Assembly: GCA_963281255.1 (NCBI GenBank)
Contig: OY725505.1
Location: 2,542,001-2,606,000 of the forward strand
Source of the DNA: Aphrocallistes beatrix
Taxonomy: Eukaryota > Porifera > Hexactinellida > Sceptrulophora > Aphrocallistidae
Reading direction: 5' to 3'
Length of the DNA stretch: 64,000 nt
Below, in pieces: positions 1 to 64,000 of this stretch. The position numbers and the translations under genes are program-made. The stretch's first letter is position 1. Each line of letters starts with the position of its first letter. The notes under the pieces are model-generated. The model searched no databases. It saw only the letters and a list, made by a program, of their open reading frames with translations, and was not told the DNA's origin.

Positions 1-588
1 TGGAAAAAATAGTATAAAAAATACTTTTCAGCTGTTAGCTTTAGGACATCAAACAGGATTCGATTAGTATAGAAGCATTACTGTGTGCATAGTTTCTTCA
101 GGAGTGAGTGTGGGAATGAGATAAAACATCAGTTAGACATGAACCTACTCGCTGTCTTCTAAACATCTAATAGTAGGATGTGTAGGGGCATGCCTAATTT
201 CCTCGATAGGACGGGATACCATCCGGGAAATTAGGTATCTTAACCCGTCCCGTCTCGGAGATTAGGCATCTTGACTCGTCCCGTCCCGGAAATTAGGCAT
301 GTCCGATGTGTAGGATGTCTTAGGTGTAACATCGGATCGGATAGTGAAAGAGATAGTACAAGTATGTAGTTAAAACATACCAAGCATGTACAGATAGCTA
401 AGGAGACATAAAGTCGAGTAAATACATAGCATGGAAGAGAATAGAGGTAAAAAGGCCTAATCCTTGAAGAAGTTAATGAGTTCTATAGATTCTATAGGTG
501 GGAGGGAAGGTAGACACTTCAGAAACACTCACAGTCATTAGGAAGAGGAGTGAAGTCTTCGAAATTGAAACGACATGGAGGTAGAATT
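1..588. other. Non-coding leader region with a short palindromic MITE-like block
   Basis: I see no supported gene here. At 189-301 a short element begins CATGCCTAATTTCC and ends with its inverse, GGAAATTAGGCATG. Between the ends, variants of 'ggaaattagg' and 'cgtcccgt' recur. The flanks share related GATGTGTAGG-type words, but no exact target duplication can be defined. It looks like a short non-autonomous palindromic repeat. Superfamily is unknown. Confidence 0.45.
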
Positions 589-604
589 CGTGTGATAATT
601 AATT

Positions 605-1412
605 TAGATTTCGGGGACCATTTTTTTCAGGGAAAATTGGTCCGGTGGACCATTTTTCCATGGAATATTGGTCCTGCAATGGACCATTTTCCATGGAATA
701 TTGGTCCTAGGGGACCATTTTTTTCAGGGAAAATTGGTCCAGGAAACTAATTCTTTCATGAATTTGTCCGGAGGACCATTATTTTCCTTGAAAATTGGTT
801 CGGGAGACTATTAGATGGAATGATGGTTTTATGCTTATAATTTTCAAATCCAAACGCCTAAAAAGGGTGAATTATTTTTTACATGCGCGCCTAGATCAGA
901 GGTTCCAACCCGTTACCCCTTTGGTTAACACAGTTAACCATTAATCTAAACATGTAGTATATCTAATTAGAATTCTAATTAGAAGTCAATGAGAAACTTT
1001 TTCGTGTTTTTCGCCACTAACTCTGCAAACCGACGGTCTGTTTTGCTGAATGTTCATCTCAAAATCTCCTTGCATTCTAATCTGTTACGTTTTTATGGCA
1101 ATCAGAGACAAAACCCGGCCTAACATAAGTAAGTTGACGAAAATGGATTATTTACACTTGTATGAACGGAATTTCATTAAAGTGATTAAATTCATCACTT
1201 ATTATTATTCTCATTAGCATTGAGTATTAACCAAAAGTAATCATAAATTGATTTCACCTGAACCTGCTCAATAGCTAAATGAACAGTTCATTGGAACTTG
1301 GCATCATTCAGCTTAGGACTAATTTTCCATGAAAAAAATGGTCTCCCAGACCAATTTTCCCTGAAAAAGGTGGTCCCCCGGACCAATATTCATGAAAGAA
1401 TTCGTATATAAT
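605..1412. repeat. Cluster of GGACCAATTTTCC-type repeats, inverted around about 500 bp
   Basis: From about 607 to 800 the imperfect unit 'GGACCATTTTTCCATGG' or 'GGAAAATTGGTCC' recurs at least six times. About 1308-1400 carries the same words in the opposite sense and ends in AAAGAATTCGTA; the left side carries GTAGAATTCGT. The arrangement resembles a transposon whose inverted ends are built from short tandem motifs. The open frame at 550-750 is only a translation of these repeats. Related words recur at about 7045-7080 and 12120-12270, at the outer edges of the large inverted repeat. Confidence 0.55.
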
Positions 1413-1648
1413 GTCATCTAACGCGTTAAACAATCACTTGATCAAAATTCTAGAACAATTTTCGAAATTCGTGATCCAATAAATTTTCCTGGATCCCTGA
1501 AGACTTGCTAAATAATGAGGAATATAAAATTACTCAATACATTCTCTAAACTATATCACAATAATGGAAATTATTATAGGCTAGTTAAAAGCTCAAAATC
1601 CCTAGATTTTTCATTAAATCTCTGGATCCCTGGAGAGTTGGTAAGTAT

Positions 1649-1720
1649 AAACAAATCCTGGCATTTTAATATATAAGATATATACATATATCTTATATAT
1701 TAAAATGCCAGGATTTGTTT
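1649..1720. repeat. Perfect 35-bp-arm palindrome of fused repeat tails
   Basis: Bases 1649-1683 and 1686-1720 are exact reverse complements around a two-base centre. Each arm contains TTTTAATATATAAGATATA, the same tail that follows hairpin-headed repeats near 56930 and 59565. The right arm runs into a (TTTG)n microsatellite at about 1712-1733. The structure looks like two repeat tails joined head-on. Confidence 0.8.
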
Positions 1721-2459
1721 GTTTGTTTGTTTGTCCGAATTGATTGAAGAATTGGCAAGTCGCAGAGATACGAAAATTGGCATGTAGGTGTCAAATGATG
1801 AATCTAGGATTAAGTTCGAAAATCTAAGCGAAATTTTCACACTTCTGCAAAAAATGGAAAACAAATTTTCACACCTTTTCTATACAAAATAAATGACTCA
1901 CTATCACAATAGAAACCATTGTACGACAATATTGTAGGCTGTAATTGTAATTAATACTTCAAACAATAACTTATATGAATGTCTCAATTATATATTATAG
2001 TGTATGGCAGTTAAAAAGGTTATTTGTATATTTTCACACCTTTATATACATATTTTCACACGATTTGACGAATTTTGAAAATTATGCTAGAAACTAGCTT
2101 TCAACGGTTGACATGGGGTTTTCAGGGGTGTAGATTTCGAATATCATATTTTCAGATCGATATGATAAATTATTTGTTTACTTTGTTTACAATAGATACA
2201 TAAAGTAAACAAATTACAAAAATGGGTTAGAAACTAGCTTTCAACGGTTGACATGGGGTTTTCAGGGGTGTAGATTTCGAATATCATATTTTCGGATCCA
2301 TATGAAAAATTATTCGTTGACCTTTGTTTACAATATATATATAAAGGAAAAAAATTCCAGAAATAGTTTAGATTGAGTAACTCCAGGCGCCCACAGGGCA
2401 ACTCTGCGGACACGCAGTGTCCGCAAGCCGCGCAGCGCAAGCAAGCGAAGCGCGCTTGT
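1708..2459 (-). repeat. Hairpin-headed repeat, 140-bp-unit subtype (two units)
   Basis: Read on the minus strand, it starts with a GC-rich head (2458 down to about 2383) containing the hairpin GCGGACACTGCGTGTCCGC. Next come two copies of a roughly 140-bp unit (boundaries near 2230 and 2360, with the shared word 'caggggtgtagatttcgaat'). The tail ends in GAATTGATTGAAGAATTGGC, followed by (TTTG/CAAA)n. The same order is seen at 56384-56965 and 57453-58560. The 2234-2506 open frame is the repeat itself and not a gene. Confidence 0.7.
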
Positions 2460-2462
2460 ATA

Positions 2463-5400
2463 TTTGAAAGAGAATGCATGGTCGATGCTAAAATACTCCA
2501 GCACATGCGCTAAAATATTTTAAATACGTATATGATTTTTAATGTTGTCTGTTGTTGTTGATACTTCCTTTCAAAGTATATCACTTTTTTAGATATACAA
2601 CTATTTTAAATTTTAACTGCATTGACAGTCCAATTAAAATAATTATTTTTAAAAATCTACAAAACTGGTAATAAATGCCTTAAAAATGAAAGATTATTCT
2701 GATTTATCTCCGTCTCGATTAGATCTTTTGAAGTTAATTAAGGTTGTGTGATTGTAAACAAATTAAATTCGAAAAAAACCCCCATTACGTTTCGAAACGT
2801 CATTTACTTATAACGAAAAGAGTTTATTAATAATATCGAAAATTGAGTAAATATAGTCATTTTACAAGGAAACCTTGAATCTACAAATATAACATTAATT
2901 ATTCAATAAATTATACGGATGGTCAGTTTTAAATTTTTCCAAAAAAACTATTTCAAATTTATCATATTTCCAATGTTTAGGTTCGAAATAGGAAAAACCA
3001 TCAATACAACATCAAGACATATTTTCCAAGCCTAACTCGGTTTAGGGGCACGGTGCCTTGCATATCATTCATCTAAAAATGTTAACATTCCTTCTTTTTA
3101 AAATGTTGCTGTGGATTGCACAAGAGCACGAGTTCTATTGATGCAATGAATTAATTAACCTTAGCAACGTGTTATGCAACAGGAATGCTATCATCAATGA
3201 TACATTAATTAGCTGTCTACTGGTCGATTGCACAAGCGATATCATGTTTCTATAAACCATTGTGACACTCTTAAATCACTTTTCTTGCTTTAATGTCTAG
3301 CTTCTAACAAAATTTATGCCGACCTTCAAACCTAATTACTGATAAGTTTAATCACTGTTACTTAATACTATTGGCTGTGTGAATTGATTTTGTACAACAG
3401 CCAACTTTCAGGGATCTTTTTGGATGTAAGTAAACTATTGTATTATTGACAGAAAAAAGTTATACTTTGTTTATCCTGTCTATTAGTTGGAGAAATTTAC
3501 GAAGATACACACAGTATTATTTCCTGGGATTTATAACTAAAATAAACTCTAAAGGAGGACTGAAAAGTTATTAGAATATTTAATCGGGAAGAGTATTAAT
3601 ATTAATATATTAATATGGATAGGAATATTCCAGGATGTCTATTTCAAGCATACGATGCCGACCTTCCTGGGAGTTTTGTTGAACTAATTTTATTAAAAAT
3701 GTTCACAATGGTTTAAATTGTAAATGAACAACCTAATTTGGCAATTTATCAATTCATGAACGGTTGGTAGGTAAGAGAATCATACGAAATACTAATATAG
3801 GGTCTTTTTTAGATATTTAAATGAACAAAATCGTGTCCAAGGATATGAGCAAATGTCCAGGGGGAAATTAGTTAGGTGTCCAGGGAATTGCTGTGATAAG
3901 TTGGCAGGTATGCATTTGTATGCACGTAATTCAAATCTGATATACAGTACCCGGACAAAAGTATTCAACCACCATATAAACCTCCATACAAATAGTATTA
4001 AAGTGGCTCTATTCATAAAGGAATATGTACATAAACTGTGAGGAATATTCTATTTTTTAATCAAATTCGTAAACAACACTCTCTAATACTCATAATTGAT
4101 AGTCTCAACTTAACTACTAACTCCCAAGTTAATAAATATCAATATTTGATACTTGATGCTACTTGTACCAAGTTACAGCCATTATAGATGATGGCGATTA
4201 TTGACATAAAGTGGTAGAGGTTGATAATTTTCTACATAAGAATAAATAATTAAGTTGAGATACTTAATTATGAGTAATTAGAATGTGTAGATGACGAATT
4301 TAAAATAAAAAATGAAAAAAAAATAGTTTCTGACAATATTTCATTTTGGGACACCTTTACTATTTATGACAACAAAGCCCTACATTACATTACATACTTA
4401 GTAGCTTTTATGATATTTTAAACTAAGATGAGTTAATTGAAAAAGCCACATAAAAGTGATTTTGTAATTACCTTGGGAAGAAACAAAATTAGCGGGGTAG
4501 GACTACCTACATACTCTAAAGATTTTTTTTATTTTTATATATTCGATAATACAATTTCTGAAAGAGTTATATAGTAAAGAGAATACCTTCTGGAAGATTT
4601 ATGATTTGTGATTTTCCTTTTTCTGACTCTACTATAGTAGGATAGCTTCTAAATGATCGTGATGAAGCCGACTTCATTCCTTCTGCAAAAACTATTATAA
4701 CAGAGCTTCAAATTTTCAGGAAGGGTGTAATGAAACATGTAAATGTGCACCTTGCGTACGAATTTCAATCCGTCACAATGGTGATCTAGGGTGAGAAAAT
4801 TCACACATATCCATAGCTCCTCAAAAACTATCAGAAATATTAATCGAAAGCTTCAATTTCAGTTCATTAGATTTTCCGTGAGATTTCAAGGTTAGTTGCA
4901 TAAAAAACTTTTTCTCTATCGTGAGTATTTTTGATAGGCTGAAACGAATATTCGAATATTCGTTTAGATGACGTAAGCATTTGTTCAACCTAGTACATCG
5001 CTTAACCAAACCAATCCTAGTTTTCCAGCAATGAGAAGTAATCCTAAAATCTATTTTTAAGAATATATAAAGTTTAAATTATCCCCAAAGTAAAATCCAT
5101 CTTCACAATGAGTGCAAAAAAATCTTTTTTTCGACTGAAAATCTCAACAATGGCACAATTATTTCAATATTTCCCATTTAACGCAAACGAATATTCGTTC
5201 TGAAATGAAAGGACATTCGTTAGGATCATTTCGAACGAATATCCCAAAATTCGGTATATTCGTTTCATCCCTAATTTATGAGATATTGCCAATTTAATTT
5301 TTAAAATATAATCCTACAAATTATACTAGATTTGAAAATGGAATTCTTTCATGATTCGATCAGTGCGAAATATCTTTATGACTCTTTGCAATAACCAGTT

Positions 5401-6239
5401 GCCTGTTTCAAACAGTCTCTTGAAAACCTAATTAGCTAAGAACTAACTGTTATAATTTAATCTATTATACTGGTCGGAGAATTCCAAACCCCCTAACCTT
5501 CCCAGACAGCCACTACAGATTGCTGCTAAATTCCTAATACGTTACGGCACTGAAAGAACCAATCTGGACAGAATAATTCATTTTATGGCCAATAGCCAGA
5601 CATTTTAGAAATAGACGAGTTAGATTTTATTAAAACGCCAAACCTTTTTAAAACTATCTGATGCTAATGTTGATTATTTTCTTCAATTAGTATTGATTTT
5701 GACCTATAAAAGAATGATCCTAAACGTTAGTTTAATCCAAAGCTGAAGCACATATCGTGAATAACTAACGGCAGACAAAGTAATTTTGTCTTCGAGTTTT
5801 TATGGAGGTTTTAATCTAGAAATTTGATTTGTTTCAGAGACCTTTTAAGAATTATGATATGAACAAATACAAATATTCCCTCTTTTAAGAGTAGAGAAAA
5901 CATTGGCAAACTTTTACAAACTCCACAAAACATGGGAGCCAGACATCTTAAATTTGAGGCATGGGAAATGAGCATGGGTATATGTCTCTCACTAGAATTG
6001 TTCTATATTTCCCCTAATTTGATAATTATATATGATCATCCTTTGATTTCGGAAAATACTATCTGTTCATTATCATTTATTTAATTTATGGAAGGTACCA
6101 AGCTATGAATAGCAATTATATTCTTATAAATTAAACAATTGACTATTCAATCTATAACTGACTTCCGTGTATAGCTGGATAAGCGGCGGGAGCAGTGCAA
6201 TGTTGTAAATACAGCGCTGTAGTTCTTATCTTTAAAATT
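2463..6239. other. Gene-poor AT-rich interval with MITE remnants
   Basis: I recognise no coding region here. About 3945-4320 is one end and body of the ACAGTACCCGGACAAAAGTA MITE family, also seen at 45826-46200 and, inverted, at about 51020-51372. About 4935-5272 has inverted ends built on GATGAAACGAATAT, with ATTCGAATATTCG inside, and looks like another MITE. The remaining short open frames have no protein-like features. Confidence 0.5.
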
Positions 6240-6410
6240 TTCTAAGCGATCGGGTTGTCCGCTGAGAAACATGACTCAGATGGCAACCCGATCACTTTGA
6301 AACGCCGCGTCTCTCCAGACACAGCAGCGCAACTCTCCATCTCTAAGTGGTCAGGTTGACCCATGAGGTTATCACCAACCTCAGACGGCAACCCGATCAC
6401 TTTGAGTTGA
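6240..6410. repeat. Unrecognised GC-richer block with two direct repeats
   Basis: The word GGCAACCCGATCACTTTGA occurs twice, near 6281 and 6382, each time preceded by a 'CTCAGAYG' motif. The block is more GC-rich than its surroundings. No open frame in it resembles a known protein. It may be a repeat remnant; function is unknown. Confidence 0.4.
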
Positions 6411-6689
6411 GAGCATAAAAGTATAGAACTTAATTCTGTCGTTTCTCTCCTGCTTTTATAGTTACCACTCAACGGACTACATGCATGCAATTTGACCATG
6501 TATTAATTGTGTACTATTGATTCTGCCTATCTCAACATACAGTATGTAGATGGAATAGGAATTTTAGCATTCAAAAGAAATACACACCACAATGGTACTT
6601 GTATTAACTACCAGATGTAATTTTACTCTGGTTTCAATATTAATGATGATTGTTGAATCTAATCTGTTGTTATATCAATATATTAATAA

Positions 6690-6994
6690 CAAGCGCGCTT
6701 CGCTTGCTAGCGCTGTGCGGCTGGCGGACACTTTGTGTCCGCCGGAGGCGCCCTTTGGGCGCCTGGGGTCACATTGATTAATAATAAGGGGGATAACATC
6801 TCTAAATACGTCTGTCTTACTGTCAAAATCGATATCACTCGAAAAATCTACAAATTTTTAAATTTTTAAATTTTTTTGATGCGTAATGATGACGTCATAA
6901 CAGGGTGATGAGTCATTTTTGGATGATAGTTGTATCATATGTGAAGAATATTAATATACATATTCTATTAAAATTTCAGTCTTCAAAAAATGGT
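6690..6994 (+). repeat. Hairpin-headed repeat, GACGTCAT subtype
   Basis: The head begins CAAGCGCGCTTCGCTTGC and holds two perfect hairpins, GGCGGACACTTTGTGTCCGCC and GGCGCCCTTTGGGCGCC. The body has 'aagggggataacatctct' and 'gatgcgtaatgatgacgtca', as in the copies at 54103 and 28452 (minus). The 3' part is cut short where the large inverted repeat begins at about 6995. The open frame at 6592-6777 is a shadow across the head. Confidence 0.75.
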
Positions 6995-7535
6995 CAATTT
7001 TTTGTGCTATTTAATTGCCCACACTAAAGTAGTCCTCTCTTCATAGACCAAAACTGGTCCCCCGGACCAATTTTGACCTGACAGGGCCCGACTTAATTTT
7101 AGATGCTATTTTATCTTACTGATTCAGATTTAATTTAAACGTTGCATTTGGGAGTAATGGCATGTATGTATGTATAACTTTATGTTATTTGACAAGGAAA
7201 TTAAGGTAAATTAAAATTAGATAATCATGGAAAATCCATGTGTTTTTTAATCTTAGACACTCAAGTATCGATCTATAGCTATTTTCTTTCACCCATGGAG
7301 AAAAACCTTAGATCAATTTATCTTATAGGAAATATTTTTCAGCATATAAGCATATGTTTCACCAAAATAAGAGACAAACCTCGCTTGGTGAGAGGAAAAT
7401 GAAAAATTTGTTACAATTACTCGACAATGTAATGCCATACCTTAGGTAATTTTTTTAATTTTTAAAGGGTGTGAAAAGTATCATATATGGTATATAACTG
7501 ATCACTATAGCAACAACAAAATTTATTAATTGATA

Positions 7536-8411
7536 TTAAAAAAAGATTTGGAGTCCGTAGTTAGGATTCTCAGATACTACCACTAACTTTAGATCATTAG
7601 TGAAAGCGACTCCCTGCGTGTTATAAAACATTCCGACTTCACTACCTATTCCGCCTATCGTATGGATGAGTGCCCCTTCGTTTGAGAATATTTTGATTTG
7701 GTTTGTAATATCGTTGAGAATCAAATTGTTATTATCGTCTATGCAGAAAAAGGTAGGCCATATAACCTGCATATCATCTCCACATGTGATCAGAGAACGA
7801 ATCTTGTCTCCACTGTAGGAGAATATGTGTATGCAAGGGCTGCCATTTTCCACCACACTGAGAATGTGCACGTTAACTCGGGTCAGTTTAATGTCTTTCG
7901 GTCGTTTGATGGAATCGTGTGAGATTGATCGCTGATATATTAGGTTCTTATCCAGAATTTGAATACGATCGTTTTGTTGATCAGCGACATAGACATTTCC
8001 GTTCGTTGATGCAGCAAGTCCTAGCGGGTCATTGAACTGTCCGGTACCTGATCCTTTTCCTCCTACCTTTGAAACAAAACGAATGTCTGGAACTTTGAAA
8101 TGATGAATATAGTGGCCCACTATGTCCGTTATGTAAATATTGTCTTGATGGATAGCTATGCCATATGGAAGCATAGCTTCTTCAAATTTGAATGTGTTTA
8201 GGAATACCCCTGTGTCAGAGAAGATTGATATGCGTGGGCCCATTCCTTCAACGATGTAAATTCGGTTAGTGTTTGTATCAATAGCGACAGCATTAGGCCA
8301 CCTGATTTCTCCAGGATTCCTTCCATCCTTTGCTACAGCTATTACATATCTAATTTCCCGATAGCACTTCATATCTTTGTCTTTATTAGGGAATTGGGCT
8401 GCCATTCTCAT
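7536..8411 (-). CDS. NHL-repeat beta-propeller protein, inverted-repeat left copy
   Basis: A 291-residue intact single-exon frame. It contains NHL-type repeats, seen as periodic blocks such as 'PNAVAIDTNTNRIYIVE', 'PYGIAIHQDNIYITD', 'PLGLAASTNGNVYVADQQ' and 'TQGVAFTNDLKLVVVS'. NHL repeats form a six-bladed propeller that usually binds proteins or RNA. No RING, B-box, signal peptide or membrane segment is visible, so this looks like a stand-alone intracellular propeller. The Met at 8411 is the first in frame; its start is shared exactly with the right-arm copy. Compared with that copy it has Leu for Ile and Asn for Asp in repeat 4, and one extra C-terminal Phe. Biological role is unknown. Confidence 0.82.
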   Translation of the reverse strand: MRMAAQFPNKDKDMKCYREIRYVIAVAKDGRNPGEIRWPNAVAIDTNTNRIYIVEGMGPRISIFSDTGVFLNTFKFEEAMLPYGIAIHQDNIYITDIVGHYIHHFKVPDIRFVSKVGGKGSGTGQFNDPLGLAASTNGNVYVADQQNDRIQILDKNLIYQRSISHDSIKRPKDIKLTRVNVHILSVVENGSPCIHIFSYSGDKIRSLITCGDDMQVIWPTFFCIDDNNNLILNDITNQIKIFSNEGALIHTIGGIGSEVGMFYNTQGVAFTNDLKLVVVSENPNYGLQIFF

Positions 8412-8534
8412 ATGAATCGACTCTACCGACCTATTATTATTAATTTGTAGAGTCTAGAGTACCAAAGTGTATCATTGACTCACGTAGACTCCGATCATTA
8501 TATATTATGGTACATTACTATATAAGGCATAGCC

Positions 8535-9599
8535 ATAGCCTACTCTAATATAATGCCTCACAGTAAAATAACCAAGGATGCGGTAATAGCCGAATGGATT
8601 AATACACGATTAGCCTAAAATCGTAAATCATGTAGGATAGGCATTAAGAATGTATTACCAGCATATATAAACATGGCATCAAATAACATATATCCGTTGT
8701 CAAAATTTCGATTCGTCATCATATCATTGCGCAACAGGTCATTTTAAGCACGATTTTGGCAATTTTCTAAGCTGTTTAACCCTATTTCTAAATGCTATTA
8801 AGGTGTGATTTTTGTGTAGAACCAAGATTAGTACGAGTTGATTTGAAAAATTTAGAATTTTTCAATGGAATGTTGTTACATTCCTACGTTGCTATGGTAA
8901 AGCATTTTGGTCAGTTTGGGCCATATCCTGCAAACTGTATGAACTAGGTCTTCAAATTTGATTTTATTTGATAGGCAATTGGCTACTTCCTATTAGGTAA
9001 TAATACAATTTAAACTTCTAAATTCACAGACTATAGAGTTATGCGACAATTTAGTGTTTTGGCCACATTCTTAAAATCAACCCATAACTCAAAACTCGTT
9101 GAATTTAGAAGTTCAAGTTGTATTATCACCTAATAGGAAGTAGGCCATTGCCTATCAAACACGATCGAATTTGAAGATCTAGCTACTACAGTTTGCACGA
9201 AATGGCCCAAACTGACCAACATGCTTTACCATAGCAACGCAGGAATGTAAGAACATTCCATTGAAAATTCTAAATTTTTCAAATCAACTCGTACTAATCT
9301 TGGTTCTACACAAAAATCACACCTTAATACCATTTAGAAATAGGGTTAAAACAACTTAGAAAATCGCTAAAATTGTCCTTAGAATGACCTGTTGCGCAAT
9401 GATATGATCACTAATCGAAATTTTTCCAACGGATATATGTACTTTGATATCATGTTTATATATGCTGGTAATACATTCTTAATGGCTATTCTGCATGGTT
9501 AACGATTTCAGGCTAATCGTGTATTAATCCATTCGGCTATTACGTCATCCCTAGTCCATGATTTTCAGTCTACTGTGAGGCATTATTAGAGTAGGCTAT
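8535..9599. mobile_element. 1065-bp foldback (palindromic) element with 9-bp target duplication
   Basis: The element starts ATAGCCTACTCTAATA and ends with its inverse. The two halves pair over almost their full length around about 9067, for example 'gccgaatggattaatacacg' near 8590 with its complement near 9520. It is flanked by GGCATAGCC at 8526-8534 and 9600-9608. The opposite arm of the large inverted repeat has a single unoccupied copy of this target at 10727-10735. No coding capacity is seen. A 9-bp duplication fits MULE-type or Merlin-type transposition. Confidence 0.88.
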
Positions 9600-9787
9600 G
9601 GCATAGCCTACTCCATATACCAACAGTAGGTATCAACCTCAAAATTTTTGGCTATCTACTATTATCTCACGATTTGACACATGCCATCATATTTGTATGG
9701 TAATAATAAATTCCTAAGCTCTATTCTGTCTACTTAATGATATTAGGCAGTTCATGTCCATCTTATACCGCATTCCTAGGGGACGCC

Positions 9788-9935
9788 TGCAAATTACCAA
9801 CAATATGGTTGTCAAATTACCGACAGATTTATGTTGTCAAATTACCAGCATATGTCTTAATTTGAAGACATGTGTTGGTAATTTGATAACATGATCTTGT
9901 TAGTAATTTAGTAATTTATCTGTTGGTAATTTGCA
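9788..9935. repeat. Short MITE with CAAATTACC motifs (left-arm copy)
   Basis: The element begins TGCAAATTACCAACA and ends with its inverse. Inside, the word CAAATTACCNACA and its complement recur. The same element lies in the right arm at about 10408-10553, so it was present before the inverted duplication. No clear target duplication can be assigned. Confidence 0.6.
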
Positions 9936-10045
9936 GCGCTCCCATTCCTAGTCCAAAATCCGCAAGTATTGAGCATTATATGTAGTAGGCCATGTTCAAT
10001 TACTATCTAGAAGCAGTTATATATGCACTTTAATATAATTGCTAG

Positions 10046-10288
10046 TTCTCGCGTAGAATCAACTTAATGCACTACACATCATAGGCATAGTAGATCTAAA
10101 ATGATTATACAAGAGTACATATATACTCTACGTATACCAGGACCAGAATGGCTAACTTCTATAGCACGCGGGTCAGAGGGGCCAAACATCCAATATTTTA
10201 TTCAAATATACTACAACGTACATAGAATATATTTCGACTGGTTATAAAATAGGCTAATTATAATATATATTTCCATTTGTTCCATTCT
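10046..10288 (+). promoter_or_regulatory. Orphan NHL-family promoter segment in the palindrome spacer
   Basis: About 10195-10288 repeats the sequence just upstream of the NHL gene at 12511, including the TATA-like 'GGTTATAAAATAGG' and 'tttgttccattctc'. Here it leads into the right arm of the inverted repeat instead of an ADIRVEF-type gene. It also carries the 'accagaatggctaacttcta' word found upstream of the 25055 and 29388 copies. It is best read as a promoter fragment captured during the rearrangement. Whether it drives transcription is unknown. Confidence 0.6.
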
Positions 10289-10407
10289 CTAGCAATTATA
10301 TTAAGGTGCATATTATAACTGCTTCTAGATAGTAATTGAACATGGCTTACTACATATAATGCTCAATACTTGCGGATTTTGGACTAGGAATGGGAGTGCT
10401 GCAAATT

Positions 10408-10553
10408 ACCAACAGATAAATTACTAAATTACTAACAAGATCATGTTATCAAATTACCAACACATGTCTTCAAATTAAGACATATGCTGGTAATTTGACA
10501 ACATAAATCTGTCGGTAATTTGACAACCATATTGTTGGTAATTTGCAGGCGTC
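10408..10553. repeat. Short MITE with CAAATTACC motifs (right-arm copy)
   Basis: Mirror image of the element at 9788-9935, with the same TGCAAATTACCAACA ends. Its presence in both arms dates it before the inverted duplication, unlike the foldback element found only in the left arm. Confidence 0.6.
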
Positions 10554-10849
10554 CCCTAGGAATGCGGTATAAGATGGACATGAACTGCCTAATATCATTA
10601 AGTAGACAGAATAGAGCTTAGGAATTTATAATTACCATACAAATATGATGGCATGTGTCAAATCGTGAGATAATAGTAGATAGCCAAAAATTTTGAGGTT
10701 GATACCTGCTGTTGGTATATGGAGTAGGCTATGCCTTATATAGTAATGTACCATAATATATAATGATCGGAGTCTACGTGAGTCAATGATACACTTTGGT
10801 ACTCTAGACTCTACAAATTAATAATAATAGGTCGGTAGAGTCGATTCAT

Positions 10850-11722
10850 ATGAGAATGGCAGCCCAATTCCCTAATAAAGACAAAGATATGAAGTGCTAT
10901 CGGGAAATTAGATATGTAATAGCTGTAGCAAAGGATGGAAGGAATCCTGGAGAAATCAGGTGGCCTAATGCTGTCGCTATTGATACAAACACTAACCGAA
11001 TTTACATCGTTGAAGGAATGGGCCCACGCATATCAATCTTCTCTGACACAGGGGTATTCCTAAACACATTCAAATTTGAAGAAGCTATGCTTCCATATGG
11101 CATAGCTATCCATCAAGACAATATTTACATAACGGACATAGTGGGCCACTATATTCATCATTTCAAAGTTCCAGACATTCGTTTTGTTTCAAAGGTAGGA
11201 GGAAAAGGATCAGGTACCGGACAGTTCAATGATCCGCTAGGAATTGCTGCATCAACGAACGGAGATGTCTATGTCGCTGATCAACAAAACGATCGTATTC
11301 AAATTCTGGATAAGAACCTAATATATCAGCGATCAATCTCACACGATTCTATCAAACGACCGAAAGACATTAAACTGACCCGAGTTAACGTGCACATTCT
11401 CAGTGTGGTGGAAAATGGCAGCCCTTGCATACACATATTATCCTACAGTGGAGACAAGATTCGTTCTCTGATCACATGTGGAGATGATATGCAGGTTATG
11501 TGGCCTACCTTCTTCTGCATAGACGATAATAACAATTTGATTCTCAACGATATTACAAACCAAATCAAAATATTCTCAAACGAAGGGGCACTCATCCATA
11601 CGATAGGCGGAATAGGTAGTGAAGTCGGAATGTTTTATAACACACAGGGAGTCGCTTTCACTAATGATCTAAAGTTAGTGGTAGTATCCGAGAATCCTAA
11701 CTACGGACTCCAAATTTTTTAA
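10850..11722 (+). CDS. NHL-repeat beta-propeller protein, inverted-repeat right copy
   Basis: A 290-residue intact single-exon frame, nearly identical to the minus-strand gene at 7536-8411. The start MRMAAQFPNKDKD is the same in both. NHL blocks include 'PYGIAIHQDNIYITD' and 'PLGIAASTNGDVYVADQQ'. Visible differences are Ile, Asp, Leu ('HILSYSG') and Met ('QVMWPT'), and loss of the last Phe. The paucity of differences means recent duplication or ongoing gene conversion between the arms. The two genes point away from each other. No localisation signals are seen; the likely role is as a binding scaffold, with unknown partner. Confidence 0.82.
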   Translation: MRMAAQFPNKDKDMKCYREIRYVIAVAKDGRNPGEIRWPNAVAIDTNTNRIYIVEGMGPRISIFSDTGVFLNTFKFEEAMLPYGIAIHQDNIYITDIVGHYIHHFKVPDIRFVSKVGGKGSGTGQFNDPLGIAASTNGDVYVADQQNDRIQILDKNLIYQRSISHDSIKRPKDIKLTRVNVHILSVVENGSPCIHILSYSGDKIRSLITCGDDMQVMWPTFFCIDDNNNLILNDITNQIKIFSNEGALIHTIGGIGSEVGMFYNTQGVAFTNDLKLVVVSENPNYGLQIF

Positions 11723-12392
11723 AATATCAATTAATAAATTTTGTTGTTGCTAAAGTGATGACATGTTATATGTTTTTTAAATTTTCCTCTCACCAAGCAG
11801 AGGTTTGTCTCTAATTTTGGTAAACATATGCTTCTATGGTGAAAAATATTTTCCTATAAGATAAATTGATCTAGTTTTTCTCCATAGGTGAAAAGTTTTT
11901 CTCCATAGGTGAAAAAAATAGCTGTAGATCGATACTTGGTGTCTAAGATTAAAAAACACATGGATTTCCCATGGATTATCTATGGATTTTATTTTACTTA
12001 AATTTCCTTGTCAAATAACATAAAGTTATACATACATACATGCCATTACTCCCAAATGCAACGCTTAAATTAATTCTGAATCAGTAGGATAAAATAGCAT
12101 CCAAAATTAAGTCAGGCCCTGGAAAATTGGTTCGGGGGACCAATTTTGGTCTATGGAGAGAGGACTACTTTAGTGTAGGCAATTAAATAGCACAAAAAAT
12201 TGTCCCAGACCAATTTTGGCTGGGGGACCACTTTTGGTCTGCTAAAATTGGTCCCCCCGGACCATTTTTTTCGTGACAGCCCTCAATTCTCAACAATATA
12301 GCGGCATACCCATTTTAAGGAGTGGGGGTGAAAAAATTGAAAAAATTGATTCAACAGTCATCATTTGATTCAACATTGATTCAACAATCATC

Positions 12393-12510
12393 ATTATTTT
12401 ATTCAAATATACTACAACGTACATAGAATATATTTCGACTGGTTATAAAATAGGCTAATTATAATATATATTTCCATTTGTTCCATTCTCTTAGCTTGAT
12501 TAATTCAATA
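12393..12510 (+). promoter_or_regulatory. Core promoter of the NHL gene at 12511
   Basis: A TATA-like TATAAAATAGG lies at about 12444, some 65 bp before the ATG. The sequence from 12393 to the ATG recurs in the spacer at 10195. The TATA-like word is also upstream of the copies at 25055 and 29388, as GTTATAAAAAAG. Spacing would put the start of transcription about 35 nt upstream of the ATG. This is inferred from sequence only. Confidence 0.5.
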
Positions 12511-13425
12511 ATGACAACTGCTGATATTCGTGTAGAGTTTGATGGGACTATGTTTGGTCTAGATGAGGAGCCAGGCAGAATCGTGGTTACTGAGTCTACT
12601 GCTGGAGTGTCTAGTCTGCCTGTACTAGCTCACAAGAGTGGAATGACTCTTGTAGTGAGGGTAAGAGGAGAAGAGAGTAGTGAGGAAGGAATGTTCAACA
12701 GTCCTTGTGGACTAGCAGTAGACTATCAAACTGGAAACATTTATGTATCAGAATATTACGGCAATAGAATCCAAGTGTTTGATAGCAATGGAGAGTATTT
12801 GTACAAGTTTCAAGATAAGATGGATACTCCTGCTTCTATTGCTATTTCAGGAAATTTAGTGTTTGTAGGTCAGTATCTCTCTAATTGTGTATTAGTTTAT
12901 AATTTGAACGGAACTCGAATCACACAATTCCGACCGATTGAAGAATCCCTAATTAATCAACCAATTGGGATCGCAATCAGTAATGCAAATGGAGACATCT
13001 ATGTGGGTGATACATATAATTGTAGAATCCAAATGTTTTACAAAGATTTACCATTAAAATCTCAATGCGGACAAGGAATACTGAAAACACCTTGTGACAT
13101 CAAACTAACTAACGAGTTTATTTATGTGCTTTGCTACTGTGAACCTTTCCTATACTCTTTCACTTATGACTTCACTCAAACACACAACACTGCTATCAGT
13201 TCTATTTCCAAACATTTGACAGGTCCTGGTTCATTCTGCATAGATGGATCTGGTCACTTTATTATATCGGATTACGCTCGAGATGCTATTATTATTTTCA
13301 ATCAACATGGTGAATTAGTGCGCACAATAACTGATGATGTGTCTCAACCGTTTGGAGTTACACTGGATTCAAAAGGGAGAATCTTAGTTGTCGGCTACAA
13401 CCACTCTCTTCTCATTTTCTTCTAA
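12511..13425 (+). CDS. NHL-repeat protein, ADIRVEF family, intact copy 1
   Basis: A 304-residue single-exon gene starting MTTADIRVEFDGTMFGLDEE. The ATG at 12511 is chosen because it aligns with the starts of every other family copy; the open frame extends upstream without another ATG. Residues 1-60 are a conserved family leader. NHL repeats follow, including 'PCGLAVDYQTGNIYVSEYYGNRIQVFD' in its parts, 'PIGIAISNANGDIYVGDTYN' and a closing 'PFGVTLDSKGRILVVGYNHS'. There is no signal peptide, membrane segment or RING domain. It is the first of five ADIRVEF copies in the window, all on the plus strand. Function is unknown beyond a propeller binding scaffold. Confidence 0.82.
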   Translation: MTTADIRVEFDGTMFGLDEEPGRIVVTESTAGVSSLPVLAHKSGMTLVVRVRGEESSEEGMFNSPCGLAVDYQTGNIYVSEYYGNRIQVFDSNGEYLYKFQDKMDTPASIAISGNLVFVGQYLSNCVLVYNLNGTRITQFRPIEESLINQPIGIAISNANGDIYVGDTYNCRIQMFYKDLPLKSQCGQGILKTPCDIKLTNEFIYVLCYCEPFLYSFTYDFTQTHNTAISSISKHLTGPGSFCIDGSGHFIISDYARDAIIIFNQHGELVRTITDDVSQPFGVTLDSKGRILVVGYNHSLLIFF

Positions 13426-14149
13426 CATTTCCTCAGTCATTTCTTAACATTTATTTTTGTTCTTTTGCATCTTTTCTATTTCCTTTCTTTTTAATTGTTT
13501 TTATTTTTGTTTTTCAATACGTTTACGACTGTTTTATCTTTTCAACTATTTGCTTTATTTCATTCAATCATATAATAATGCTACGTATCACCATTAATCC
13601 TATATTTGTGTCGTATTAGCATGTTCCTGTAAATTGATTTTTGTAGTCTATTTGAAAGTTTTGGCTAAATTAACCAATATTTGGCGCATGTGGGCTGCGG
13701 TTGGGTTATTTGATATCTTCAGTCTCACGCAGGGTGAATCTGCGGACATTCTCTAACCACACTAAACAAGTTCGCGAATCACGCTTGTACATGTTTAAAT
13801 AATATTAAGCTAACCCTGCATCTCCATCCCCATCAACGAACTTTTCACGAACCATTTTTCACAGACTACTAGTCATTACAGGAATGAGAAGACCAAATAC
13901 TAGAATGATTCTCAAAATACTAAATTGTGCCAAAGTCTTATAGAATAAAAAAGTGTTTGACTCTCCTCCTCATCCATAGTAATATTCACGGATCCAATAA
14001 CGGATAATGTAGTATAAGAAATTTTATACCTAGTGAGCTTGGGACAAAACTTATGCCCCACCCTGTACTTTCATATAATTGCTAGTTCTTTAGTAGAATC
14101 AATTGACTACGTACATCAGTTCCATTCTCTTAGCTTGATTAATTCAATA

Positions 14150-14677
14150 ATGGCAACTGCTGATATTCGTGTAGAGTTTGATAGGACTGTGTTTGGTCTA
14201 GATGAGGAGCCAGGCAGAATCGTGGTTACTGAGTCTACTGCTGGAGTGTCTAGTCTGCCTGTACTAGCTCGCAAGAGTGGAATGACTCCTGTAGTGAGGG
14301 TAGGAGGGAATCAGAGTAGTGAAGAAGGAATGTTCAACAGTCCTTATGGAGTAGCAGTAGACTATCAAACAGGTAATATTTATGTATCAAATATTTCCAA
14401 CGACAGTGTCCAAGTGTTTGATAGCAATGCAGCGTATTTGTACAAGTTTGGAGATCAGATGAATAGTCCTCGTTCTATTGCTATTTCAGAAAATAGAGTG
14501 TTTGTGAGTCAGTTTCACTCTAATTGTGTGTCAGTTCATGATTTAAATGGAACTCTCATCACACAGTTAGGAAGTATTGGAGAATCCCAATTGCATTGTC
14601 CAATTGGGATCGCAATCAATGGAATGAATGGAGACATCTATGTGTGTGATTCTGATAATTTTAGTGTAACGTATTGA
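14150..14677 (+). pseudogene. NHL-repeat protein, ADIRVEF family, 3'-truncated copy
   Basis: The ATG at 14150 begins MATADIRVEFDRTVFGLDEE and the frame runs 175 residues. It follows the copy at 26766 closely up to 'GDIYVCDSDNF', then leaves homology at about 14664 and stops after four unrelated codons. The last blades of the propeller are therefore missing. The upstream flank (about 13830-14150) matches 26440-26766 nearly base for base. Loss of the 3' half is a clean breakpoint and not a point mutation. It may still be transcribed, but a closed propeller cannot form. Confidence 0.75.
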
Positions 14678-14725
14678 AGTATAAATAGAAATCAAATAAC
14701 CTCAATTCACTGTCTTGTGTTTTAG

Positions 14726-14823
14726 GCAAGAATATGAACTAGAGTTGAGTCAGATAGAAGAAAACATTCGGCAGCTACACTTCTCAATTCCTGGATTCAA
14801 CTCTCCACACAGAACAAACAATT
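14726..14823 (+). CDS. Orphan exon of an unidentified spliced gene
   Basis: A 98-nt open stretch is bounded by a good acceptor (TGTTTTAG) and donor (GTAAGT), with phase 1 at both ends. It encodes 32 residues, 'QEYELELSQIEENIRQLHF' followed by 'SIPGFNSPHRTNN', which is hydrophilic and helix-like in its first half. It begins 60 bp after the truncated NHL copy, so that copy may have landed in an intron of the gene that owns this exon. I do not recognise the family, and neighbouring exons were not found. Confidence 0.4.
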
Positions 14824-16495
14824 GTAAGTTGAGATAATAAATTACGATTACTTCACATGAATAATTACATGATTGGACAAAGATGTCCAAACTGAGATAT
14901 GAGTAAGATTGGGGGAGGATTAATCCTATCTACTTAAGTATCAAGTTTAGACCAATTTACACGTAATACGATATCATCGAGCACTTCAGTTGATAGAGCT
15001 GGAATTGCAAATGGAATTCTCGGTTCTTTTAAAACACACTATTTCACTCGCCGCCCACTACATTAACGCTCCTACATTAATTTTTGAAAAGGAACTAAGG
15101 AGAGAAGAGAGGGATTAATGGTTTTAAAAGCACAAGTATGTATTTCTATTTCTTATTGCAAACTTATTGCATTTATTACTTTCGCTTACTTTCCAAGGCT
15201 ACAAATTGCCCCCACTGCAATCACCAATTAACACTTTTTGTTCAAATTAACACAATTATAAACCGCTTTGCTCATTATTGAATCCACTTAGCAGCAATTT
15301 AAGTTCAATTGAGATATAATGTGTTAACCATTCCGTAGTTTCCCACTCATTGGTACAGACGTATTTTGGGGAATTTTGTATTATGATCGAGTGATTTCCA
15401 TCAGTCTCAATTGAAACTTTGATATTTTGAAATTAACCAGAGATTTCACAATGTAGTCTATCCTGAGCTTGTGGTAGTGTATCTACACAATAGCAGTACT
15501 TTAATAATCTGACTATAGGAAAAAAATTATATGTGAAGATGTCAGCTGGCTTTTGTGTTAGGAATTGGTATTGTTATGGTTACAACAAGAATGTTTGTGG
15601 GCTTGTTGAACCTACTAAGTCTTCTATTTAAAAAGAAATCCTTCCATTTTCAGCTGTACTAAGCTCGTTTTAGGAGATATCACTTTTGACCGAGATTTCT
15701 ACTATTTATAGGACGATTTTTTCACCAAAAAATGTTTACTATCCTTGCATTTACAAATATGTATTATCTTTAAATAAATATCTGATTATTTCAATTCTGG
15801 TGAGATGTTATTTCGCAATACGTAAAAGCCAGCCTAAAACGAGATTACTGAGTAGAAGTCTCTTAAACTTAACTTCGAATGGGAGATACATCGTATTTCT
15901 CTGCCTGCTACGATTAATTCCATTCACTATCACTGAATTGAACAAAACGGCTTCACGTTTCATTCGAAATTGAGCTGATAATTAAATTTGACACATAGAG
16001 ATACCATTGCTCTTATATCTAAACTTAATTTAGTTTGAATATAATCTTTGGAATATTTAAAGAATCCATTCTAAGGATTTTTCGTCATGACAATGATTAT
16101 AATCACGACAGAAACAGTTCGTTCAATAGCTTGTTGGAATTTGTTAAGGGATAAGATTAGAAATATGCTTGAGACCTGGAAGTAACTTGAAACGGCATTT
16201 CTAAATTTGGATACATATTGAGTACGCTTTAACGTTGTATAGGATGTAAAATAACCGTTGACGAATGAAATTAGACTTTTTTGCTCCAGTGATTAGCAAG
16301 GCAATTCGCCACCAGAAATTGCGAATTAAAGCTAGGTTTCAGACACTTTCACTTCGCTCTTATAACGTTCCGCGTAAACATGACCAATCACGCATGTACA
16401 TGACTTATAATGATCTTTGCAAATTCTAGAGATTATAAATTCTACATTTTGTAAGTTATACCATAATTTATCATATAATAGCACCATCTGGGGTA
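14824..16495. other. Non-coding interval upstream of beta-catenin
   Basis: No supported gene. The 95-codon frame at 15686-15973 has no family features and no upstream context. The stretch is AT-rich and presumably holds the beta-catenin promoter and 5' UTR. A TATA-like 'catataata' lies about 25 bp before the ATG at 16496, too close to be a conventional TATA box for that ATG unless there is an upstream non-coding exon. Confidence 0.4.
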
Positions 16496-19400
16496 ATGGA
16501 CAAGTTCCAAACCAATCAACCTTCGCATGATTCGGGTATTGTCACGAGGATAGGCAGTCCTGGTTTTGAGGACGATGACTCGAGCACAGAGAGCGGGTCA
16601 GTGATGTATAGATGGGAGCAAGCTCAGCAAAGCAACTGTGAAACCACATACCCGACACATAGAGGTAAACATACACAACAAACCACTTCTCATGTTTTTG
16701 CGCTACATTCCTGACTTCGATATCTAAATAGTGATTAATCCGAATCCCATTAAGTGAACCCAAAACTGTCTCAAATAATCAAAAATGCAATGAATTTGTT
16801 CAGAATTATATCACAGTCTGAAGTGCACTGTGTAAGGATTCGCTGGCTGATTCAACTGAGCGCCATTGTAAAGCTGGACTGTAATCACCCCTATCTCAGC
16901 TAGAAATTCCCACCAGCACCCATCATCCTACTGGTTGTTTATATCCATTTATGAACTAATCGGAACTCTTTCCATAGTTACTGGAATCGAGGCAAATATG
17001 TCGAGTGGGCAAGCAGATCGATTGAAAGCTACTTTGTTTCCAGAAAGTAATGGCGCCCAAGCGGCACAAATCGATACGACGAAACCCACGAATGTTCAGC
17101 GACTCACTGCGCCATCTCAGGACATAAAACAGTCACTCTGCAACCTTCTGAAGCACCAAGTTAGTTGCATATTTGTTTATATTGACTGTTTATTCATGTG
17201 TTGTAATAAACACTTGAATCATCAATATAAGCTGTACATTAGCGTGTGTTTGTTCCTGGAAATTCTATTGGACCAAATCGCACCAAATTTGGAACATATA
17301 TCCTTATATGGAGATTTGAACCTCCAAAGTTTTCACACATTTTCACAAAAGGTGTCAGAATGTATGGCCAATCAGAATCCAGGGATTTAACATTACAGTT
17401 GGCTTTCATTTTATTGATTAATAGGGATTATACCTAACTCAATGCATATACATAAATTACAATGGCTCTCTAAACTTGGAATCTGATTGGTTGACAAGGT
17501 AAAATTGTTTAAAACGCAATTAAGGATGTCTATTATGCAAATTCCCTACGAGTCATATCACTTAATGGAGTTGCACTATCAGTCTGTCGACTGACATCTT
17601 TAATTAAGTCTGCAACCGAACAACTTTGTAACTAAAGGAATGTACTAGAATACATTTTAACCAATATGTTTCCAACATACAGTATGTCCCATAATTATTG
17701 GCAGTACATCGAATTTTTAAATTTTAATTGTTACTTAACCACTATTTCACATACCAAATGTTTAATTCGTATTCTTAAACTCAGTATGGAAAAGAAACAT
17801 ATTTTATACGCCCTTTAACTATTGTTACTAGAAATATTCGGTATCAGCACTGCATAACTTTTATTATTTTCCTATTTTTGAGATACATATTTTACACCTT
17901 TATTTTCCAATCAACTCATTGTTATTTGACCTATGCCTAGTTTACAGACACAACAAAAACGCCGATTAGAAGTTCAGACTCTCTACAATGATAGGACGGT
18001 TTTTCGGGTTCTTGCCCTAATAAAAAAGAATAAAGGTCTCGATCACGACAGGGTGCTGGTGCCCCGAGGAAAATTCCTCCAAACGACAAGAGGAGGATAT
18101 CAAATATCCTGAAGTCAACTCCTAGGATGGTACAATTATAGAATCTTACACCCCCCAACTTTTTTTTAAGCTACCATATTATCCACTTGTGCGTTAATAG
18201 AACTCGATGAAAGAAGCAAAATGAGCCCATAATAACCAAAATCGAACCAAATTTGACCAAGTTATAGCCTAATTTCACTCATAAGCCAAACTCTATGGAG
18301 AAATGATGTTATACAATAGAAGCCATCTACACTTATATAGTAAATGTACTACACAATACTTCACGCTATGCATACTTGATGTCTATTCATGAAAATATAG
18401 AACAGGCATGTATTTAACTTTTTTATCTTGATGTTTTACATCAGCCATATACAATGCAAAAACCTTACATGCAACTAGTCGTATCATGTGGCTGAAATGG
18501 TGCATGCAATCTGCTGCATTGTGTATGACCTTAAAAGTGATGCTTAGAAATGTTTGTTTATTTGTACGAGTTTTGAATTGCTCGATTACATCTGCATTGA
18601 TTTCCCAGACTGCTGGGTAGCCATCTAAACTTAAGTTTAATCAGACCACATGATCATATATTTAATTCAGATTCAGAAAGGATGTAAGAATAAGAATAAA
18701 TATATCGCCAAGAAAATGAGAATAGCATAAATGATGGGGAAAATTTTGCGAAAAGATTCCTTTGAAAATTGTATTACGATTTTGGCACCCAAAGATCCCC
18801 TTCAGCGGCTTGGTTTGTTTAATTGGATAATTAAATTGACAAGATTTTGCCCCAAAGACGAAAAATTTTCAATCGGCTCATTATCGTGTACGCTGTTTCC
18901 TTGCTTTAAACGTGGGATAAAACAAGGGCACTTCCGTTGTATTTTTATGAACATTTAGACATTCAGTGAGATAAGTTTACTTTTATTTTTTTAAGTTCGA
19001 TTTGATTTGATTTCTTGTTACTAGGCAATTATAGAGAAAAGGGTTTCTGGATGGGAAATACGCCTTCATTGTTTAATAATATGATTGAGCCAGAATTCTA
19101 TTCGAGCTTTTATAGGGTGCTTTTCAGCCTTTGTTTGAGGGCAACAATCAGCATCTTATTAATGCAGGGATTTACTTGCTAATCCTATAATTAGTGATGG
19201 TATTATTTTGATGATTGGATGAATAGTTCTTCAAAGTCGATGAATAATAAGCGGACATATTCGCTCCTACGTTTTTGTGAACACCAATGGGGAGCGCAGA
19301 TGCTACTTAAGGTGCGATTTGAGAAAAAGGCGTAGTAATTAGGAGCGTTCCCTTACTTTTGGATTTAGGAATACACCTTTGACAATAAGGCAATTAATTA

Positions 19401-22400
19401 AATCTTCTTAATCCAGGATTGATGTTCAAATTCTGGGATTCAATCCCTGGGCTGAAAACCGCACTCGCATACCAATTAAAAACAGCAAATGGATAAATAC
19501 TGTGCTGTATTACAAGAATGCTAGTTCAATCCCTGTTAGTTGCAACAATTTGGAAATCATATTGTCATTGTTATATCAGAATTTTAATCACTGAAAATTT
19601 ATTTCATCCGTACCCGTCTCTATAGAGAATGCTGACGCAGTTTAAGATCACTTGTGACTTAAACTAAGTATGGACTAAGTCTTGACTTAATTAGCTCAAA
19701 ACACACAGAGCTGTAATAATGTAGCTGCAAGATCATTTAATTAGTCATGATATACTTGTATATATAGTATTATTATTATTATTATAATATATGTTGAGAT
19801 TATGAATTTAATGTAGTTTTGCAAGTTTGAGTACCACTTAAATCATTGTATCTTCTAATTTCTTGCTACATACTCGCATATTTTACCAAAAGTTTTAAAC
19901 ACGCTGTCACAATAGATGCGAATTTCTAGAAAAGAAAACAGTTCTACGCTGTATTTTAACAATGTAATTTATCTACCACATAACGAATGCATTATTTAAA
20001 ATCACTATTATGATATATGTATGTTTTGCATTCTCTTAAGCAATTAGTATGATATTGAGACTGATCATGGATGGAAATAATCTATACAAAATTATTTAAC
20101 CTTACTATATACTTGTATGAAATTGTTTAAAAATGCTAAAATAAATTTAAATCAGTATATGGCGATAAATTTGTTGTATTCATGCATTTAATTAGTACAT
20201 GTAAAAATCTTTTATTCAATATATTGCAAAGCCATTTTATGCAATGTCAGTATCAGGCACAATTTGTAAACTGTAAATTTTGACAACTCCAACTTTCGTA
20301 CCAGTATTAATTCCAACCGTCTTCCCTCAAATCCCTGAGATGAGTTTAAAGGATTTTTTTGAGACCGTTTCCAAAAGTCGCGATACTTGCATTGATTGGC
20401 TCCCGGCGAATGGATTTTTGAAGGATCTAATCTACCTCTAACAGAATTGGTTGAGTTTTTGTATTTTTGGGTTGAAGGACTCCAGAGTACGCATTTTCTA
20501 CAAAAGAATCTGAAATGGTCACCTAATACAATTACTGACTGGAAAAATTTCCTACGTGATCTATGTGTAGAACGATTCCTCGCTAACCCAGAACCTATTG
20601 GCGGTCCAGGACATGTAATAGAAATAGATGAGAGCAAATTTGGGAAGAGAAAGTACCACCGTGGCAGGCAACTCTCAGGAAAGTGGGTGTTTGGCGGGAT
20701 TGACAGGGATACCAAGGATGTTTTCATGGTTGTAGTAGAAGATCGCTCTGCATCCACATTAATTCCAATCATCGAGGAGTATGTTAAACCAGGAACCGCT
20801 ATCTTAAGTGATGAATGGGCCTCATATAATCAAATTCCGCCAGCTAGCTTTACCCATTTAACCGTAAATCATAGTATTCAATTCGTTGTCCCAGGAGCAG
20901 ATATACATACACAAACTATTGAAAGCACTTGGGGGCAAGCCAAGAAAAAGATGAGGAATTCCATGACTACAAATCCAGAATTACTAGACACTTATTTAGC
21001 TGAATATTGCTGGAAAAAGAAGCATAGCGAAAATTTGTTTGAATCTTTGGTAATGGAAATTAGAAACCAGTACTTTTTTGCCTCTTTCGCGGAATATAAC
21101 CTCAAATAAACCGGTTTATGTCATACTAAGAGTGCCATATGTGTGTTTACTGATTGACAATGGCAGGGGTGAACTCTCCCATAGCTATCCCGAACTTTTC
21201 AAGCCATTAACTGATGCGTTTGAGGTTTCAGTGAGTTACAAGTGTTCCAAATTTGCTCCATTCTTCTGCGTAACATTATCAGTTTTTTAAAGCTGCAATT
21301 AGTCAATGTGTCACCCGTGTTGATGATGATGTGCCTGTTTTCCACTTTCCTAAACCAATTTCCTCAAAATTTCACTTCTCAATGATTTTTCATCGGGTTC
21401 AATGCTTTTCATTTTCACGTCTATGAAACAAAAAGCCTACTAATCAACAAACACACATTCCTATGCACACATATCGTATCGAATATGTCTCAAGGAATGA
21501 TGATCACTTGGTGAATACTTGCGAAGTGCTCTACTGTTAGAATATCAATTTAACTTCTAATGAGCAATCACGTCTTTTTTATATTCAATAGTTTATCAGT
21601 TATTTTTCAAATTGAGCCATCTGGCTTAGCTGAAGGAAATGAGCTGATTGGTTTATTAATTACTTTTTTTGCTCCCTTTAGTCGGACACAGAAGTCACGA
21701 GTCGAGTTATTCCTGATTTGCTACGAGTACTACAACACACAGATAGAGATATCATTGAAAAAGCGGCATCGGTAATTTCCATAATGGCTTCTAGAACAAT
21801 TATATCGACAATTTGATTGGTTAATATAGCTCATTTACATTCTTTTAGCGATGGAAATAATCAAAATCTATAATTTTTGATTACAATAGCCCTTTGATAT
21901 TAAGGATTTATGCTATATAAAAAGTTTTTGAATGACTACTCTAATGATCTGTTTTTTGAATATGTTAGTGTATTCAGTTTCAACGTGTTCTACGTGTTTA
22001 GTGGGTAATCATGCTTGTTGTAGGTTGTGGACAGCTTAGCTAAGAAGGATGCGTCGAGGCAAGCAATACTCTCATGTCCTAAGCTCATTGTTTCCTTGAT
22101 AAACGCCGTCGGAACCAATGTCAATGATGAAACAGCTATGCTAGCTGCTAACACCCTATCAACACTCTCCTCAAAACCTCAAGGCCGTAGATTAATCCAC
22201 TCGTGCGACGGAATCGGGTTCTTGGTATGTCAATATTTTATATCTCTATGCACTAGCAATTTAAACCTGACACATGATTGGGCAGAATTTCTTGACACCT
22301 TCCTCGATAGGTGTGTAAATATTGCAGAATATTAACGGTTAATTTATTGATGTGAGCTAATTAGCAGTTACATAATGATACACAACATTCCTTCAATACA

Positions 22401-24395
22401 CCTGCCCACATTCCATGATATCACTCTAATGAGCAGAAGTATTCCAATAATCCTGTGAGATTTGCATATTAATTGTCCATCCTCTCTTGTCTCATTAGTA
22501 TACCATGCTGCTGTTAATCTAATTAATACGAATTTCATTTTAAATATTTTGGAAATTTTGTAATAACTTATAGCTATAGGTAGACTTATATATTTTCCAT
22601 TTTAGCTCTCCTTACTGAAATCTGAAGGAGAATACATTGTAATGTTTGCGATCACTTGTCTACACAACATCTTCATGTGTCAAAATGACTCCGCTACTTA
22701 CAAAGAAACTTTCAGGAGTAAAGGTAAGAATCAGATATTTCAAAGTATTGAAAGCAAACATCTAAATTCGATCGTAGAAGATCCATGTCTCTAATGATCC
22801 ATTGTATCCAGGTGGTGTACAGCATCTTGTACGACTACTTAACGGAAACAGAGTCAAGCTATTAGCCATCATTACAGATTGCTTACACCTGCTCGCTTGC
22901 AATAACTCTGAAACTAAGCTCACTATATACGACTACAATGGACCAGTGTTGCTAGTGAAGTTGCTAACTGAGAATACGTATGAAATGCTACTATGGATTA
23001 TTGGGCGACTCTTAAGGATCTTGGTTCTCTGTCCAACCAACAAGCACGCGATTGTGCAGGTAAGAATCTTAACCTTTGCAGTTCGCAGTTGTTATTCTGA
23101 ATGATTCGTGTGCCATTTTATACTATTCTATCCAATCCAAGGCAGGAGGATTACCAGCTCTCTCTAAGCACCTGAACAACAGCAGTCCCCGAATAGCTCA
23201 GACATACTTGCGCAGTTTGCTGACTCTCTCTGATATCGCAAGACCTGAGGTATACTTAGTTACACTCGTATTCGCATTTGTGTTTGAAGTTATTCTGAGT
23301 TCTGTTAGGATAATCTCGAGCCGATGACTCTGGTGCTACTCAATTTATTGCAAGGGAAATGCGACGTTAACATGATGACATCAGCAGCTGGCATTCTCTC
23401 AAACATAACTTGCAACAACCCACAAAATAAGGTCAGATATTCTGATACAAACTAAGGTGTTAGTAGAATTGCCCCATAATCAGTTTTAACAAAAATTGAC
23501 AACGTGGAAAGGCATAATCTTAAAAACGTAAACAACCATGCTTCTCAGACAATGACTAATTCCATGAAAGAAAGTTTGTAAGTGCCACAATTATATTCTT
23601 CGCAACAAGATACCAGGATGAGTTGAATGGGCGTGGAAACACTGTAATCTTACGTCATAGTTTGCACCCGTGAGAAACGATGCAATCTGAATTAGTGCAA
23701 TACAATACTTGATTTAGAGTGGCAATAATTGAGGTGGTATTATACTCATAAATGTGAATCTAGAAGAATTCATACTTTTAGTTCAACAGATATTCATCTT
23801 CTAAATTTAAACTGTGGTGATCTTAGGCTGCGATATGCGAACACAACGGAATCCAAGTATTGATCGGCATTGTCGCCTACTACATTCAGAAGACAGATGT
23901 CAGCATCAACACCGCTCAGCACAACGAACTCCTGGAGGGGATCATTTGCACCCTCCGCCACGTGACCTCTCGACATCATATGGCAGAGTTCGCTCAGAAT
24001 GAAGTGAGACTGCAGAAGGGATTGGAGCTGGTCTTACAGCTGTTCTTCGTAACGACACACTGGACACTCATCAAGGTAGAATCGAGTAATAAAAGTGGCA
24101 CAGTGGCAGTCCTTTAAGGGAAATCTAGGGTTTCTGAGTCAATTTGTGTCCCAATCAATCGATTTTATGTGGAATAAAGTGGTCAAGCCTGTGTCCCCTG
24201 AAGTTAAATATAGATTTCTAAGAACCACTCCATCTGTCCATATCCATTTCACACATATCCTGAATAAGAGAATTACAGATGTCTCCATTACTAGGCTTGT
24301 CTGGGGCTACTCCGAAATCTTTCTCTCAGCTCCACGAACAGATCTGAGCTGAGAAGACTGTCAGTCATTCCACTGCTGATCGAACTTCTCGGGCG
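16496..24395 (+). CDS. CTNNB1: Beta-catenin (armadillo), spliced, ten exons readable to ARM repeat 10
   Basis: Beta-catenin links cadherins to alpha-catenin and co-activates TCF in Wnt signalling. Exons: 16496-16664, 16978-17159, 21682-21771, 22024-22224, 22606-22723, 22812-23059, 23142-23249, 23309-23431, 23827-24075, 24295-24395; all GT-AG with consistent phases, about 529 codons. Exon 1 has the degron HDSGIVTRIGSP and the alpha-catenin motif VMYRWEQAQQS. Exon 2 has PTNVQRLTAPSQ. Later exons give ARM blocks such as LLAIITDCLHLLACNNSETK, AAGILSNITCNN, ICTLRHVTSRHHMAEFAQNE, HWTLIK and GLLRNLSLSS. Reading matches human beta-catenin almost position for position up to about residue 530 of 781. 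After 24395 a donor-like GTGACT or an in-frame TGA follows. The remaining ARM repeats and C-terminal activation domain are not found. Confidence 0.9.
17160..21681 (+). other. Beta-catenin intron 2, 4.5 kb, with transposon insertions
   Basis: The other eight introns are 59-395 bp; this one is 4522 bp. It holds a Merlin transposon (20340-21109), a lone Tc1/mariner-like end 'ACAGTATGTCCCATAATTAT' at about 17680 (also at 46217), and an exon-like stretch near 21139-21228. The rest, including 17900-20200, is AT-rich with a (TAT)n run near 19770 and no supported gene. Donor is GTTAGT and acceptor is CCTTTAG. Confidence 0.7.
20340..21109 (+). mobile_element. Merlin (IS1016/ISXO2-like) DDE transposase, N-terminally damaged
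   Basis: The main frame (20396-21109, 237 residues) has the catalytic triad in order: Asp in 'EIDESKFG', Asp in 'ILSDEWASY' and Glu in 'QTIESTWG'. The motifs 'GKWVFGGIDRDTKDVFMVVV' and 'LAEYCWKK' are typical of Merlin transposases, the eukaryotic relatives of IS1016. The 20340 frame (MSLKDFFETVSKSRDTCIDW) matches the usual N-terminus, but it lies in another frame and runs straight into 'APGEWIFEGS'. The zinc-ribbon segment that normally sits between them is missing. The catalytic core is open, but the protein as a whole is broken. Terminal repeats were not found. Confidence 0.8.
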
Positions 24396-25054
24396 GTGAC
24401 TCGACATTCTCAAGAAAACAGCTGACGAGACTCTCCCTCCATTCCTCCACTCCACTACTCCACCACTCTACAACACTAAATGCATCCACATCGAACAGAC
24501 CAAGCTGACTCGCCTCTTACACCAGCCGAAAAACTGTATAAACACAGCCTACCTAGAGTCCTTCGTACCACTCTGTCTATAATCTTCTGACTAACACCTC
24601 CTAACCCCAAGTTTCACAACATCTCAACTCATAGACATTGTCAATACCCCTTGACTTAAATCCTATTGACTTAATAATCCCATTTCAGCAGTGTTAGCCA
24701 TTGTATGTAGTTGCCATGTTCTATACTCTCCATAGGCAGTTATACATGTGCATGTACATACTTTCATTAATTGCTTGTTCTTTAGTAGAATCAATTGACG
24801 GCACCACACATCATATGCATATACTCTATACCAGGGATCTGCAAACTTTTCAGCTCACGAGCCAGAATGACTAACTTCTATAAATACGCGGACCAAAAAG
24901 GTCAAATATCCCAATATTTATTCCAAAATACTTCAACGTACATAAATTATGTTTTCGACAAGTTATAAAAAAGACTATTATATAATGTATGTTTTGTTTA
25001 TTTTTAAGTGTAAATATCTCCATTGCTTCTATTCTCTTATTGATTAGTTCAAAA
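24396..25054 (+). promoter_or_regulatory. Duplicated upstream block and promoter of NHL copy 25055
   Basis: About 24437-25054 matches 28783-29387, upstream of the intact 29388 copy, including 'cacctcctaaccccaagttt' and GTTATAAAAAAG about 90 bp before the ATG. The word CAGGGATCTGCAAACTTTTC at about 24834 resembles a hAT terminal repeat. Between 24400 and 24580, after the TGA that ends beta-catenin exon 10, there is an unusually long open stretch in the same frame. It is unclear whether it is decayed ARM sequence or chance. Confidence 0.45.
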
Positions 25055-25958
25055 ATGGCTGATATTCGTGTAGAGTTTGATGGGACTGTGTTTGGTCTAT
25101 ATGAGGAGCCAGGCAGAATCGTTGTTACTGAGTCTACTGCTGGAGTGTCTAGTCTGCCTATACTAGCTCACAACAGTGGAATGACTCCTGTAGTGAGTAG
25201 GAGGGAAAGGGAGTAGTGAAGAAGGAATGTTCAACAGTCCTTTTGGACTAGCAGTAGACTATCAAACTGGAAACATTTATGTGTCAGATCAGAAAAACAA
25301 TAGAGTCCAAGTGTTTGATAGCAATGGAAAGTATTTGTATAAATTTGGAGATCAGATGAATAGTCCTCTTTCTATTGCTATTTCAGAAAATAGAGTATTT
25401 GTGAGTCAGTTTGACTCTAATTGTGTGTTAGTTCTTGATTTAAACGGAACTCTCATCACACAGTTCCGATCGATTGAAGAATCCCTAATTAATCAACCAG
25501 TTGGGATCGCAATCAGTAAAGTAAATGGAGACATCTATGTGGGTGATATATATAATTGTAGAATCAAAATGTTTTACAAAGATTTACCATTAAAATCTCA
25601 ATTCGGACAAGGAATACTGAAAACACCTTGTGACATGAAACTAACTAACGAGTTTATTTATGTGCTTAGCCGCTATAAACCTTTCCTATACGCTTTTACT
25701 TATGACTTTACTCAAGCACACAACACTGCTATCAGTTCTATTTCCAAACATTTGACAGGTCCTGGTTCATTCTGCATAGATGGATCTGGGCACTTTATTA
25801 TATCGGATTACCGTAAAAATGCTATTGTTATTTTCAATCAACATGGTGAATTAGTCCGCACAATTACTGATGGTGTGTCTCAACCGTTTGGAGTTACACT
25901 GGATTCAAAAGGGAGAATCTTAGTTGTCGGTTACAACCACTCTCTTCTCATTTTCTGA
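25055..25958 (+). pseudogene. NHL-repeat protein, ADIRVEF family, frameshifted copy
   Basis: The start MADIRVEFDGTVFGLYEEPG lacks the extra 'TT/AT' residues of other copies. The leader runs about 50 residues to 'GMTPVV', where two bases (GG of 'gtgagggtagg') are lost relative to the 29388 copy. The frame then ends at 25216. The remaining NHL repeats are fully open at 25227-25958 from an internal Met ('MFNSPFGLAVDYQTGNIYVS') to '...NHSLLIF'. A single indel separates it from intactness, so the loss is recent. An internally initiated 243-residue propeller is conceivable. Confidence 0.75.
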
Positions 25959-26765
25959 TTTATTCTTTTCCTTCTAACATTTCCTCAGTCATTGCTTAAC
26001 ATTTATTTTTGTTCTTTTGCATCTTTTCTATTTCCTTTCTTTTTATTTGTTTTTATTTTTGTTTTTCAATACGTTTACGACTGTTTTATCTTTTCAACTA
26101 TTTGCTTTATTTCATTCAATCATATAATAATGCTACGTATCACCATTAATCCTATATTTGTGTCGTATTAGCATGTTCCTGTAAATTGATTTTTGTAGTC
26201 TATTTGAAACTTTTGGCTAAATTAACCAATATTTGGCGCCTGTGGGCAGCGGTTGTGTTATTTGATATCTTCAGTCTCACGCAGGGTGAATCTGCGGACA
26301 TTCTCTAACCGCACTAAGCAAGTTTGTGAAGTACGCTTGTACATGTTTAAATAATATTAAGCTAACCCTGCAACGTTCGGTGTGGTCTGTAATCCAGCTA
26401 AGCTCTTGTAGTGCAATCCTAATACAATTATTCCCTCCTCCATCCCATCAACGAACTTTTCACGAACCATTGTGCACAGACTACTAGTCATTACCAGGAA
26501 TGAGAAGACCAAATACTAGAATGATTCTCAAAAATACTAAATTGTGCCAAAGTCTTATAGAATAAAAAAGTGTTTGACTCTCCTCCTCATCCATAGTAAT
26601 ATTCACGGATCCAATAACGGATAATGTAGTATAAGAAATTTTATACCTAATGAGCTTGGGACAAAACTTATGCCCCACCCTGTACTTTCATATAATTGCT
26701 AGTTCTTTAGTAGAATCAATTGACTACTACATCAGTTCCATTCTCTTAGCTTGATTAATTCAATA

Positions 26766-27673
26766 ATGACAACTGCTGATATTCGTGTAGAGTTTGATGG
26801 GACTGTGTTTGGTCTAGATGAGGAGTCAGGCAGAATCGTGGTTACTGAGTGTACTGCTGGAGTGTCTAGTCTGCCTGTACTAGCTCACAAGAGTGGAATG
26901 ACTCCTGTAGTGAGGGTAGGAGGGAATCAGAGTAGTGAAGAAGGAATGTTCAACAGTCCTTATGGAGTAGCAGTGGACTATCAAACTGGAAACATTTATG
27001 TATCAAATATATCCAACGACAGAGTCCAAGTGTTTGATAGCAATGCAGCGTATTTGTACAAGTTTGGAGATCAGATGAATAGTCCTCGTTCTATTGCTAT
27101 TTCAGAAAATAGAGTGTTTGTGAGTCAGTTTCACTCTAATTGTGTGTCAGTTCATGATTTAAACGGAACTCTCATCACACAGTTAGGAAGTATTGGAGAA
27201 TCCCAATTGCATTGTCCAATTGGGATCGCAATCAATGGAATGAATGGAGACATGTGTGTGATTCTGATAATTTTAGAATACAAATGTTTTACAAAGAGTT
27301 ACCGTTAAAATCTCATTTCGGACTAGGAATACTGAAAACACCTTGTGACATAAAACTAACTAACGAGTTTATTTATGTGCTTAGCCGCTATAAACCTTTC
27401 CTATACGCTTTCACTTATGACTTCACTCAAGCACACAACACTGCTATCAGTTCTATTTCCAAACACTTGAAATGGCCTTATGCATTCTGCATAGATGGAT
27501 CTGGTCAATTTATTATATCGGATTACCGTAAAAATGCTATTTATATTTCCAATCAACAAGGGGAGTTAGTCCACGCAATAACTGATAGTGTATATCTACC
27601 GTTTGGTGTTACACTGGATTCAAAAGGGAGAATCTTAGTTGTAAGTCACAACCACTCTCTTCTCATTTTCTGA
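26766..27673 (+). pseudogene. NHL-repeat protein, ADIRVEF family, second frameshifted copy
   Basis: The start MTTADIRVEFDGTVFGLDEE runs to 'AINGMNGDM', where four bases (CTAT) present in the 14150 copy ('gacatctatgtgtgtg') are missing. The C-terminal propeller half continues in another frame to 27673, ending 'RILVVSHNHSLLIF'. The 5' half and upstream flank match the truncated copy at 14150, so the pair 25055+26766 mirrors the pair 12511+14150. No other disabling change is obvious. Confidence 0.75.
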
Positions 27674-27778
27674 TTCCTTTTTCCTATTTTTGATGGATAG
27701 ATTTCCTCCACAATTTCTAATAATTCGTTGATTCTTATTTATTTTTGCAATTCTCATCACTTCTTTTTATTTACTTAA

Positions 27779-27957
27779 AATGATGACTCATCACTCTGTT
27801 ATGACGTCATCACACACATCAAAATTTTAAAAATTGACAAATTTGGTGATTTTTCGTGCGATATTGATTATAACAGTAGGACAGGCGTATTTAGGGATGG
27901 TATCTCCCTTATAATTAATCAATGTGACCCCAGGCGCCCACAAGAAGCGCGCTTATA
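27779..27957 (-). repeat. Hairpin-headed repeat, GACGTCAT subtype, head deleted
   Basis: On the minus strand the body words 'attataagggagatacc' and 'tgacgtcataacagagtg' are clear. The head is reduced to 'gaagcgcgctta' and 'aggcgccc'-type ends, lacking the central GGACAC hairpin. It abuts the tail of the next copy (27958-28452), giving two head-to-tail copies. Confidence 0.6.
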
Positions 27958-28452
27958 TATATATACGTATATCTATCTAACGAATTGATTGAAGAAACTG
28001 GCAGGGACAGAAAGCTGATTTTTGGCATGCGGGAGTCTTTAAGCTATGACTCCACTAAGTTCTGAGTTCAGACGAAAATGTCGACTCATCATGGAATTAT
28101 GACGTCATTGTCACCTTTCTTATAATTAGAAATTTCAGTTTTTCGATCTTAACTCAGTCATTTTAGGCGATAGAAGGCTGAAATTTTAATAGAATATGTA
28201 TATTCATATACCTCTCATAAGATGTGACTATGATCAAAAAATGATGACTCATCACTTTGTTTTGACGTCATCATTACGCATCAAAAATGATTTTTCAAGT
28301 GATTTCAATTATAACAGTAAGGCAGACGTATTTAGAGATGTTATCTCCCTTATAATTAATCAATGTGAACCCAGGCGCCAGAAGGGTGCCTCCGGCGAAC
28401 ACAAAGTGCCCGCCTGCCGCACGGCGGAAGCCAGCGAAGCGCGCTTGCCTGG
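27958..28452 (-). repeat. Hairpin-headed repeat, GACGTCAT subtype, near full length
   Basis: Read on the minus strand, the head is at 28452 down to about 28370, followed by 'gatgcgtaatgatgacgtca', a second 'atgacgtcataattccatga' block, and the tail CAGTTTCTTCAATCAATTCG with an (AT)n run at 27957-27975. It is co-linear with 54103-54622. The tail matches the 3' end of the 140-bp-unit subtype, so both subtypes share head and tail but differ in the body. The frame at 28196-28546 is a shadow. Confidence 0.75.
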
Positions 28453-29387
28453 TCTTAATTTTTTTCTAATTTCTCTTTCGATTAGTTCTACTTATATTAG
28501 TTCTATATCTGTAATTTTCTGCTTGAAGACAATTGGTGACTTTTAGAAGCTCTAACCAAAATGGCAACCAAATATAACAGTAAAGAATGCTTCACTGAAC
28601 AACGAGAACAAACATAAAGGCACCACTGGTACTTTGAAGCTGGACAATAAGATTCAAATTACGTCCACATCCAAACCTCTTTAACCACAGTTCTCGAATT
28701 CAATCCAAATCTCCAACAACCACAGAAAATAAACCAACTTAGGACATCGACACTTGTACTTAACCCAGAAAAGCCCTTATCTACTCTCCCTCCACTCCAC
28801 AGCACTAAGTACATCTACATCAAACCGACCAAGCTGTCTCACCTCTTACACCAGTCAAAAATCTGTATAAAGACAGCACTAACCAGAGTCCTACATATCA
28901 ACGAGTACCACTCTGCCTTCAATCCTCTGACTAACACCTCCCAACCCCAAGTTTCACAACATCTCAACTCATAGACATTGTCAATACCCCTTGACTTAAT
29001 TCCTATTGACTTAATAATCCCATTTCAGCAGTGTTAGACCATTGTATGTAGTAGCCATGTTCTATACTCTCCATAAGCAGTTATACATGTACATACTTTC
29101 ATTAATTGCTTGTTCTTTAGTAGAATCAATTGACGGCACCACACATCATGCATATACCCTATACCAGGGATCTGCAAACTTTTCAGCTCACTGGCCAGAA
29201 TGACTAACTTCTATAAACACGCGGGCCACACAGGTCAAACATCCCAATATTTCTTCCAAAATACTTCAACGTACATAAATTATGTTTTCGACAAGTTATA
29301 AAAAAGGCTATTAGATAATGTATATTTTGTTTATTTTTAAGTGTAAATATCTCTATTACTTCTATTCTCTTATTGATTAGTTCAATA

Positions 29388-30296
29388 ATGGCAACTGCTG
29401 ATATTCGTGTAGAGTTTGATGGGACTGTGTTTGGTCTAGCTGAGGAGTCAGGCAGAATCGTTGTTACTGAGTCTACTGCTGGAGTGTCTAGTCTGCCTGT
29501 ACTAGCTCACAACAGTGGAATGACTCCTGTAGTGAGGGTAGGAGGGAAAGAGAGTAGCGAAGAAGGAATGTTCAACAGTCCTTTTGGACTAGCAGTAGAC
29601 TATCAAACTGGAAACATTTATGTGTCAGATCAGAACAACAATAGAGTCCAAGTGTTTGATAGCAATGGAAAGTATTTGTATAAATTTGGAGATCAGATGA
29701 ATAGTCCTCTTTCTATTGCTATTTCAGAAAATATAATATTTGTAAGTCAGGTTGACTCTAATTATGTGTTAGTTCTTGATTTAAACGGAACTCTCATCAC
29801 ACAATTCCGAACGATTGAAGAATCCCTAATTAATCAACCAATTGGGATCGCAATCAGTAAAGTAAATGGAGACATCTATGTGGGCGATATATATAATTGT
29901 AGAATCAAAATGTTTTACAAAGATTTACCATTAAAATCTCAATTCGGACAAGGAATACTGAAAACACCTTGTGACATGAAACTAACTAACGAGTTTATTT
30001 ATGTGCTTAGCCGCTATAAACCTTTCCTATACTCTTTCACTTATGACTTCACTCAAACACACAACACTGCTATCAGTTCTATTTCCAAACATTTGACAGG
30101 TCCTGGTTCATTCTGCATAGATGGATCTGGGCACTTTATTATATCGGATTACGCTCAAGATGCTATTGTTATTTTCAATCAACAAGGTGAATTAATCCGC
30201 ACAATTACTGATGTGTCTCAACCGTTTGGAGTTACACTGGATTCAAAAGGGAGAATCTTAGTTGTTGGCTACAACCACTCTCTTCTCATTTTCTGA
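29388..30296 (+). CDS. NHL-repeat protein, ADIRVEF family, intact copy 2
   Basis: A 302-residue single-exon gene starting MATADIRVEFDGTVFGLAEE. It is intact across both places where the 25055 and 26766 copies are frameshifted. NHL blocks: 'PFGLAVDYQTGNIYVSDQ', 'PLSIAISENIIFVSQ', 'PIGIAISKVNGDIYVGDIYN' and 'PFGVTLDSKGRILVVGYNHS'. It is closest to the 25055 copy, and the two share upstream and downstream flanks. A TATA-like TATAAAAAAGG lies about 90 bp before the ATG. The likely product is a small cytosolic six-bladed propeller; partner unknown. Confidence 0.82.
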   Translation: MATADIRVEFDGTVFGLAEESGRIVVTESTAGVSSLPVLAHNSGMTPVVRVGGKESSEEGMFNSPFGLAVDYQTGNIYVSDQNNNRVQVFDSNGKYLYKFGDQMNSPLSIAISENIIFVSQVDSNYVLVLDLNGTLITQFRTIEESLINQPIGIAISKVNGDIYVGDIYNCRIKMFYKDLPLKSQFGQGILKTPCDMKLTNEFIYVLSRYKPFLYSFTYDFTQTHNTAISSISKHLTGPGSFCIDGSGHFIISDYAQDAIVIFNQQGELIRTITDVSQPFGVTLDSKGRILVVGYNHSLLIF

Positions 30297-31560
30297 TTTA
30301 TTCTTTTCCTTCTAACATTTCCTCAGTCATTTCTTAACATATATTTTTGTTCTTTTGCATCTTTTCTATTTCCTTTCTTTTTATTTGTTTTTATTTTTGT
30401 TTTTCAATACGTTTACGACTGTTTTATCTTTTCAACTATTTGCTTTATTTCATTCAATCATATAACAATGCTTCGTATCACCATTAATTAATCCTATATT
30501 TGTGTCGTATTAGCATGTTCCTGTAAATTGATTTTTGTAGTCCATTTGAAACTTTTGGCTAAATTAACCAATATTTGGCGCCTGTGGGCAGCGGTTGAGT
30601 TATTTGATTTCTTCAGCCCCATGCAGGGTGAATCTGCGGACATTCTCTAACCACACTAAGCAAGTTTGTGAAGTACGCTTGTACATGTTTAAGTGATAAG
30701 CCATACTAAGCTAGCCCTGCAGCGTTCGGTGTGGTCTGTAATCCAGCTAGGCTCTTGTAGTGCAATCTTAATACGATTATTCCATCCCCATCAACGAACT
30801 TTCCACGAACCATTGTGCACAGACTACTAGTCATTACCAGGAATGAGAAGACCAAATGCTAGAATGATTCTTAAAATACTAAATTGTGCCAAAGTCTTAT
30901 AAAAGTATATTCCAAGAGTATTATTCGATTGACAAAACCAAAATTTGACTCTCCTCCTCATCCATAGTAATATTCAGCGATCCTTAAATAACGGACAACG
31001 AATAAACAATAGAATGATCGTAGCTAATAAGAAAATATTTGCAATCGATCAGTAGCATAATACGAAACGACTAATTTTATATGTAGTAAGCAATTAAATG
31101 GGTGATTGATTAAACCACAGCTTGCTCCATTCAACTGCCCGGCACAACGGTCCCCCTCCAGCTCCAAACCTAGGTGGCAGCCCCTGAAACAACACACAAA
31201 CGTCCAGGGGGAGCAGTGCTCCTCTAGTGATCTTTTAAGGCGGAGCGAGCTTCCTCCACTAATTTTCAAACAGGTAGTGCGTTTCTTTGACAAATTGGTA
31301 TAATATTTTTTTAAATTTTGATAACTCATTACCGATTAAGTCATTTTGGGCGGGAAAACCTTAGTAATGTGGGGTCTTGGCTATAAATAGAAGTGACCCC
31401 AGGCAATTTTTAACTATAATAAATTTGAATTTTTGGAATATTTAGGATAATTTTTTTGTTATGATAGTTTTTTAAGGTTTCTAATACAAGTGCGCTTCGC
31501 TTTCTTGCGCTCTCTAAATTCGCACTAATCTCTGGAGCTTCTTAATTAAATAAGCATTTT
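30297..31560. other. 3' flank of NHL block and unrecognised GC-rich stretch
   Basis: About 30297-31000 matches the 3' flanks at 13426-13990 and 25959-26600, including T-rich 'tcctttctttttatttg' words and a degenerate minus-strand hairpin head near 30620-30690. About 31110-31265 is a GC-rich stretch (frames on both strands are shadows) with no recognised family. A degenerate plus-strand head lies near 31485-31515. Confidence 0.4.
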
Positions 31561-31586
31561 AACATGTCAAGTATAACCTTAGTTGA

Positions 31587-31776
31587 AGAGTTCGAGATGA
31601 GCAAGCGGGCAGGAAAACTGACAGATGTAGTACAATTTGATCTTAACATATGGTTACAATGGAAATGAAATTTTTTTTTGTCCACACGCTAGAAGGTTTC
31701 TTTGTTACCAGATTCAAAAGTGTATTTGTGAACAGATTCTACGCTGAAATGAAATTCACAAGTGATTTCATTCTCA
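31587..31776 (+). pseudogene. 5' fragment of the MSKR propeller-like gene family
   Basis: It begins ATGAGCAAGCGGGCAGG (MSKRAG) like the intact genes at 48662 and 62765. A second segment reads 'HTLEGFFVTRFKSVF' and 'EMKFTSDFILTS', matching 'YTLEGFFVTSFKSVV' and 'DLRFTNDFILAS' of the family. The middle is shortened and out of frame. Homology stops exactly where the hairpin-headed repeat starts at 31777, so the repeat interrupts the gene right after 'FILTS'. It is a dead fragment, about one third of a gene. Confidence 0.7.
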
Positions 31777-31852
31777 CAAGCGCGCTTCGCGCTTGCTTGC
31801 GCTGCGCGGCTGGCGGACACTTCGTGTCCGCCGGAGGCTCCCTTCGGTCGCC
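31777..31852 (+). repeat. Hairpin-headed repeat, head only, running into the gap
   Basis: The head reads CAAGCGCGCTTCGCGCTTGC, then GGCGGACACTTCGTGTCCGCC, then 'ggaggctcccttcggtcgcc', after which the sequence is N. It is almost identical to the head at 54103. The hairpins probably contributed to the assembly break. Confidence 0.75.
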
Positions 31853-32052
31853 NNNNNNNNNNNNNNNNNNNNNNNNNNNNNNNNNNNNNNNNNNNNNNNN
31901 NNNNNNNNNNNNNNNNNNNNNNNNNNNNNNNNNNNNNNNNNNNNNNNNNNNNNNNNNNNNNNNNNNNNNNNNNNNNNNNNNNNNNNNNNNNNNNNNNNNN
32001 NNNNNNNNNNNNNNNNNNNNNNNNNNNNNNNNNNNNNNNNNNNNNNNNNNNN
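31853..32052. other. Assembly gap of 200 N
   Basis: Exactly 200 consecutive N. It separates the hairpin head on the left from the mariner transposase on the right, so the 3' end of the mariner and the body of the hairpin repeat are hidden here. Translations spanning it should be ignored. The round size suggests an arbitrary placeholder. Confidence 0.95.
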
Positions 32053-33030
32053 ATGGGAGCTAGCATTATCTATCAATAATTTTATTCCCCTCATTTTAGC
32101 CTTGGGACGGAGCTCTTCCACGTTTTTTATTAGGTTTGGAAGTACTTTCTCTGTAAAAAACGTTGCGTTCACTGTTTTACCACTTTCAGAATGTATCTGC
32201 AAGACTATTCCACTACTATTGAAGAAGATCGTGTACATGACCTTCGGTTTTCTGAAGTCGGGCCTAGGAATTTGGGCCGGTCTTTCGTCGCCTCTCACCC
32301 ATGATCGCATTTTATACTTGCTGTAAGGGGTTGAATAATAGACACAAGTCTCATCTCCGGTTATAACTTCAGCTAGGCGTCTAGGATCACAACCGTCATA
32401 GGTTTCCAGGAGTTTCTTGGCAGTCTTTACACGTGCGAGCTTTTGTTGATCGCCGAGGTTATTTGGGACCCACTTACCGCAAATGGATCGGAAACCAAGC
32501 TGAGTAGTCAGAATGGAAAGAATGGCCCCCGATGAAATCTCCATACTCTGCTCTAACTGCTCGATTGTTATACACTTATCTTCCCTGACTTTGCTCTCGA
32601 TTAGAGCAACATTCTCTGGGGTGCTGACGGACACCGGTCTCCCAGATCGAGGTAGATCTGACACGTCTGTATTTCCAGACTGAAATCGTGCAGCCCATCG
32701 CTCGACCGTTGATCTGGAAGGGCAGTCCATGCACAATACCTCCTGCAACTCTTTGTAGATGAGTACCGGCTGGATGCGGAGTTTTGTGCGAAACTCAATG
32801 TAAGCTCTCCGTTTCAGATTAAAATTGTCATCCTTGGAAGCCATAATTTTACCAGTATGTTGAAATGATGTGTGAATAAATTGATCAGAAATTTGTAATT
32901 TTCATTCAATCAAGCTAAGATTTTCAGTAAATCAAGCTAAGATATATGGTTGTCTTATAGATAAAAATTGATTTGTTTACTATTATAGTTTGTGAAATAT
33001 ACCATGACCCGCAAGACTTATTGAACGACC
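32053..33030 (-). mobile_element. Mariner transposon 1, 5' part with open transposase, truncated by gap
   Basis: The transposase starts at 32844 (MASKDDNFNLKRRAYIEFRT). It has a mariner helix-turn-helix region ('ERWAARFQSGNTDVSDLPRSG' in part, with 'GRPVSV'), the first catalytic Asp in 'VITGDET', and the second in 'LLIDNASSH' just before the gap. The open frame is intact for about 263 codons. The outer end reads GGTCGTTCAATAAGTCTTGC on the minus strand, next to TA at 33031-33032, as expected for a mariner terminal repeat. The third Asp and the other terminus are lost in the gap. It may be a young copy. Confidence 0.85.
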
Positions 33031-33032
33031 TA

Positions 33033-34021
33033 GTACACTCTCAAGATAGCTCCAAGGTAAGTATGAATCAAAAGGATAGCTTTTTGTAATCTGTATGTAT
33101 CGTTGAGTACCCAATATAAGAAATCCTTCTCACTGCTCATTCTTTGCACAAACAACGCCTGGCTACATTCAAGTAGTGGAGGTTCCCCCTTGTGAAGATG
33201 CAAAATCAATTAGAATATTTATTTTTTTTCTCAGTAATCCGCAGACATAATTTCTTGCACTTTTGACCTTCACTGAACTCGGTGACCATGTGCAATTTCC
33301 ACCATTTAGATGACCGATTAAGCCCATGAACCAATTAAAACAAATAAAAATAGATAAGCGTGCAAAGGTGTACTGGGAATTATATCGATATCAGATAAAG
33401 GAACATGCGTGAGATCAAAACGTTGATCGCTAGTTAGAGAGAGAAATTCTTCCTCATTGACTTCCTGGAAGAGAACCTTTGGCATCGCCGATAAACCTGT
33501 TTATTGGAAAACCATCGCTGACTAAGTCTACATCGTGAATCTGTTTGAATGTACCAGTACGAGTGTTATGTTGGCTTAGTATCCCACTGAGCACACTTGA
33601 AGTGTAAATTTGAGAACTTTCCCAATGTCCGATTTGGATAAATTCGGTGTTATTGGAAAGAGGAGGAAGCGACGTTTATGAAAATGTAACATTCTATTTT
33701 TTCACCTTTTAGTTGATAAAATTTTATAGTCGAACCGAGCACAGCCTCAACCAATAATTTTAGTAGTTTATCTCAAAAATTATAATTCAAGAGCTTGCAC
33801 TCATATTTCTGAATAACCGACGTTTATGCAGTTTAAATTTCATAAGCATTCAGTTAAGTTCGGACGTTTACCCCTCCTGATAGTATCAGAGTGAGCATGC
33901 TTTAAGCTCTGATTTTTCAATATATTCAAGATGTAATTCCGCTGGATGTATTATTATTGATAGAATAGACACGGACGTTTTAAGAGACGTGATTTGAATC
34001 GTCTAAATTCATTAGTTTCTT
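33033..34021. other. Unassigned interval with one weak minus-strand exon candidate
   Basis: No supported gene. On the minus strand, 33496-33318 follows an acceptor-like AAACAG and stays open for about 59 codons; one section reads 'MPKVLFQEVNEEEFLSLTSD'. I recognise no family and no partner exons. Otherwise the stretch is AT-rich. Confidence 0.25.
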
Positions 34022-34829
34022 AGGACAACCTCATCAAAGTTCACTAAAAATCCGAAATTTTGAATGCTGACTTCTGGCGACTTTTCCTACATTTTTATCT
34101 AGCTTTCAGGGTTAATACTCCATCAAAGTATTCTTTATTACCTTATATCTTATTTTAAATAATAAAAACATAGGGCTGCTAATCGATTTTTTGAAATATT
34201 CCATTTTTAATCCATCCATATTCGAGCATCTTCCACAATAGGAAATTGTATTCCAGCAACTCTATACTGTATACACAGAAGTGATTGTATAAAGATAAGA
34301 CTATTAACTAAAGTGATACAATGACTGTCTTTCTTGCTTGAAGTTATAGTTCCAATAATTTTACTTTACTTTTAATCTTATAATTAGAATACTTGACAGG
34401 TAGTCCTGACTCCTGATTACAACATCGATGTTTTACACTGCAGAATTACGTAGGTATATAATGCACTCATTTCGAAACTTTGAGAAATCGCTCATATTTA
34501 CGAACATATCTTATTTATTATATTGACCTTTTACTAACATCTGAAATCGTGTTTATTTTTTTGATATTTTTTTTATCATTATCACATCACCATTAACAAA
34601 TTTATGGAACATTCATACAAAGGTAAGTGAAAGATGGAATGTTTTGGAGACTTTAGATAATTTTTGATCTTAAAATGTTTTAGATCTCCCTAAAGATCTT
34701 TCCAAGCTTGTCAGTGTCTTGACTGAGAAATAATCTACTTTTGATGCACTGCAAAAGAAATTAGCTTTCCGTGGAGACTCATTATGGAGTGAACTGTCCA
34801 AATCAAATTATGGTCGGAACAGACAAGGT

Positions 34830-36330
34830 TTGAGACATAAACTTTATCTCAAGTGGAAAAATAACTCGCATAATATTCGGGGAATTTTGGAGCGCCACCT
34901 CTCCCCCACTAAGACTAATGATATCTCCAAAGAATTAAATGATGAAAGACTTGAGGTATGTATTCGTATGGATTTGCTTTCTAATGAAATGAGAACTTCC
35001 CTAATATATATCTTCAATCGTCCTGAGGGATATTTGTGTTAGGATCCAAGAGAATGATTCGACAGCTAAGTTATTTTCTAGTGAATTAGATTGGGAGTCG
35101 ATCGAGAACGATTTATACGATGATAATTTGTTAATTGTTTACTCCTCTGTCGCATCTGAATTGGATGTATGTATATACTGAACTAAAAGAGAAATTTCAG
35201 GGGTTTGATCTTGATTCTGAATATAGCATGGTAAAGTCATTATACAACGTTTTTATTAATTGTGAAGCTAAACTGTGGGTTGATGGTTGTATTTTTCATG
35301 GTTGTAATGAACTACTAGATATTATTCCAGGGTTTGTTCAATTTACTGATATAAATCTAGTTAATTGCTGTGAGGACTTCACATCTAATATATTAAATAG
35401 ATTTAGTGATAAATTGATAGAACGAAGTACATTGGTTGTAATGTGGATCGTATCTACATTACAGTTAAACAATGAGTTAAGGTGTAGATCAATAGGTAAT
35501 TTGTTTGATAAAAATCACGTTTTGTTGAGTAGTGACATGCTTTCAGAATTCGTTACTTGGATACAAAAATTAAGAAAAGAATTTCATAATCATGGTGTTG
35601 AGGTTTTGAGATCTCTATATACCGAATGTTTAGTAAAATTAGAGAAAGATTTGTTTTTAGATGTTTCTTGTCCTCATAATGTGCCTATCCCCTTATTGGG
35701 AAATGAAGAATTTGAAATAGATCTTATTGATTCCTGCAACAATTCAATATCTTTGCAGGAATCAATAAGATCTATTGACAGCCATGACCAATTTACTGGT
35801 GAATTTTATCTTGATAATGGAGAATGGAACAGCATTTACTATACAGATGTCGAAGGTAGAGGTCGACTTAACAGAAACTGGACTAATTTAATTTCAAATA
35901 AATTTTCCATAGTAAATTCTTTTTGTGTACTTAAGTTTAAAAATTATTGGATTAAGAAAAATTCTAGTCGAAAAGTAAAATCTTCATTTTTTCAAGCCTC
36001 TGCAGTTTGTAAATTCTCTAATTGTTACAGTTTTTATTTCACAATTGAAGATGATGTTACATCACTAGATTATGTATAATAATCCAATATACCAGTGCAT
36101 TATAGGTGTGAAGGTATTTTTTCTTCAGAACACTCAGATGGTATGACGAACTATGCTCGTCATTTATCTTGTAGTGAAAGACAAAAAATGGGGGAGAATT
36201 TAATGCAAAATACTACTACGAATACTTTTCATTAGCAGGTTAATAGTGTAGATAATTTTTTAGAATTTAATAATGGTAATTTTAATAATCTAAAATCACA
36301 AAATTGTTTACGTTAAATTAAGTCAAAAAC
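34830..36330 (+). pseudogene. N-terminal part of the large element's transposase, broken
   Basis: Two open blocks, 34830-35042 ('MRHKLYLKWKNNSHNIRGIL') and 35135-36079 (314 residues), are separated by stops or a frame change. A third short block near 36101-36190 reads 'HYRCEGIFSS' and 'NYARHLSCSERQK', with a C..H..C pattern like the zinc finger upstream of the DDE core in related elements. The large middle block has no motif I can name. At least three breaks lie between 34830 and 36350. Confidence 0.55.
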
Positions 36331-36349
36331 TAGATTTTCAAACAATGAT

Positions 36350-39245
36350 ATGCTAGATATTATTGCCACCCAAAAATATTTCCGCTTACTCCTACATGAA
36401 GGTTTGATCCCTGGATATATACAATATATCGCACAAGAACCATATGTCATTAATTTATATTCACAAAAACAGATAGATGTTTTAAAGCTTAATAAAAAAC
36501 AAAAAAATGTTCTGAATTTGGATGCGACTGGATCTTTAATATTTAAACCGCCATTTTGTTCGAATATAATATTTTACTATGCGCTAACATTGCAGCACCC
36601 CGAATACCGCACTAGTCCTGTACCTATAGCTGAAATGATCAGTAGCAATCATGGTGCAGCTGAAATTACTCATTTTTTAAATAAATGGGTATTAACTAGT
36701 AAGTTAATAATGAATAGAGAAATAAAGATCGTTCAAATCGAATTGGATTATAGTTGGGCCATGATGCACAGTGCATGCATTTCATTTAACAAAATAAATG
36801 TTTTAAGCTACCTTGATAAGTGTTGGGAAGTAGTAAATAATGTCAAACCTGAATTTAGCTTTAGTACAGTCCTTCATCTTTGTTCTGTACATATTATGCA
36901 TCGTATACAGGTGGTTAAGAAATTGATGTCCCTTTTTTGAAATCAAATAAGATTATTAATTAACCAAATTAATCGTGTTTTAGCTTCAAATTCTCTTTCT
37001 ACATACTGTAAATAATAGAATTTATATTCATTCTAAAAAGTGTTGATACAAAAAAATCATTTTGTTCAAATATCATTAGTTCTCATAGACTAGAAATAAT
37101 CATGGTCAAAGAAGTAACTCTAGCCGCCCGTACACGTGCAGTTTGCATGATAGAAGCTGGAATTTTTATTAAAAAAGTTGCCAAAGATATAGGGGTATCT
37201 GTCCGTACCATTCGGCGTTGGTTGCTGAGGTTCAAGGCTGGTGAATCACTACAGAACAGGGGGGGGCCGTGGAAGAAAAACGTCCGTCACTATGGTGCCC
37301 AAAGTGGTCATTGCCAAGACAATCGGTAAAAAAATGAAATCCACAAGACTTATCTCCAGGAATCTTAAATCTAAAGGGTTTTCTATCTCCCACGTGACGG
37401 TACACACGTATTTACGCAAAAATCTGAAAGTTCGATCATTCAAACCTCAGGTTCAACCCAAATTGACGGAAAAACAGAGGACAGCTCGCCTAAAATTCTG
37501 TAATGAGAGAAAGAATTGAACAATTGAAAACTGGCAGAGGGTTTTATTCTCGGATGAGTCCGCCTTCGAGTTATTTCACACTCCAAATAAGCAAAACGAC
37601 CGAGTTTGGGCAAAATTAAGTGTCAATGTCCCCCCGACTGAAAAGGTCAAATTTCCTGGAAAGGTCATGGTGTGGGGTGTGATGTCATATCAAGCACTCT
37701 CACACCTCCACATAATCCCCAAAGGGCAAACTATGACATCAGAATACTGTGTAGAAACAATATTGAAACAATCTCTAACATCCACTATGCTTCGAACGAG
37801 AGATTCAGGGACTATTCTGGAGAAAAAAATGTTGCCAGAAAGGTCTAAAGCGATATTTCAACAAGATGGGGCCCCAGCACATACCTCTAAGAAAAGCCAG
37901 GAATGGCTAAAAACAATATACCGGGATTTTGGACTAAGGATATATGGCCTGCGAACTCGCCAGACTAAAATTCTATTGAAAACGTCTGGCCAATTTTGCA
38001 AACCAAGCTAGATTCAATGGAGCGTGCAACAAACCTAAAAATGTTAGAAAATCAACTAATTGAAGCCTGGAAGGAATTCTCACCAGTGACCCTAGAGAAA
38101 CTCATAGCGGGGATGCCTTCTCGCATTAAAAAATGATTTTAATTAAATGGAGATTACATAGGAAAGTAAATAGTACACCTTTCTAGTTTGCATTATTGTA
38201 GTAATATGTATGGTACAAAATGGGACATCAATTTCTTAACATCCTGTAAGTTATAATATAGATAAAAAATTTAAAATAGAAAATAAAATTAAAAAAGTAA
38301 TATTACATGCTATTGGTACAATGGTTAAGAGTAATAATATGGAGGAGATAAAACTTGTTTTTGAGTCTCTTTGTCATTTATTATACAGCGAAGTGAATTC
38401 TTCTTATGTAGGAGATGGTCTAGTTAATTCAGAGAGGTTAATAAAGGGAGAGATAAAAATAGACAGTTTCCATCCTGAAACACTTGATGAGGAATCGATA
38501 ACGAGGGAAATTTGTGAAACATACAAGAAAAAATAGCCTTTTGGAAGAGATTTTGATAATATTTTTAATACATGCCTAAATATGATTAAGTTAGCACCTC
38601 AAAATGAAAAAAAGATTACTAAAAAGATTAAAAATGCATTTTATTATCCAGAAATTCTTGACTATTTAATGACTTATTATTTTCCTTTGCTTCCCTTTTG
38701 GACAGGAATCATTTTAAGCAAGATTAATGATAGCACAACTGATAGTAACGCCATTATTGAAAATTGTTTTAGAATTGTAAAATATTCCATTTTCAAATCT
38801 GAAACTAATATTAAAGCTGGAGACTTTATTCGTACGATATTTACTCATATTGATGATAGATTAGCAACTTTTAAATTTGTATTTCAGCCCTTGGCAGATA
38901 AGGTGTTCAAGTCTAAAAAGAGGCAGTATGAAGTAATTAACGAGGAGGAATGTCAGGAAGAATGGGGGAAAAGAAAAAAACTTAGGCGGAGTTACATTAA
39001 ATCAGTTCCTAGTAAAAAAATAGAAAAAGTATTCGATAGTTTTAAGGTTGGTTTATTTTCTGTTCCAAATAAAAAGAAGAGGGTATCATCTATAGTGAAT
39101 TCAGGGGCTAAGAAAGCTAAAATTGATGAATCTCTTGAGACACAAGTAGTTCTTCCTCAAGCTGATATTGAAATACTCACTGACTTAGACGTTTTAGCAG
39201 TCGTTAATTTAGACTTCTTATTACCACCATTCAAACCTTTGTCAA
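36350..39245 (+). pseudogene. DDE catalytic core of the large element, interrupted by Tc1
   Basis: Block one (36350-36907) has the first Asp in 'LNLDATGSLIFKP', the second in 'IELDYSWAMMHSACISF' and a Cys/His pair in 'HLCSVHIMHRI'. The Tc1 lies at 36908-38246. After it, 'YNIDKKFKIENKIKKVILHA' and 'TMVKSNNMEEIKLVFESLCH' continue the same frame. Frames at 38321-38536 and 38582-39301 carry on with 'SNAIIENCFRIVKYSIF', a likely third-Glu motif, and a basic KKRK-rich tail. One stop (38534-38536) separates these last blocks. The 3' end of the final frame runs into a MITE, so the real homology ends near 39245. Confidence 0.65.
36908..38246 (+). mobile_element. Tc1-like transposon, broken copy, TA target duplication
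   Basis: Length 1339 bp. The ends are CAGGTGGTTAAGAAATTGAT and its inverse, with TA at 36906-36907 and 38247-38248. The transposase has an N-terminal helix-turn-helix ('VSVRTIRRWLLRFKAGESL' at 37102-37329), first Asp in 'LFSDESAFELF', second in 'QQDGAPAHTS', and a degraded 'NSPD-NSIENVW' third site. It is broken by a frameshift in the G-run near 37260 and by stops near 37519 and in the third catalytic motif. It sits inside the DDE core of the large element and is therefore younger. Confidence 0.9.
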
Positions 39246-39249
39246 GTCT

Positions 39250-39712
39250 TGGTAAAACTAATGAAAGTATTTGCACACTTCATTATCTCACGTTGATTTA
39301 ATACTAAATGGGTCTATTTATGAAGATTAAAACTCCGAAACGGCAAGTGGTACAACTAATCGGGTTTCAGATTCGAATTATTATTGTAGGATATTTCTAA
39401 TCAATTATTAATTCCCAATGTTTTCAAATTATCAATCACTGCCACCTTGTGCCACATTTGTCCCTTTTTATCACTATACAATTATGGTGATGTACTACCT
39501 CTTGTGTCACAGGTTGATAATTTTACTCATTGGGTTGAGCAATTTATTAGAAATATCCTACAATAACTAATTCGAATGCGAAGATTTCGAATCTGAAACC
39601 CGATTAGTTGTATCACTTACCGTTTCGGAGTTTTAATCTTCATAAATAGACCCATTTTAGTGTTAAATCAACGTGAGATAATGAAGTGTGCAAATACTTT
39701 TGTCTGGGTACT
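39250..39712. mobile_element. MITE, Tc1/mariner-like, about 460 bp, inside the large element
   Basis: The inner inverted repeat runs from 'gtatttgcacacttcattat' at about 39268 to its inverse at about 39680. The right end reads AAATACTTTTGTCTGGGTAC-TGTA. The left terminal 15 bases have diverged. 'cacaggttgataattt' and 'acccgattagttgtatcact' are inside. The same TIR style (ACAAAAGTATT next to TA) marks copies near 3945, 45826, 51372, 55110 and 60047. Confidence 0.65.
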
Positions 39713-39789
39713 GTAGAAGTATGCAAGGAATTTGGGCTTCACTTTGTGAAATCAATAACTACGTACTACATATGAAAACAGTAACAACA

Positions 39790-39947
39790 AAATATTTAAT
39801 TTGAATGAATTAGTTCCTATATCCACTTATCAAGTACCGAAGGATGGGAATTGTCTATTTTCATCTCTCTCTTATTTAATTACTGGTACTATTGATTATT
39901 ATCATAAATACGTATTTGAACCCAACCCTGCCATACGTGAACAATGA
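39790..39947 (+). pseudogene. OTU-type cysteine protease fragment of the large element
   Basis: The reading 'LVPISTYQVPKDGNCLFSSL' followed by 'SYLITGTIDYYHKY' is the start of an OTU domain, with catalytic Asp and Cys in 'DGNCLF'. The frame ends at 39945-39947, before the His that completes the site. OTU domains cleave ubiquitin-like conjugates and are carried by several animal DDE transposons. The rest of the domain was probably separated by later insertions (40000-42700). It is a remnant. Confidence 0.7.
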
Positions 39948-41042
39948 CTCTAGCATGTCTATACAGATACTGGTGTATGGAAATTTCTAGACCGTCTCTA
40001 TATCAGTGTTCACTTGTAGACATCCAACACCCCTATTCATTACGATATTTATACCAGTATAGGTTGCTCAAGGTAGGCTTCCCTAAGTGCAGATTTATAA
40101 TGGGATTTGTCTGGTTTGGGGCTCAAAATTGGAAAAGGCGTACTTCTGATAGCCTTCCACAGTTATGGTCGGAGTAAGATTAGAGGGAGTTTAATAATTT
40201 TTCTAAGCCCCATAAACCCCATAAACTTTGCTTAGTAATGGCGAAAATATATATACTCAAATCATTTGTTGCAGAAGAGTAAACATTAACATTTATTACG
40301 TGTAAAGGATTCTGGCTGACTCAAATCCTAGTTCACAAAGTACATATAACTATATTAAATTGTCGTGGATTCTAACATAACAACGCCCACTACAAACAAT
40401 ATTAGAAAATAAAATTTTCTATTGAAAGCAATTCCAATGAATACAACCTCAGTACCATCAGAAGTTTCATATCAGGAGTTGGTCTAATTTGAAAGATATT
40501 TTTGTGCTTCTTTTCAATATTTTTTGTTCTGATTTATATTATATATTTTACATTTTTGGATAATATATTTACCTATGTTCTTTTTATAATATATTTTTAT
40601 TGTTTTATTATGTATTTTGTATGTATTATTTGTTCTATTGTGTATGTTATAGCCAGGAGTCTCACTATCCTTAGGTGCTACTAGTAAAAAAATGATAAAA
40701 ACTGGTTCTAGTAGCTCGTTACATTGCCTTCGAATTAACCCTCCAGTGGGAAGTGAGCTCGTACCTGGCCAAATTAATGTGTATTCTTTGTGGATTACAA
40801 ACATTAAAATTATATACTTTATTCTATTCTCCTTTGGAATGTTTCCCTAACTGTGATCCGAGACCCAAAAAGCGAAGTATTATGGTAATTGGGATCATTG
40901 TCCTTCATAAAAGCTAGAATGGCTTAAAGAGATTGGGGAACATTATTATTTTCTACAAATGATAACATTAAATCCTATTTAAGCTTGAGACCTTCATAAT
41001 TATAAAGATATCGCGGTCGAATGCAATAATATATATTTAGTA
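39948..41042. other. Decayed interior of the large transposon
   Basis: I see no recognisable domain in this 1.1-kb stretch. It includes a T-rich run (about 40500-40640) and short frames without protein-like features. It lies between the OTU fragment and the mariner and is presumably eroded element sequence or an unidentified insertion. Confidence 0.35.
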
Positions 41043-42366
41043 CGAGGGGGGGTAGAAAAGTTCCCGGAAATTATTAAGGAAATTTATAATTGGACTTGGA
41101 TATTTTAATGTATTGTTTATTATTTTTCAACATAATCTCCTTTAACTGCTGAAACACTTTTTCCAGCGTTCCACCCAACCTGCATATGAACTTTCGTACC
41201 ATTCTGGAGGAGTACCGCTGACCCACTGATATACAGCACTTCCAATCGCAGACCTAGAGCTATAATGGTTCCCTTTCAAATTCCTTTTCAGTGTAGGGAA
41301 TAGTGCGAAGTCGCTAGGTGCCAGATCAAGTGAATATGGTGGATGGGGTAGTATTTCAAAGTCTAGTACATGAATCTTTGCGATTGACTTGTGTGCAGCA
41401 TGTGGTCTTGCATTATCCATGTGGAGCAAAATCACCTTCCTGATCTTTCCACGCCGTTTTTCTTTAATAGCAGGGTGTAATTTCTCTATTAAAATGTTGA
41501 TAAAGTAGTCACTGTTGATTGTTTGTCCCTTTGGCAAGTAGTCTACTAGTATAACTCCTTGGATATCCCAGAATACGGACGCCATGACCTTTTGTTGCGA
41601 TTTATCAACTCTAAACTTCTTCGGGGGAGGACTGCTGGTGATCTTCTACTGAGAACTCTGCTGTTTTGTCTCTGGATCATAGAAATAAATCCAAGTTTCG
41701 TCCATAGTTATTATTCGATCGAGAAACTTCTTCTGCTCAGCGTTGTACCGTCGAAAGGTATCCTCACTTATTTCCATGCGGACACGTTTCTGATCATTAT
41801 TAAGCATTTTAGGGACCCATATAGCAGATACTTTATTATACTCAAGACTTCGTGCAAAATTTCAACAATACTAGGCCTTGATATCCCTGTACACTCCTCC
41901 AAAAGATCCAAAGTGATTCTTCGATCTGCTTGAACCATTTCATCTATTCGATTGATGTTTTGCTGAGTAACCGAGGTTATTGGACGACCGCTCCGTTTGT
42001 CATCTTCAAGGCTTATTCGGCGAGAACGAAAAACGTTCAACCCAGTCATATATGGCGGTTTTCCCTAGAGCTGCATCACCGTAAACAGCTTCCAGCCGTT
42101 TTACTATGTTAGAAGCATTCTCACCTTCGCTAACCAGGAACTTTATTACGGCTCTCTGCTCAAACTTAGAATTTTCAATCAGTGGTTTTGAAGCCATTGC
42201 CATCGTGGGGTGATATTCTAGAATTGAGAAACCGGAGAAAATTTTAACCATGTTACATTTTAAAAAGTACTCGTTAGTGACAATTATATCATAGAATTTG
42301 TATTGTGGGTCATGTTAAATACCTCTCTACGAGCAAAATTTCGGGAACTTTTCTACCCCCCCCTCG
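41043..42366 (-). mobile_element. Mariner transposon 2, broken copy, TA target duplication
   Basis: Length 1324 bp. The ends are CGAGGGGGGGTAGAAAAGTT and its near-inverse, flanked by TA at 41041-41042 and 42367-42368. Minus-strand pieces: N-terminal helix-turn-helix ('MASKPLIENSKFEQRAVIKF' and 'KTAIYDWVERF', from 42251), 'EDDKRSGRPITSVTQQNI', first Asp in 'ITMDETWIYFYD', second in 'LLHMDNARPHAA' and third in 'PPYSLDLAPSDFALF', i.e. DD34D. It has at least two frame breaks (near 42006 and 41768) and a stop before 41585. It is not closely similar to mariner 1. Confidence 0.9.
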
Positions 42367-42489
42367 TATATTAGGTATACTTTAAAAGATTCCGATTTCT
42401 TAATTAAGGATTCAAAATAGGTATATTTAACCTTGATCAAATTTGGTTAAAGGTACTCATGTTTTGGATGAATTAGGAATACCATTACA

Positions 42490-42657
42490 TACTTACATGT
42501 AAACATGAGCCATAATAAAAGCGTTTAATTTCGTGGGACATGGCGAGACGCATTAGGAAAATATTATACAAATAATTTTAAAAAAAGCGGGACACTTGTG
42601 GAAATTAGAAGACTAGGTCCAGCCAAAAAGGGACAATTGGCAAGTATGCCATTAGAG
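42490..42657 (-). repeat. Degenerate copy of the CATACTTGCCAAC MITE
   Basis: The right end reads GGGACAATTGGCAAGTATG, the inverse of the left end of the 59830-60024 element. 'cgtgggacatggcgagacgc' inside corresponds to that element's 'gcgtcccgccatgtcccgcg' region. It is more diverged than the 59830 copy. Confidence 0.55.
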
Positions 42658-42718
42658 CATTACAGTAAGTAATTTTCGATGGCATGTATGAATAAATAAT
42701 ACAACTTAATCTCTAAAG

Positions 42719-45008
42719 CAGTGATTCTCAAAGTGGGCCGTAGAGCCCCCCAGGGGGCGCTGAAAGGTTGTTGGGGGGTGCTATAATGTAAGGGGGCGCT
42801 GGGGAGGCGCTAATGTGTTTTGTTAGCAATACATCTACGATACTTGAACCAAAAATGTGTATTCCAGAATATTGATGGTCAATCTTTGAAACAAATTTCA
42901 ACATTCACTGTGGTTGTTAGAGCTAGACAGTACAATAATCACTGTCAATGGTTTCCCATGACTAAACAATACAATGATTAGTAATTTACACTGTCAATGG
43001 TTTCCCGTGACTAATTAATACAATAATTACACTGTTGATGGCTTACGGAATCATAACAAGTTGACCACCATGTTGTTTTTTCAAAACAAATATAAAGGTC
43101 ACCGAGTGAGTAAATTATTCTCAATCACAGAAAATGAACAGTAAAAAGAAATGTAGACAATATAGTGCTGATTATATAAAATATGGATTTGTTAAATCTC
43201 CAAGCAATGAACAACTCCCGATGTGCCTACTTTGCGAACAAGTTTTTTCTAATGAAGGAATGGATCCATCAAGAATGATCGATCATTTGAAATCGCGTCA
43301 CAGTGACAAGAAAGATAAAGATGTAGAAGTTTTCATTAGCTTGAGAGACAATCGCTGTTAATGTTCAGAAAAGTGGACTCACAAAACAATGATGGCTTGA
43401 TTGCATCGTATAACATTTCGCTACTAATTGCTAAAGCTGGAAAGTCACATACAATTGGTGAACAACTTATTCTGCCCGCAATCCAGGAAGCACTTACCAC
43501 TGTCATGCATACGGACGGGCGTAGTCTGATTAAGTCAACTCGATTGAGTGACGAGGCGAATACATAGTATGATGGCTAATGACATCGAGAAAACAATCTA
43601 CGATATTCTTAAAACGACAGAATTTTCGCTTCAAATCGATGAATCCACAATGCCAGGTAACGAAGCACTGGTCCTAGCATATGTCCGCTTTATTCAGGAA
43701 GATAATTTGGTCGAAGAAATGTTGTTTGCTAGACCTCTTTTGACTGATTCAAAATGTGAATCCATTTTCAAAATTTTGGATAATTTCTTCCAAAAAAGAA
43801 ATCCCCTTTTGTAATATTATTGCGTGTGCCACAGATGGGGCTCCTGCTATGGTCGGCCGACATCGTGGATTTATTGCATAGTTTAAAAATGCTGTTCCTA
43901 ACGTTTTCGCCGTACACTGCATCGTTCATCGAGAACATTTAGTAGCAAAACCCTTAGTCATCGCCTACACAACTCTTTGCATATCGTCATAACAGCTGTC
44001 AATAAAATAAAGTCTTCTGCACTCAAGGACAGAATATTTCGCCAACTCTGCCATACTAACGAAATGGAATTCGAACGTCTGCTTCTACACACCGAAGTGA
44101 GAAGGCTTTCAAAAGAAAAATGTCTCTGCCGGTTTTACAGCTTATTTGACACCATTGTAGAAATCTTACAGGAGGACAATCTGGAGCTAATGCAGCTTGT
44201 TCTATCGACAAAATCTGATATCGCTTACATAGCTGACTTATATGAGAAGTTTGACACAATGAACCTGCAAATACAAGGCAACATGGTCACTCTAGTCAAA
44301 TGCAAAACCATTGTTAGCTCCTTTATTGGGAAGCTAAAGTTATTTAAACAAAACATTGGTCGACGGGAATATTATCAGTTTCCTCGTTTAACAGAGCTCA
44401 ATCTTATAGAGGATGACTTACTAGCTTACTGCGAACATCTCGAAGTCCTTAAAGAGGATATGATTACGAGATTTACAGATTTGCTAGAACTTAAACCACC
44501 TGATTGGATTATTGGTCCATTTAGTGTGGACATTGATGAAGTTTCACTAGAATTGCAAGAAGAATTAAGCGATATGCATAACGACTAAAAAGATGGGTTA
44601 TGAACGGTTTTGGTCGGAAATGTCAACACGAAGCAAGTTCCCAAATATGTGGAAGGTGGCGAAATTGCTGACTTTGGCGTTCCCTGCATCATATCTCGTG
44701 GAGAGGGGTTTTAGCGCCGTTACCCAACTGTTAACAAAACAGAGAAACAGGTTGGATATTCCAAAGAGTGGTGATTTACGATTGCTTTTAACAGATATGA
44801 GGCCAAACGTGAAAAAAATTATTGAAGAGCATCACACACAAGTGCACCCCCTTCGCATTGATTTATAAATTATATTCTATAAACACACTTCTATAATTAA
44901 AATTAGTACAAAAATGACAAAATTTTGGTTAGGAGAAGGGGAGGGGGCGGTGTCGACAGTAAAATCCTGATTAGGGGGCGGTGTGCTAAATTAGTTTGAG
45001 AAACACTG
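42719..45008 (+). mobile_element. hAT transposon (ZBED-type transposase), broken copy, 8-bp target duplication
   Basis: Length 2290 bp. It starts CAGTGATTCTCAAAGTGGGC and ends GTTTGAGAAACACTG, flanked by the perfect 8-bp duplication CTCTAAAG at 42711-42718 and 45009-45016. Reading begins at 43134 with a BED-like zinc finger ('MCLLCEQVFSNEGMDPSRM', 'HLKSRHSDK'). The middle has 'TEFSLQIDESTMPGNEALV', and the C-terminal dimerisation region has 'FPASYLVERGFSAVTQLLTK'. It is interrupted by several stops or frame changes (near 43361, 43567, 43814 and 44588). It belongs to the ZBED5/FAM200-like branch of hAT. It lies within the large element and is younger than it. Confidence 0.9.
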
Positions 45009-45825
45009 CTCTAAAGCTTTAAGTCAAGAATTGTATTAAATACTCTCTATGGATTTATTCAATCTTATATGAGTAGTACTTACGTATTTTTCGAAGTCAT
45101 TTATATTAAGCACACAGATCTAATAAAAACTAATTTTAGAAAGCACACAGACTTTAAAAATGTGTTAAGTAACATTATTGGAACTATAACTTCAAGCAAG
45201 AAAGACAGTCATTGTATCACTTTAGCTAATAGTCTTATCTTTACACAATCACTTCTGTGTATACAGTATAGAGTTGCTGGAATACAATTTCCTATTGTGG
45301 AAGATGCTCAAATATGGATGGATTTAAAAAATGGAATATTTCAAAAAATCGATTAGCAGCCCTATGTTTTTATCATTTAAAATAAGATATAAGGTAATAA
45401 AGAATACTTTGATGGTATTAACCCTGAAAGCTAAATATAGGAAAAGTCGCCAGAAGTCAGCATTCAAAATTTCGGATTTTTAGTGAACTTTGATGAGGTT
45501 GTCCTGTTGCGTGGAATTCTGAGACACTAGTGTTATAGAACTATGGATTGCGTAGAATTTTGAGACTGGGTTCACTAGCTACGTATATAATCTCAATATT
45601 ATTAATTCATACCCAAGATTTCACTTGACCTGATTTTTTGCTTCCATTATGCCCCTGTTATTAATATAAAACTTGATTCAGCTCCAAAAGAACCATAAAT
45701 GAGGGGTGTGGGCCGGTGATATTCTACATCATAACTAATTATGTCGATTGTATATATCCCAGTCATTCGTAATCAATACCCTTACACCTGAAATGCTGAT
45801 TGAAATAATGACAATATACAGTACC

Positions 45826-46200
45826 CGGGCAAAAGTATTCGACCACCACGAAAACTTCCATACAAATAGTATTAAATTAGATCTATTCAAAAAAGGAACA
45901 TGTACTCAAACAGTCGAAAATTCTCTGTTTTTTATTTCAAATTCGTAATCTACACATTCTAATTACTCATAATTGAGAGTCTCAACTCAATTATTTGTTC
46001 TTATGTAGAAAATTATCAACCTCTGACACTTTGTGTCACTAATCGCCGTCATATATAATGGCTGTGACTTGGGACAAGTAGCATCAAGTATCAGATGTTG
46101 ATATTAATTAAATTGGAAGTTAGTAATTAAGTTGACGATCTCAATTATGAGTAATTAGAATGTGTAGTTTACGAATTTGAAATAAAAAATAGAGTATTAA
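45826..46200 (+). repeat. MITE of the ACAGTACCCGGGCAAAAG family, partial
   Basis: The left end is TACAGTACCCGGGCAAAAGT, then 'cgaccaccacgaaaacttcc'. The body includes 'taattagaatgtgtag'. It is co-linear with about 3945-4320 and with the inverse of about 51020-51372. The frame at 45748-45948 is a shadow of it. Confidence 0.6.
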
Positions 46201-46559
46201 TAACAGTTTGCGACATACAGTTTGTCCCATAATTTTGTGACAAAATCGTTTTTGTTATTGAACCTCTAAAATCTACGAATACTTTCCAATAGTATCATTT
46301 TTTAGTTTTATTTGATCATATCATAGCCTACTTCAATAAGGCCTTTTCACTGAACAATTTTCCATGGTACCAGGGATAAGATAAAGTGGATTTTCTTACG
46401 CACCCATAATATGAATAAATAATTTTTGTTCCAAATCTAATTCATCATTTGTTTGATGTGCATAACTATATGAAACTAGTCTACGTTCCAATAAATTATA
46501 TATCAATGTTATGACCATTTTCTTTCTCTGCTATATGGTTCCTTTTAACTTTTACGTTG

Positions 46560-48064
46560 TATTTGTTCTTGAATGTTAGCTCTCAACTGTTTCTATACAT
46601 ATAAGGATGCGCCACGCAGCAAAGGGGCAATGGGGAAGCGGGATAGACCTACAAGGAAGTATCCGGCAAGCCAATTCCCTAAGAAGGGTCGGTGCTTTAT
46701 TTGCGACTCGGACAGGCACTTTATGGCCCAATGCCCGGAACGGCACTGTGCGAAATGTGGCGAAAGAGGACACGAGGTCCGCTATTGCCCACATACACGA
46801 AGTCGAAGAGGGGTATTTCAGGTCACGACGCAGCATAGTGTTGTACATGAGACGGCGGTTGTGGTACCAGTTAAATGGAACGGTTAACCCATCAATGTAA
46901 TGATGGACACGGGGGCGGATCCTTTGATGGTGGACAGAGGCACCGTACAAAAGATGAATATCCCTTACAGCACAAAGTACAGTCAAGTGTATGGGCTAGG
47001 GCGGACAGCGCTTGCAGTCTGTGGTACGGCCTGCGTGGCGATAGATGTGGGGGATGGTCGACCACTAGAACACGAAATCGAAGTACTCGATACTAACAAT
47101 AGGGTGGTTATATTGGGGCGAAGGTTCCTCGCGCGCTTCAAGAATACTACTTTCGATTGGGAAAACATGAGAGTTAGGCTAGGTGGTTGTTGGAAAACCT
47201 CTAGCTGCGGCTCGCGGGGGATACGCGGCGACTAGAGCAGAAATTATGCAGACTGAGATGGGAAAGGAGGGAGATAGCTTGGAGGCCAGGTTCGATATTA
47301 ACCCGAAACTATCACCGCGAGAAGAGACAGCCATACGCAAGGTGCTGTCGAGATGGAAAGACGTTTTCGCGGGGAACCCGAAGAGCCCGCGCGAAATTGG
47401 AACCGCGGAACACGTTATCACTCTTCTGGATGAGTGGCCGACTAAAAGCCGACCGTTGCGTGTTTCTCCGGAAATTGAGGCGGAGGTATCCAAGCAGATA
47501 GATGAAATGCTCGAGAATGGGATCATACGTCCCTCTTCTTCCTCTTGGGCGAGTCGAGTGATCTTAGTGAAGAAAAAGGACGGGAGCCATCGATTTACCG
47601 TAGATTGCCGGGATCTCAACGATGTGACGAAGCGAGATGCCTATCCGATGCCGGATCCCCGAGATGTTTTCGATCGTATGGGAGGGGCAACTGTATTCTC
47701 TACACTGGATGGGGCATCCGCATACTGGAGCGTGCCTGTGAAGGAAAAGCATAGGGAGTTCACTGCGTTTGTTTCAACGCGCGGCCAGTTTGAATTCAAC
47801 CGCATGCCTTTTGGATTGTCAAACTCACAGGCTACCTATCAGCGAGCGGTAGACCAGGCTCTACGAGGGTGTCCGAATGTACAGGCATTTGTTGATGACA
47901 CATGTGTCCACTCGCCCAGTTTCGATACGCACCTGGAGCATTTGGATGAGGCTCAGTTGGCTATTCTAAAAATTGAGGATGAAGAATGTGAGGATTGGGC
48001 TTTTGAGTGTACTGATTGCTGTATTGACGGAAAAGATATGCTACGTTGTATTTTAATGACTTAA
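46560..48064 (+). mobile_element. Ty3/Gypsy LTR-retrotransposon fossil, internal fragment
   Basis: An old, broken internal fragment of a Ty3/Gypsy retroelement on the plus strand. Recognisable parts in order are a gag zinc-knuckle region, an aspartic protease region and the N-terminal half of reverse transcriptase. RNase H, integrase and both LTRs are not seen, so it is incomplete at both ends, with a few breaks. It is markedly richer in GC than its neighbours. Motifs remain easy to recognise, suggesting moderate age. The minus-strand frames here are shadows. Confidence 0.85.
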
Positions 48065-48661
48065 AGTAACTGTTTACTCAACAACAAGGCCAAGAATATT
48101 ACTTCTACCACCTCTTGTCCCAAAGATACTCAAAGGAAGATACTTAAACTTACCTCTAATTAATATATGTATATATATACACCTATATATTTATGTAGTA
48201 TTCCTTGTCCGTCAACTAAATTATGCCAGCAGTCAATAATATCATTATTGTGGGGTAGAGGATGTATAATTACACGATATTAAATATATCAAAATGATAT
48301 TGTGTTAAATTTCATTGTATTAAAAACTCGACTTTATCTTATCCCTGGTCTAAAGTAGTGAAATGGCCTGTATGTAGTAGGCTATGTTAAGTGCTAATTA
48401 TAACGTCTCATCATCACACAAATATCAAAAAATCACCTTTATCATGCAGTCGCCATTCAGATATCGCACAAATGCGCCGCGATTTTCAGCCTATTCTTTC
48501 TGATAATTTGAAAAGGCCAATAACCATAGAGAAAAAATATATATAATAATAGTATAGCTACTCATTTCGGAAGTTTGCCACTATACTATACCAATATAGT
48601 CGGTAACTACAAATCTCATATCAGTTAGTTATATAATATCAACTAAATACCACCATACTAC
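48065..48661 (+). promoter_or_regulatory. Upstream region of the MSKR family gene at 48662
   Basis: Mostly AT-rich non-coding sequence with a TATATA run near 48165. The last 70 bp contain 'actatactataccaatatag', then TCAGTTAGTTATATAATATC at 48621-48640, then 'aactaaataccaccatacta' and the ATG. The same block precedes the genes at 55362 and 62765 and the broken copy at 59819. TATATAAT lies only about 30 bp before the ATG, while TCAGTT would fit an initiator. Confidence 0.5.
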
Positions 48662-49546
48662 ATGAGCAAACGGGCAACTACTCAGGAAGATAATATCGCT
48701 AAGAGACGTAAGCCAGCACAAAAGTCAAGAAAAGAATGTTATAAAATACACCGTACAGATTACAGACAATTCTCAATAAACTCTAGCGGTTACGTGAAAG
48801 CTCTAGCATATAATAATAACTTACTTTTGGTCTGTTGTGATGATAATAACCATAATCAACTATTTCAAATTTACACTTTAGAGGGTTTCTTTGTGACTTC
48901 ATATGAGAATGTAGTAAACATTGGCCACACTTTCATCTCAGATCTCAGATTTACAAATGATTTCATTCTAGCCTCCTTTAAAAACCTTTGTTTGATCCGA
49001 ATTAGTGATTATAATATCAAACAAAGACTAGCCTCGAGTTTTTCTTTCAGATTTCCTCTGGACAGTGATGACTATGGGAATTTCTATGCAATTGAACCCT
49101 TCAATTCTGAATATAATATCAGAATATACAGCTTTGATCTTGAGTTCTTGCAACTGTTTGATTATGATTTACGTGATTGCGGTAGTCCTCTTTTCCTCCG
49201 CATCAAAGAAGATACAATGTATGTTGTATCAGAGTTTAATTATCGGAGTATGACTATTTTCAAGGTGGACTTAACAAATGGTAAAATAATAGATGAGAAA
49301 AAACTCAACACTCGTTTACTATCCAGGCAAATCTTTCTCTGCGTGGACGATATGTATAATATCTTCATTAGTGGTGCGCTATTCACAAATATTTGTATCT
49401 ATTATGCGTCAGGAAGAATTCGTTACTATAGGACTGATAAGCTGGAGAATTTTCAGAATTGTCAAGGAATTGCATATGTGGCCAATTGTAACAGCATATT
49501 TGTATTGACATCTCCTTATGTTAAGATATACAGTCTTGCTTTGTGA
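48662..49546 (+). CDS. MSKR-family propeller-like protein, intact copy 1
   Basis: A 294-residue single-exon gene. The N-terminus (MSKRATTQEDNIAKRRKPAQ) is strongly basic and resembles a nuclear localisation signal. The remainder is repeat-like, with blocks 'ALAYNNNLLLVCCDD', 'YTLEGFFVTSYENVV', 'LRFTNDFILASFKN', 'FPLDSDDYGNFYAIEPF', 'LFLRIKEDTMYVVSE', 'IFLCVDDMYNIFISG' and 'GIAYVANCNSIFVL'. This spacing suggests a six-bladed beta-propeller diverged from NHL or SMP-30 types. No known name applies. Three intact paralogues occur in the window (48662, 55362, 62765). The start is supported by shared upstream sequence. Confidence 0.75.
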   Translation: MSKRATTQEDNIAKRRKPAQKSRKECYKIHRTDYRQFSINSSGYVKALAYNNNLLLVCCDDNNHNQLFQIYTLEGFFVTSYENVVNIGHTFISDLRFTNDFILASFKNLCLIRISDYNIKQRLASSFSFRFPLDSDDYGNFYAIEPFNSEYNIRIYSFDLEFLQLFDYDLRDCGSPLFLRIKEDTMYVVSEFNYRSMTIFKVDLTNGKIIDEKKLNTRLLSRQIFLCVDDMYNIFISGALFTNICIYYASGRIRYYRTDKLENFQNCQGIAYVANCNSIFVLTSPYVKIYSLAL

Positions 49547-49637
49547 TATTGAACTTCGGAAATTATATGCATTATGCTATGTAGTATATACTAAACTTAG
49601 TATTTATTTATTTATTCATATATTTGTATACGTAGGA

Positions 49638-49744
49638 CAGTGGTTCCCAACCTGGAGTCAATGGATCCCTCAGGTTTCGAAATTGTATTACTGTTAATAG
49701 GAGGGGGTCCAGTGTCCACAGTCCAAAAGGGTTGAAAACCGCTG
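49638..49744. mobile_element. Short hAT-type MITE
   Basis: A 107-bp element starting CAGTGGTTCCCAACCTGGAG and ending GGTTGAAAACCGCTG, the classic short hAT terminal inverted repeats. The flanks ACGTAGGA and ACTTAGGG match at six of eight positions, consistent with an eroded 8-bp duplication. It has no coding capacity. Confidence 0.7.
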
Positions 49745-49752
49745 ACTTAGGG

Positions 49753-52260
49753 CATTCACAAAATTCTCATCCCATTTCTGTATCTCGAAAAATGGTGAAA
49801 ATATGATATTTTGGATTTGCCCATTGTATTACTTAGGAGATCAGCTTCCAATTTGCATATTGGCTCATCTTTATAGAACGATTATTGTGGTTCATGCACT
49901 CGATTAGATATACGGTACTTCGGTTTAAAGTAGTACCTTTGAACGTGATTTTTGGGGTTTCCCTTGGATGTATTTCATTTCTGAGCAAATTAAGCTTAAA
50001 ATTGATCACTCCATCGAATTATACGCATCAAATAACATACAGATAGATTGACTTCTTTTGAAGTATTCTAGTCTTAGGCAGGGGAAAAAAGTGTGTGGTT
50101 TACTTCCACTTTTAAGTGTCGAAAATTGACAAATAATCCACTAAAAGTGTCATGATATCTATTCATCACGAGCAATTCCACTGAACACCTCCCGTTTACT
50201 CATGATCGGATTATCCAATAGGCTTTCATTCTTCTTTTTTGTTTTTCGTTTCCCTCCATGCATAGTTGTTGCCTATCATCAAAATTAAGACAATATTATA
50301 ATATTTCTACCTGTTGCACGTCCTCCCAGTCAACTTTTCTATTACTTTTCAAAAATTGAACGCCTTTGGTAGCCATATAAAGGGAATGAAGGAATTTCAT
50401 TGTTTAAGTATTATATCAATCAAATAATGAACGAGATGGGACATAGTTAACATCTAAGAGGCACATACCAACCTATTTTTCTCAGTCTATAGTACTAAAT
50501 ATGAGCGTAGTATTATTAGAGGAAAATCACCGAGAAAAAGTATCATGAAGATATCCCAATTTGCCTCCACCTTTATCAAGCAGTCGCCTCTCAGAGATCC
50601 CACAAAATCGCCGGATACCAAGTGAGTATAGTCTGGCTCAGTTATTGTCAAAAAGTTCCACTGTGTGTGCTGGGCATTTTTTTTTATGGGAGAGCTGCAT
50701 TTGTCCGAATTTTGTAGTATGCATCTGTCCGACTGAAGTATGAATCTCTCCGACTAGAGTACGCATTTGTCCTAAAAGTGTTTTTTCTGAAGAAAGGGGT
50801 GTGTGTGTAGAGGCCTTTTAGGTGTGGTATCTTGCTCCCCTTTGGGACCATTGAAGCATTTTGGTCGGGGAATATATTGTAATGCTAGGATTTTGCAGTT
50901 TTTAGGAGTGATGTTTATTTGCAAACTATGAAATTCGGACAAATGCATACTACAAATTCAGACAAATGCATATGTACTTCAAAATTCGGACAAAGCATGC
51001 GTCCCTTTTTTTATTTCAAATTCGTGAACTACACATTCTAATTCTCACAATTGAAGCCTCAATTCAATTACTAACTCCAAGTTTATAAATATCAACCTTG
51101 GATATTTGATGGTACTTCACCTCCAAGTCACGCCCATTATATATGATAGCGATTAGTGACACAAAGTGGCAGAGAGTGATGATTTTCTACATGAGAATAG
51201 GTAATTGAACTAATACTCTCAATTATGAGTAATAAGAATGTGTAGATTAGGATTTGAAATAAAAAATAGAGTATTTTCTACTGTCTGAATATCCTTTTTT
51301 TGAATAGATCCAATTTATACTATTTGTATAGAAGTTTTCGTGGTGGTCGAATATTTTGTCCGGGTAGTGTATAATCGAATATAGAGTTGAAATCTTCCAA
51401 AATTTCGAATTCGTAGAATTCAATTATGTATTAAAATATATATTCATGGCTTAATCAACCCCCTTTTTAGTAGGCTATGATGCATTGTCTCCTTTACAGT
51501 AACTTTTTCCTTCAGCAAGAGATATACGTATTTAGTACTGTTGCATGATATTTCTACCACCATGATATTCTTACTACCATTAGTTTTGCCAAACAATCGT
51601 CACCACATTGTGTCGAGCGTCACAATTTAATAGAATTTGACACAATTTGATGGCACGCGACACAAATTATTATGGTAAGACCATATACAAAATTTTGTCG
51701 CCAGAAATTTTTGCATCCATGGCCCATATGGGCCTTACCAAACTAAAGTGTGTCCCGTACCATTAAATTGTGGCGCTCGACACAATTTGGTGGCGATTGT
51801 TTGACAAAAATAATGGTAGTAAGAATATCATGTTGTAAAATATTAATAGTATCCATTATATATGAATGTAGTATGAATATATCACGGTAGGAGAAATATA
51901 ATGCAACATAACTAACTGAAGGGAAGCACACTGAAAAATCATGAGTATGCACTTGAGTTTCTTCCTTTTATGCTCTGTAAAGAATGATTGTGATAATATA
52001 CGTACTAAAATATTATCAACGCTAATTTGAAAAAGTGCAATTTTTACTTTACCTGATGATACCATAAATGTCATGCACACACTGTTATCGAATTGAAAAT
52101 AAAGAATAACATATGAATAGGGTCCATGTGAATTTTTTACAATAGTCTTAATCATAGTCTATTGTCCTACATTTATCCTTCAATCTCGTGTAACTACGAA
52201 CGTGTGACTGCCTCAAGGGTTCGTTTTGTTGTATTCGAGGAATAACCAGCAGCATTGCAT
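49753..52260. other. Intergenic stretch with three MITE-like repeats
   Basis: No supported gene. About 50670-51005 has inverted ends and direct words such as GTCCGAATTTTGTAGTATGC. About 51020-51372 is an inverted member of the GTCCGGGTAGTGTA MITE family. 51561-51832 has near-perfect 60-bp inverted ends starting CATGATATTCTTACTACCAT. Minus-strand frames at 51743-52155 overlap that element or its flank and lack family features. The last 100 bp presumably hold the MATE gene promoter. Confidence 0.5.
51561..51832. mobile_element. 272-bp MITE with 60-bp inverted ends
   Basis: The ends CATGATATTCTTACTACCAT and ATGGTAGTAAGAATATCATG are exact inverses, and pairing continues through 'gtcaccacattgtgtcgagcg'. 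Inside, CACAATTT-type words recur in both directions. No clear target duplication beyond CATG. No coding capacity. Confidence 0.7.
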
Positions 52261-52305
52261 GCTATAAAGGTGTATAGGTAGGTAGTCATTGGTCAATGTT
52301 ATAAA

Positions 52306-53883
52306 TTGAAAAATGAAATGAACATTCTATTTGCAAAAATGAAATTGAAACGATATTGTTGGATGCTTAAAGAGGCTAAAATCCTAACTTTCCTCGCATT
52401 TCCTACAGCTATTTCATACCTCACAGAAGGAATGCAAGCTAAATTGAGCAATGTATTTATTGGGAGGAGTTCAGGAAGTGAAGTCACTCTAATGCTGAGT
52501 GCACTCTACATAGCACAGATGTTTTCAAATGCCACTTCGTACCCGTTGGGGTTAGGCATAGCAGCTTATGTCAATATTCTCTGTTCTCAAGCATTCGGAG
52601 CTAAACAGTACAAAATGGTAGGACTGTATTTCTATCGAATTCTCTTCATGTCAGCTCTCACAATCTTCCCACTGTGTGCTCTCTACATAAGTGCGCGTCC
52701 TATCGTCTACCTCGTAACGCAAGACTGGCAACTAGCCTACCAGGTAGGAAGGTATGCAACAGTCTACTGTTTTATTCTACCGGCCTATCTGTACCAAAAA
52801 GCAGCGATCGGATATCTACAAGCTAGCGGGGTAGTTTGGCCTCCTCTGCTCTATCTCCTCTTAGGTAACGCTCTCAATGGAATCTTACAGTACATTTTCA
52901 TATTCCATTTCGACACAGGTTTAGCTGGAGCAGGAGCTGGTTACTGCATCAGCACGTACCTCATAGCCTTGTTGATCTACGCACACATTCGATTCACAAA
53001 CATACACATATTAACCAATGTTGATTGGACTGTAGAACTGATTGGACAATGGTATCACACTATGCAGTATGCATTATCCACTACAATACAGAGTTTTGGA
53101 GCGATTTTTCAAACAGGCATATCTCCTATGATAATATTGGGGATTATAGCTCGAAGTGAGACACAGTTAGCTATCTATTCCATCCTCTATTCAGTTTGGT
53201 TTGCTTTCTGTCTTTTTGCGTTTGGTTATAGCAGTGCGATTACTATTCGTATTGGCCATATCCTTGGTGCGAATGAACCAAATAAAGCTAGAAGAGTTGC
53301 GATATTTTCTTTGATTTATTGCTTGATAATAATTATTCTCATTTCTAGTTTCGTGTGCATGACAAGTCAACCATTCAGTATACTGTTCACAACAGATGCA
53401 ATGTTGGCCTCTGATCTATCCTTTGGCGTGAAAATGCTAGCCATTGTTATTTTTTTTGCAGGTGTTTGTTTACTACAACAAGGTGTGATGAATGCGTGTT
53501 GTCAACAAAGGATCGATGCGGTTCAAAATTTTATACTAAGACTGGTTGTTAGTTTCGTCATTTCAATCATCGTTGCACATTATGTGGAGTGGAAAGCTTT
53601 GAGTTTGCTCATGGTCATGACAATACTAATGTTCCTAAGCACTGTAATTGGTCTCTTAATCGTCTTCTGTCAACGTTGGGAAAAATTTGCAGCCCTAGTC
53701 AGAAAAAATACTGAAAAGGATATAAGCCAAGTAGATTATGATAATTTAGTTAAGAACAACTCAGTTATATCACATTTCCTGTGTAATGGAAAAGTATGTG
53801 ATTCGAAGCTATTTATCATAACAAGGTATTGTAGCTGTATGCTATTAGGTATTATATTCTTTATCTTTATATTCGTACGCTAG
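52306..53883 (+). CDS. MATE-family multidrug/toxin extrusion transporter, intronless
   Basis: A 525-residue membrane protein of the MATE (SLC47) family, which exports organic cations in exchange for protons or sodium at the plasma membrane. Family motifs include 'CSQAFGAKQYKMVGLYFYR' in the first half, 'AGAGYCISTYLIALLIY', and 'AITIRIGHILGANEPNKARR' at the start of the second half. About twelve hydrophobic segments are followed by a hydrophilic linker (about 465-500) and a final hydrophobic helix, as in animal SLC47 proteins with a thirteenth segment. ATG 52306 is the first in frame; Met6 or Met12 are alternatives. The absence of introns contrasts with beta-catenin. It appears intact. Confidence 0.88.
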   Translation: MKNEMNILFAKMKLKRYCWMLKEAKILTFLAFPTAISYLTEGMQAKLSNVFIGRSSGSEVTLMLSALYIAQMFSNATSYPLGLGIAAYVNILCSQAFGAKQYKMVGLYFYRILFMSALTIFPLCALYISARPIVYLVTQDWQLAYQVGRYATVYCFILPAYLYQKAAIGYLQASGVVWPPLLYLLLGNALNGILQYIFIFHFDTGLAGAGAGYCISTYLIALLIYAHIRFTNIHILTNVDWTVELIGQWYHTMQYALSTTIQSFGAIFQTGISPMIILGIIARSETQLAIYSILYSVWFAFCLFAFGYSSAITIRIGHILGANEPNKARRVAIFSLIYCLIIIILISSFVCMTSQPFSILFTTDAMLASDLSFGVKMLAIVIFFAGVCLLQQGVMNACCQQRIDAVQNFILRLVVSFVISIIVAHYVEWKALSLLMVMTILMFLSTVIGLLIVFCQRWEKFAALVRKNTEKDISQVDYDNLVKNNSVISHFLCNGKVCDSKLFIITRYCSCMLLGIIFFIFIFVR

Positions 53884-54102
53884 TTCTAGGTTTACCAGTA
53901 CTGACAATGCTCTTACCAATATACATGTAATGTTGTGATTTTCCTTTTTTGTTAATTATATGCTTTCATTCCCTCATTGTGTGTAAAATGATTTGAGACG
54001 GATCCTCTGATACTGGTGCTAACATGTGATCTGATCAGAGATGTAGGAAATTGCGTAACATTTCAATTTCAAAATTGCCCAGGCATTGCCGTTTATTTAT
54101 TA

Positions 54103-54622
54103 CAAGCGCGCTTCGCGCTTGCTTGCGCTGCGCGGCTGGCGGACACTTTGTGTCCGCCGGAGGCTCCCTTCGGTCGCCTGGAGTCACATTGGTTAATTAT
54201 AAGGGAGATAACATCTCTAAATATGTCTGTCCTACTGTGCTAATCGATATCACTCGAAAAATCACCAAATTTGTGAATTTAAAAATTTTTGATGCGTAAT
54301 GATGACGTCATAACAAAGTGATGAGTCATCATTTTTTGATGATAGTTGCATCATATGTGAGACATGTTAGTATACAGATTCTATTAAAATTTCACCTTTC
54401 TATCTCCTATAATGGCTGAGTTATGCCCGAATAACTGTGTTGCTTAACTTTTTAAAATGTGACAATGACGTCATAATTCCATGATGAGTCGACATTTTCG
54501 TCTGAGCTCAGAACTTACTGGAGCCATAGCCAAAAGACTCCCACATGCCAAAAATCAGCTTTCTGCGCCTGGCAGTTTCTTCAATCAATTCGTAACAGAT
54601 ATATATATATATATATATACAA
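54103..54622 (+). repeat. Hairpin-headed repeat, GACGTCAT subtype, best full-length copy
   Basis: Head 54103-54185 with GGCGGACACTTTGTGTCCGCC. The body has 'aagggagataacatctct', 'gatgcgtaatgatgacgtca' and 'atgacgtcataattccatga'. The tail has CAGTTTCTTCAATCAATTCG followed by an (AT)n run to 54622. It is co-linear with the minus copy 28452-27958. The frames at 54016-54299 are shadows across the head. Confidence 0.8.
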
Positions 54623-55361
54623 ATATTAATTAATCGAGTTTTAATAGTAAGGATTAAAAGCTTTGCCAAAGGGGTCTATTGGTATTTTTTGCACAAATAC
54701 AGGAATTTGAACCTGCTTTTCTCTCTGATTCCAGATTTGAAATCTACACATTCGAATTAGTTAAGTTGAACATATCTAATAAATTACTCAACCCAATGAT
54801 ACATTTTATCAGCTTGAGCCACCATGGGTAATTCATTGCCATCATGTATTGTGGTTAGAAGTAGCTAAAATGGTATCTGTGACATAAGGCGGCACTGATT
54901 AACAATTTCAAATAATTAGGAATTAATGATTAATTAGAAAAATTCAACTGTGACTAATTAGAATGTGTAGTGTTATTTGAATATGGAATCCGATTAGCTG
55001 TTTTCCATACCGTTTAGAAGTAATCCTCTTCATAAATACACCCATTTTAGTACAATTTGTATGTGAAATAATGAAGTATTCAAATACTTTTGTCCCCTTG
55101 GTGTATGTTCCAGCCTGTATATTGAAATGCCAGTCATATCGACTGTAAAACTCAATCAATAATAATATATTCCCTGCACCTGAAATATATTGTGATACTG
55201 ATTGCAATAATGACAATAATAACAATATATGCGGTAGCTAAATATTGATGCGGGTTGGAAAGCTGAAACATGTTTCCAGTTGCCTACTTATGTATAAATT
55301 ATACTATATGAAAAAAATTCATATCTGTTAGCTATATAATATCGACTAAATACCATCAGAC
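54623..55361 (+). other. MITE remnant and promoter of the MSKR gene at 55362
   Basis: About 54735-55112 is a member of the MITE family whose right end reads AATACTTTTGTCCCCTTGGTG; the left end is not clear. The last 50 bp repeat the family promoter block (CTGTTAGCTATATAATATCG, 'actaaataccatcagac'). The minus frame at 54944-55225 is a shadow. Confidence 0.5.
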
Positions 55362-56282
55362 ATGAGCAAACGGGAAACTACTCAAGTGGAGATACGAGGT
55401 CATCTCAATAAGGGAATCAAACCAGCAGAAAATTCAAGAAAAGAATGTTATAAAATAGATGGTACACATTACAGACAATTCTCAATGAAGTATAACGGTT
55501 GGGACCTAGGGTACGCTCTCGCATGTAATAATAACTTTCTTTTGGTAGTTAGTGACGTTAATGATCGTATTATGTTACTTCAGTTTTACACCTTAGAAGG
55601 TTTCTTTGTGACTTCTTTTAAAAGTGTAGTGAAGACTTGTAATGATCGCAATATTTATGCTTCATCCTCGCATCTAAGATTTACAAATGATTTCATCCTA
55701 GCGTGCTTTAGCGAATTGTGTTGGATGCGAATAAACGATTACAATATCAAACTTAAAATTGCCTCGAGTGGTCCTATCCCATATCTTCTGGATAGCGATA
55801 AATATGGAAATCTCTATGTAATTGAAAATTTCAAATATCCCTTAAATCCCAAAATTGGAATATACAGCTTTGATTTAGAGTTCTTGAAACTGTTCAATAA
55901 TAATTTACACAATTGCGGTCGTCCTATTTCCTTCTGCATCAAAGAAGATACAATGTTTGTTGTAACAAGGCTTAAGGATAACAGTCTGACCCTTTTCAAG
56001 TTAGACTTAACAAATGGTAAAATAATGTATGCGAAAAAACTCAACAGTATTAGACTACAAGACTCAATCCATCTCTGTGTGGATGATATGTATAATATAT
56101 TCATTGGTGCTAAGAATTCAACACATATTTGCATATATTATGCGTCAGGAATAATTCGCTATTATTCCATTGAGAAGCTTCGGGAATTTAGATGTCTAGG
56201 AATCGCCTATGTGGCCAATTGTAACAGCATCTCTGTATTTCTGTATCCCTCTCGTATGGAGATGTACAATCTTGCTTTGTAA
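55362..56282 (+). CDS. MSKR-family propeller-like protein, intact copy 2
   Basis: A 306-residue single-exon gene starting MSKRETTQVEIRGHLNKGIK, longer than copies 1 and 3 mainly in the basic leader and loops. Propeller-like blocks: 'YALACNNNFLLVVSD', 'YTLEGFFVTSFKSVV', 'LRFTNDFILACFSEL', 'YLLDSDKYGNLYVIENF', 'ISFCIKEDTMFVVTR', 'IHLCVDDMYNIFIGA' and 'GIAYVANCNSISVFL'. It ends '...MEMYNLAL'. It is closest to the broken copy at 59819 in its leader ('ETTQV'). A hairpin-headed repeat starts about 100 bp after its stop. Function is unknown. Confidence 0.75.
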   Translation: MSKRETTQVEIRGHLNKGIKPAENSRKECYKIDGTHYRQFSMKYNGWDLGYALACNNNFLLVVSDVNDRIMLLQFYTLEGFFVTSFKSVVKTCNDRNIYASSSHLRFTNDFILACFSELCWMRINDYNIKLKIASSGPIPYLLDSDKYGNLYVIENFKYPLNPKIGIYSFDLEFLKLFNNNLHNCGRPISFCIKEDTMFVVTRLKDNSLTLFKLDLTNGKIMYAKKLNSIRLQDSIHLCVDDMYNIFIGAKNSTHICIYYASGIIRYYSIEKLREFRCLGIAYVANCNSISVFLYPSRMEMYNLAL

Positions 56283-56383
56283 TTGTGAATCAAAATATTT
56301 TTAGCTCAGTCGACTTTGGAATTTATATGCATGATGTAATATATTTATTAAAATCTAATTGCTGTGTTTATATTTATTTAGTA

Positions 56384-56965
56384 CAAGCACGCTTCGCTTG
56401 CTTGCGCTGCGCGGCTTGCGGACACTGCGTGTCCGTAGAGTCACCCTGCGGGCGCCTGGAGTTACTCAATCTAACATATTTTGGGATTTTTTTCCATTAT
56501 ATAAATATTTTAAACACCATATCAACCGTTGAAAGCTAGTTTCTAGCATAATTTTCAAAATTCGTCAAATCGTGTGAAAATATGTATATAAAGGTGTGAA
56601 AATATAGAAATAACCTTTTTAACTGCTATAAACTATAATATATAATTGAGACATTCATAAAACTTATTGCTTTGAAGTATTAATTACAATTACAGCCTAC
56701 AATATTGTCGTATAATGATTTCTATTGTGAGAGTGAAGCCGTACATAGTATTGTATAGAAAAGGTGTGAAAAATTGTTTTCCATTTTTTTGCAGAGGTGT
56801 GAAAATTTCGCTTAGATCTTAGAACTTAATCGTAGATTCATCATTTGACACCTACATGCCAATTTTCGTATCTCTACGACTTGCCAATTCTTCAATCAAT
56901 TCGAACAAACAAACAAACAAACAAATCCTAGCATTTTAATATATAAGATTTATTTCTTTTATATA
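56384..56965 (+). repeat. Hairpin-headed repeat, 140-bp-unit subtype (one partial unit)
   Basis: Head CAAGCACGCTTCGCTTGC, hairpin TGCGGACACTGCGTGTCCG, then part of one 140-bp unit ('accgttgaaagctagtttct'), a shared 'gaaaggtgtgaaaatttcgc'-like region, the tail GCCAATTCTTCAATCAATTC, (CAAA)n and 'tcctagcattttaatatata'. It lies just 3' of the gene ending at 56282. The frame at 56285-56539 is a shadow. Confidence 0.75.
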
Positions 56966-56999
56966 TTATCTCTAATACTTAAGTAACGAATTGATTAAA

Positions 57000-57126
57000 A
57001 AACTGCTGAAAAAGGTTGTATTAGGATATATAATTTTGCTTTGTGATCTTGAGCTTGGTTAATTAGATGCATTATATGCAATGTATAGGCATACTAAAAA
57101 ACTTGATTGCTGTGTAGATATTTTTT
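57000..57126 (+). pseudogene. 3' stub of an MSKR family gene
   Basis: The sequence 'ttaggatatataattttgct' plus TTGTGA reads 'RIYNFAL' and stop, matching the C-terminus 'RIYNLAL' of the 59819 copy. It continues into the family's 3' flank ('cttgattgctgtgtagat') and then, after a MITE, into a hairpin-headed repeat. Only the last few codons remain. This shows that gene, 3' flank and repeat tend to travel or persist together. Confidence 0.6.
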
Positions 57127-57135
57127 AGTATTTAT

Positions 57136-57436
57136 CAGAATACTTACGTATATGGTGCTGAGCGACAATGTCACTGACTCTAGCGACAGTATCGCTAGAG
57201 TTACTCTAGCAACATGGGGCTAACTTAAAAATTCCTGAGATCCGTTAGGCTCTATTTCCTCACCTAGAACCGCGACATCCACCTTAATAAATGCCCCATT
57301 CGACAACCTGAGAGCCAGATCTCCTCCCCAAATGCTGCTAAATCGGTCTGAAATGGGTAGCATTCTCCACTGAAAACGCTGCGTTATTATCGCAAGAGTC
57401 AGTGACATTGTCGCTCAGCGCCGTATAAGTATTCTG
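57136..57436. mobile_element. 301-bp MITE with 9-bp target duplication
   Basis: The ends are CAGAATACTTACGTATATGG and CGTATAAGTATTCTG, with inner GCTGAGCGACAATGTCACTG inverted near 57400. It is flanked by AGTATTTAT at 57127-57135 and 57437-57445. It interrupts the 3' flank of a dead MSKR gene stub just before a hairpin head. The minus frame at 57220-57408 is internal and unrecognised. A 9-bp duplication fits a MULE-type or Merlin-type origin. Confidence 0.82.
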
Positions 57437-57452
57437 AGTATTTATTTATATA

Positions 57453-58560
57453 CAAGCGCACTTCGCTTGCTTGCGCTGTGCGGCTTGCGGACACTGCGTG
57501 TTCGCAGAGTCGCCCTATGGGCGCCTGGAGTTACTTAATCTAACCTATTTTGATCTTTTGCTTTATATAAATATAGTAAACAAAAGTTAACGAATAATTT
57601 CTCATATGGATTCGAAAATATAATATTCTAAATCTAGACTACTAAAAACCTCATGTCAACAGTTGGAAGCTGGTCTCTAGCCTACTTTTGTAATCTGTTT
57701 ACTTGATGTATCTATTGCAAACAAAAGTAAACAAATTAATTATCAAATTTACTCGAAAATATGATATTCGAAATCTTCACCCTTGAAAACCCCATTTTAA
57801 CCGTTTACAGCAGGTTTCTAGCATATTTTTGAGATTTGTATACTTTATGTATCTATTGTAAACAAAGGTAAACAAATTAATTATAAATTCACTCAAAAAT
57901 ATGATATTCGAAATCTACACCTTGAAAACCCCCATGTTAACCGTTTAAAACAAGTTTCCAGCACATTTTTGAGATTTGTTTACTTTATGTATCTATTGTA
58001 AACAAAAGTAAACAAATTAATCATCAAATTTACTCAAAAATATGATATTCGAAATCTACACCCCTGAAAACCCCATATCAACCGTTGGAAGCTAGTCTCT
58101 AGCCTATTTTTGTAATTTGTTTACTTTATGTATCTATTGTAAACAAAATTAGACAAATAATTTATCATATCGATCTGAAAATATGATATTCGAAATCTAC
58201 ACCCCTGAAAACCCCATGTCACCCGTTGGAAGCTAGTGTCTAGCATTATTTTCAAAATTCATCAAATGGGGTGAAAATATGTATATAAATGTGTGAAAAT
58301 ATGTAGATAATCTTTTTTATTGCCATACACTATAATGCATTTAAGATATCAAACATAAGTTGTGGCTTTGAAGTATTAATAACAATGACAATCTATTGTA
58401 GTGTCGTACAATGGTCTATTGTGATAGTGTAGTCATTTATTTTGTATAGAAAAGGTGTGAAAAAATTGTTTTCCATTTTTTTGCAGAGGTGTGAAAATTT
58501 CGCTTGGATCTTGGAACTTAATCGTAGTCAAATCATTTGACACCTAACATATACAATTTT
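57453..58560 (+). repeat. Hairpin-headed repeat with a five-unit 140-bp tandem array
   Basis: The head at 57453-57535 is followed by five tandem units marked by 'atgatattcgaaatct' at about 57618 (variant), 57761, 57901, 58041 and 58181, a period of 140 bp. Then comes the conserved 3' region with 'gcagaggtgtgaaaatttcg'. The copy at 1708-2459 has two units and the one at 56384 has part of one. Unit number is therefore variable between copies. Confidence 0.8.
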
Positions 58561-59376
58561 ATATAATTATTATAAAATAATTATATAATTATCATATAAT
58601 TATTTTATAATAATTATATAATAATTAAATAATTATTATAAAATAATTATATAATAATTATATAATAATTATATAATAATTATATAATTATTTTATAATA
58701 ATTATATAATAATTATATAATAATTATATAATTATTATATAATTATTATATAATTATTATAAAATAATTATATGATAATTATATAATTATTTTATAATAA
58801 TTATATAATTATTATATAATTATTATATAATTATTATATAATTATTATAAAATAATTATATAATTATTATATAATTATTATATAATTATTATAAAATAAT
58901 TATATAATTATTATATAATAATTATATAATTATTATATAATTATTATATAATTATTATATAATTATTTTATAATAATTATTTAATTATTATATAATAATT
59001 GTATATGTTAGGTGTCAAATGATTTGACTACGATTAAGTTCCAAGATCCAAGCGAAATTTTCACACCTCTGCAAAAAAATGGAAAACAATTTTTTCACAC
59101 CTTTTCTATACAAAATAAATGACTACACTATCACAATAGACCATTGTACGACACTACAATAGATTGTCATTGTTATTAATACTTCAAAGCCACAACTTAT
59201 GTTTGATATCTTAAATGCATTATAGTGTATGGCAATAAAAAAGATTATCTACATATTTTCACACATTTATATACACATTTTCACCCCATTTGATGAATTT
59301 TGAAAATAATGCTAGACACTAGCTTCCAACGGGTGACATGGGGTTTTCAGGGGTGTAGATTTCGAATATCATATTT
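58180..59376. repeat. 1.2-kb inverted repeat around an AT-only palindromic core
   Basis: Arms 58180-58556 and about 59007-59376 are reverse complements ('gacacctaacatatacaatt' on the left, its inverse on the right). The core of about 450 bp (58557-59006) consists almost only of A and T in variants of TATAATTATTATA, itself highly self-complementary. The whole would fold into one long hairpin. It contains no genes. Confidence 0.85.
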
Positions 59377-59818
59377 TTGAGTAATGTATTTGCATTATAA
59401 AATAATCGAATTTGATTGGTCAGCACATTTTGTCACCTATCTCGGCGAGGTGTGAACATTTCTCTTAGATCTTCGAACTTCATTTGACACCTACATGCCA
59501 ATTTTCGTATCTCTACGACTTGCCAATTCTTCAATTAATTCGGACAAACAAAAACAAAAATCCTAGCATTTTAATATATAAGATATATTTCTATTCAAGC
59601 GTGCTTAGCACACTTGCGTAGCAACCTCACCGAGAAGTTATTTATTTGTCAAGTAATCCTAGAGGCTAGTAGGCATAATACTACACTCTTTCCTCAGATG
59701 TTAATAACTTAAGAAGTTACTGATACTGTTACTTTTTATGAAGTTTATTTAAATTTTTTGAAAAAATCTTATTTCAGTTAGCTATATAATATACAAGTAT
59801 ATATAAATACCATCATAC
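59377..59818 (+). other. Tail copy, degenerate head and promoter of broken MSKR copy
   Basis: About 59500-59580 repeats the hairpin-family tail ('acttgccaattcttcaatta', then 'tcctagcattttaatatata'). About 59597-59630 is a degenerate head (CAAGCGTGCTTAGCACACTT). The last 50 bp carry the MSKR promoter block TCAGTTAGCTATATAATATA with a second TATATATAAA just downstream. Confidence 0.45.
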
Positions 59819-59829
59819 ATGAGCAAACG

Positions 59830-60024
59830 CATACTTGCCAACTGTCCCGTTTTTCACTTTTCCATTGAGCTAATTTTCTCGAGTGTCCCGCTTTTACATG
59901 AAATTTCCCCACTATGTCCCGCTTTTTTTTACTCATGTATAACACTTTTCTATTGCGTCCCGCCATGTCCCGCGAAATTCAACGCTGCGTCCCGTTTTTA
60001 TAATGGCTCAGGTTGGCATGTATG
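59830..60024. mobile_element. 195-bp MITE, CATACTTGCCAAC ends, 6-bp duplication
   Basis: It starts CATACTTGCCAACTGTCCCG and ends GGTTGGCATGTATG, flanked by CAAACG at 59824-59829 and 60025-60030. Inside, GTCCCG words recur. A degenerate copy lies at about 42490-42657. It disrupts the fourth codon of the gene. The frames at 59778-60097 are shadows. Confidence 0.8.
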
Positions 60025-60046
60025 CAAACGGGAAACCACTCAAGTA

Positions 60047-60532
60047 CACTACCCTACCAAAAGTATTCGTACACCTCAATATTTCCCATTAAAATAGTAC
60101 TAAATGCGTCTATTACTGAACTGTCATGCAGTTAAACTAGACGAGATACAGTATATTTGATTTCAGATTCGTATTCTACGCATTTGAATTACCTATTTTA
60201 GAGTTTTCAAATCAATTAAGTTTTAACTATCCCGAAATTTATCATCCTGTGCTACCCTGTGTCACCTATCACCATCTGCTACAGTGGTTGATACTCTAGA
60301 AAAGTGGTACATGGTGGCACAGGTCGGGAATTTTAACCTTGGCAATTAGCAATTGATTTGAAACTTCGAAAATAGGTAATTCAAATGCGTATAATACGAA
60401 TCTGAAATCAAATATACTATATCTCTTATATTTTAACTGCATTATCATTCTTTAATATAGCCATTTTAGTACTATATTAATGGGAAATATTGAGGTGTAC
60501 GAATACTTTTGGTAGGGCAGTGTAGATATTAC
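60047..60532. mobile_element. 486-bp Tc1/mariner-type MITE, TA duplication
   Basis: The ends are CACTACCCTACCAAAAGTAT and its near-inverse, flanked by TA at 60045-60046 and 60533-60534. Long inverted arms cover most of the element, e.g. 'ttgatttcagattcgtatt' with its complement. It is related in TIR style to the 39250 and 54735 copies. It lies inside the broken MSKR gene. Confidence 0.88.
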
Positions 60533-61482
60533 ACGAGATCATCTCACAAAGAGACTCAAACCAGCAGAAAAGTCCAGAAAAGAATGCTATAAGATAGATG
60601 GTACAACTTACTACTACATACAATTCTCATACAATTCTCAGAAGTCTGATGGTTGGTGCCCAGGGAATGCTCTCGCATGTAATAATAACTTACTTTTGGT
60701 ACATTATAGTACCGTTAATTACCATATTCTACTACTTCGATTTTACACCTCAGAAGGTTTCTTTGTGACTTCATTTAAAAGTGTAGTGGATACTGACGTC
60801 ACTGTTTATTGCTCAGATCTCAGATTTACAAATGATTTCATTCTAGCGTCCTTTAACAATTTTTTTTCGGTGCGAATGAGCGATCATAATATCAAACTTG
60901 ATCCTATCAGATCTCTTCTGGATGGTGATAAATATGGAAATTTCTATGCAATTGAACAATATCATTCTGAATATAAAATCGGAATATACAGCTTTGATTT
61001 TGAGTTCTTGAAACTGTTCAAAATTATTTACGCGATTTCGGTTGTCCTCTTTCCCTCTGCATCAAAGAAGATACAATGTTTGTTGTATCAGAGATTAATT
61101 ATACTAGTATGGCCCTTTTCGAGGTAAACTTATCAAATGGTAAAATAATGGCTAAGAAAAAACTCAACACTGGTAGACTACGTGACTCAATCCATCTCTG
61201 TGTTGATATGTATAATATATTCATTAGTGGTGACAAATTAACACATATCTGTATCTATTATGCGTCAGGAATAATTCGATATTATTCCATTGAGAAGTTG
61301 GGGAGATATAGTACAAGTAGATGTCAAGGTGTCGCATATGTGGCCCACTGTAACAGCATCTCTGTATTGCTGTATCCCTATTCTACTTGTATTAGGATAT
61401 ATAATCTTGCTTTGTGATTGTGAATCCAAACATTGCTCAGTTGAATCTATATTATTTAAATCCAATTGTTGTATATAGCATA

Positions 61483-61700
61483 CAAGCGCGCTTCGTTTGC
61501 TTGCGCTGCGCGGCTGGTAGACATTTTATATCCGCCAGAGGCGTCCTTTGGGCGCCTAGGCTCACGATTAATTATAAGGTAGATAACACGTCTGTCTTAC
61601 TATTATAATCGATACCACTCGAAGAATCACCCAATTTTTCAATTTTTTGATGCGTAATGATGACGCCATAACAGAGTGATAAGTCATCATTTTTTGGTGA
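61483..61700 (+). repeat. Hairpin-headed repeat, GACGTCAT subtype, 3' truncated
   Basis: Head CAAGCGCGCTTCGTTTGC, with the main hairpin eroded (GGTAGACATTTTATATCCGCC) but partly still paired. The body 'gatgcgtaatgatgacgcca' is present; the tail is absent after about 61700. It starts about 65 bp after the stop of the broken MSKR gene, as at the 56282 gene. Confidence 0.65.
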
Positions 61701-61947
61701 TTACTAAGTCATCCAGATTGTTTACACCGAAATTCGAAAGTATGTCCGCTCTGACAGATTTATCAGGTTTTTGTGGAAGTAAGGGGAGAAGGGCGCTACA
61801 ACTCACAGTGGGATGTTGGTTGTTTATGGTGATAATTGCCCTTCCAGGGTAATGGTTTATAAATGGTTTTGTACAAATAAAACTGTCCAGGGAGACTTTT
61901 AGGTGTTTCAGGACAAAATTAATTATTTCAATAAGATTATTGTCCAA
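61687..61947 (-). CDS. Unidentified 86-residue frame, protein-like
   Basis: The frame starts MDNNLIEIINFVLKHLKVSL and has 'KPFINHYPGRAIITINNQ', 'LLPLLPQKPDKSVRADILSN' and 'FGVNNLDDLV'. The composition is balanced and helix-rich at the start, unlike the AT-rich shadows nearby, so it may be a genuine fragment of a larger protein, possibly transposon-encoded. I do not recognise the family. The plus-strand hairpin repeat overlaps its 3' end. Start is uncertain. Confidence 0.35.
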   Translation of the reverse strand: MDNNLIEIINFVLKHLKVSLDSFICTKPFINHYPGRAIITINNQHPTVSCSALLPLLPQKPDKSVRADILSNFGVNNLDDLVITKK

Positions 61948-61949
61948 AA

Positions 61950-62764
61950 ATGGCCTTTTATTATTTTCAACCTATGCTCCTTTGTGATGATTTACCTTTT
62001 TAAGCTTCCTACATTATGATCAACCAGTAATTAGCTATAATTTATATAATTGAACCGATCGCATAACATCTCTTTTCCCCTACGAATCAGATAAATATTT
62101 TGCAATCCAATTGTCTGTATTTCTGAATATATTGGCTAAGATGGATCATAAATGTTTGTGTGTTTAGAAAAAAGAGAAAAATCAAAAGAAAAAAATCTCG
62201 AATGCTATATACATTCTATGATCATACTTTAAAAATTGTTGTTCTTATTGGTGATTTCCCGTCTATAAACTAAAAGAAATAATCCTATTTTAGTATTTTG
62301 AATTAATAACTGACTGTAAGAACATATAAATATATTTAATCAGGAGAAAAAGGTTATTTTCGAACTTGACATTTTTGAGATCAGATTATTGGAGTCCCGG
62401 GTATATAATATTTCAAAAATTTGTTTTAAACATATTTTGCGCAATAAATAGTGTTCATTTTTAAACTAGAAGGGTGGCATAGTTGCAATTTGCAAACCGA
62501 TTTAAAGTTAAACTAAATTATCTTTATTGTTGAAGAACTTTTGGAAAACTTTTCTTCTTTTTTTCATTATTTTTTTTCATTATGAAGTTATGAGTTCACA
62601 TCTGATTCTTTGGCCAGGAGGAAGATCACATAGAAAAGTATATACAATATTATTATATTAGCTCATTGTTGGCCACTATACTACTATACCAGTATAGGTC
62701 GGTAAACTAGTACTAATCTCATATCAGTTAGATATATAATCTCAACTAAATACTATCATACTAC
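61950..62764 (+). promoter_or_regulatory. AT-rich spacer and promoter of the MSKR gene at 62765
   Basis: No gene is seen in 61950-62640. The last 100 bp repeat the family block seen before 48662: 'actatactactataccagta', ATATCAGTTAGATATATAAT at 62721-62740, 'ctcaactaaatactatcata', then the ATG. Confidence 0.5.
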
Positions 62765-63655
62765 ATGAGCAAACGGGCAACTACTCAAGGAGATAATATC
62801 GCTAAGAGACGTAAGCCAGCACAAAAGTCAAGAAAAGAATGTTATAAAATAAACCGTACAGATTACAGACAATTCTCAATAAACTCTTGCGGTTATCAAA
62901 GGAAAGCTCTTGCATATAATAATAACTTACTTTTGATATATTGTGACGTTAATGACCATGTTCAACTATTTCAAATTTACACCTTAGAGGGTTTCTTTGT
63001 GACTTCATATGAGAATGTAGTGAAGATTGGCCGCACTAAGATCTCAGATCTCAGATTTACAAATGATTTCATTCTAGCGTCCTTTCAAAACCTTTGTTTA
63101 ATCCGAATTAGCGATTATAATATCAAACAAAGATTGGCCTCGAGTTATTCTTTCAGATTTCCACTGGACAGTGATAAATACGGGAATTTCTATGCAATTG
63201 AACCCTTCAATTCTGAATATAAAATCGGAATATACAACTTTGATTTTGAGTTCTTGCAACTCTTCAATAATGATTTACACGATTACGGTTGTCCTCTTTC
63301 CCTCTGCATCAAAGAAGATACAATGTTTGTTGTCACAAGGTTTAAAGATAACAGTCTGACCCTTTTCAAGGTTGATTTAATAAATGGTAAAATAATGAAT
63401 GTGAAAAAACTCAACCATCGTTTACTACCAAAGCCAATATATCTCTTCGTGGACGATATGTATAATGTATTCATTAGTTGTGTGTGTACTACACATATTT
63501 GTATCTATTATGCGTCAGGAAGAATTCGTTACTTTATAACTAACAAGCTGGAGCGTGATTATCAGGAAAGTGAAGGAATTGCATATGTGGCCAATTGTAA
63601 CAGCATATTTGTATTGAAATCTCCCCATTTTAAGATGTACAGTCTTGCTTTGTGA
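62765..63655 (+). CDS. MSKR-family propeller-like protein, intact copy 3
   Basis: A 296-residue single-exon gene starting MSKRATTQGDNIAKRRKPAQ, closest to the 48662 copy in the basic leader, with 'KALAYNNNLLLIYCDV', 'YTLEGFFVTSYENVV', 'LRFTNDFILASFQN', 'FPLDSDKYGNFYAIEPF', 'LSLCIKEDTMFVVTRF' and 'GIAYVANCNSIFVL'. The central 'NNDLHDYGCPLSLCI' and 'RFKDNSLTLFK' segments resemble the 55362 copy instead, so it may be a gene-conversion mosaic. It is intact. Function is unknown; a nuclear propeller-like scaffold is an inference. Confidence 0.75.
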   Translation: MSKRATTQGDNIAKRRKPAQKSRKECYKINRTDYRQFSINSCGYQRKALAYNNNLLLIYCDVNDHVQLFQIYTLEGFFVTSYENVVKIGRTKISDLRFTNDFILASFQNLCLIRISDYNIKQRLASSYSFRFPLDSDKYGNFYAIEPFNSEYKIGIYNFDFEFLQLFNNDLHDYGCPLSLCIKEDTMFVVTRFKDNSLTLFKVDLINGKIMNVKKLNHRLLPKPIYLFVDDMYNVFISCVCTTHICIYYASGRIRYFITNKLERDYQESEGIAYVANCNSIFVLKSPHFKMYSLAL

Positions 63656-63759
63656 TCTTGAACTTTGAAATTTTATGCATCATGTAATATACTAATGAAA
63701 CTTGATTGCTGTGTATATATTTATTTAGAATATATTCATATATTCATATATTTATATAT

Positions 63760-64000
63760 TTATATACTAGCGTGTTTGGCGCACTTGCGTAGCAAGGTTT
63801 GTAAAGACTGCTTATCCGCAGATTCACTCGGTCCCTTTTGATTCCCTACTAAGGATTGATGGATTGTCATTTATCTACTGCAAGCGCGCTTCGCTTGCTT
63901 GCGCTGCGCGGCTGGCGGACACTTTGTGTCCGCCAGAGGCGCTTCGGACGCCTAGGTTCACATAAATCAATTAAAAGGGAGATAACATCTCTATATACTA
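63760..64000 (+). repeat. Two hairpin-headed repeat heads, second runs off the window
   Basis: A degenerate head at about 63765-63835 (GTGTTTGGCGCACTTGCGTA) is followed by an intact one from 63881, with CAAGCGCGCTTCGCTTGC and GGCGGACACTTTGTGTCCGCC and the start of the GACGTCAT-subtype body ('aaaagggagataacatctct'). It lies 3' of the gene ending at 63655, repeating the arrangement at 56282 and 61417. Confidence 0.7.

What the first reader, a model, noticed from the sequence alone, without database searches (positions are those of the whole stretch)
1708..64000. Dispersed hairpin-headed repeat family with compensatory changes in its stem
At least nine copies (1708-2459, 6690, 27779, 27958, 31777, 54103, 56384, 57453, 61483, 63881) share a GC-rich head with consecutive hairpins in otherwise AT-rich DNA. 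The basal pair of the main stem is G-C in GGCGGACAC/GTGTCCGCC copies and T-A in TGCGGACAC/GTGTCCGCA copies, and the loop changes with it (TTT versus TGC). Such co-variation implies that the folded form, probably of an RNA, was selected. Two different bodies are joined to the same head and the same tail (TTCTTCAATCAATTCG plus a microsatellite). A retroposon with a structured or self-cleaving 5' end, or a Helitron-like end, are both possible.
Basis: partly seen in the sequence, partly recalled or inferred. Interest (0 to 1): 0.85.

Follow-up and report, generated by a model that had tools for sequence, protein, structure and literature searches.

The report
Hairpin ends of glass-sponge Helitron transposons
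The repeated hairpin "head" is the tail end of an abundant family of rolling-circle jumping genes (Helitrons) in a glass sponge; its hairpins are probably stop signals for jumping rather than a selected RNA, and some copies seem to record how such stop signals are lost and replaced.

Summary
The repeats are real: ten profile matches in the window (nine heads, one fragment) and 8,062 sites within two mismatches of a 21-base core in the 100.5-Mb genome. The interpretation changes. The "head" is the 3' terminus of two related Helitron families, read backwards. In the correct orientation elements run A|TC...CTTG|T. Four of four complete window elements have these flanks, and one copy inside a Rep gene has an A|T empty site without target duplication. 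Coding partners carry Helitron_like_N, PIF1 and OTU domains and end in the same hairpins. COX1 places the host next to the glass sponge Aphrocallistes beatrix. The G-C/T-A basal pair merely separates the two families; in 135 copies the stem shows no covariation beyond shuffles, and Rfam finds nothing convincing. RNA selection, a ribozyme and a retroposon are not supported. The new part: several coding Helitrons carry a decayed inner copy of this terminus in series with an intact outer one, as expected if a failed terminator is read through to a downstream one.

The parts
1691..2458 (+). B-type non-coding Helitron, complete: A|TCTTATATATTAAAA...CTTG|T
   Evidence: ends and flanks; 132 bp at 93.9% to the 5' end of coding Helitron L060
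2379..2458 (+).
   Evidence: profile match 2379-2461
1652..1678 (-). solitary B-type 5' tip, head to head with the element at 1691
   Evidence: fuzzy match to the B 5' end
6690..6984 (-). A-type copy, 5' part lost; 3' end at 6690
27779..27955 (+).
   Evidence: sequence; end match 27942-27955
27978..28447 (+). A-type copy, 5' tip lost, 3' terminus 28366-28447, CTTG followed by C
31484..31511 (-). fragment of a 3' terminus
   Evidence: profile match
31777..31852 (-). A-type 3' terminus running into a run of N
54103..54654 (-). complete A-type non-coding Helitron, 552 bp: A|TCCTTACTATTAAAACTC...(AT)n...hairpins...CTTG|T
   Evidence: collinear with the 5' part of coding Helitron L166 at 90.4% over 490 aligned columns
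56384..56949 (-). complete B-type non-coding Helitron, A and T flanks
57453..59583 (-). complete B-type element enlarged by a 141-bp tandem array, inverted arms and an 11-bp satellite; A and T flanks
   Evidence: ends; repeats
61483..61701 (-). A-type copy, decayed, 5' part lost
63881..64000 (-). A-type copy cut by the window end; CTTG followed by C

Best explanation
The dispersed hairpin-headed repeats are non-coding copies of two related Helitron families (A and B) in a glass sponge close to Aphrocallistes beatrix. The 'head' is the Helitron 3' terminus: a hairpin-rich stretch of about 80 nt (three or four helices in the forms folded) ending in CTTG. The 'tail' plus microsatellite lies just inside the 5' TC end. 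Coding partners in the same genome encode RepHel (HUH nuclease plus PIF1 helicase) with a C-terminal OTU match. Probable mechanism, by analogy with the experimentally studied Helitron Helraiser: RepHel nicks the 5' TC end, peels off one strand, the helicase stalls at the 3' hairpins, CTTG is cut and the ends join as a circle that inserts between A and T. Shown here: the termini, A|T insertion at one empty site, RepHel genes flanked by the same termini, and 3'-to-5' end joins in the genome. Inferred: that the hairpins act as the stop signal, and on the transferred strand.
For: Rep domain: 106 matching rows (genes and fragments) from 122 candidates. A 1,966-aa ORF has PIF1 (264 bits), Helitron_like_N (198 bits), Pif1_2B and OTU, an HAH motif at 760 and YLYKY at 895. 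Two B coding copies on different contigs (98.9% identical over 6.9 kb) lose similarity within 11 bp after ...GCGCACTTG|T (flanks). The A coding copy L166/L036/L167 begins A|TCCTTACTATTAAAACTC and ends ...GCGCGCTTG|T. An A copy inserted in a Rep gene has empty site GTAAA|TGTAATG in three relatives and GCAAA|TGTAATG in a fourth. Base before the 5' end: A in 48 of 50 distinct exact A-type ends, the other two being CTTG|TCC joins; A in 9 of 11 B-type ends (up to two substitutions). Base after the last CTTG: T in 113 of 117 rows, C in 4; 18 further rows lack CTTG. 184 places within one mismatch of the CTTG|TCCTTACTATTAAAAC join (98+86, control 0). PMC4778049 (abstract and passages) reports the hairpin as terminator, A|T insertion, precise head-to-tail circles and CTTG ends; PMC5876387 (passages) reports the plus strand as the active one.
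Against: CTTG is not the canonical CTRR; PMC4778049 mentions CTTG ends for maize and for hairpin-deleted Helraiser. In Helraiser the hairpin lies 11 nt before the end, whereas here one of two competing folds puts CTTG inside the last stem. Only one empty site was tested, and because both the element and the right flank begin with T its position is ambiguous by one base. In the window 2 of 10 3' ends are followed by C. The 3' regions fetched for two further A-type Rep copies (L172, L173) held no terminus. Terminator function was not tested experimentally.
Confidence: 0.96

Rival explanations
1. A retroposon (SINE-like) or PLE-like element with a structured or self-cleaving RNA 5' end, whose fold is kept by selection on RNA.
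For: Strong hairpins (DNA-parameter fold z from -3.4 to -5.7 for three forms in Helitron orientation, -2.3 and -3.7 for two on the other strand), a microsatellite near the far end, and a basal-pair difference that keeps pairing. The covariation score is higher than in slid structures (0.085 against 0.013-0.033), but the structure was drawn from these sequences, which by itself has that effect.
Against: No excess over shuffles; no Rfam match at gathering score and only a 13.6-bit match to an unrelated family in a relaxed scan of one element; sequence continues past the microsatellite to a fixed tip; A|T insertion without duplication at the site tested; RepHel genes carry the same termini.
Confidence: 0.02
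2. A Helentron/HINE (DINE-1-like, pearl-like) element rather than a canonical Helitron: these too carry microsatellites, tandem repeats and a 3' palindrome.
For: Microsatellite next to the 5' tip and 141-bp tandem repeats in one B copy.
Against: Helentrons/HINEs have subterminal inverted repeats, insert in T-rich/TT sites and their partners carry an endonuclease (PMC4067079, passages). Here insertion is A|T with TC and CTTG ends, and Pfam finds no endonuclease in the one coding protein scanned, 1,966 aa. Subterminal inverted repeats were not searched for.
Confidence: 0.02
3. The basal G-C to T-A change is a true selected compensatory change that keeps a DNA stem in the Helitron 3' end, invisible within families because copies decay freely after insertion.
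For: Both family forms pair fully at the base (71 of 74 A copies G-C, 47 of 53 B copies T-A). PMC4778049 (passages) reports that exchanging the stem keeps about 90% activity, while a change of the loop and its closing pair does not.
Against: It is one difference, accompanied by a neighbouring one-base indel. In hairpin 4 the common A form GGCGACC/GGGAGCC has two mismatches where GGCGCCC/GGGCGCC has two G-C pairs (sequences), so pairing is not always kept.
Confidence: 0.35

Closest known systems
Canonical Helitrons; best studied case Helraiser/Helibat1 (PMC4778049, PMC5876387)
   Same: 5' TC end, A|T insertion, 3' hairpin, RepHel with HUH and a two-tyrosine motif, precise head-to-tail end joins
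   Different: 3' CTTG instead of CTAG; several consecutive hairpins instead of one 19-bp palindrome 11 nt from the end; microsatellite just inside the 5' tip; decayed inner 3' ends kept in series
Animal RepHel proteins, e.g. a predicted protein of Mytilus galloprovincialis (P0125)
   Same: 50% identity over the whole 1,001-aa RepHel query region; Helitron_like_N, PIF1 and Pif1_2B domains
   Different: the sponge protein is longer (1,966 against 1,431 aa) and has a C-terminal OTU match that is not listed for P0125
Helentrons / HINEs / DINE-1 (PMC4067079, passages) and bivalve pearl/CvA elements (recalled; search listing only)
   Same: microsatellite and tandem repeats inside the element; Helentrons are also rolling-circle type
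   Different: insertion in T-rich sites, subterminal inverted repeats and endonuclease in Helentrons; A|T, TC/CTTG and no endonuclease found here

Membership tests
Helitron (canonical, Helitron1 type) | RepHel transposase (HUH Rep plus PIF1/SF1 helicase) in partner elements with the same termini | tested here: met
   for the protein; shared termini
Helitron (canonical, Helitron1 type) | 5' TC end preceded by host A | tested here: met
   A before 48 of 50 A-type and 9 of 11 B-type ends
Helitron (canonical, Helitron1 type) | 3' CT tetranucleotide (CTRR, or the documented variant CTTG) followed by host T | tested here: met
   CTTG|T in 113 of 117 rows with CTTG, 18 of 135 rows without it; strict CTRR is not met, CTTG ends are reported in PMC4778049
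Helitron (canonical, Helitron1 type) | insertion between A and T with no target duplication | tested here: met
   one empty site compared in four relatives, one-base placement ambiguity; four of four complete window elements flanked by A and T
Helitron (canonical, Helitron1 type) | hairpin near the 3' end | tested here: met
Helitron (canonical, Helitron1 type) | rolling-circle intermediates with precise end joins | tested here: inconclusive
   184 genomic CTTG|TCC joins fit circles or tandem copies but do not show circles
Helentron/HINE | endonuclease domain in the partner, insertion in TT | tested here: not met
   one coding protein scanned; insertion A|T
SINE or other retroposon | target duplications and no fixed sequence beyond the 3' simple repeat | tested here: not met
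Self-cleaving ribozyme (HDV-like, twister) | match to the family covariance model in Rfam | tested here: not met
   no gathering-score match in the window; relaxed scan of window 54090-54670 only
Structured RNA under selection | covariation in excess of shuffles | tested here: not met
   126 of 500 shuffles reach the observed number of pairs with both-side changes

The most novel reading that the evidence does not exclude
In this sponge the coding Helitron of family A is a read-through product of the short one. The 552-bp element and the coding element are collinear for their first 5' part, including a 3' terminus module (RTS1), which is intact in the short element and decayed in the coding copies seen. 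When RTS1 fails, transposition runs on through the RepHel gene to a second terminus (RTS2), and when RTS2 fails it runs on to a third. Terminator failure would then decide whether a copy moves short or moves with its own transposase gene, and the genome keeps the steps: RTS2 intact in one copy, broken and followed by another terminus at three other loci.
Probability: 0.3. Interest if true: 0.6.

Novelty: new member of a known kind. Interest (0 to 1): 0.36.

Why it matters
It settles what a very common repeat of this glass sponge is, and gives a natural series of Helitron 3' ends (intact, broken, broken plus replaced) in closely related copies. Helitron gene capture is proposed to depend on failure of the 3' hairpin (PMC4778049); sibling copies like these would let that model be tested by comparison and in cell assays. 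It is also a caution: a paired difference between two transposon families can look like RNA covariation.

Tried and rejected
RNA covariation: tested on 135 distinct copies and rejected. Rfam: no match at gathering score, one chance-level match in the relaxed scan of one element. tRNA-derived SINE: ARAGORN in bacterial mode found no tRNA gene in the window, a weak test. Bivalve pearl/CvA and Helentron: followed through the literature first because of the microsatellite and tandem repeats, then rejected on insertion site and protein domains. A second split Rep gene (L165) was tried as an empty-site test; its insert has inverted ends and is not this element. A trace of an older 5' end between RTS1 and the RepHel gene was sought in L166 by fuzzy patterns; none was found. 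The 3' regions of two more A-type Rep copies (L172, L173) were fetched and held no terminus, and L170 gave a 5' end only. Paper searches: the hairpin letters, 0 papers; 'glass sponge' with 'Helitron', 0 papers; Aphrocallistes with transposable elements and genome assembly, one paper, on mitochondrial DNA of another sponge, seen in the listing only. I found no report of this family in that library; other libraries were not searched. That C-GNA-G triloops are unusually stable in DNA is recalled; one search gave a search listing only. The nearest-neighbour fold gives equal energies for both strands of the main hairpin, so it does not support a strand preference.
Full report
Origin. The window is C19:2542001-2606000 of a genome of 100.5 Mb in 28 contigs. 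The mitochondrial COX1 on C28 (translated with the invertebrate code) is 95% identical over the whole query to Aphrocallistes beatrix; the next named hits are other glass sponges. The genome carries no name; 'close to A. beatrix' rests on this one gene.

The observation. Ten profile matches of the head lie in the window: nine heads and one fragment. Genome-wide there are 3,485 exact GCGGACACNNNGTGTCCGC stems against 0 for the reversed control, 8,062 sites within two mismatches of GCCGCGCAGCGCAAGCAAGCG (3,951 + 4,111, control 0) and 1,203 within two mismatches of a B-specific 19-mer (637 + 566, control 0). It is not one tandem-duplicated region.

Where the element ends. Loci fetched with one head as query showed that beyond the 'tail' and its microsatellite many copies continue to a fixed sequence, TCGAGTTTTAATAGTAAGGA, followed by T. 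Read on the other strand an A-type element is A|TCCTTACTATTAAAACTCGA...(AT)n...GTAACGAATTGATTGAAGAA...hairpins...GCGCGCTTG|T. B-type elements begin A|TCTTATATATTAAAA and have (TTTG)n. The base before the 5' end is A in 48 of 50 distinct exact A-type ends; the other two are direct joins to CTTG. Among 11 B-type ends (up to two substitutions) it is A in 9; one of the other two is a join to CTTG and the other sits beside a ...GCTTG-like end. The base after the last CTTG is T in 113 of 117 rows and C in 4; 18 of 135 rows had no CTTG. In the window 8 of 10 3' ends are followed by T and two by C; four of four complete elements have A before and T after.

Empty site. A copy at about C1:2812712-2813262 interrupts a Rep gene. 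Relatives without it read GTAAATGTAATG (L036, L042, L038) and GCAAATGTAATG (L041); the filled site reads GTAAA-[element]-TGTAATG. The insertion fits A|T with no duplication and no loss. Since element and right flank both begin with T, the position is ambiguous by one base.

Coding partners. The Rep domain search gave 106 matching rows, many of them fragments, from 122 candidates. The ORF of L060 is 1,966 aa with Helitron_like_N, PIF1, Pif1_2B and OTU, an HAH motif and YLYKY. Its RepHel part is 50% identical to a predicted Mytilus protein (P0125). Two B-type coding copies on C2 and C7 have the B 5' end, are 98-99% identical, and lose similarity within 11 bp after ...GCGCACTTG|T. The A-type coding copy has the A 5' end in L166 and ends ...GCGCGCTTG|T in L167; L036 in between holds its Rep domain, the ORF is 1,959 aa, and about 1.9 kb between L036 and L167 was not read. 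The A and B proteins are 61% identical over 1,169 aa.

Covariation. I aligned 135 distinct 3' ends: 51 from 60 loci that match the 21-mer exactly (the first 60 of the 100 places listed, all on C1), 40 that match the B-specific 19-mer exactly (40 of the 100 places listed, on C1 and C2), 36 bystander copies and 8 window copies. The 21-mer and the 19-mer lie outside the main stem. Copies found by a perfect head or stem (41 rows) were left out, as were 24 partial or N-containing matches and 5 duplicates. The main stem forms standard pairs in 94.1% of cells (shuffled mean 94.1), has three pairs with a both-side change (shuffled 1.8 +/- 1.2; 126 of 500 reach it), and a covariation score of 0.085, equal to the shuffled mean. 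In slid structures the paired percentage falls to 18.6-37.6 and the score to 0.013-0.033, while pairs with both-side changes range from 0 to 6; the first two differences are expected of any structure drawn from the sequences. In that count 57 rows are gapped at the basal pair, so I counted it separately on 127 rows (8 gapped rows dropped): G-C in 71 of 74 A-type, T-A in 47 of 53 B-type. At the other eight pairs there are six double changes, three of them complementary, against about 3.2 doubles of any kind expected from independent change. The contrast is one difference between two families.

Loop bias. In Helitron orientation 113 of 127 main loops have the form R-N-A (AAA 55, GAA 25, GCA 19, ACA 8, GTA 4, ATA 2). 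GNA loops closed by C-G are recalled to be unusually stable in DNA. If that matters, the strand that folds is the TC...CTTG strand, the one reported active in Helraiser (PMC5876387, passages). This is suggestive only; fold energies of the main hairpin are equal on both strands.

Termini in series. In the A-type coding copy L166 the first 5' part is collinear with the short window element (90.4%, positions 48-536 of 552), up to a decayed 3' terminus module that lacks the final CTTG. The same decayed module is found in L168 and L169 (profile positions 2-73 and 10-73 of 86), and L041 has a decayed main hairpin at the corresponding place. At the far end, the copy whose Rep lies at C2:4157222 (L171, assigned to it by distance) ends at an intact module...AAGCGAAGCGCGCTTG|T, while L167, 95% identical up to there, loses the last bases of that module and runs on for about 140 bp to another intact module. 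L172 and L173, fetched for two more copies, held no terminus. A query across the broken join matched whole or nearly whole at three loci among 40 scored of 1,346 candidates; the other 37 matched only the part after the break, which is therefore the body of a common non-coding subfamily. All three were read, with different flanks each starting with T (L167, L174, L175). In family B a decayed inner module followed by the outer one matched whole at 11 loci among 40 scored of 897; four were read, all CTTG|T with different following sequence, one joined directly to a B 5' end (L062, L063, L176, L177). The arrangement has therefore been copied, not only decayed in place.

Mechanism. In Helraiser the 3' hairpin acts as a terminator, and when it is lost the transposase can run past the end and use another one, carrying flanking DNA along (PMC4778049, abstract and passages). 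The serial modules here are what that process would leave. The alternative, recombination between copies at the shared hairpin sequence, is not excluded, and the match of the sequence after the break to a common non-coding subfamily fits both. That the short A element came first and acquired RepHel by read-through is one reading; no older 5' end was found between the decayed module and the gene, so the direction is open.

Verdict. A known kind of transposon, in a host group for which my searches found no Helitron paper. The striking covariation is not supported; the serial termini are the part worth following.

Noticed in passing
7541-8534 and 10727-11720, with nested arms 8571-10738: Large nested inverted repeats (994 nt, 99% complementary) carrying mirror copies of a single-exon NHL-repeat gene.
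   Followed up: no
12478-30296: Several similar single-exon NHL-type ORFs and fragments in one stretch (one of them scanned with Pfam).
   Followed up: no
48662-49546, 55362-56282, 62765-63655, partial near 60536-61273: Orphan gene family beginning MSKR.TTQ, three full ORFs and one partial relative; the member scanned had no Pfam match.
   Followed up: no
58178-59377: About 41 copies of an 11-bp AT-rich unit (TATATAATTAT) between nearly identical inverted arms, inside the B-type Helitron 57453-59583.
   Followed up: partly
20396-21109; 31774-32844; 47183-48064: An IS1595-like DDE transposase domain, a mariner-type transposase domain next to a run of N, and a reverse transcriptase domain in GC-richer DNA.
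   Followed up: no
L165 (C1:3737100-3738300): A Rep gene is interrupted by an insert with inverted ends, unlike the Helitrons.
   Followed up: no
hairpin 4 of A-type copies, e.g. 54161-54179: The common A form GGCGACC-GAA-GGGAGCC differs from GGCGCCC-AAA-GGGCGCC in its stem by two C/A differences that give adjacent G-A mismatches in place of two G-C pairs.
   Followed up: partly
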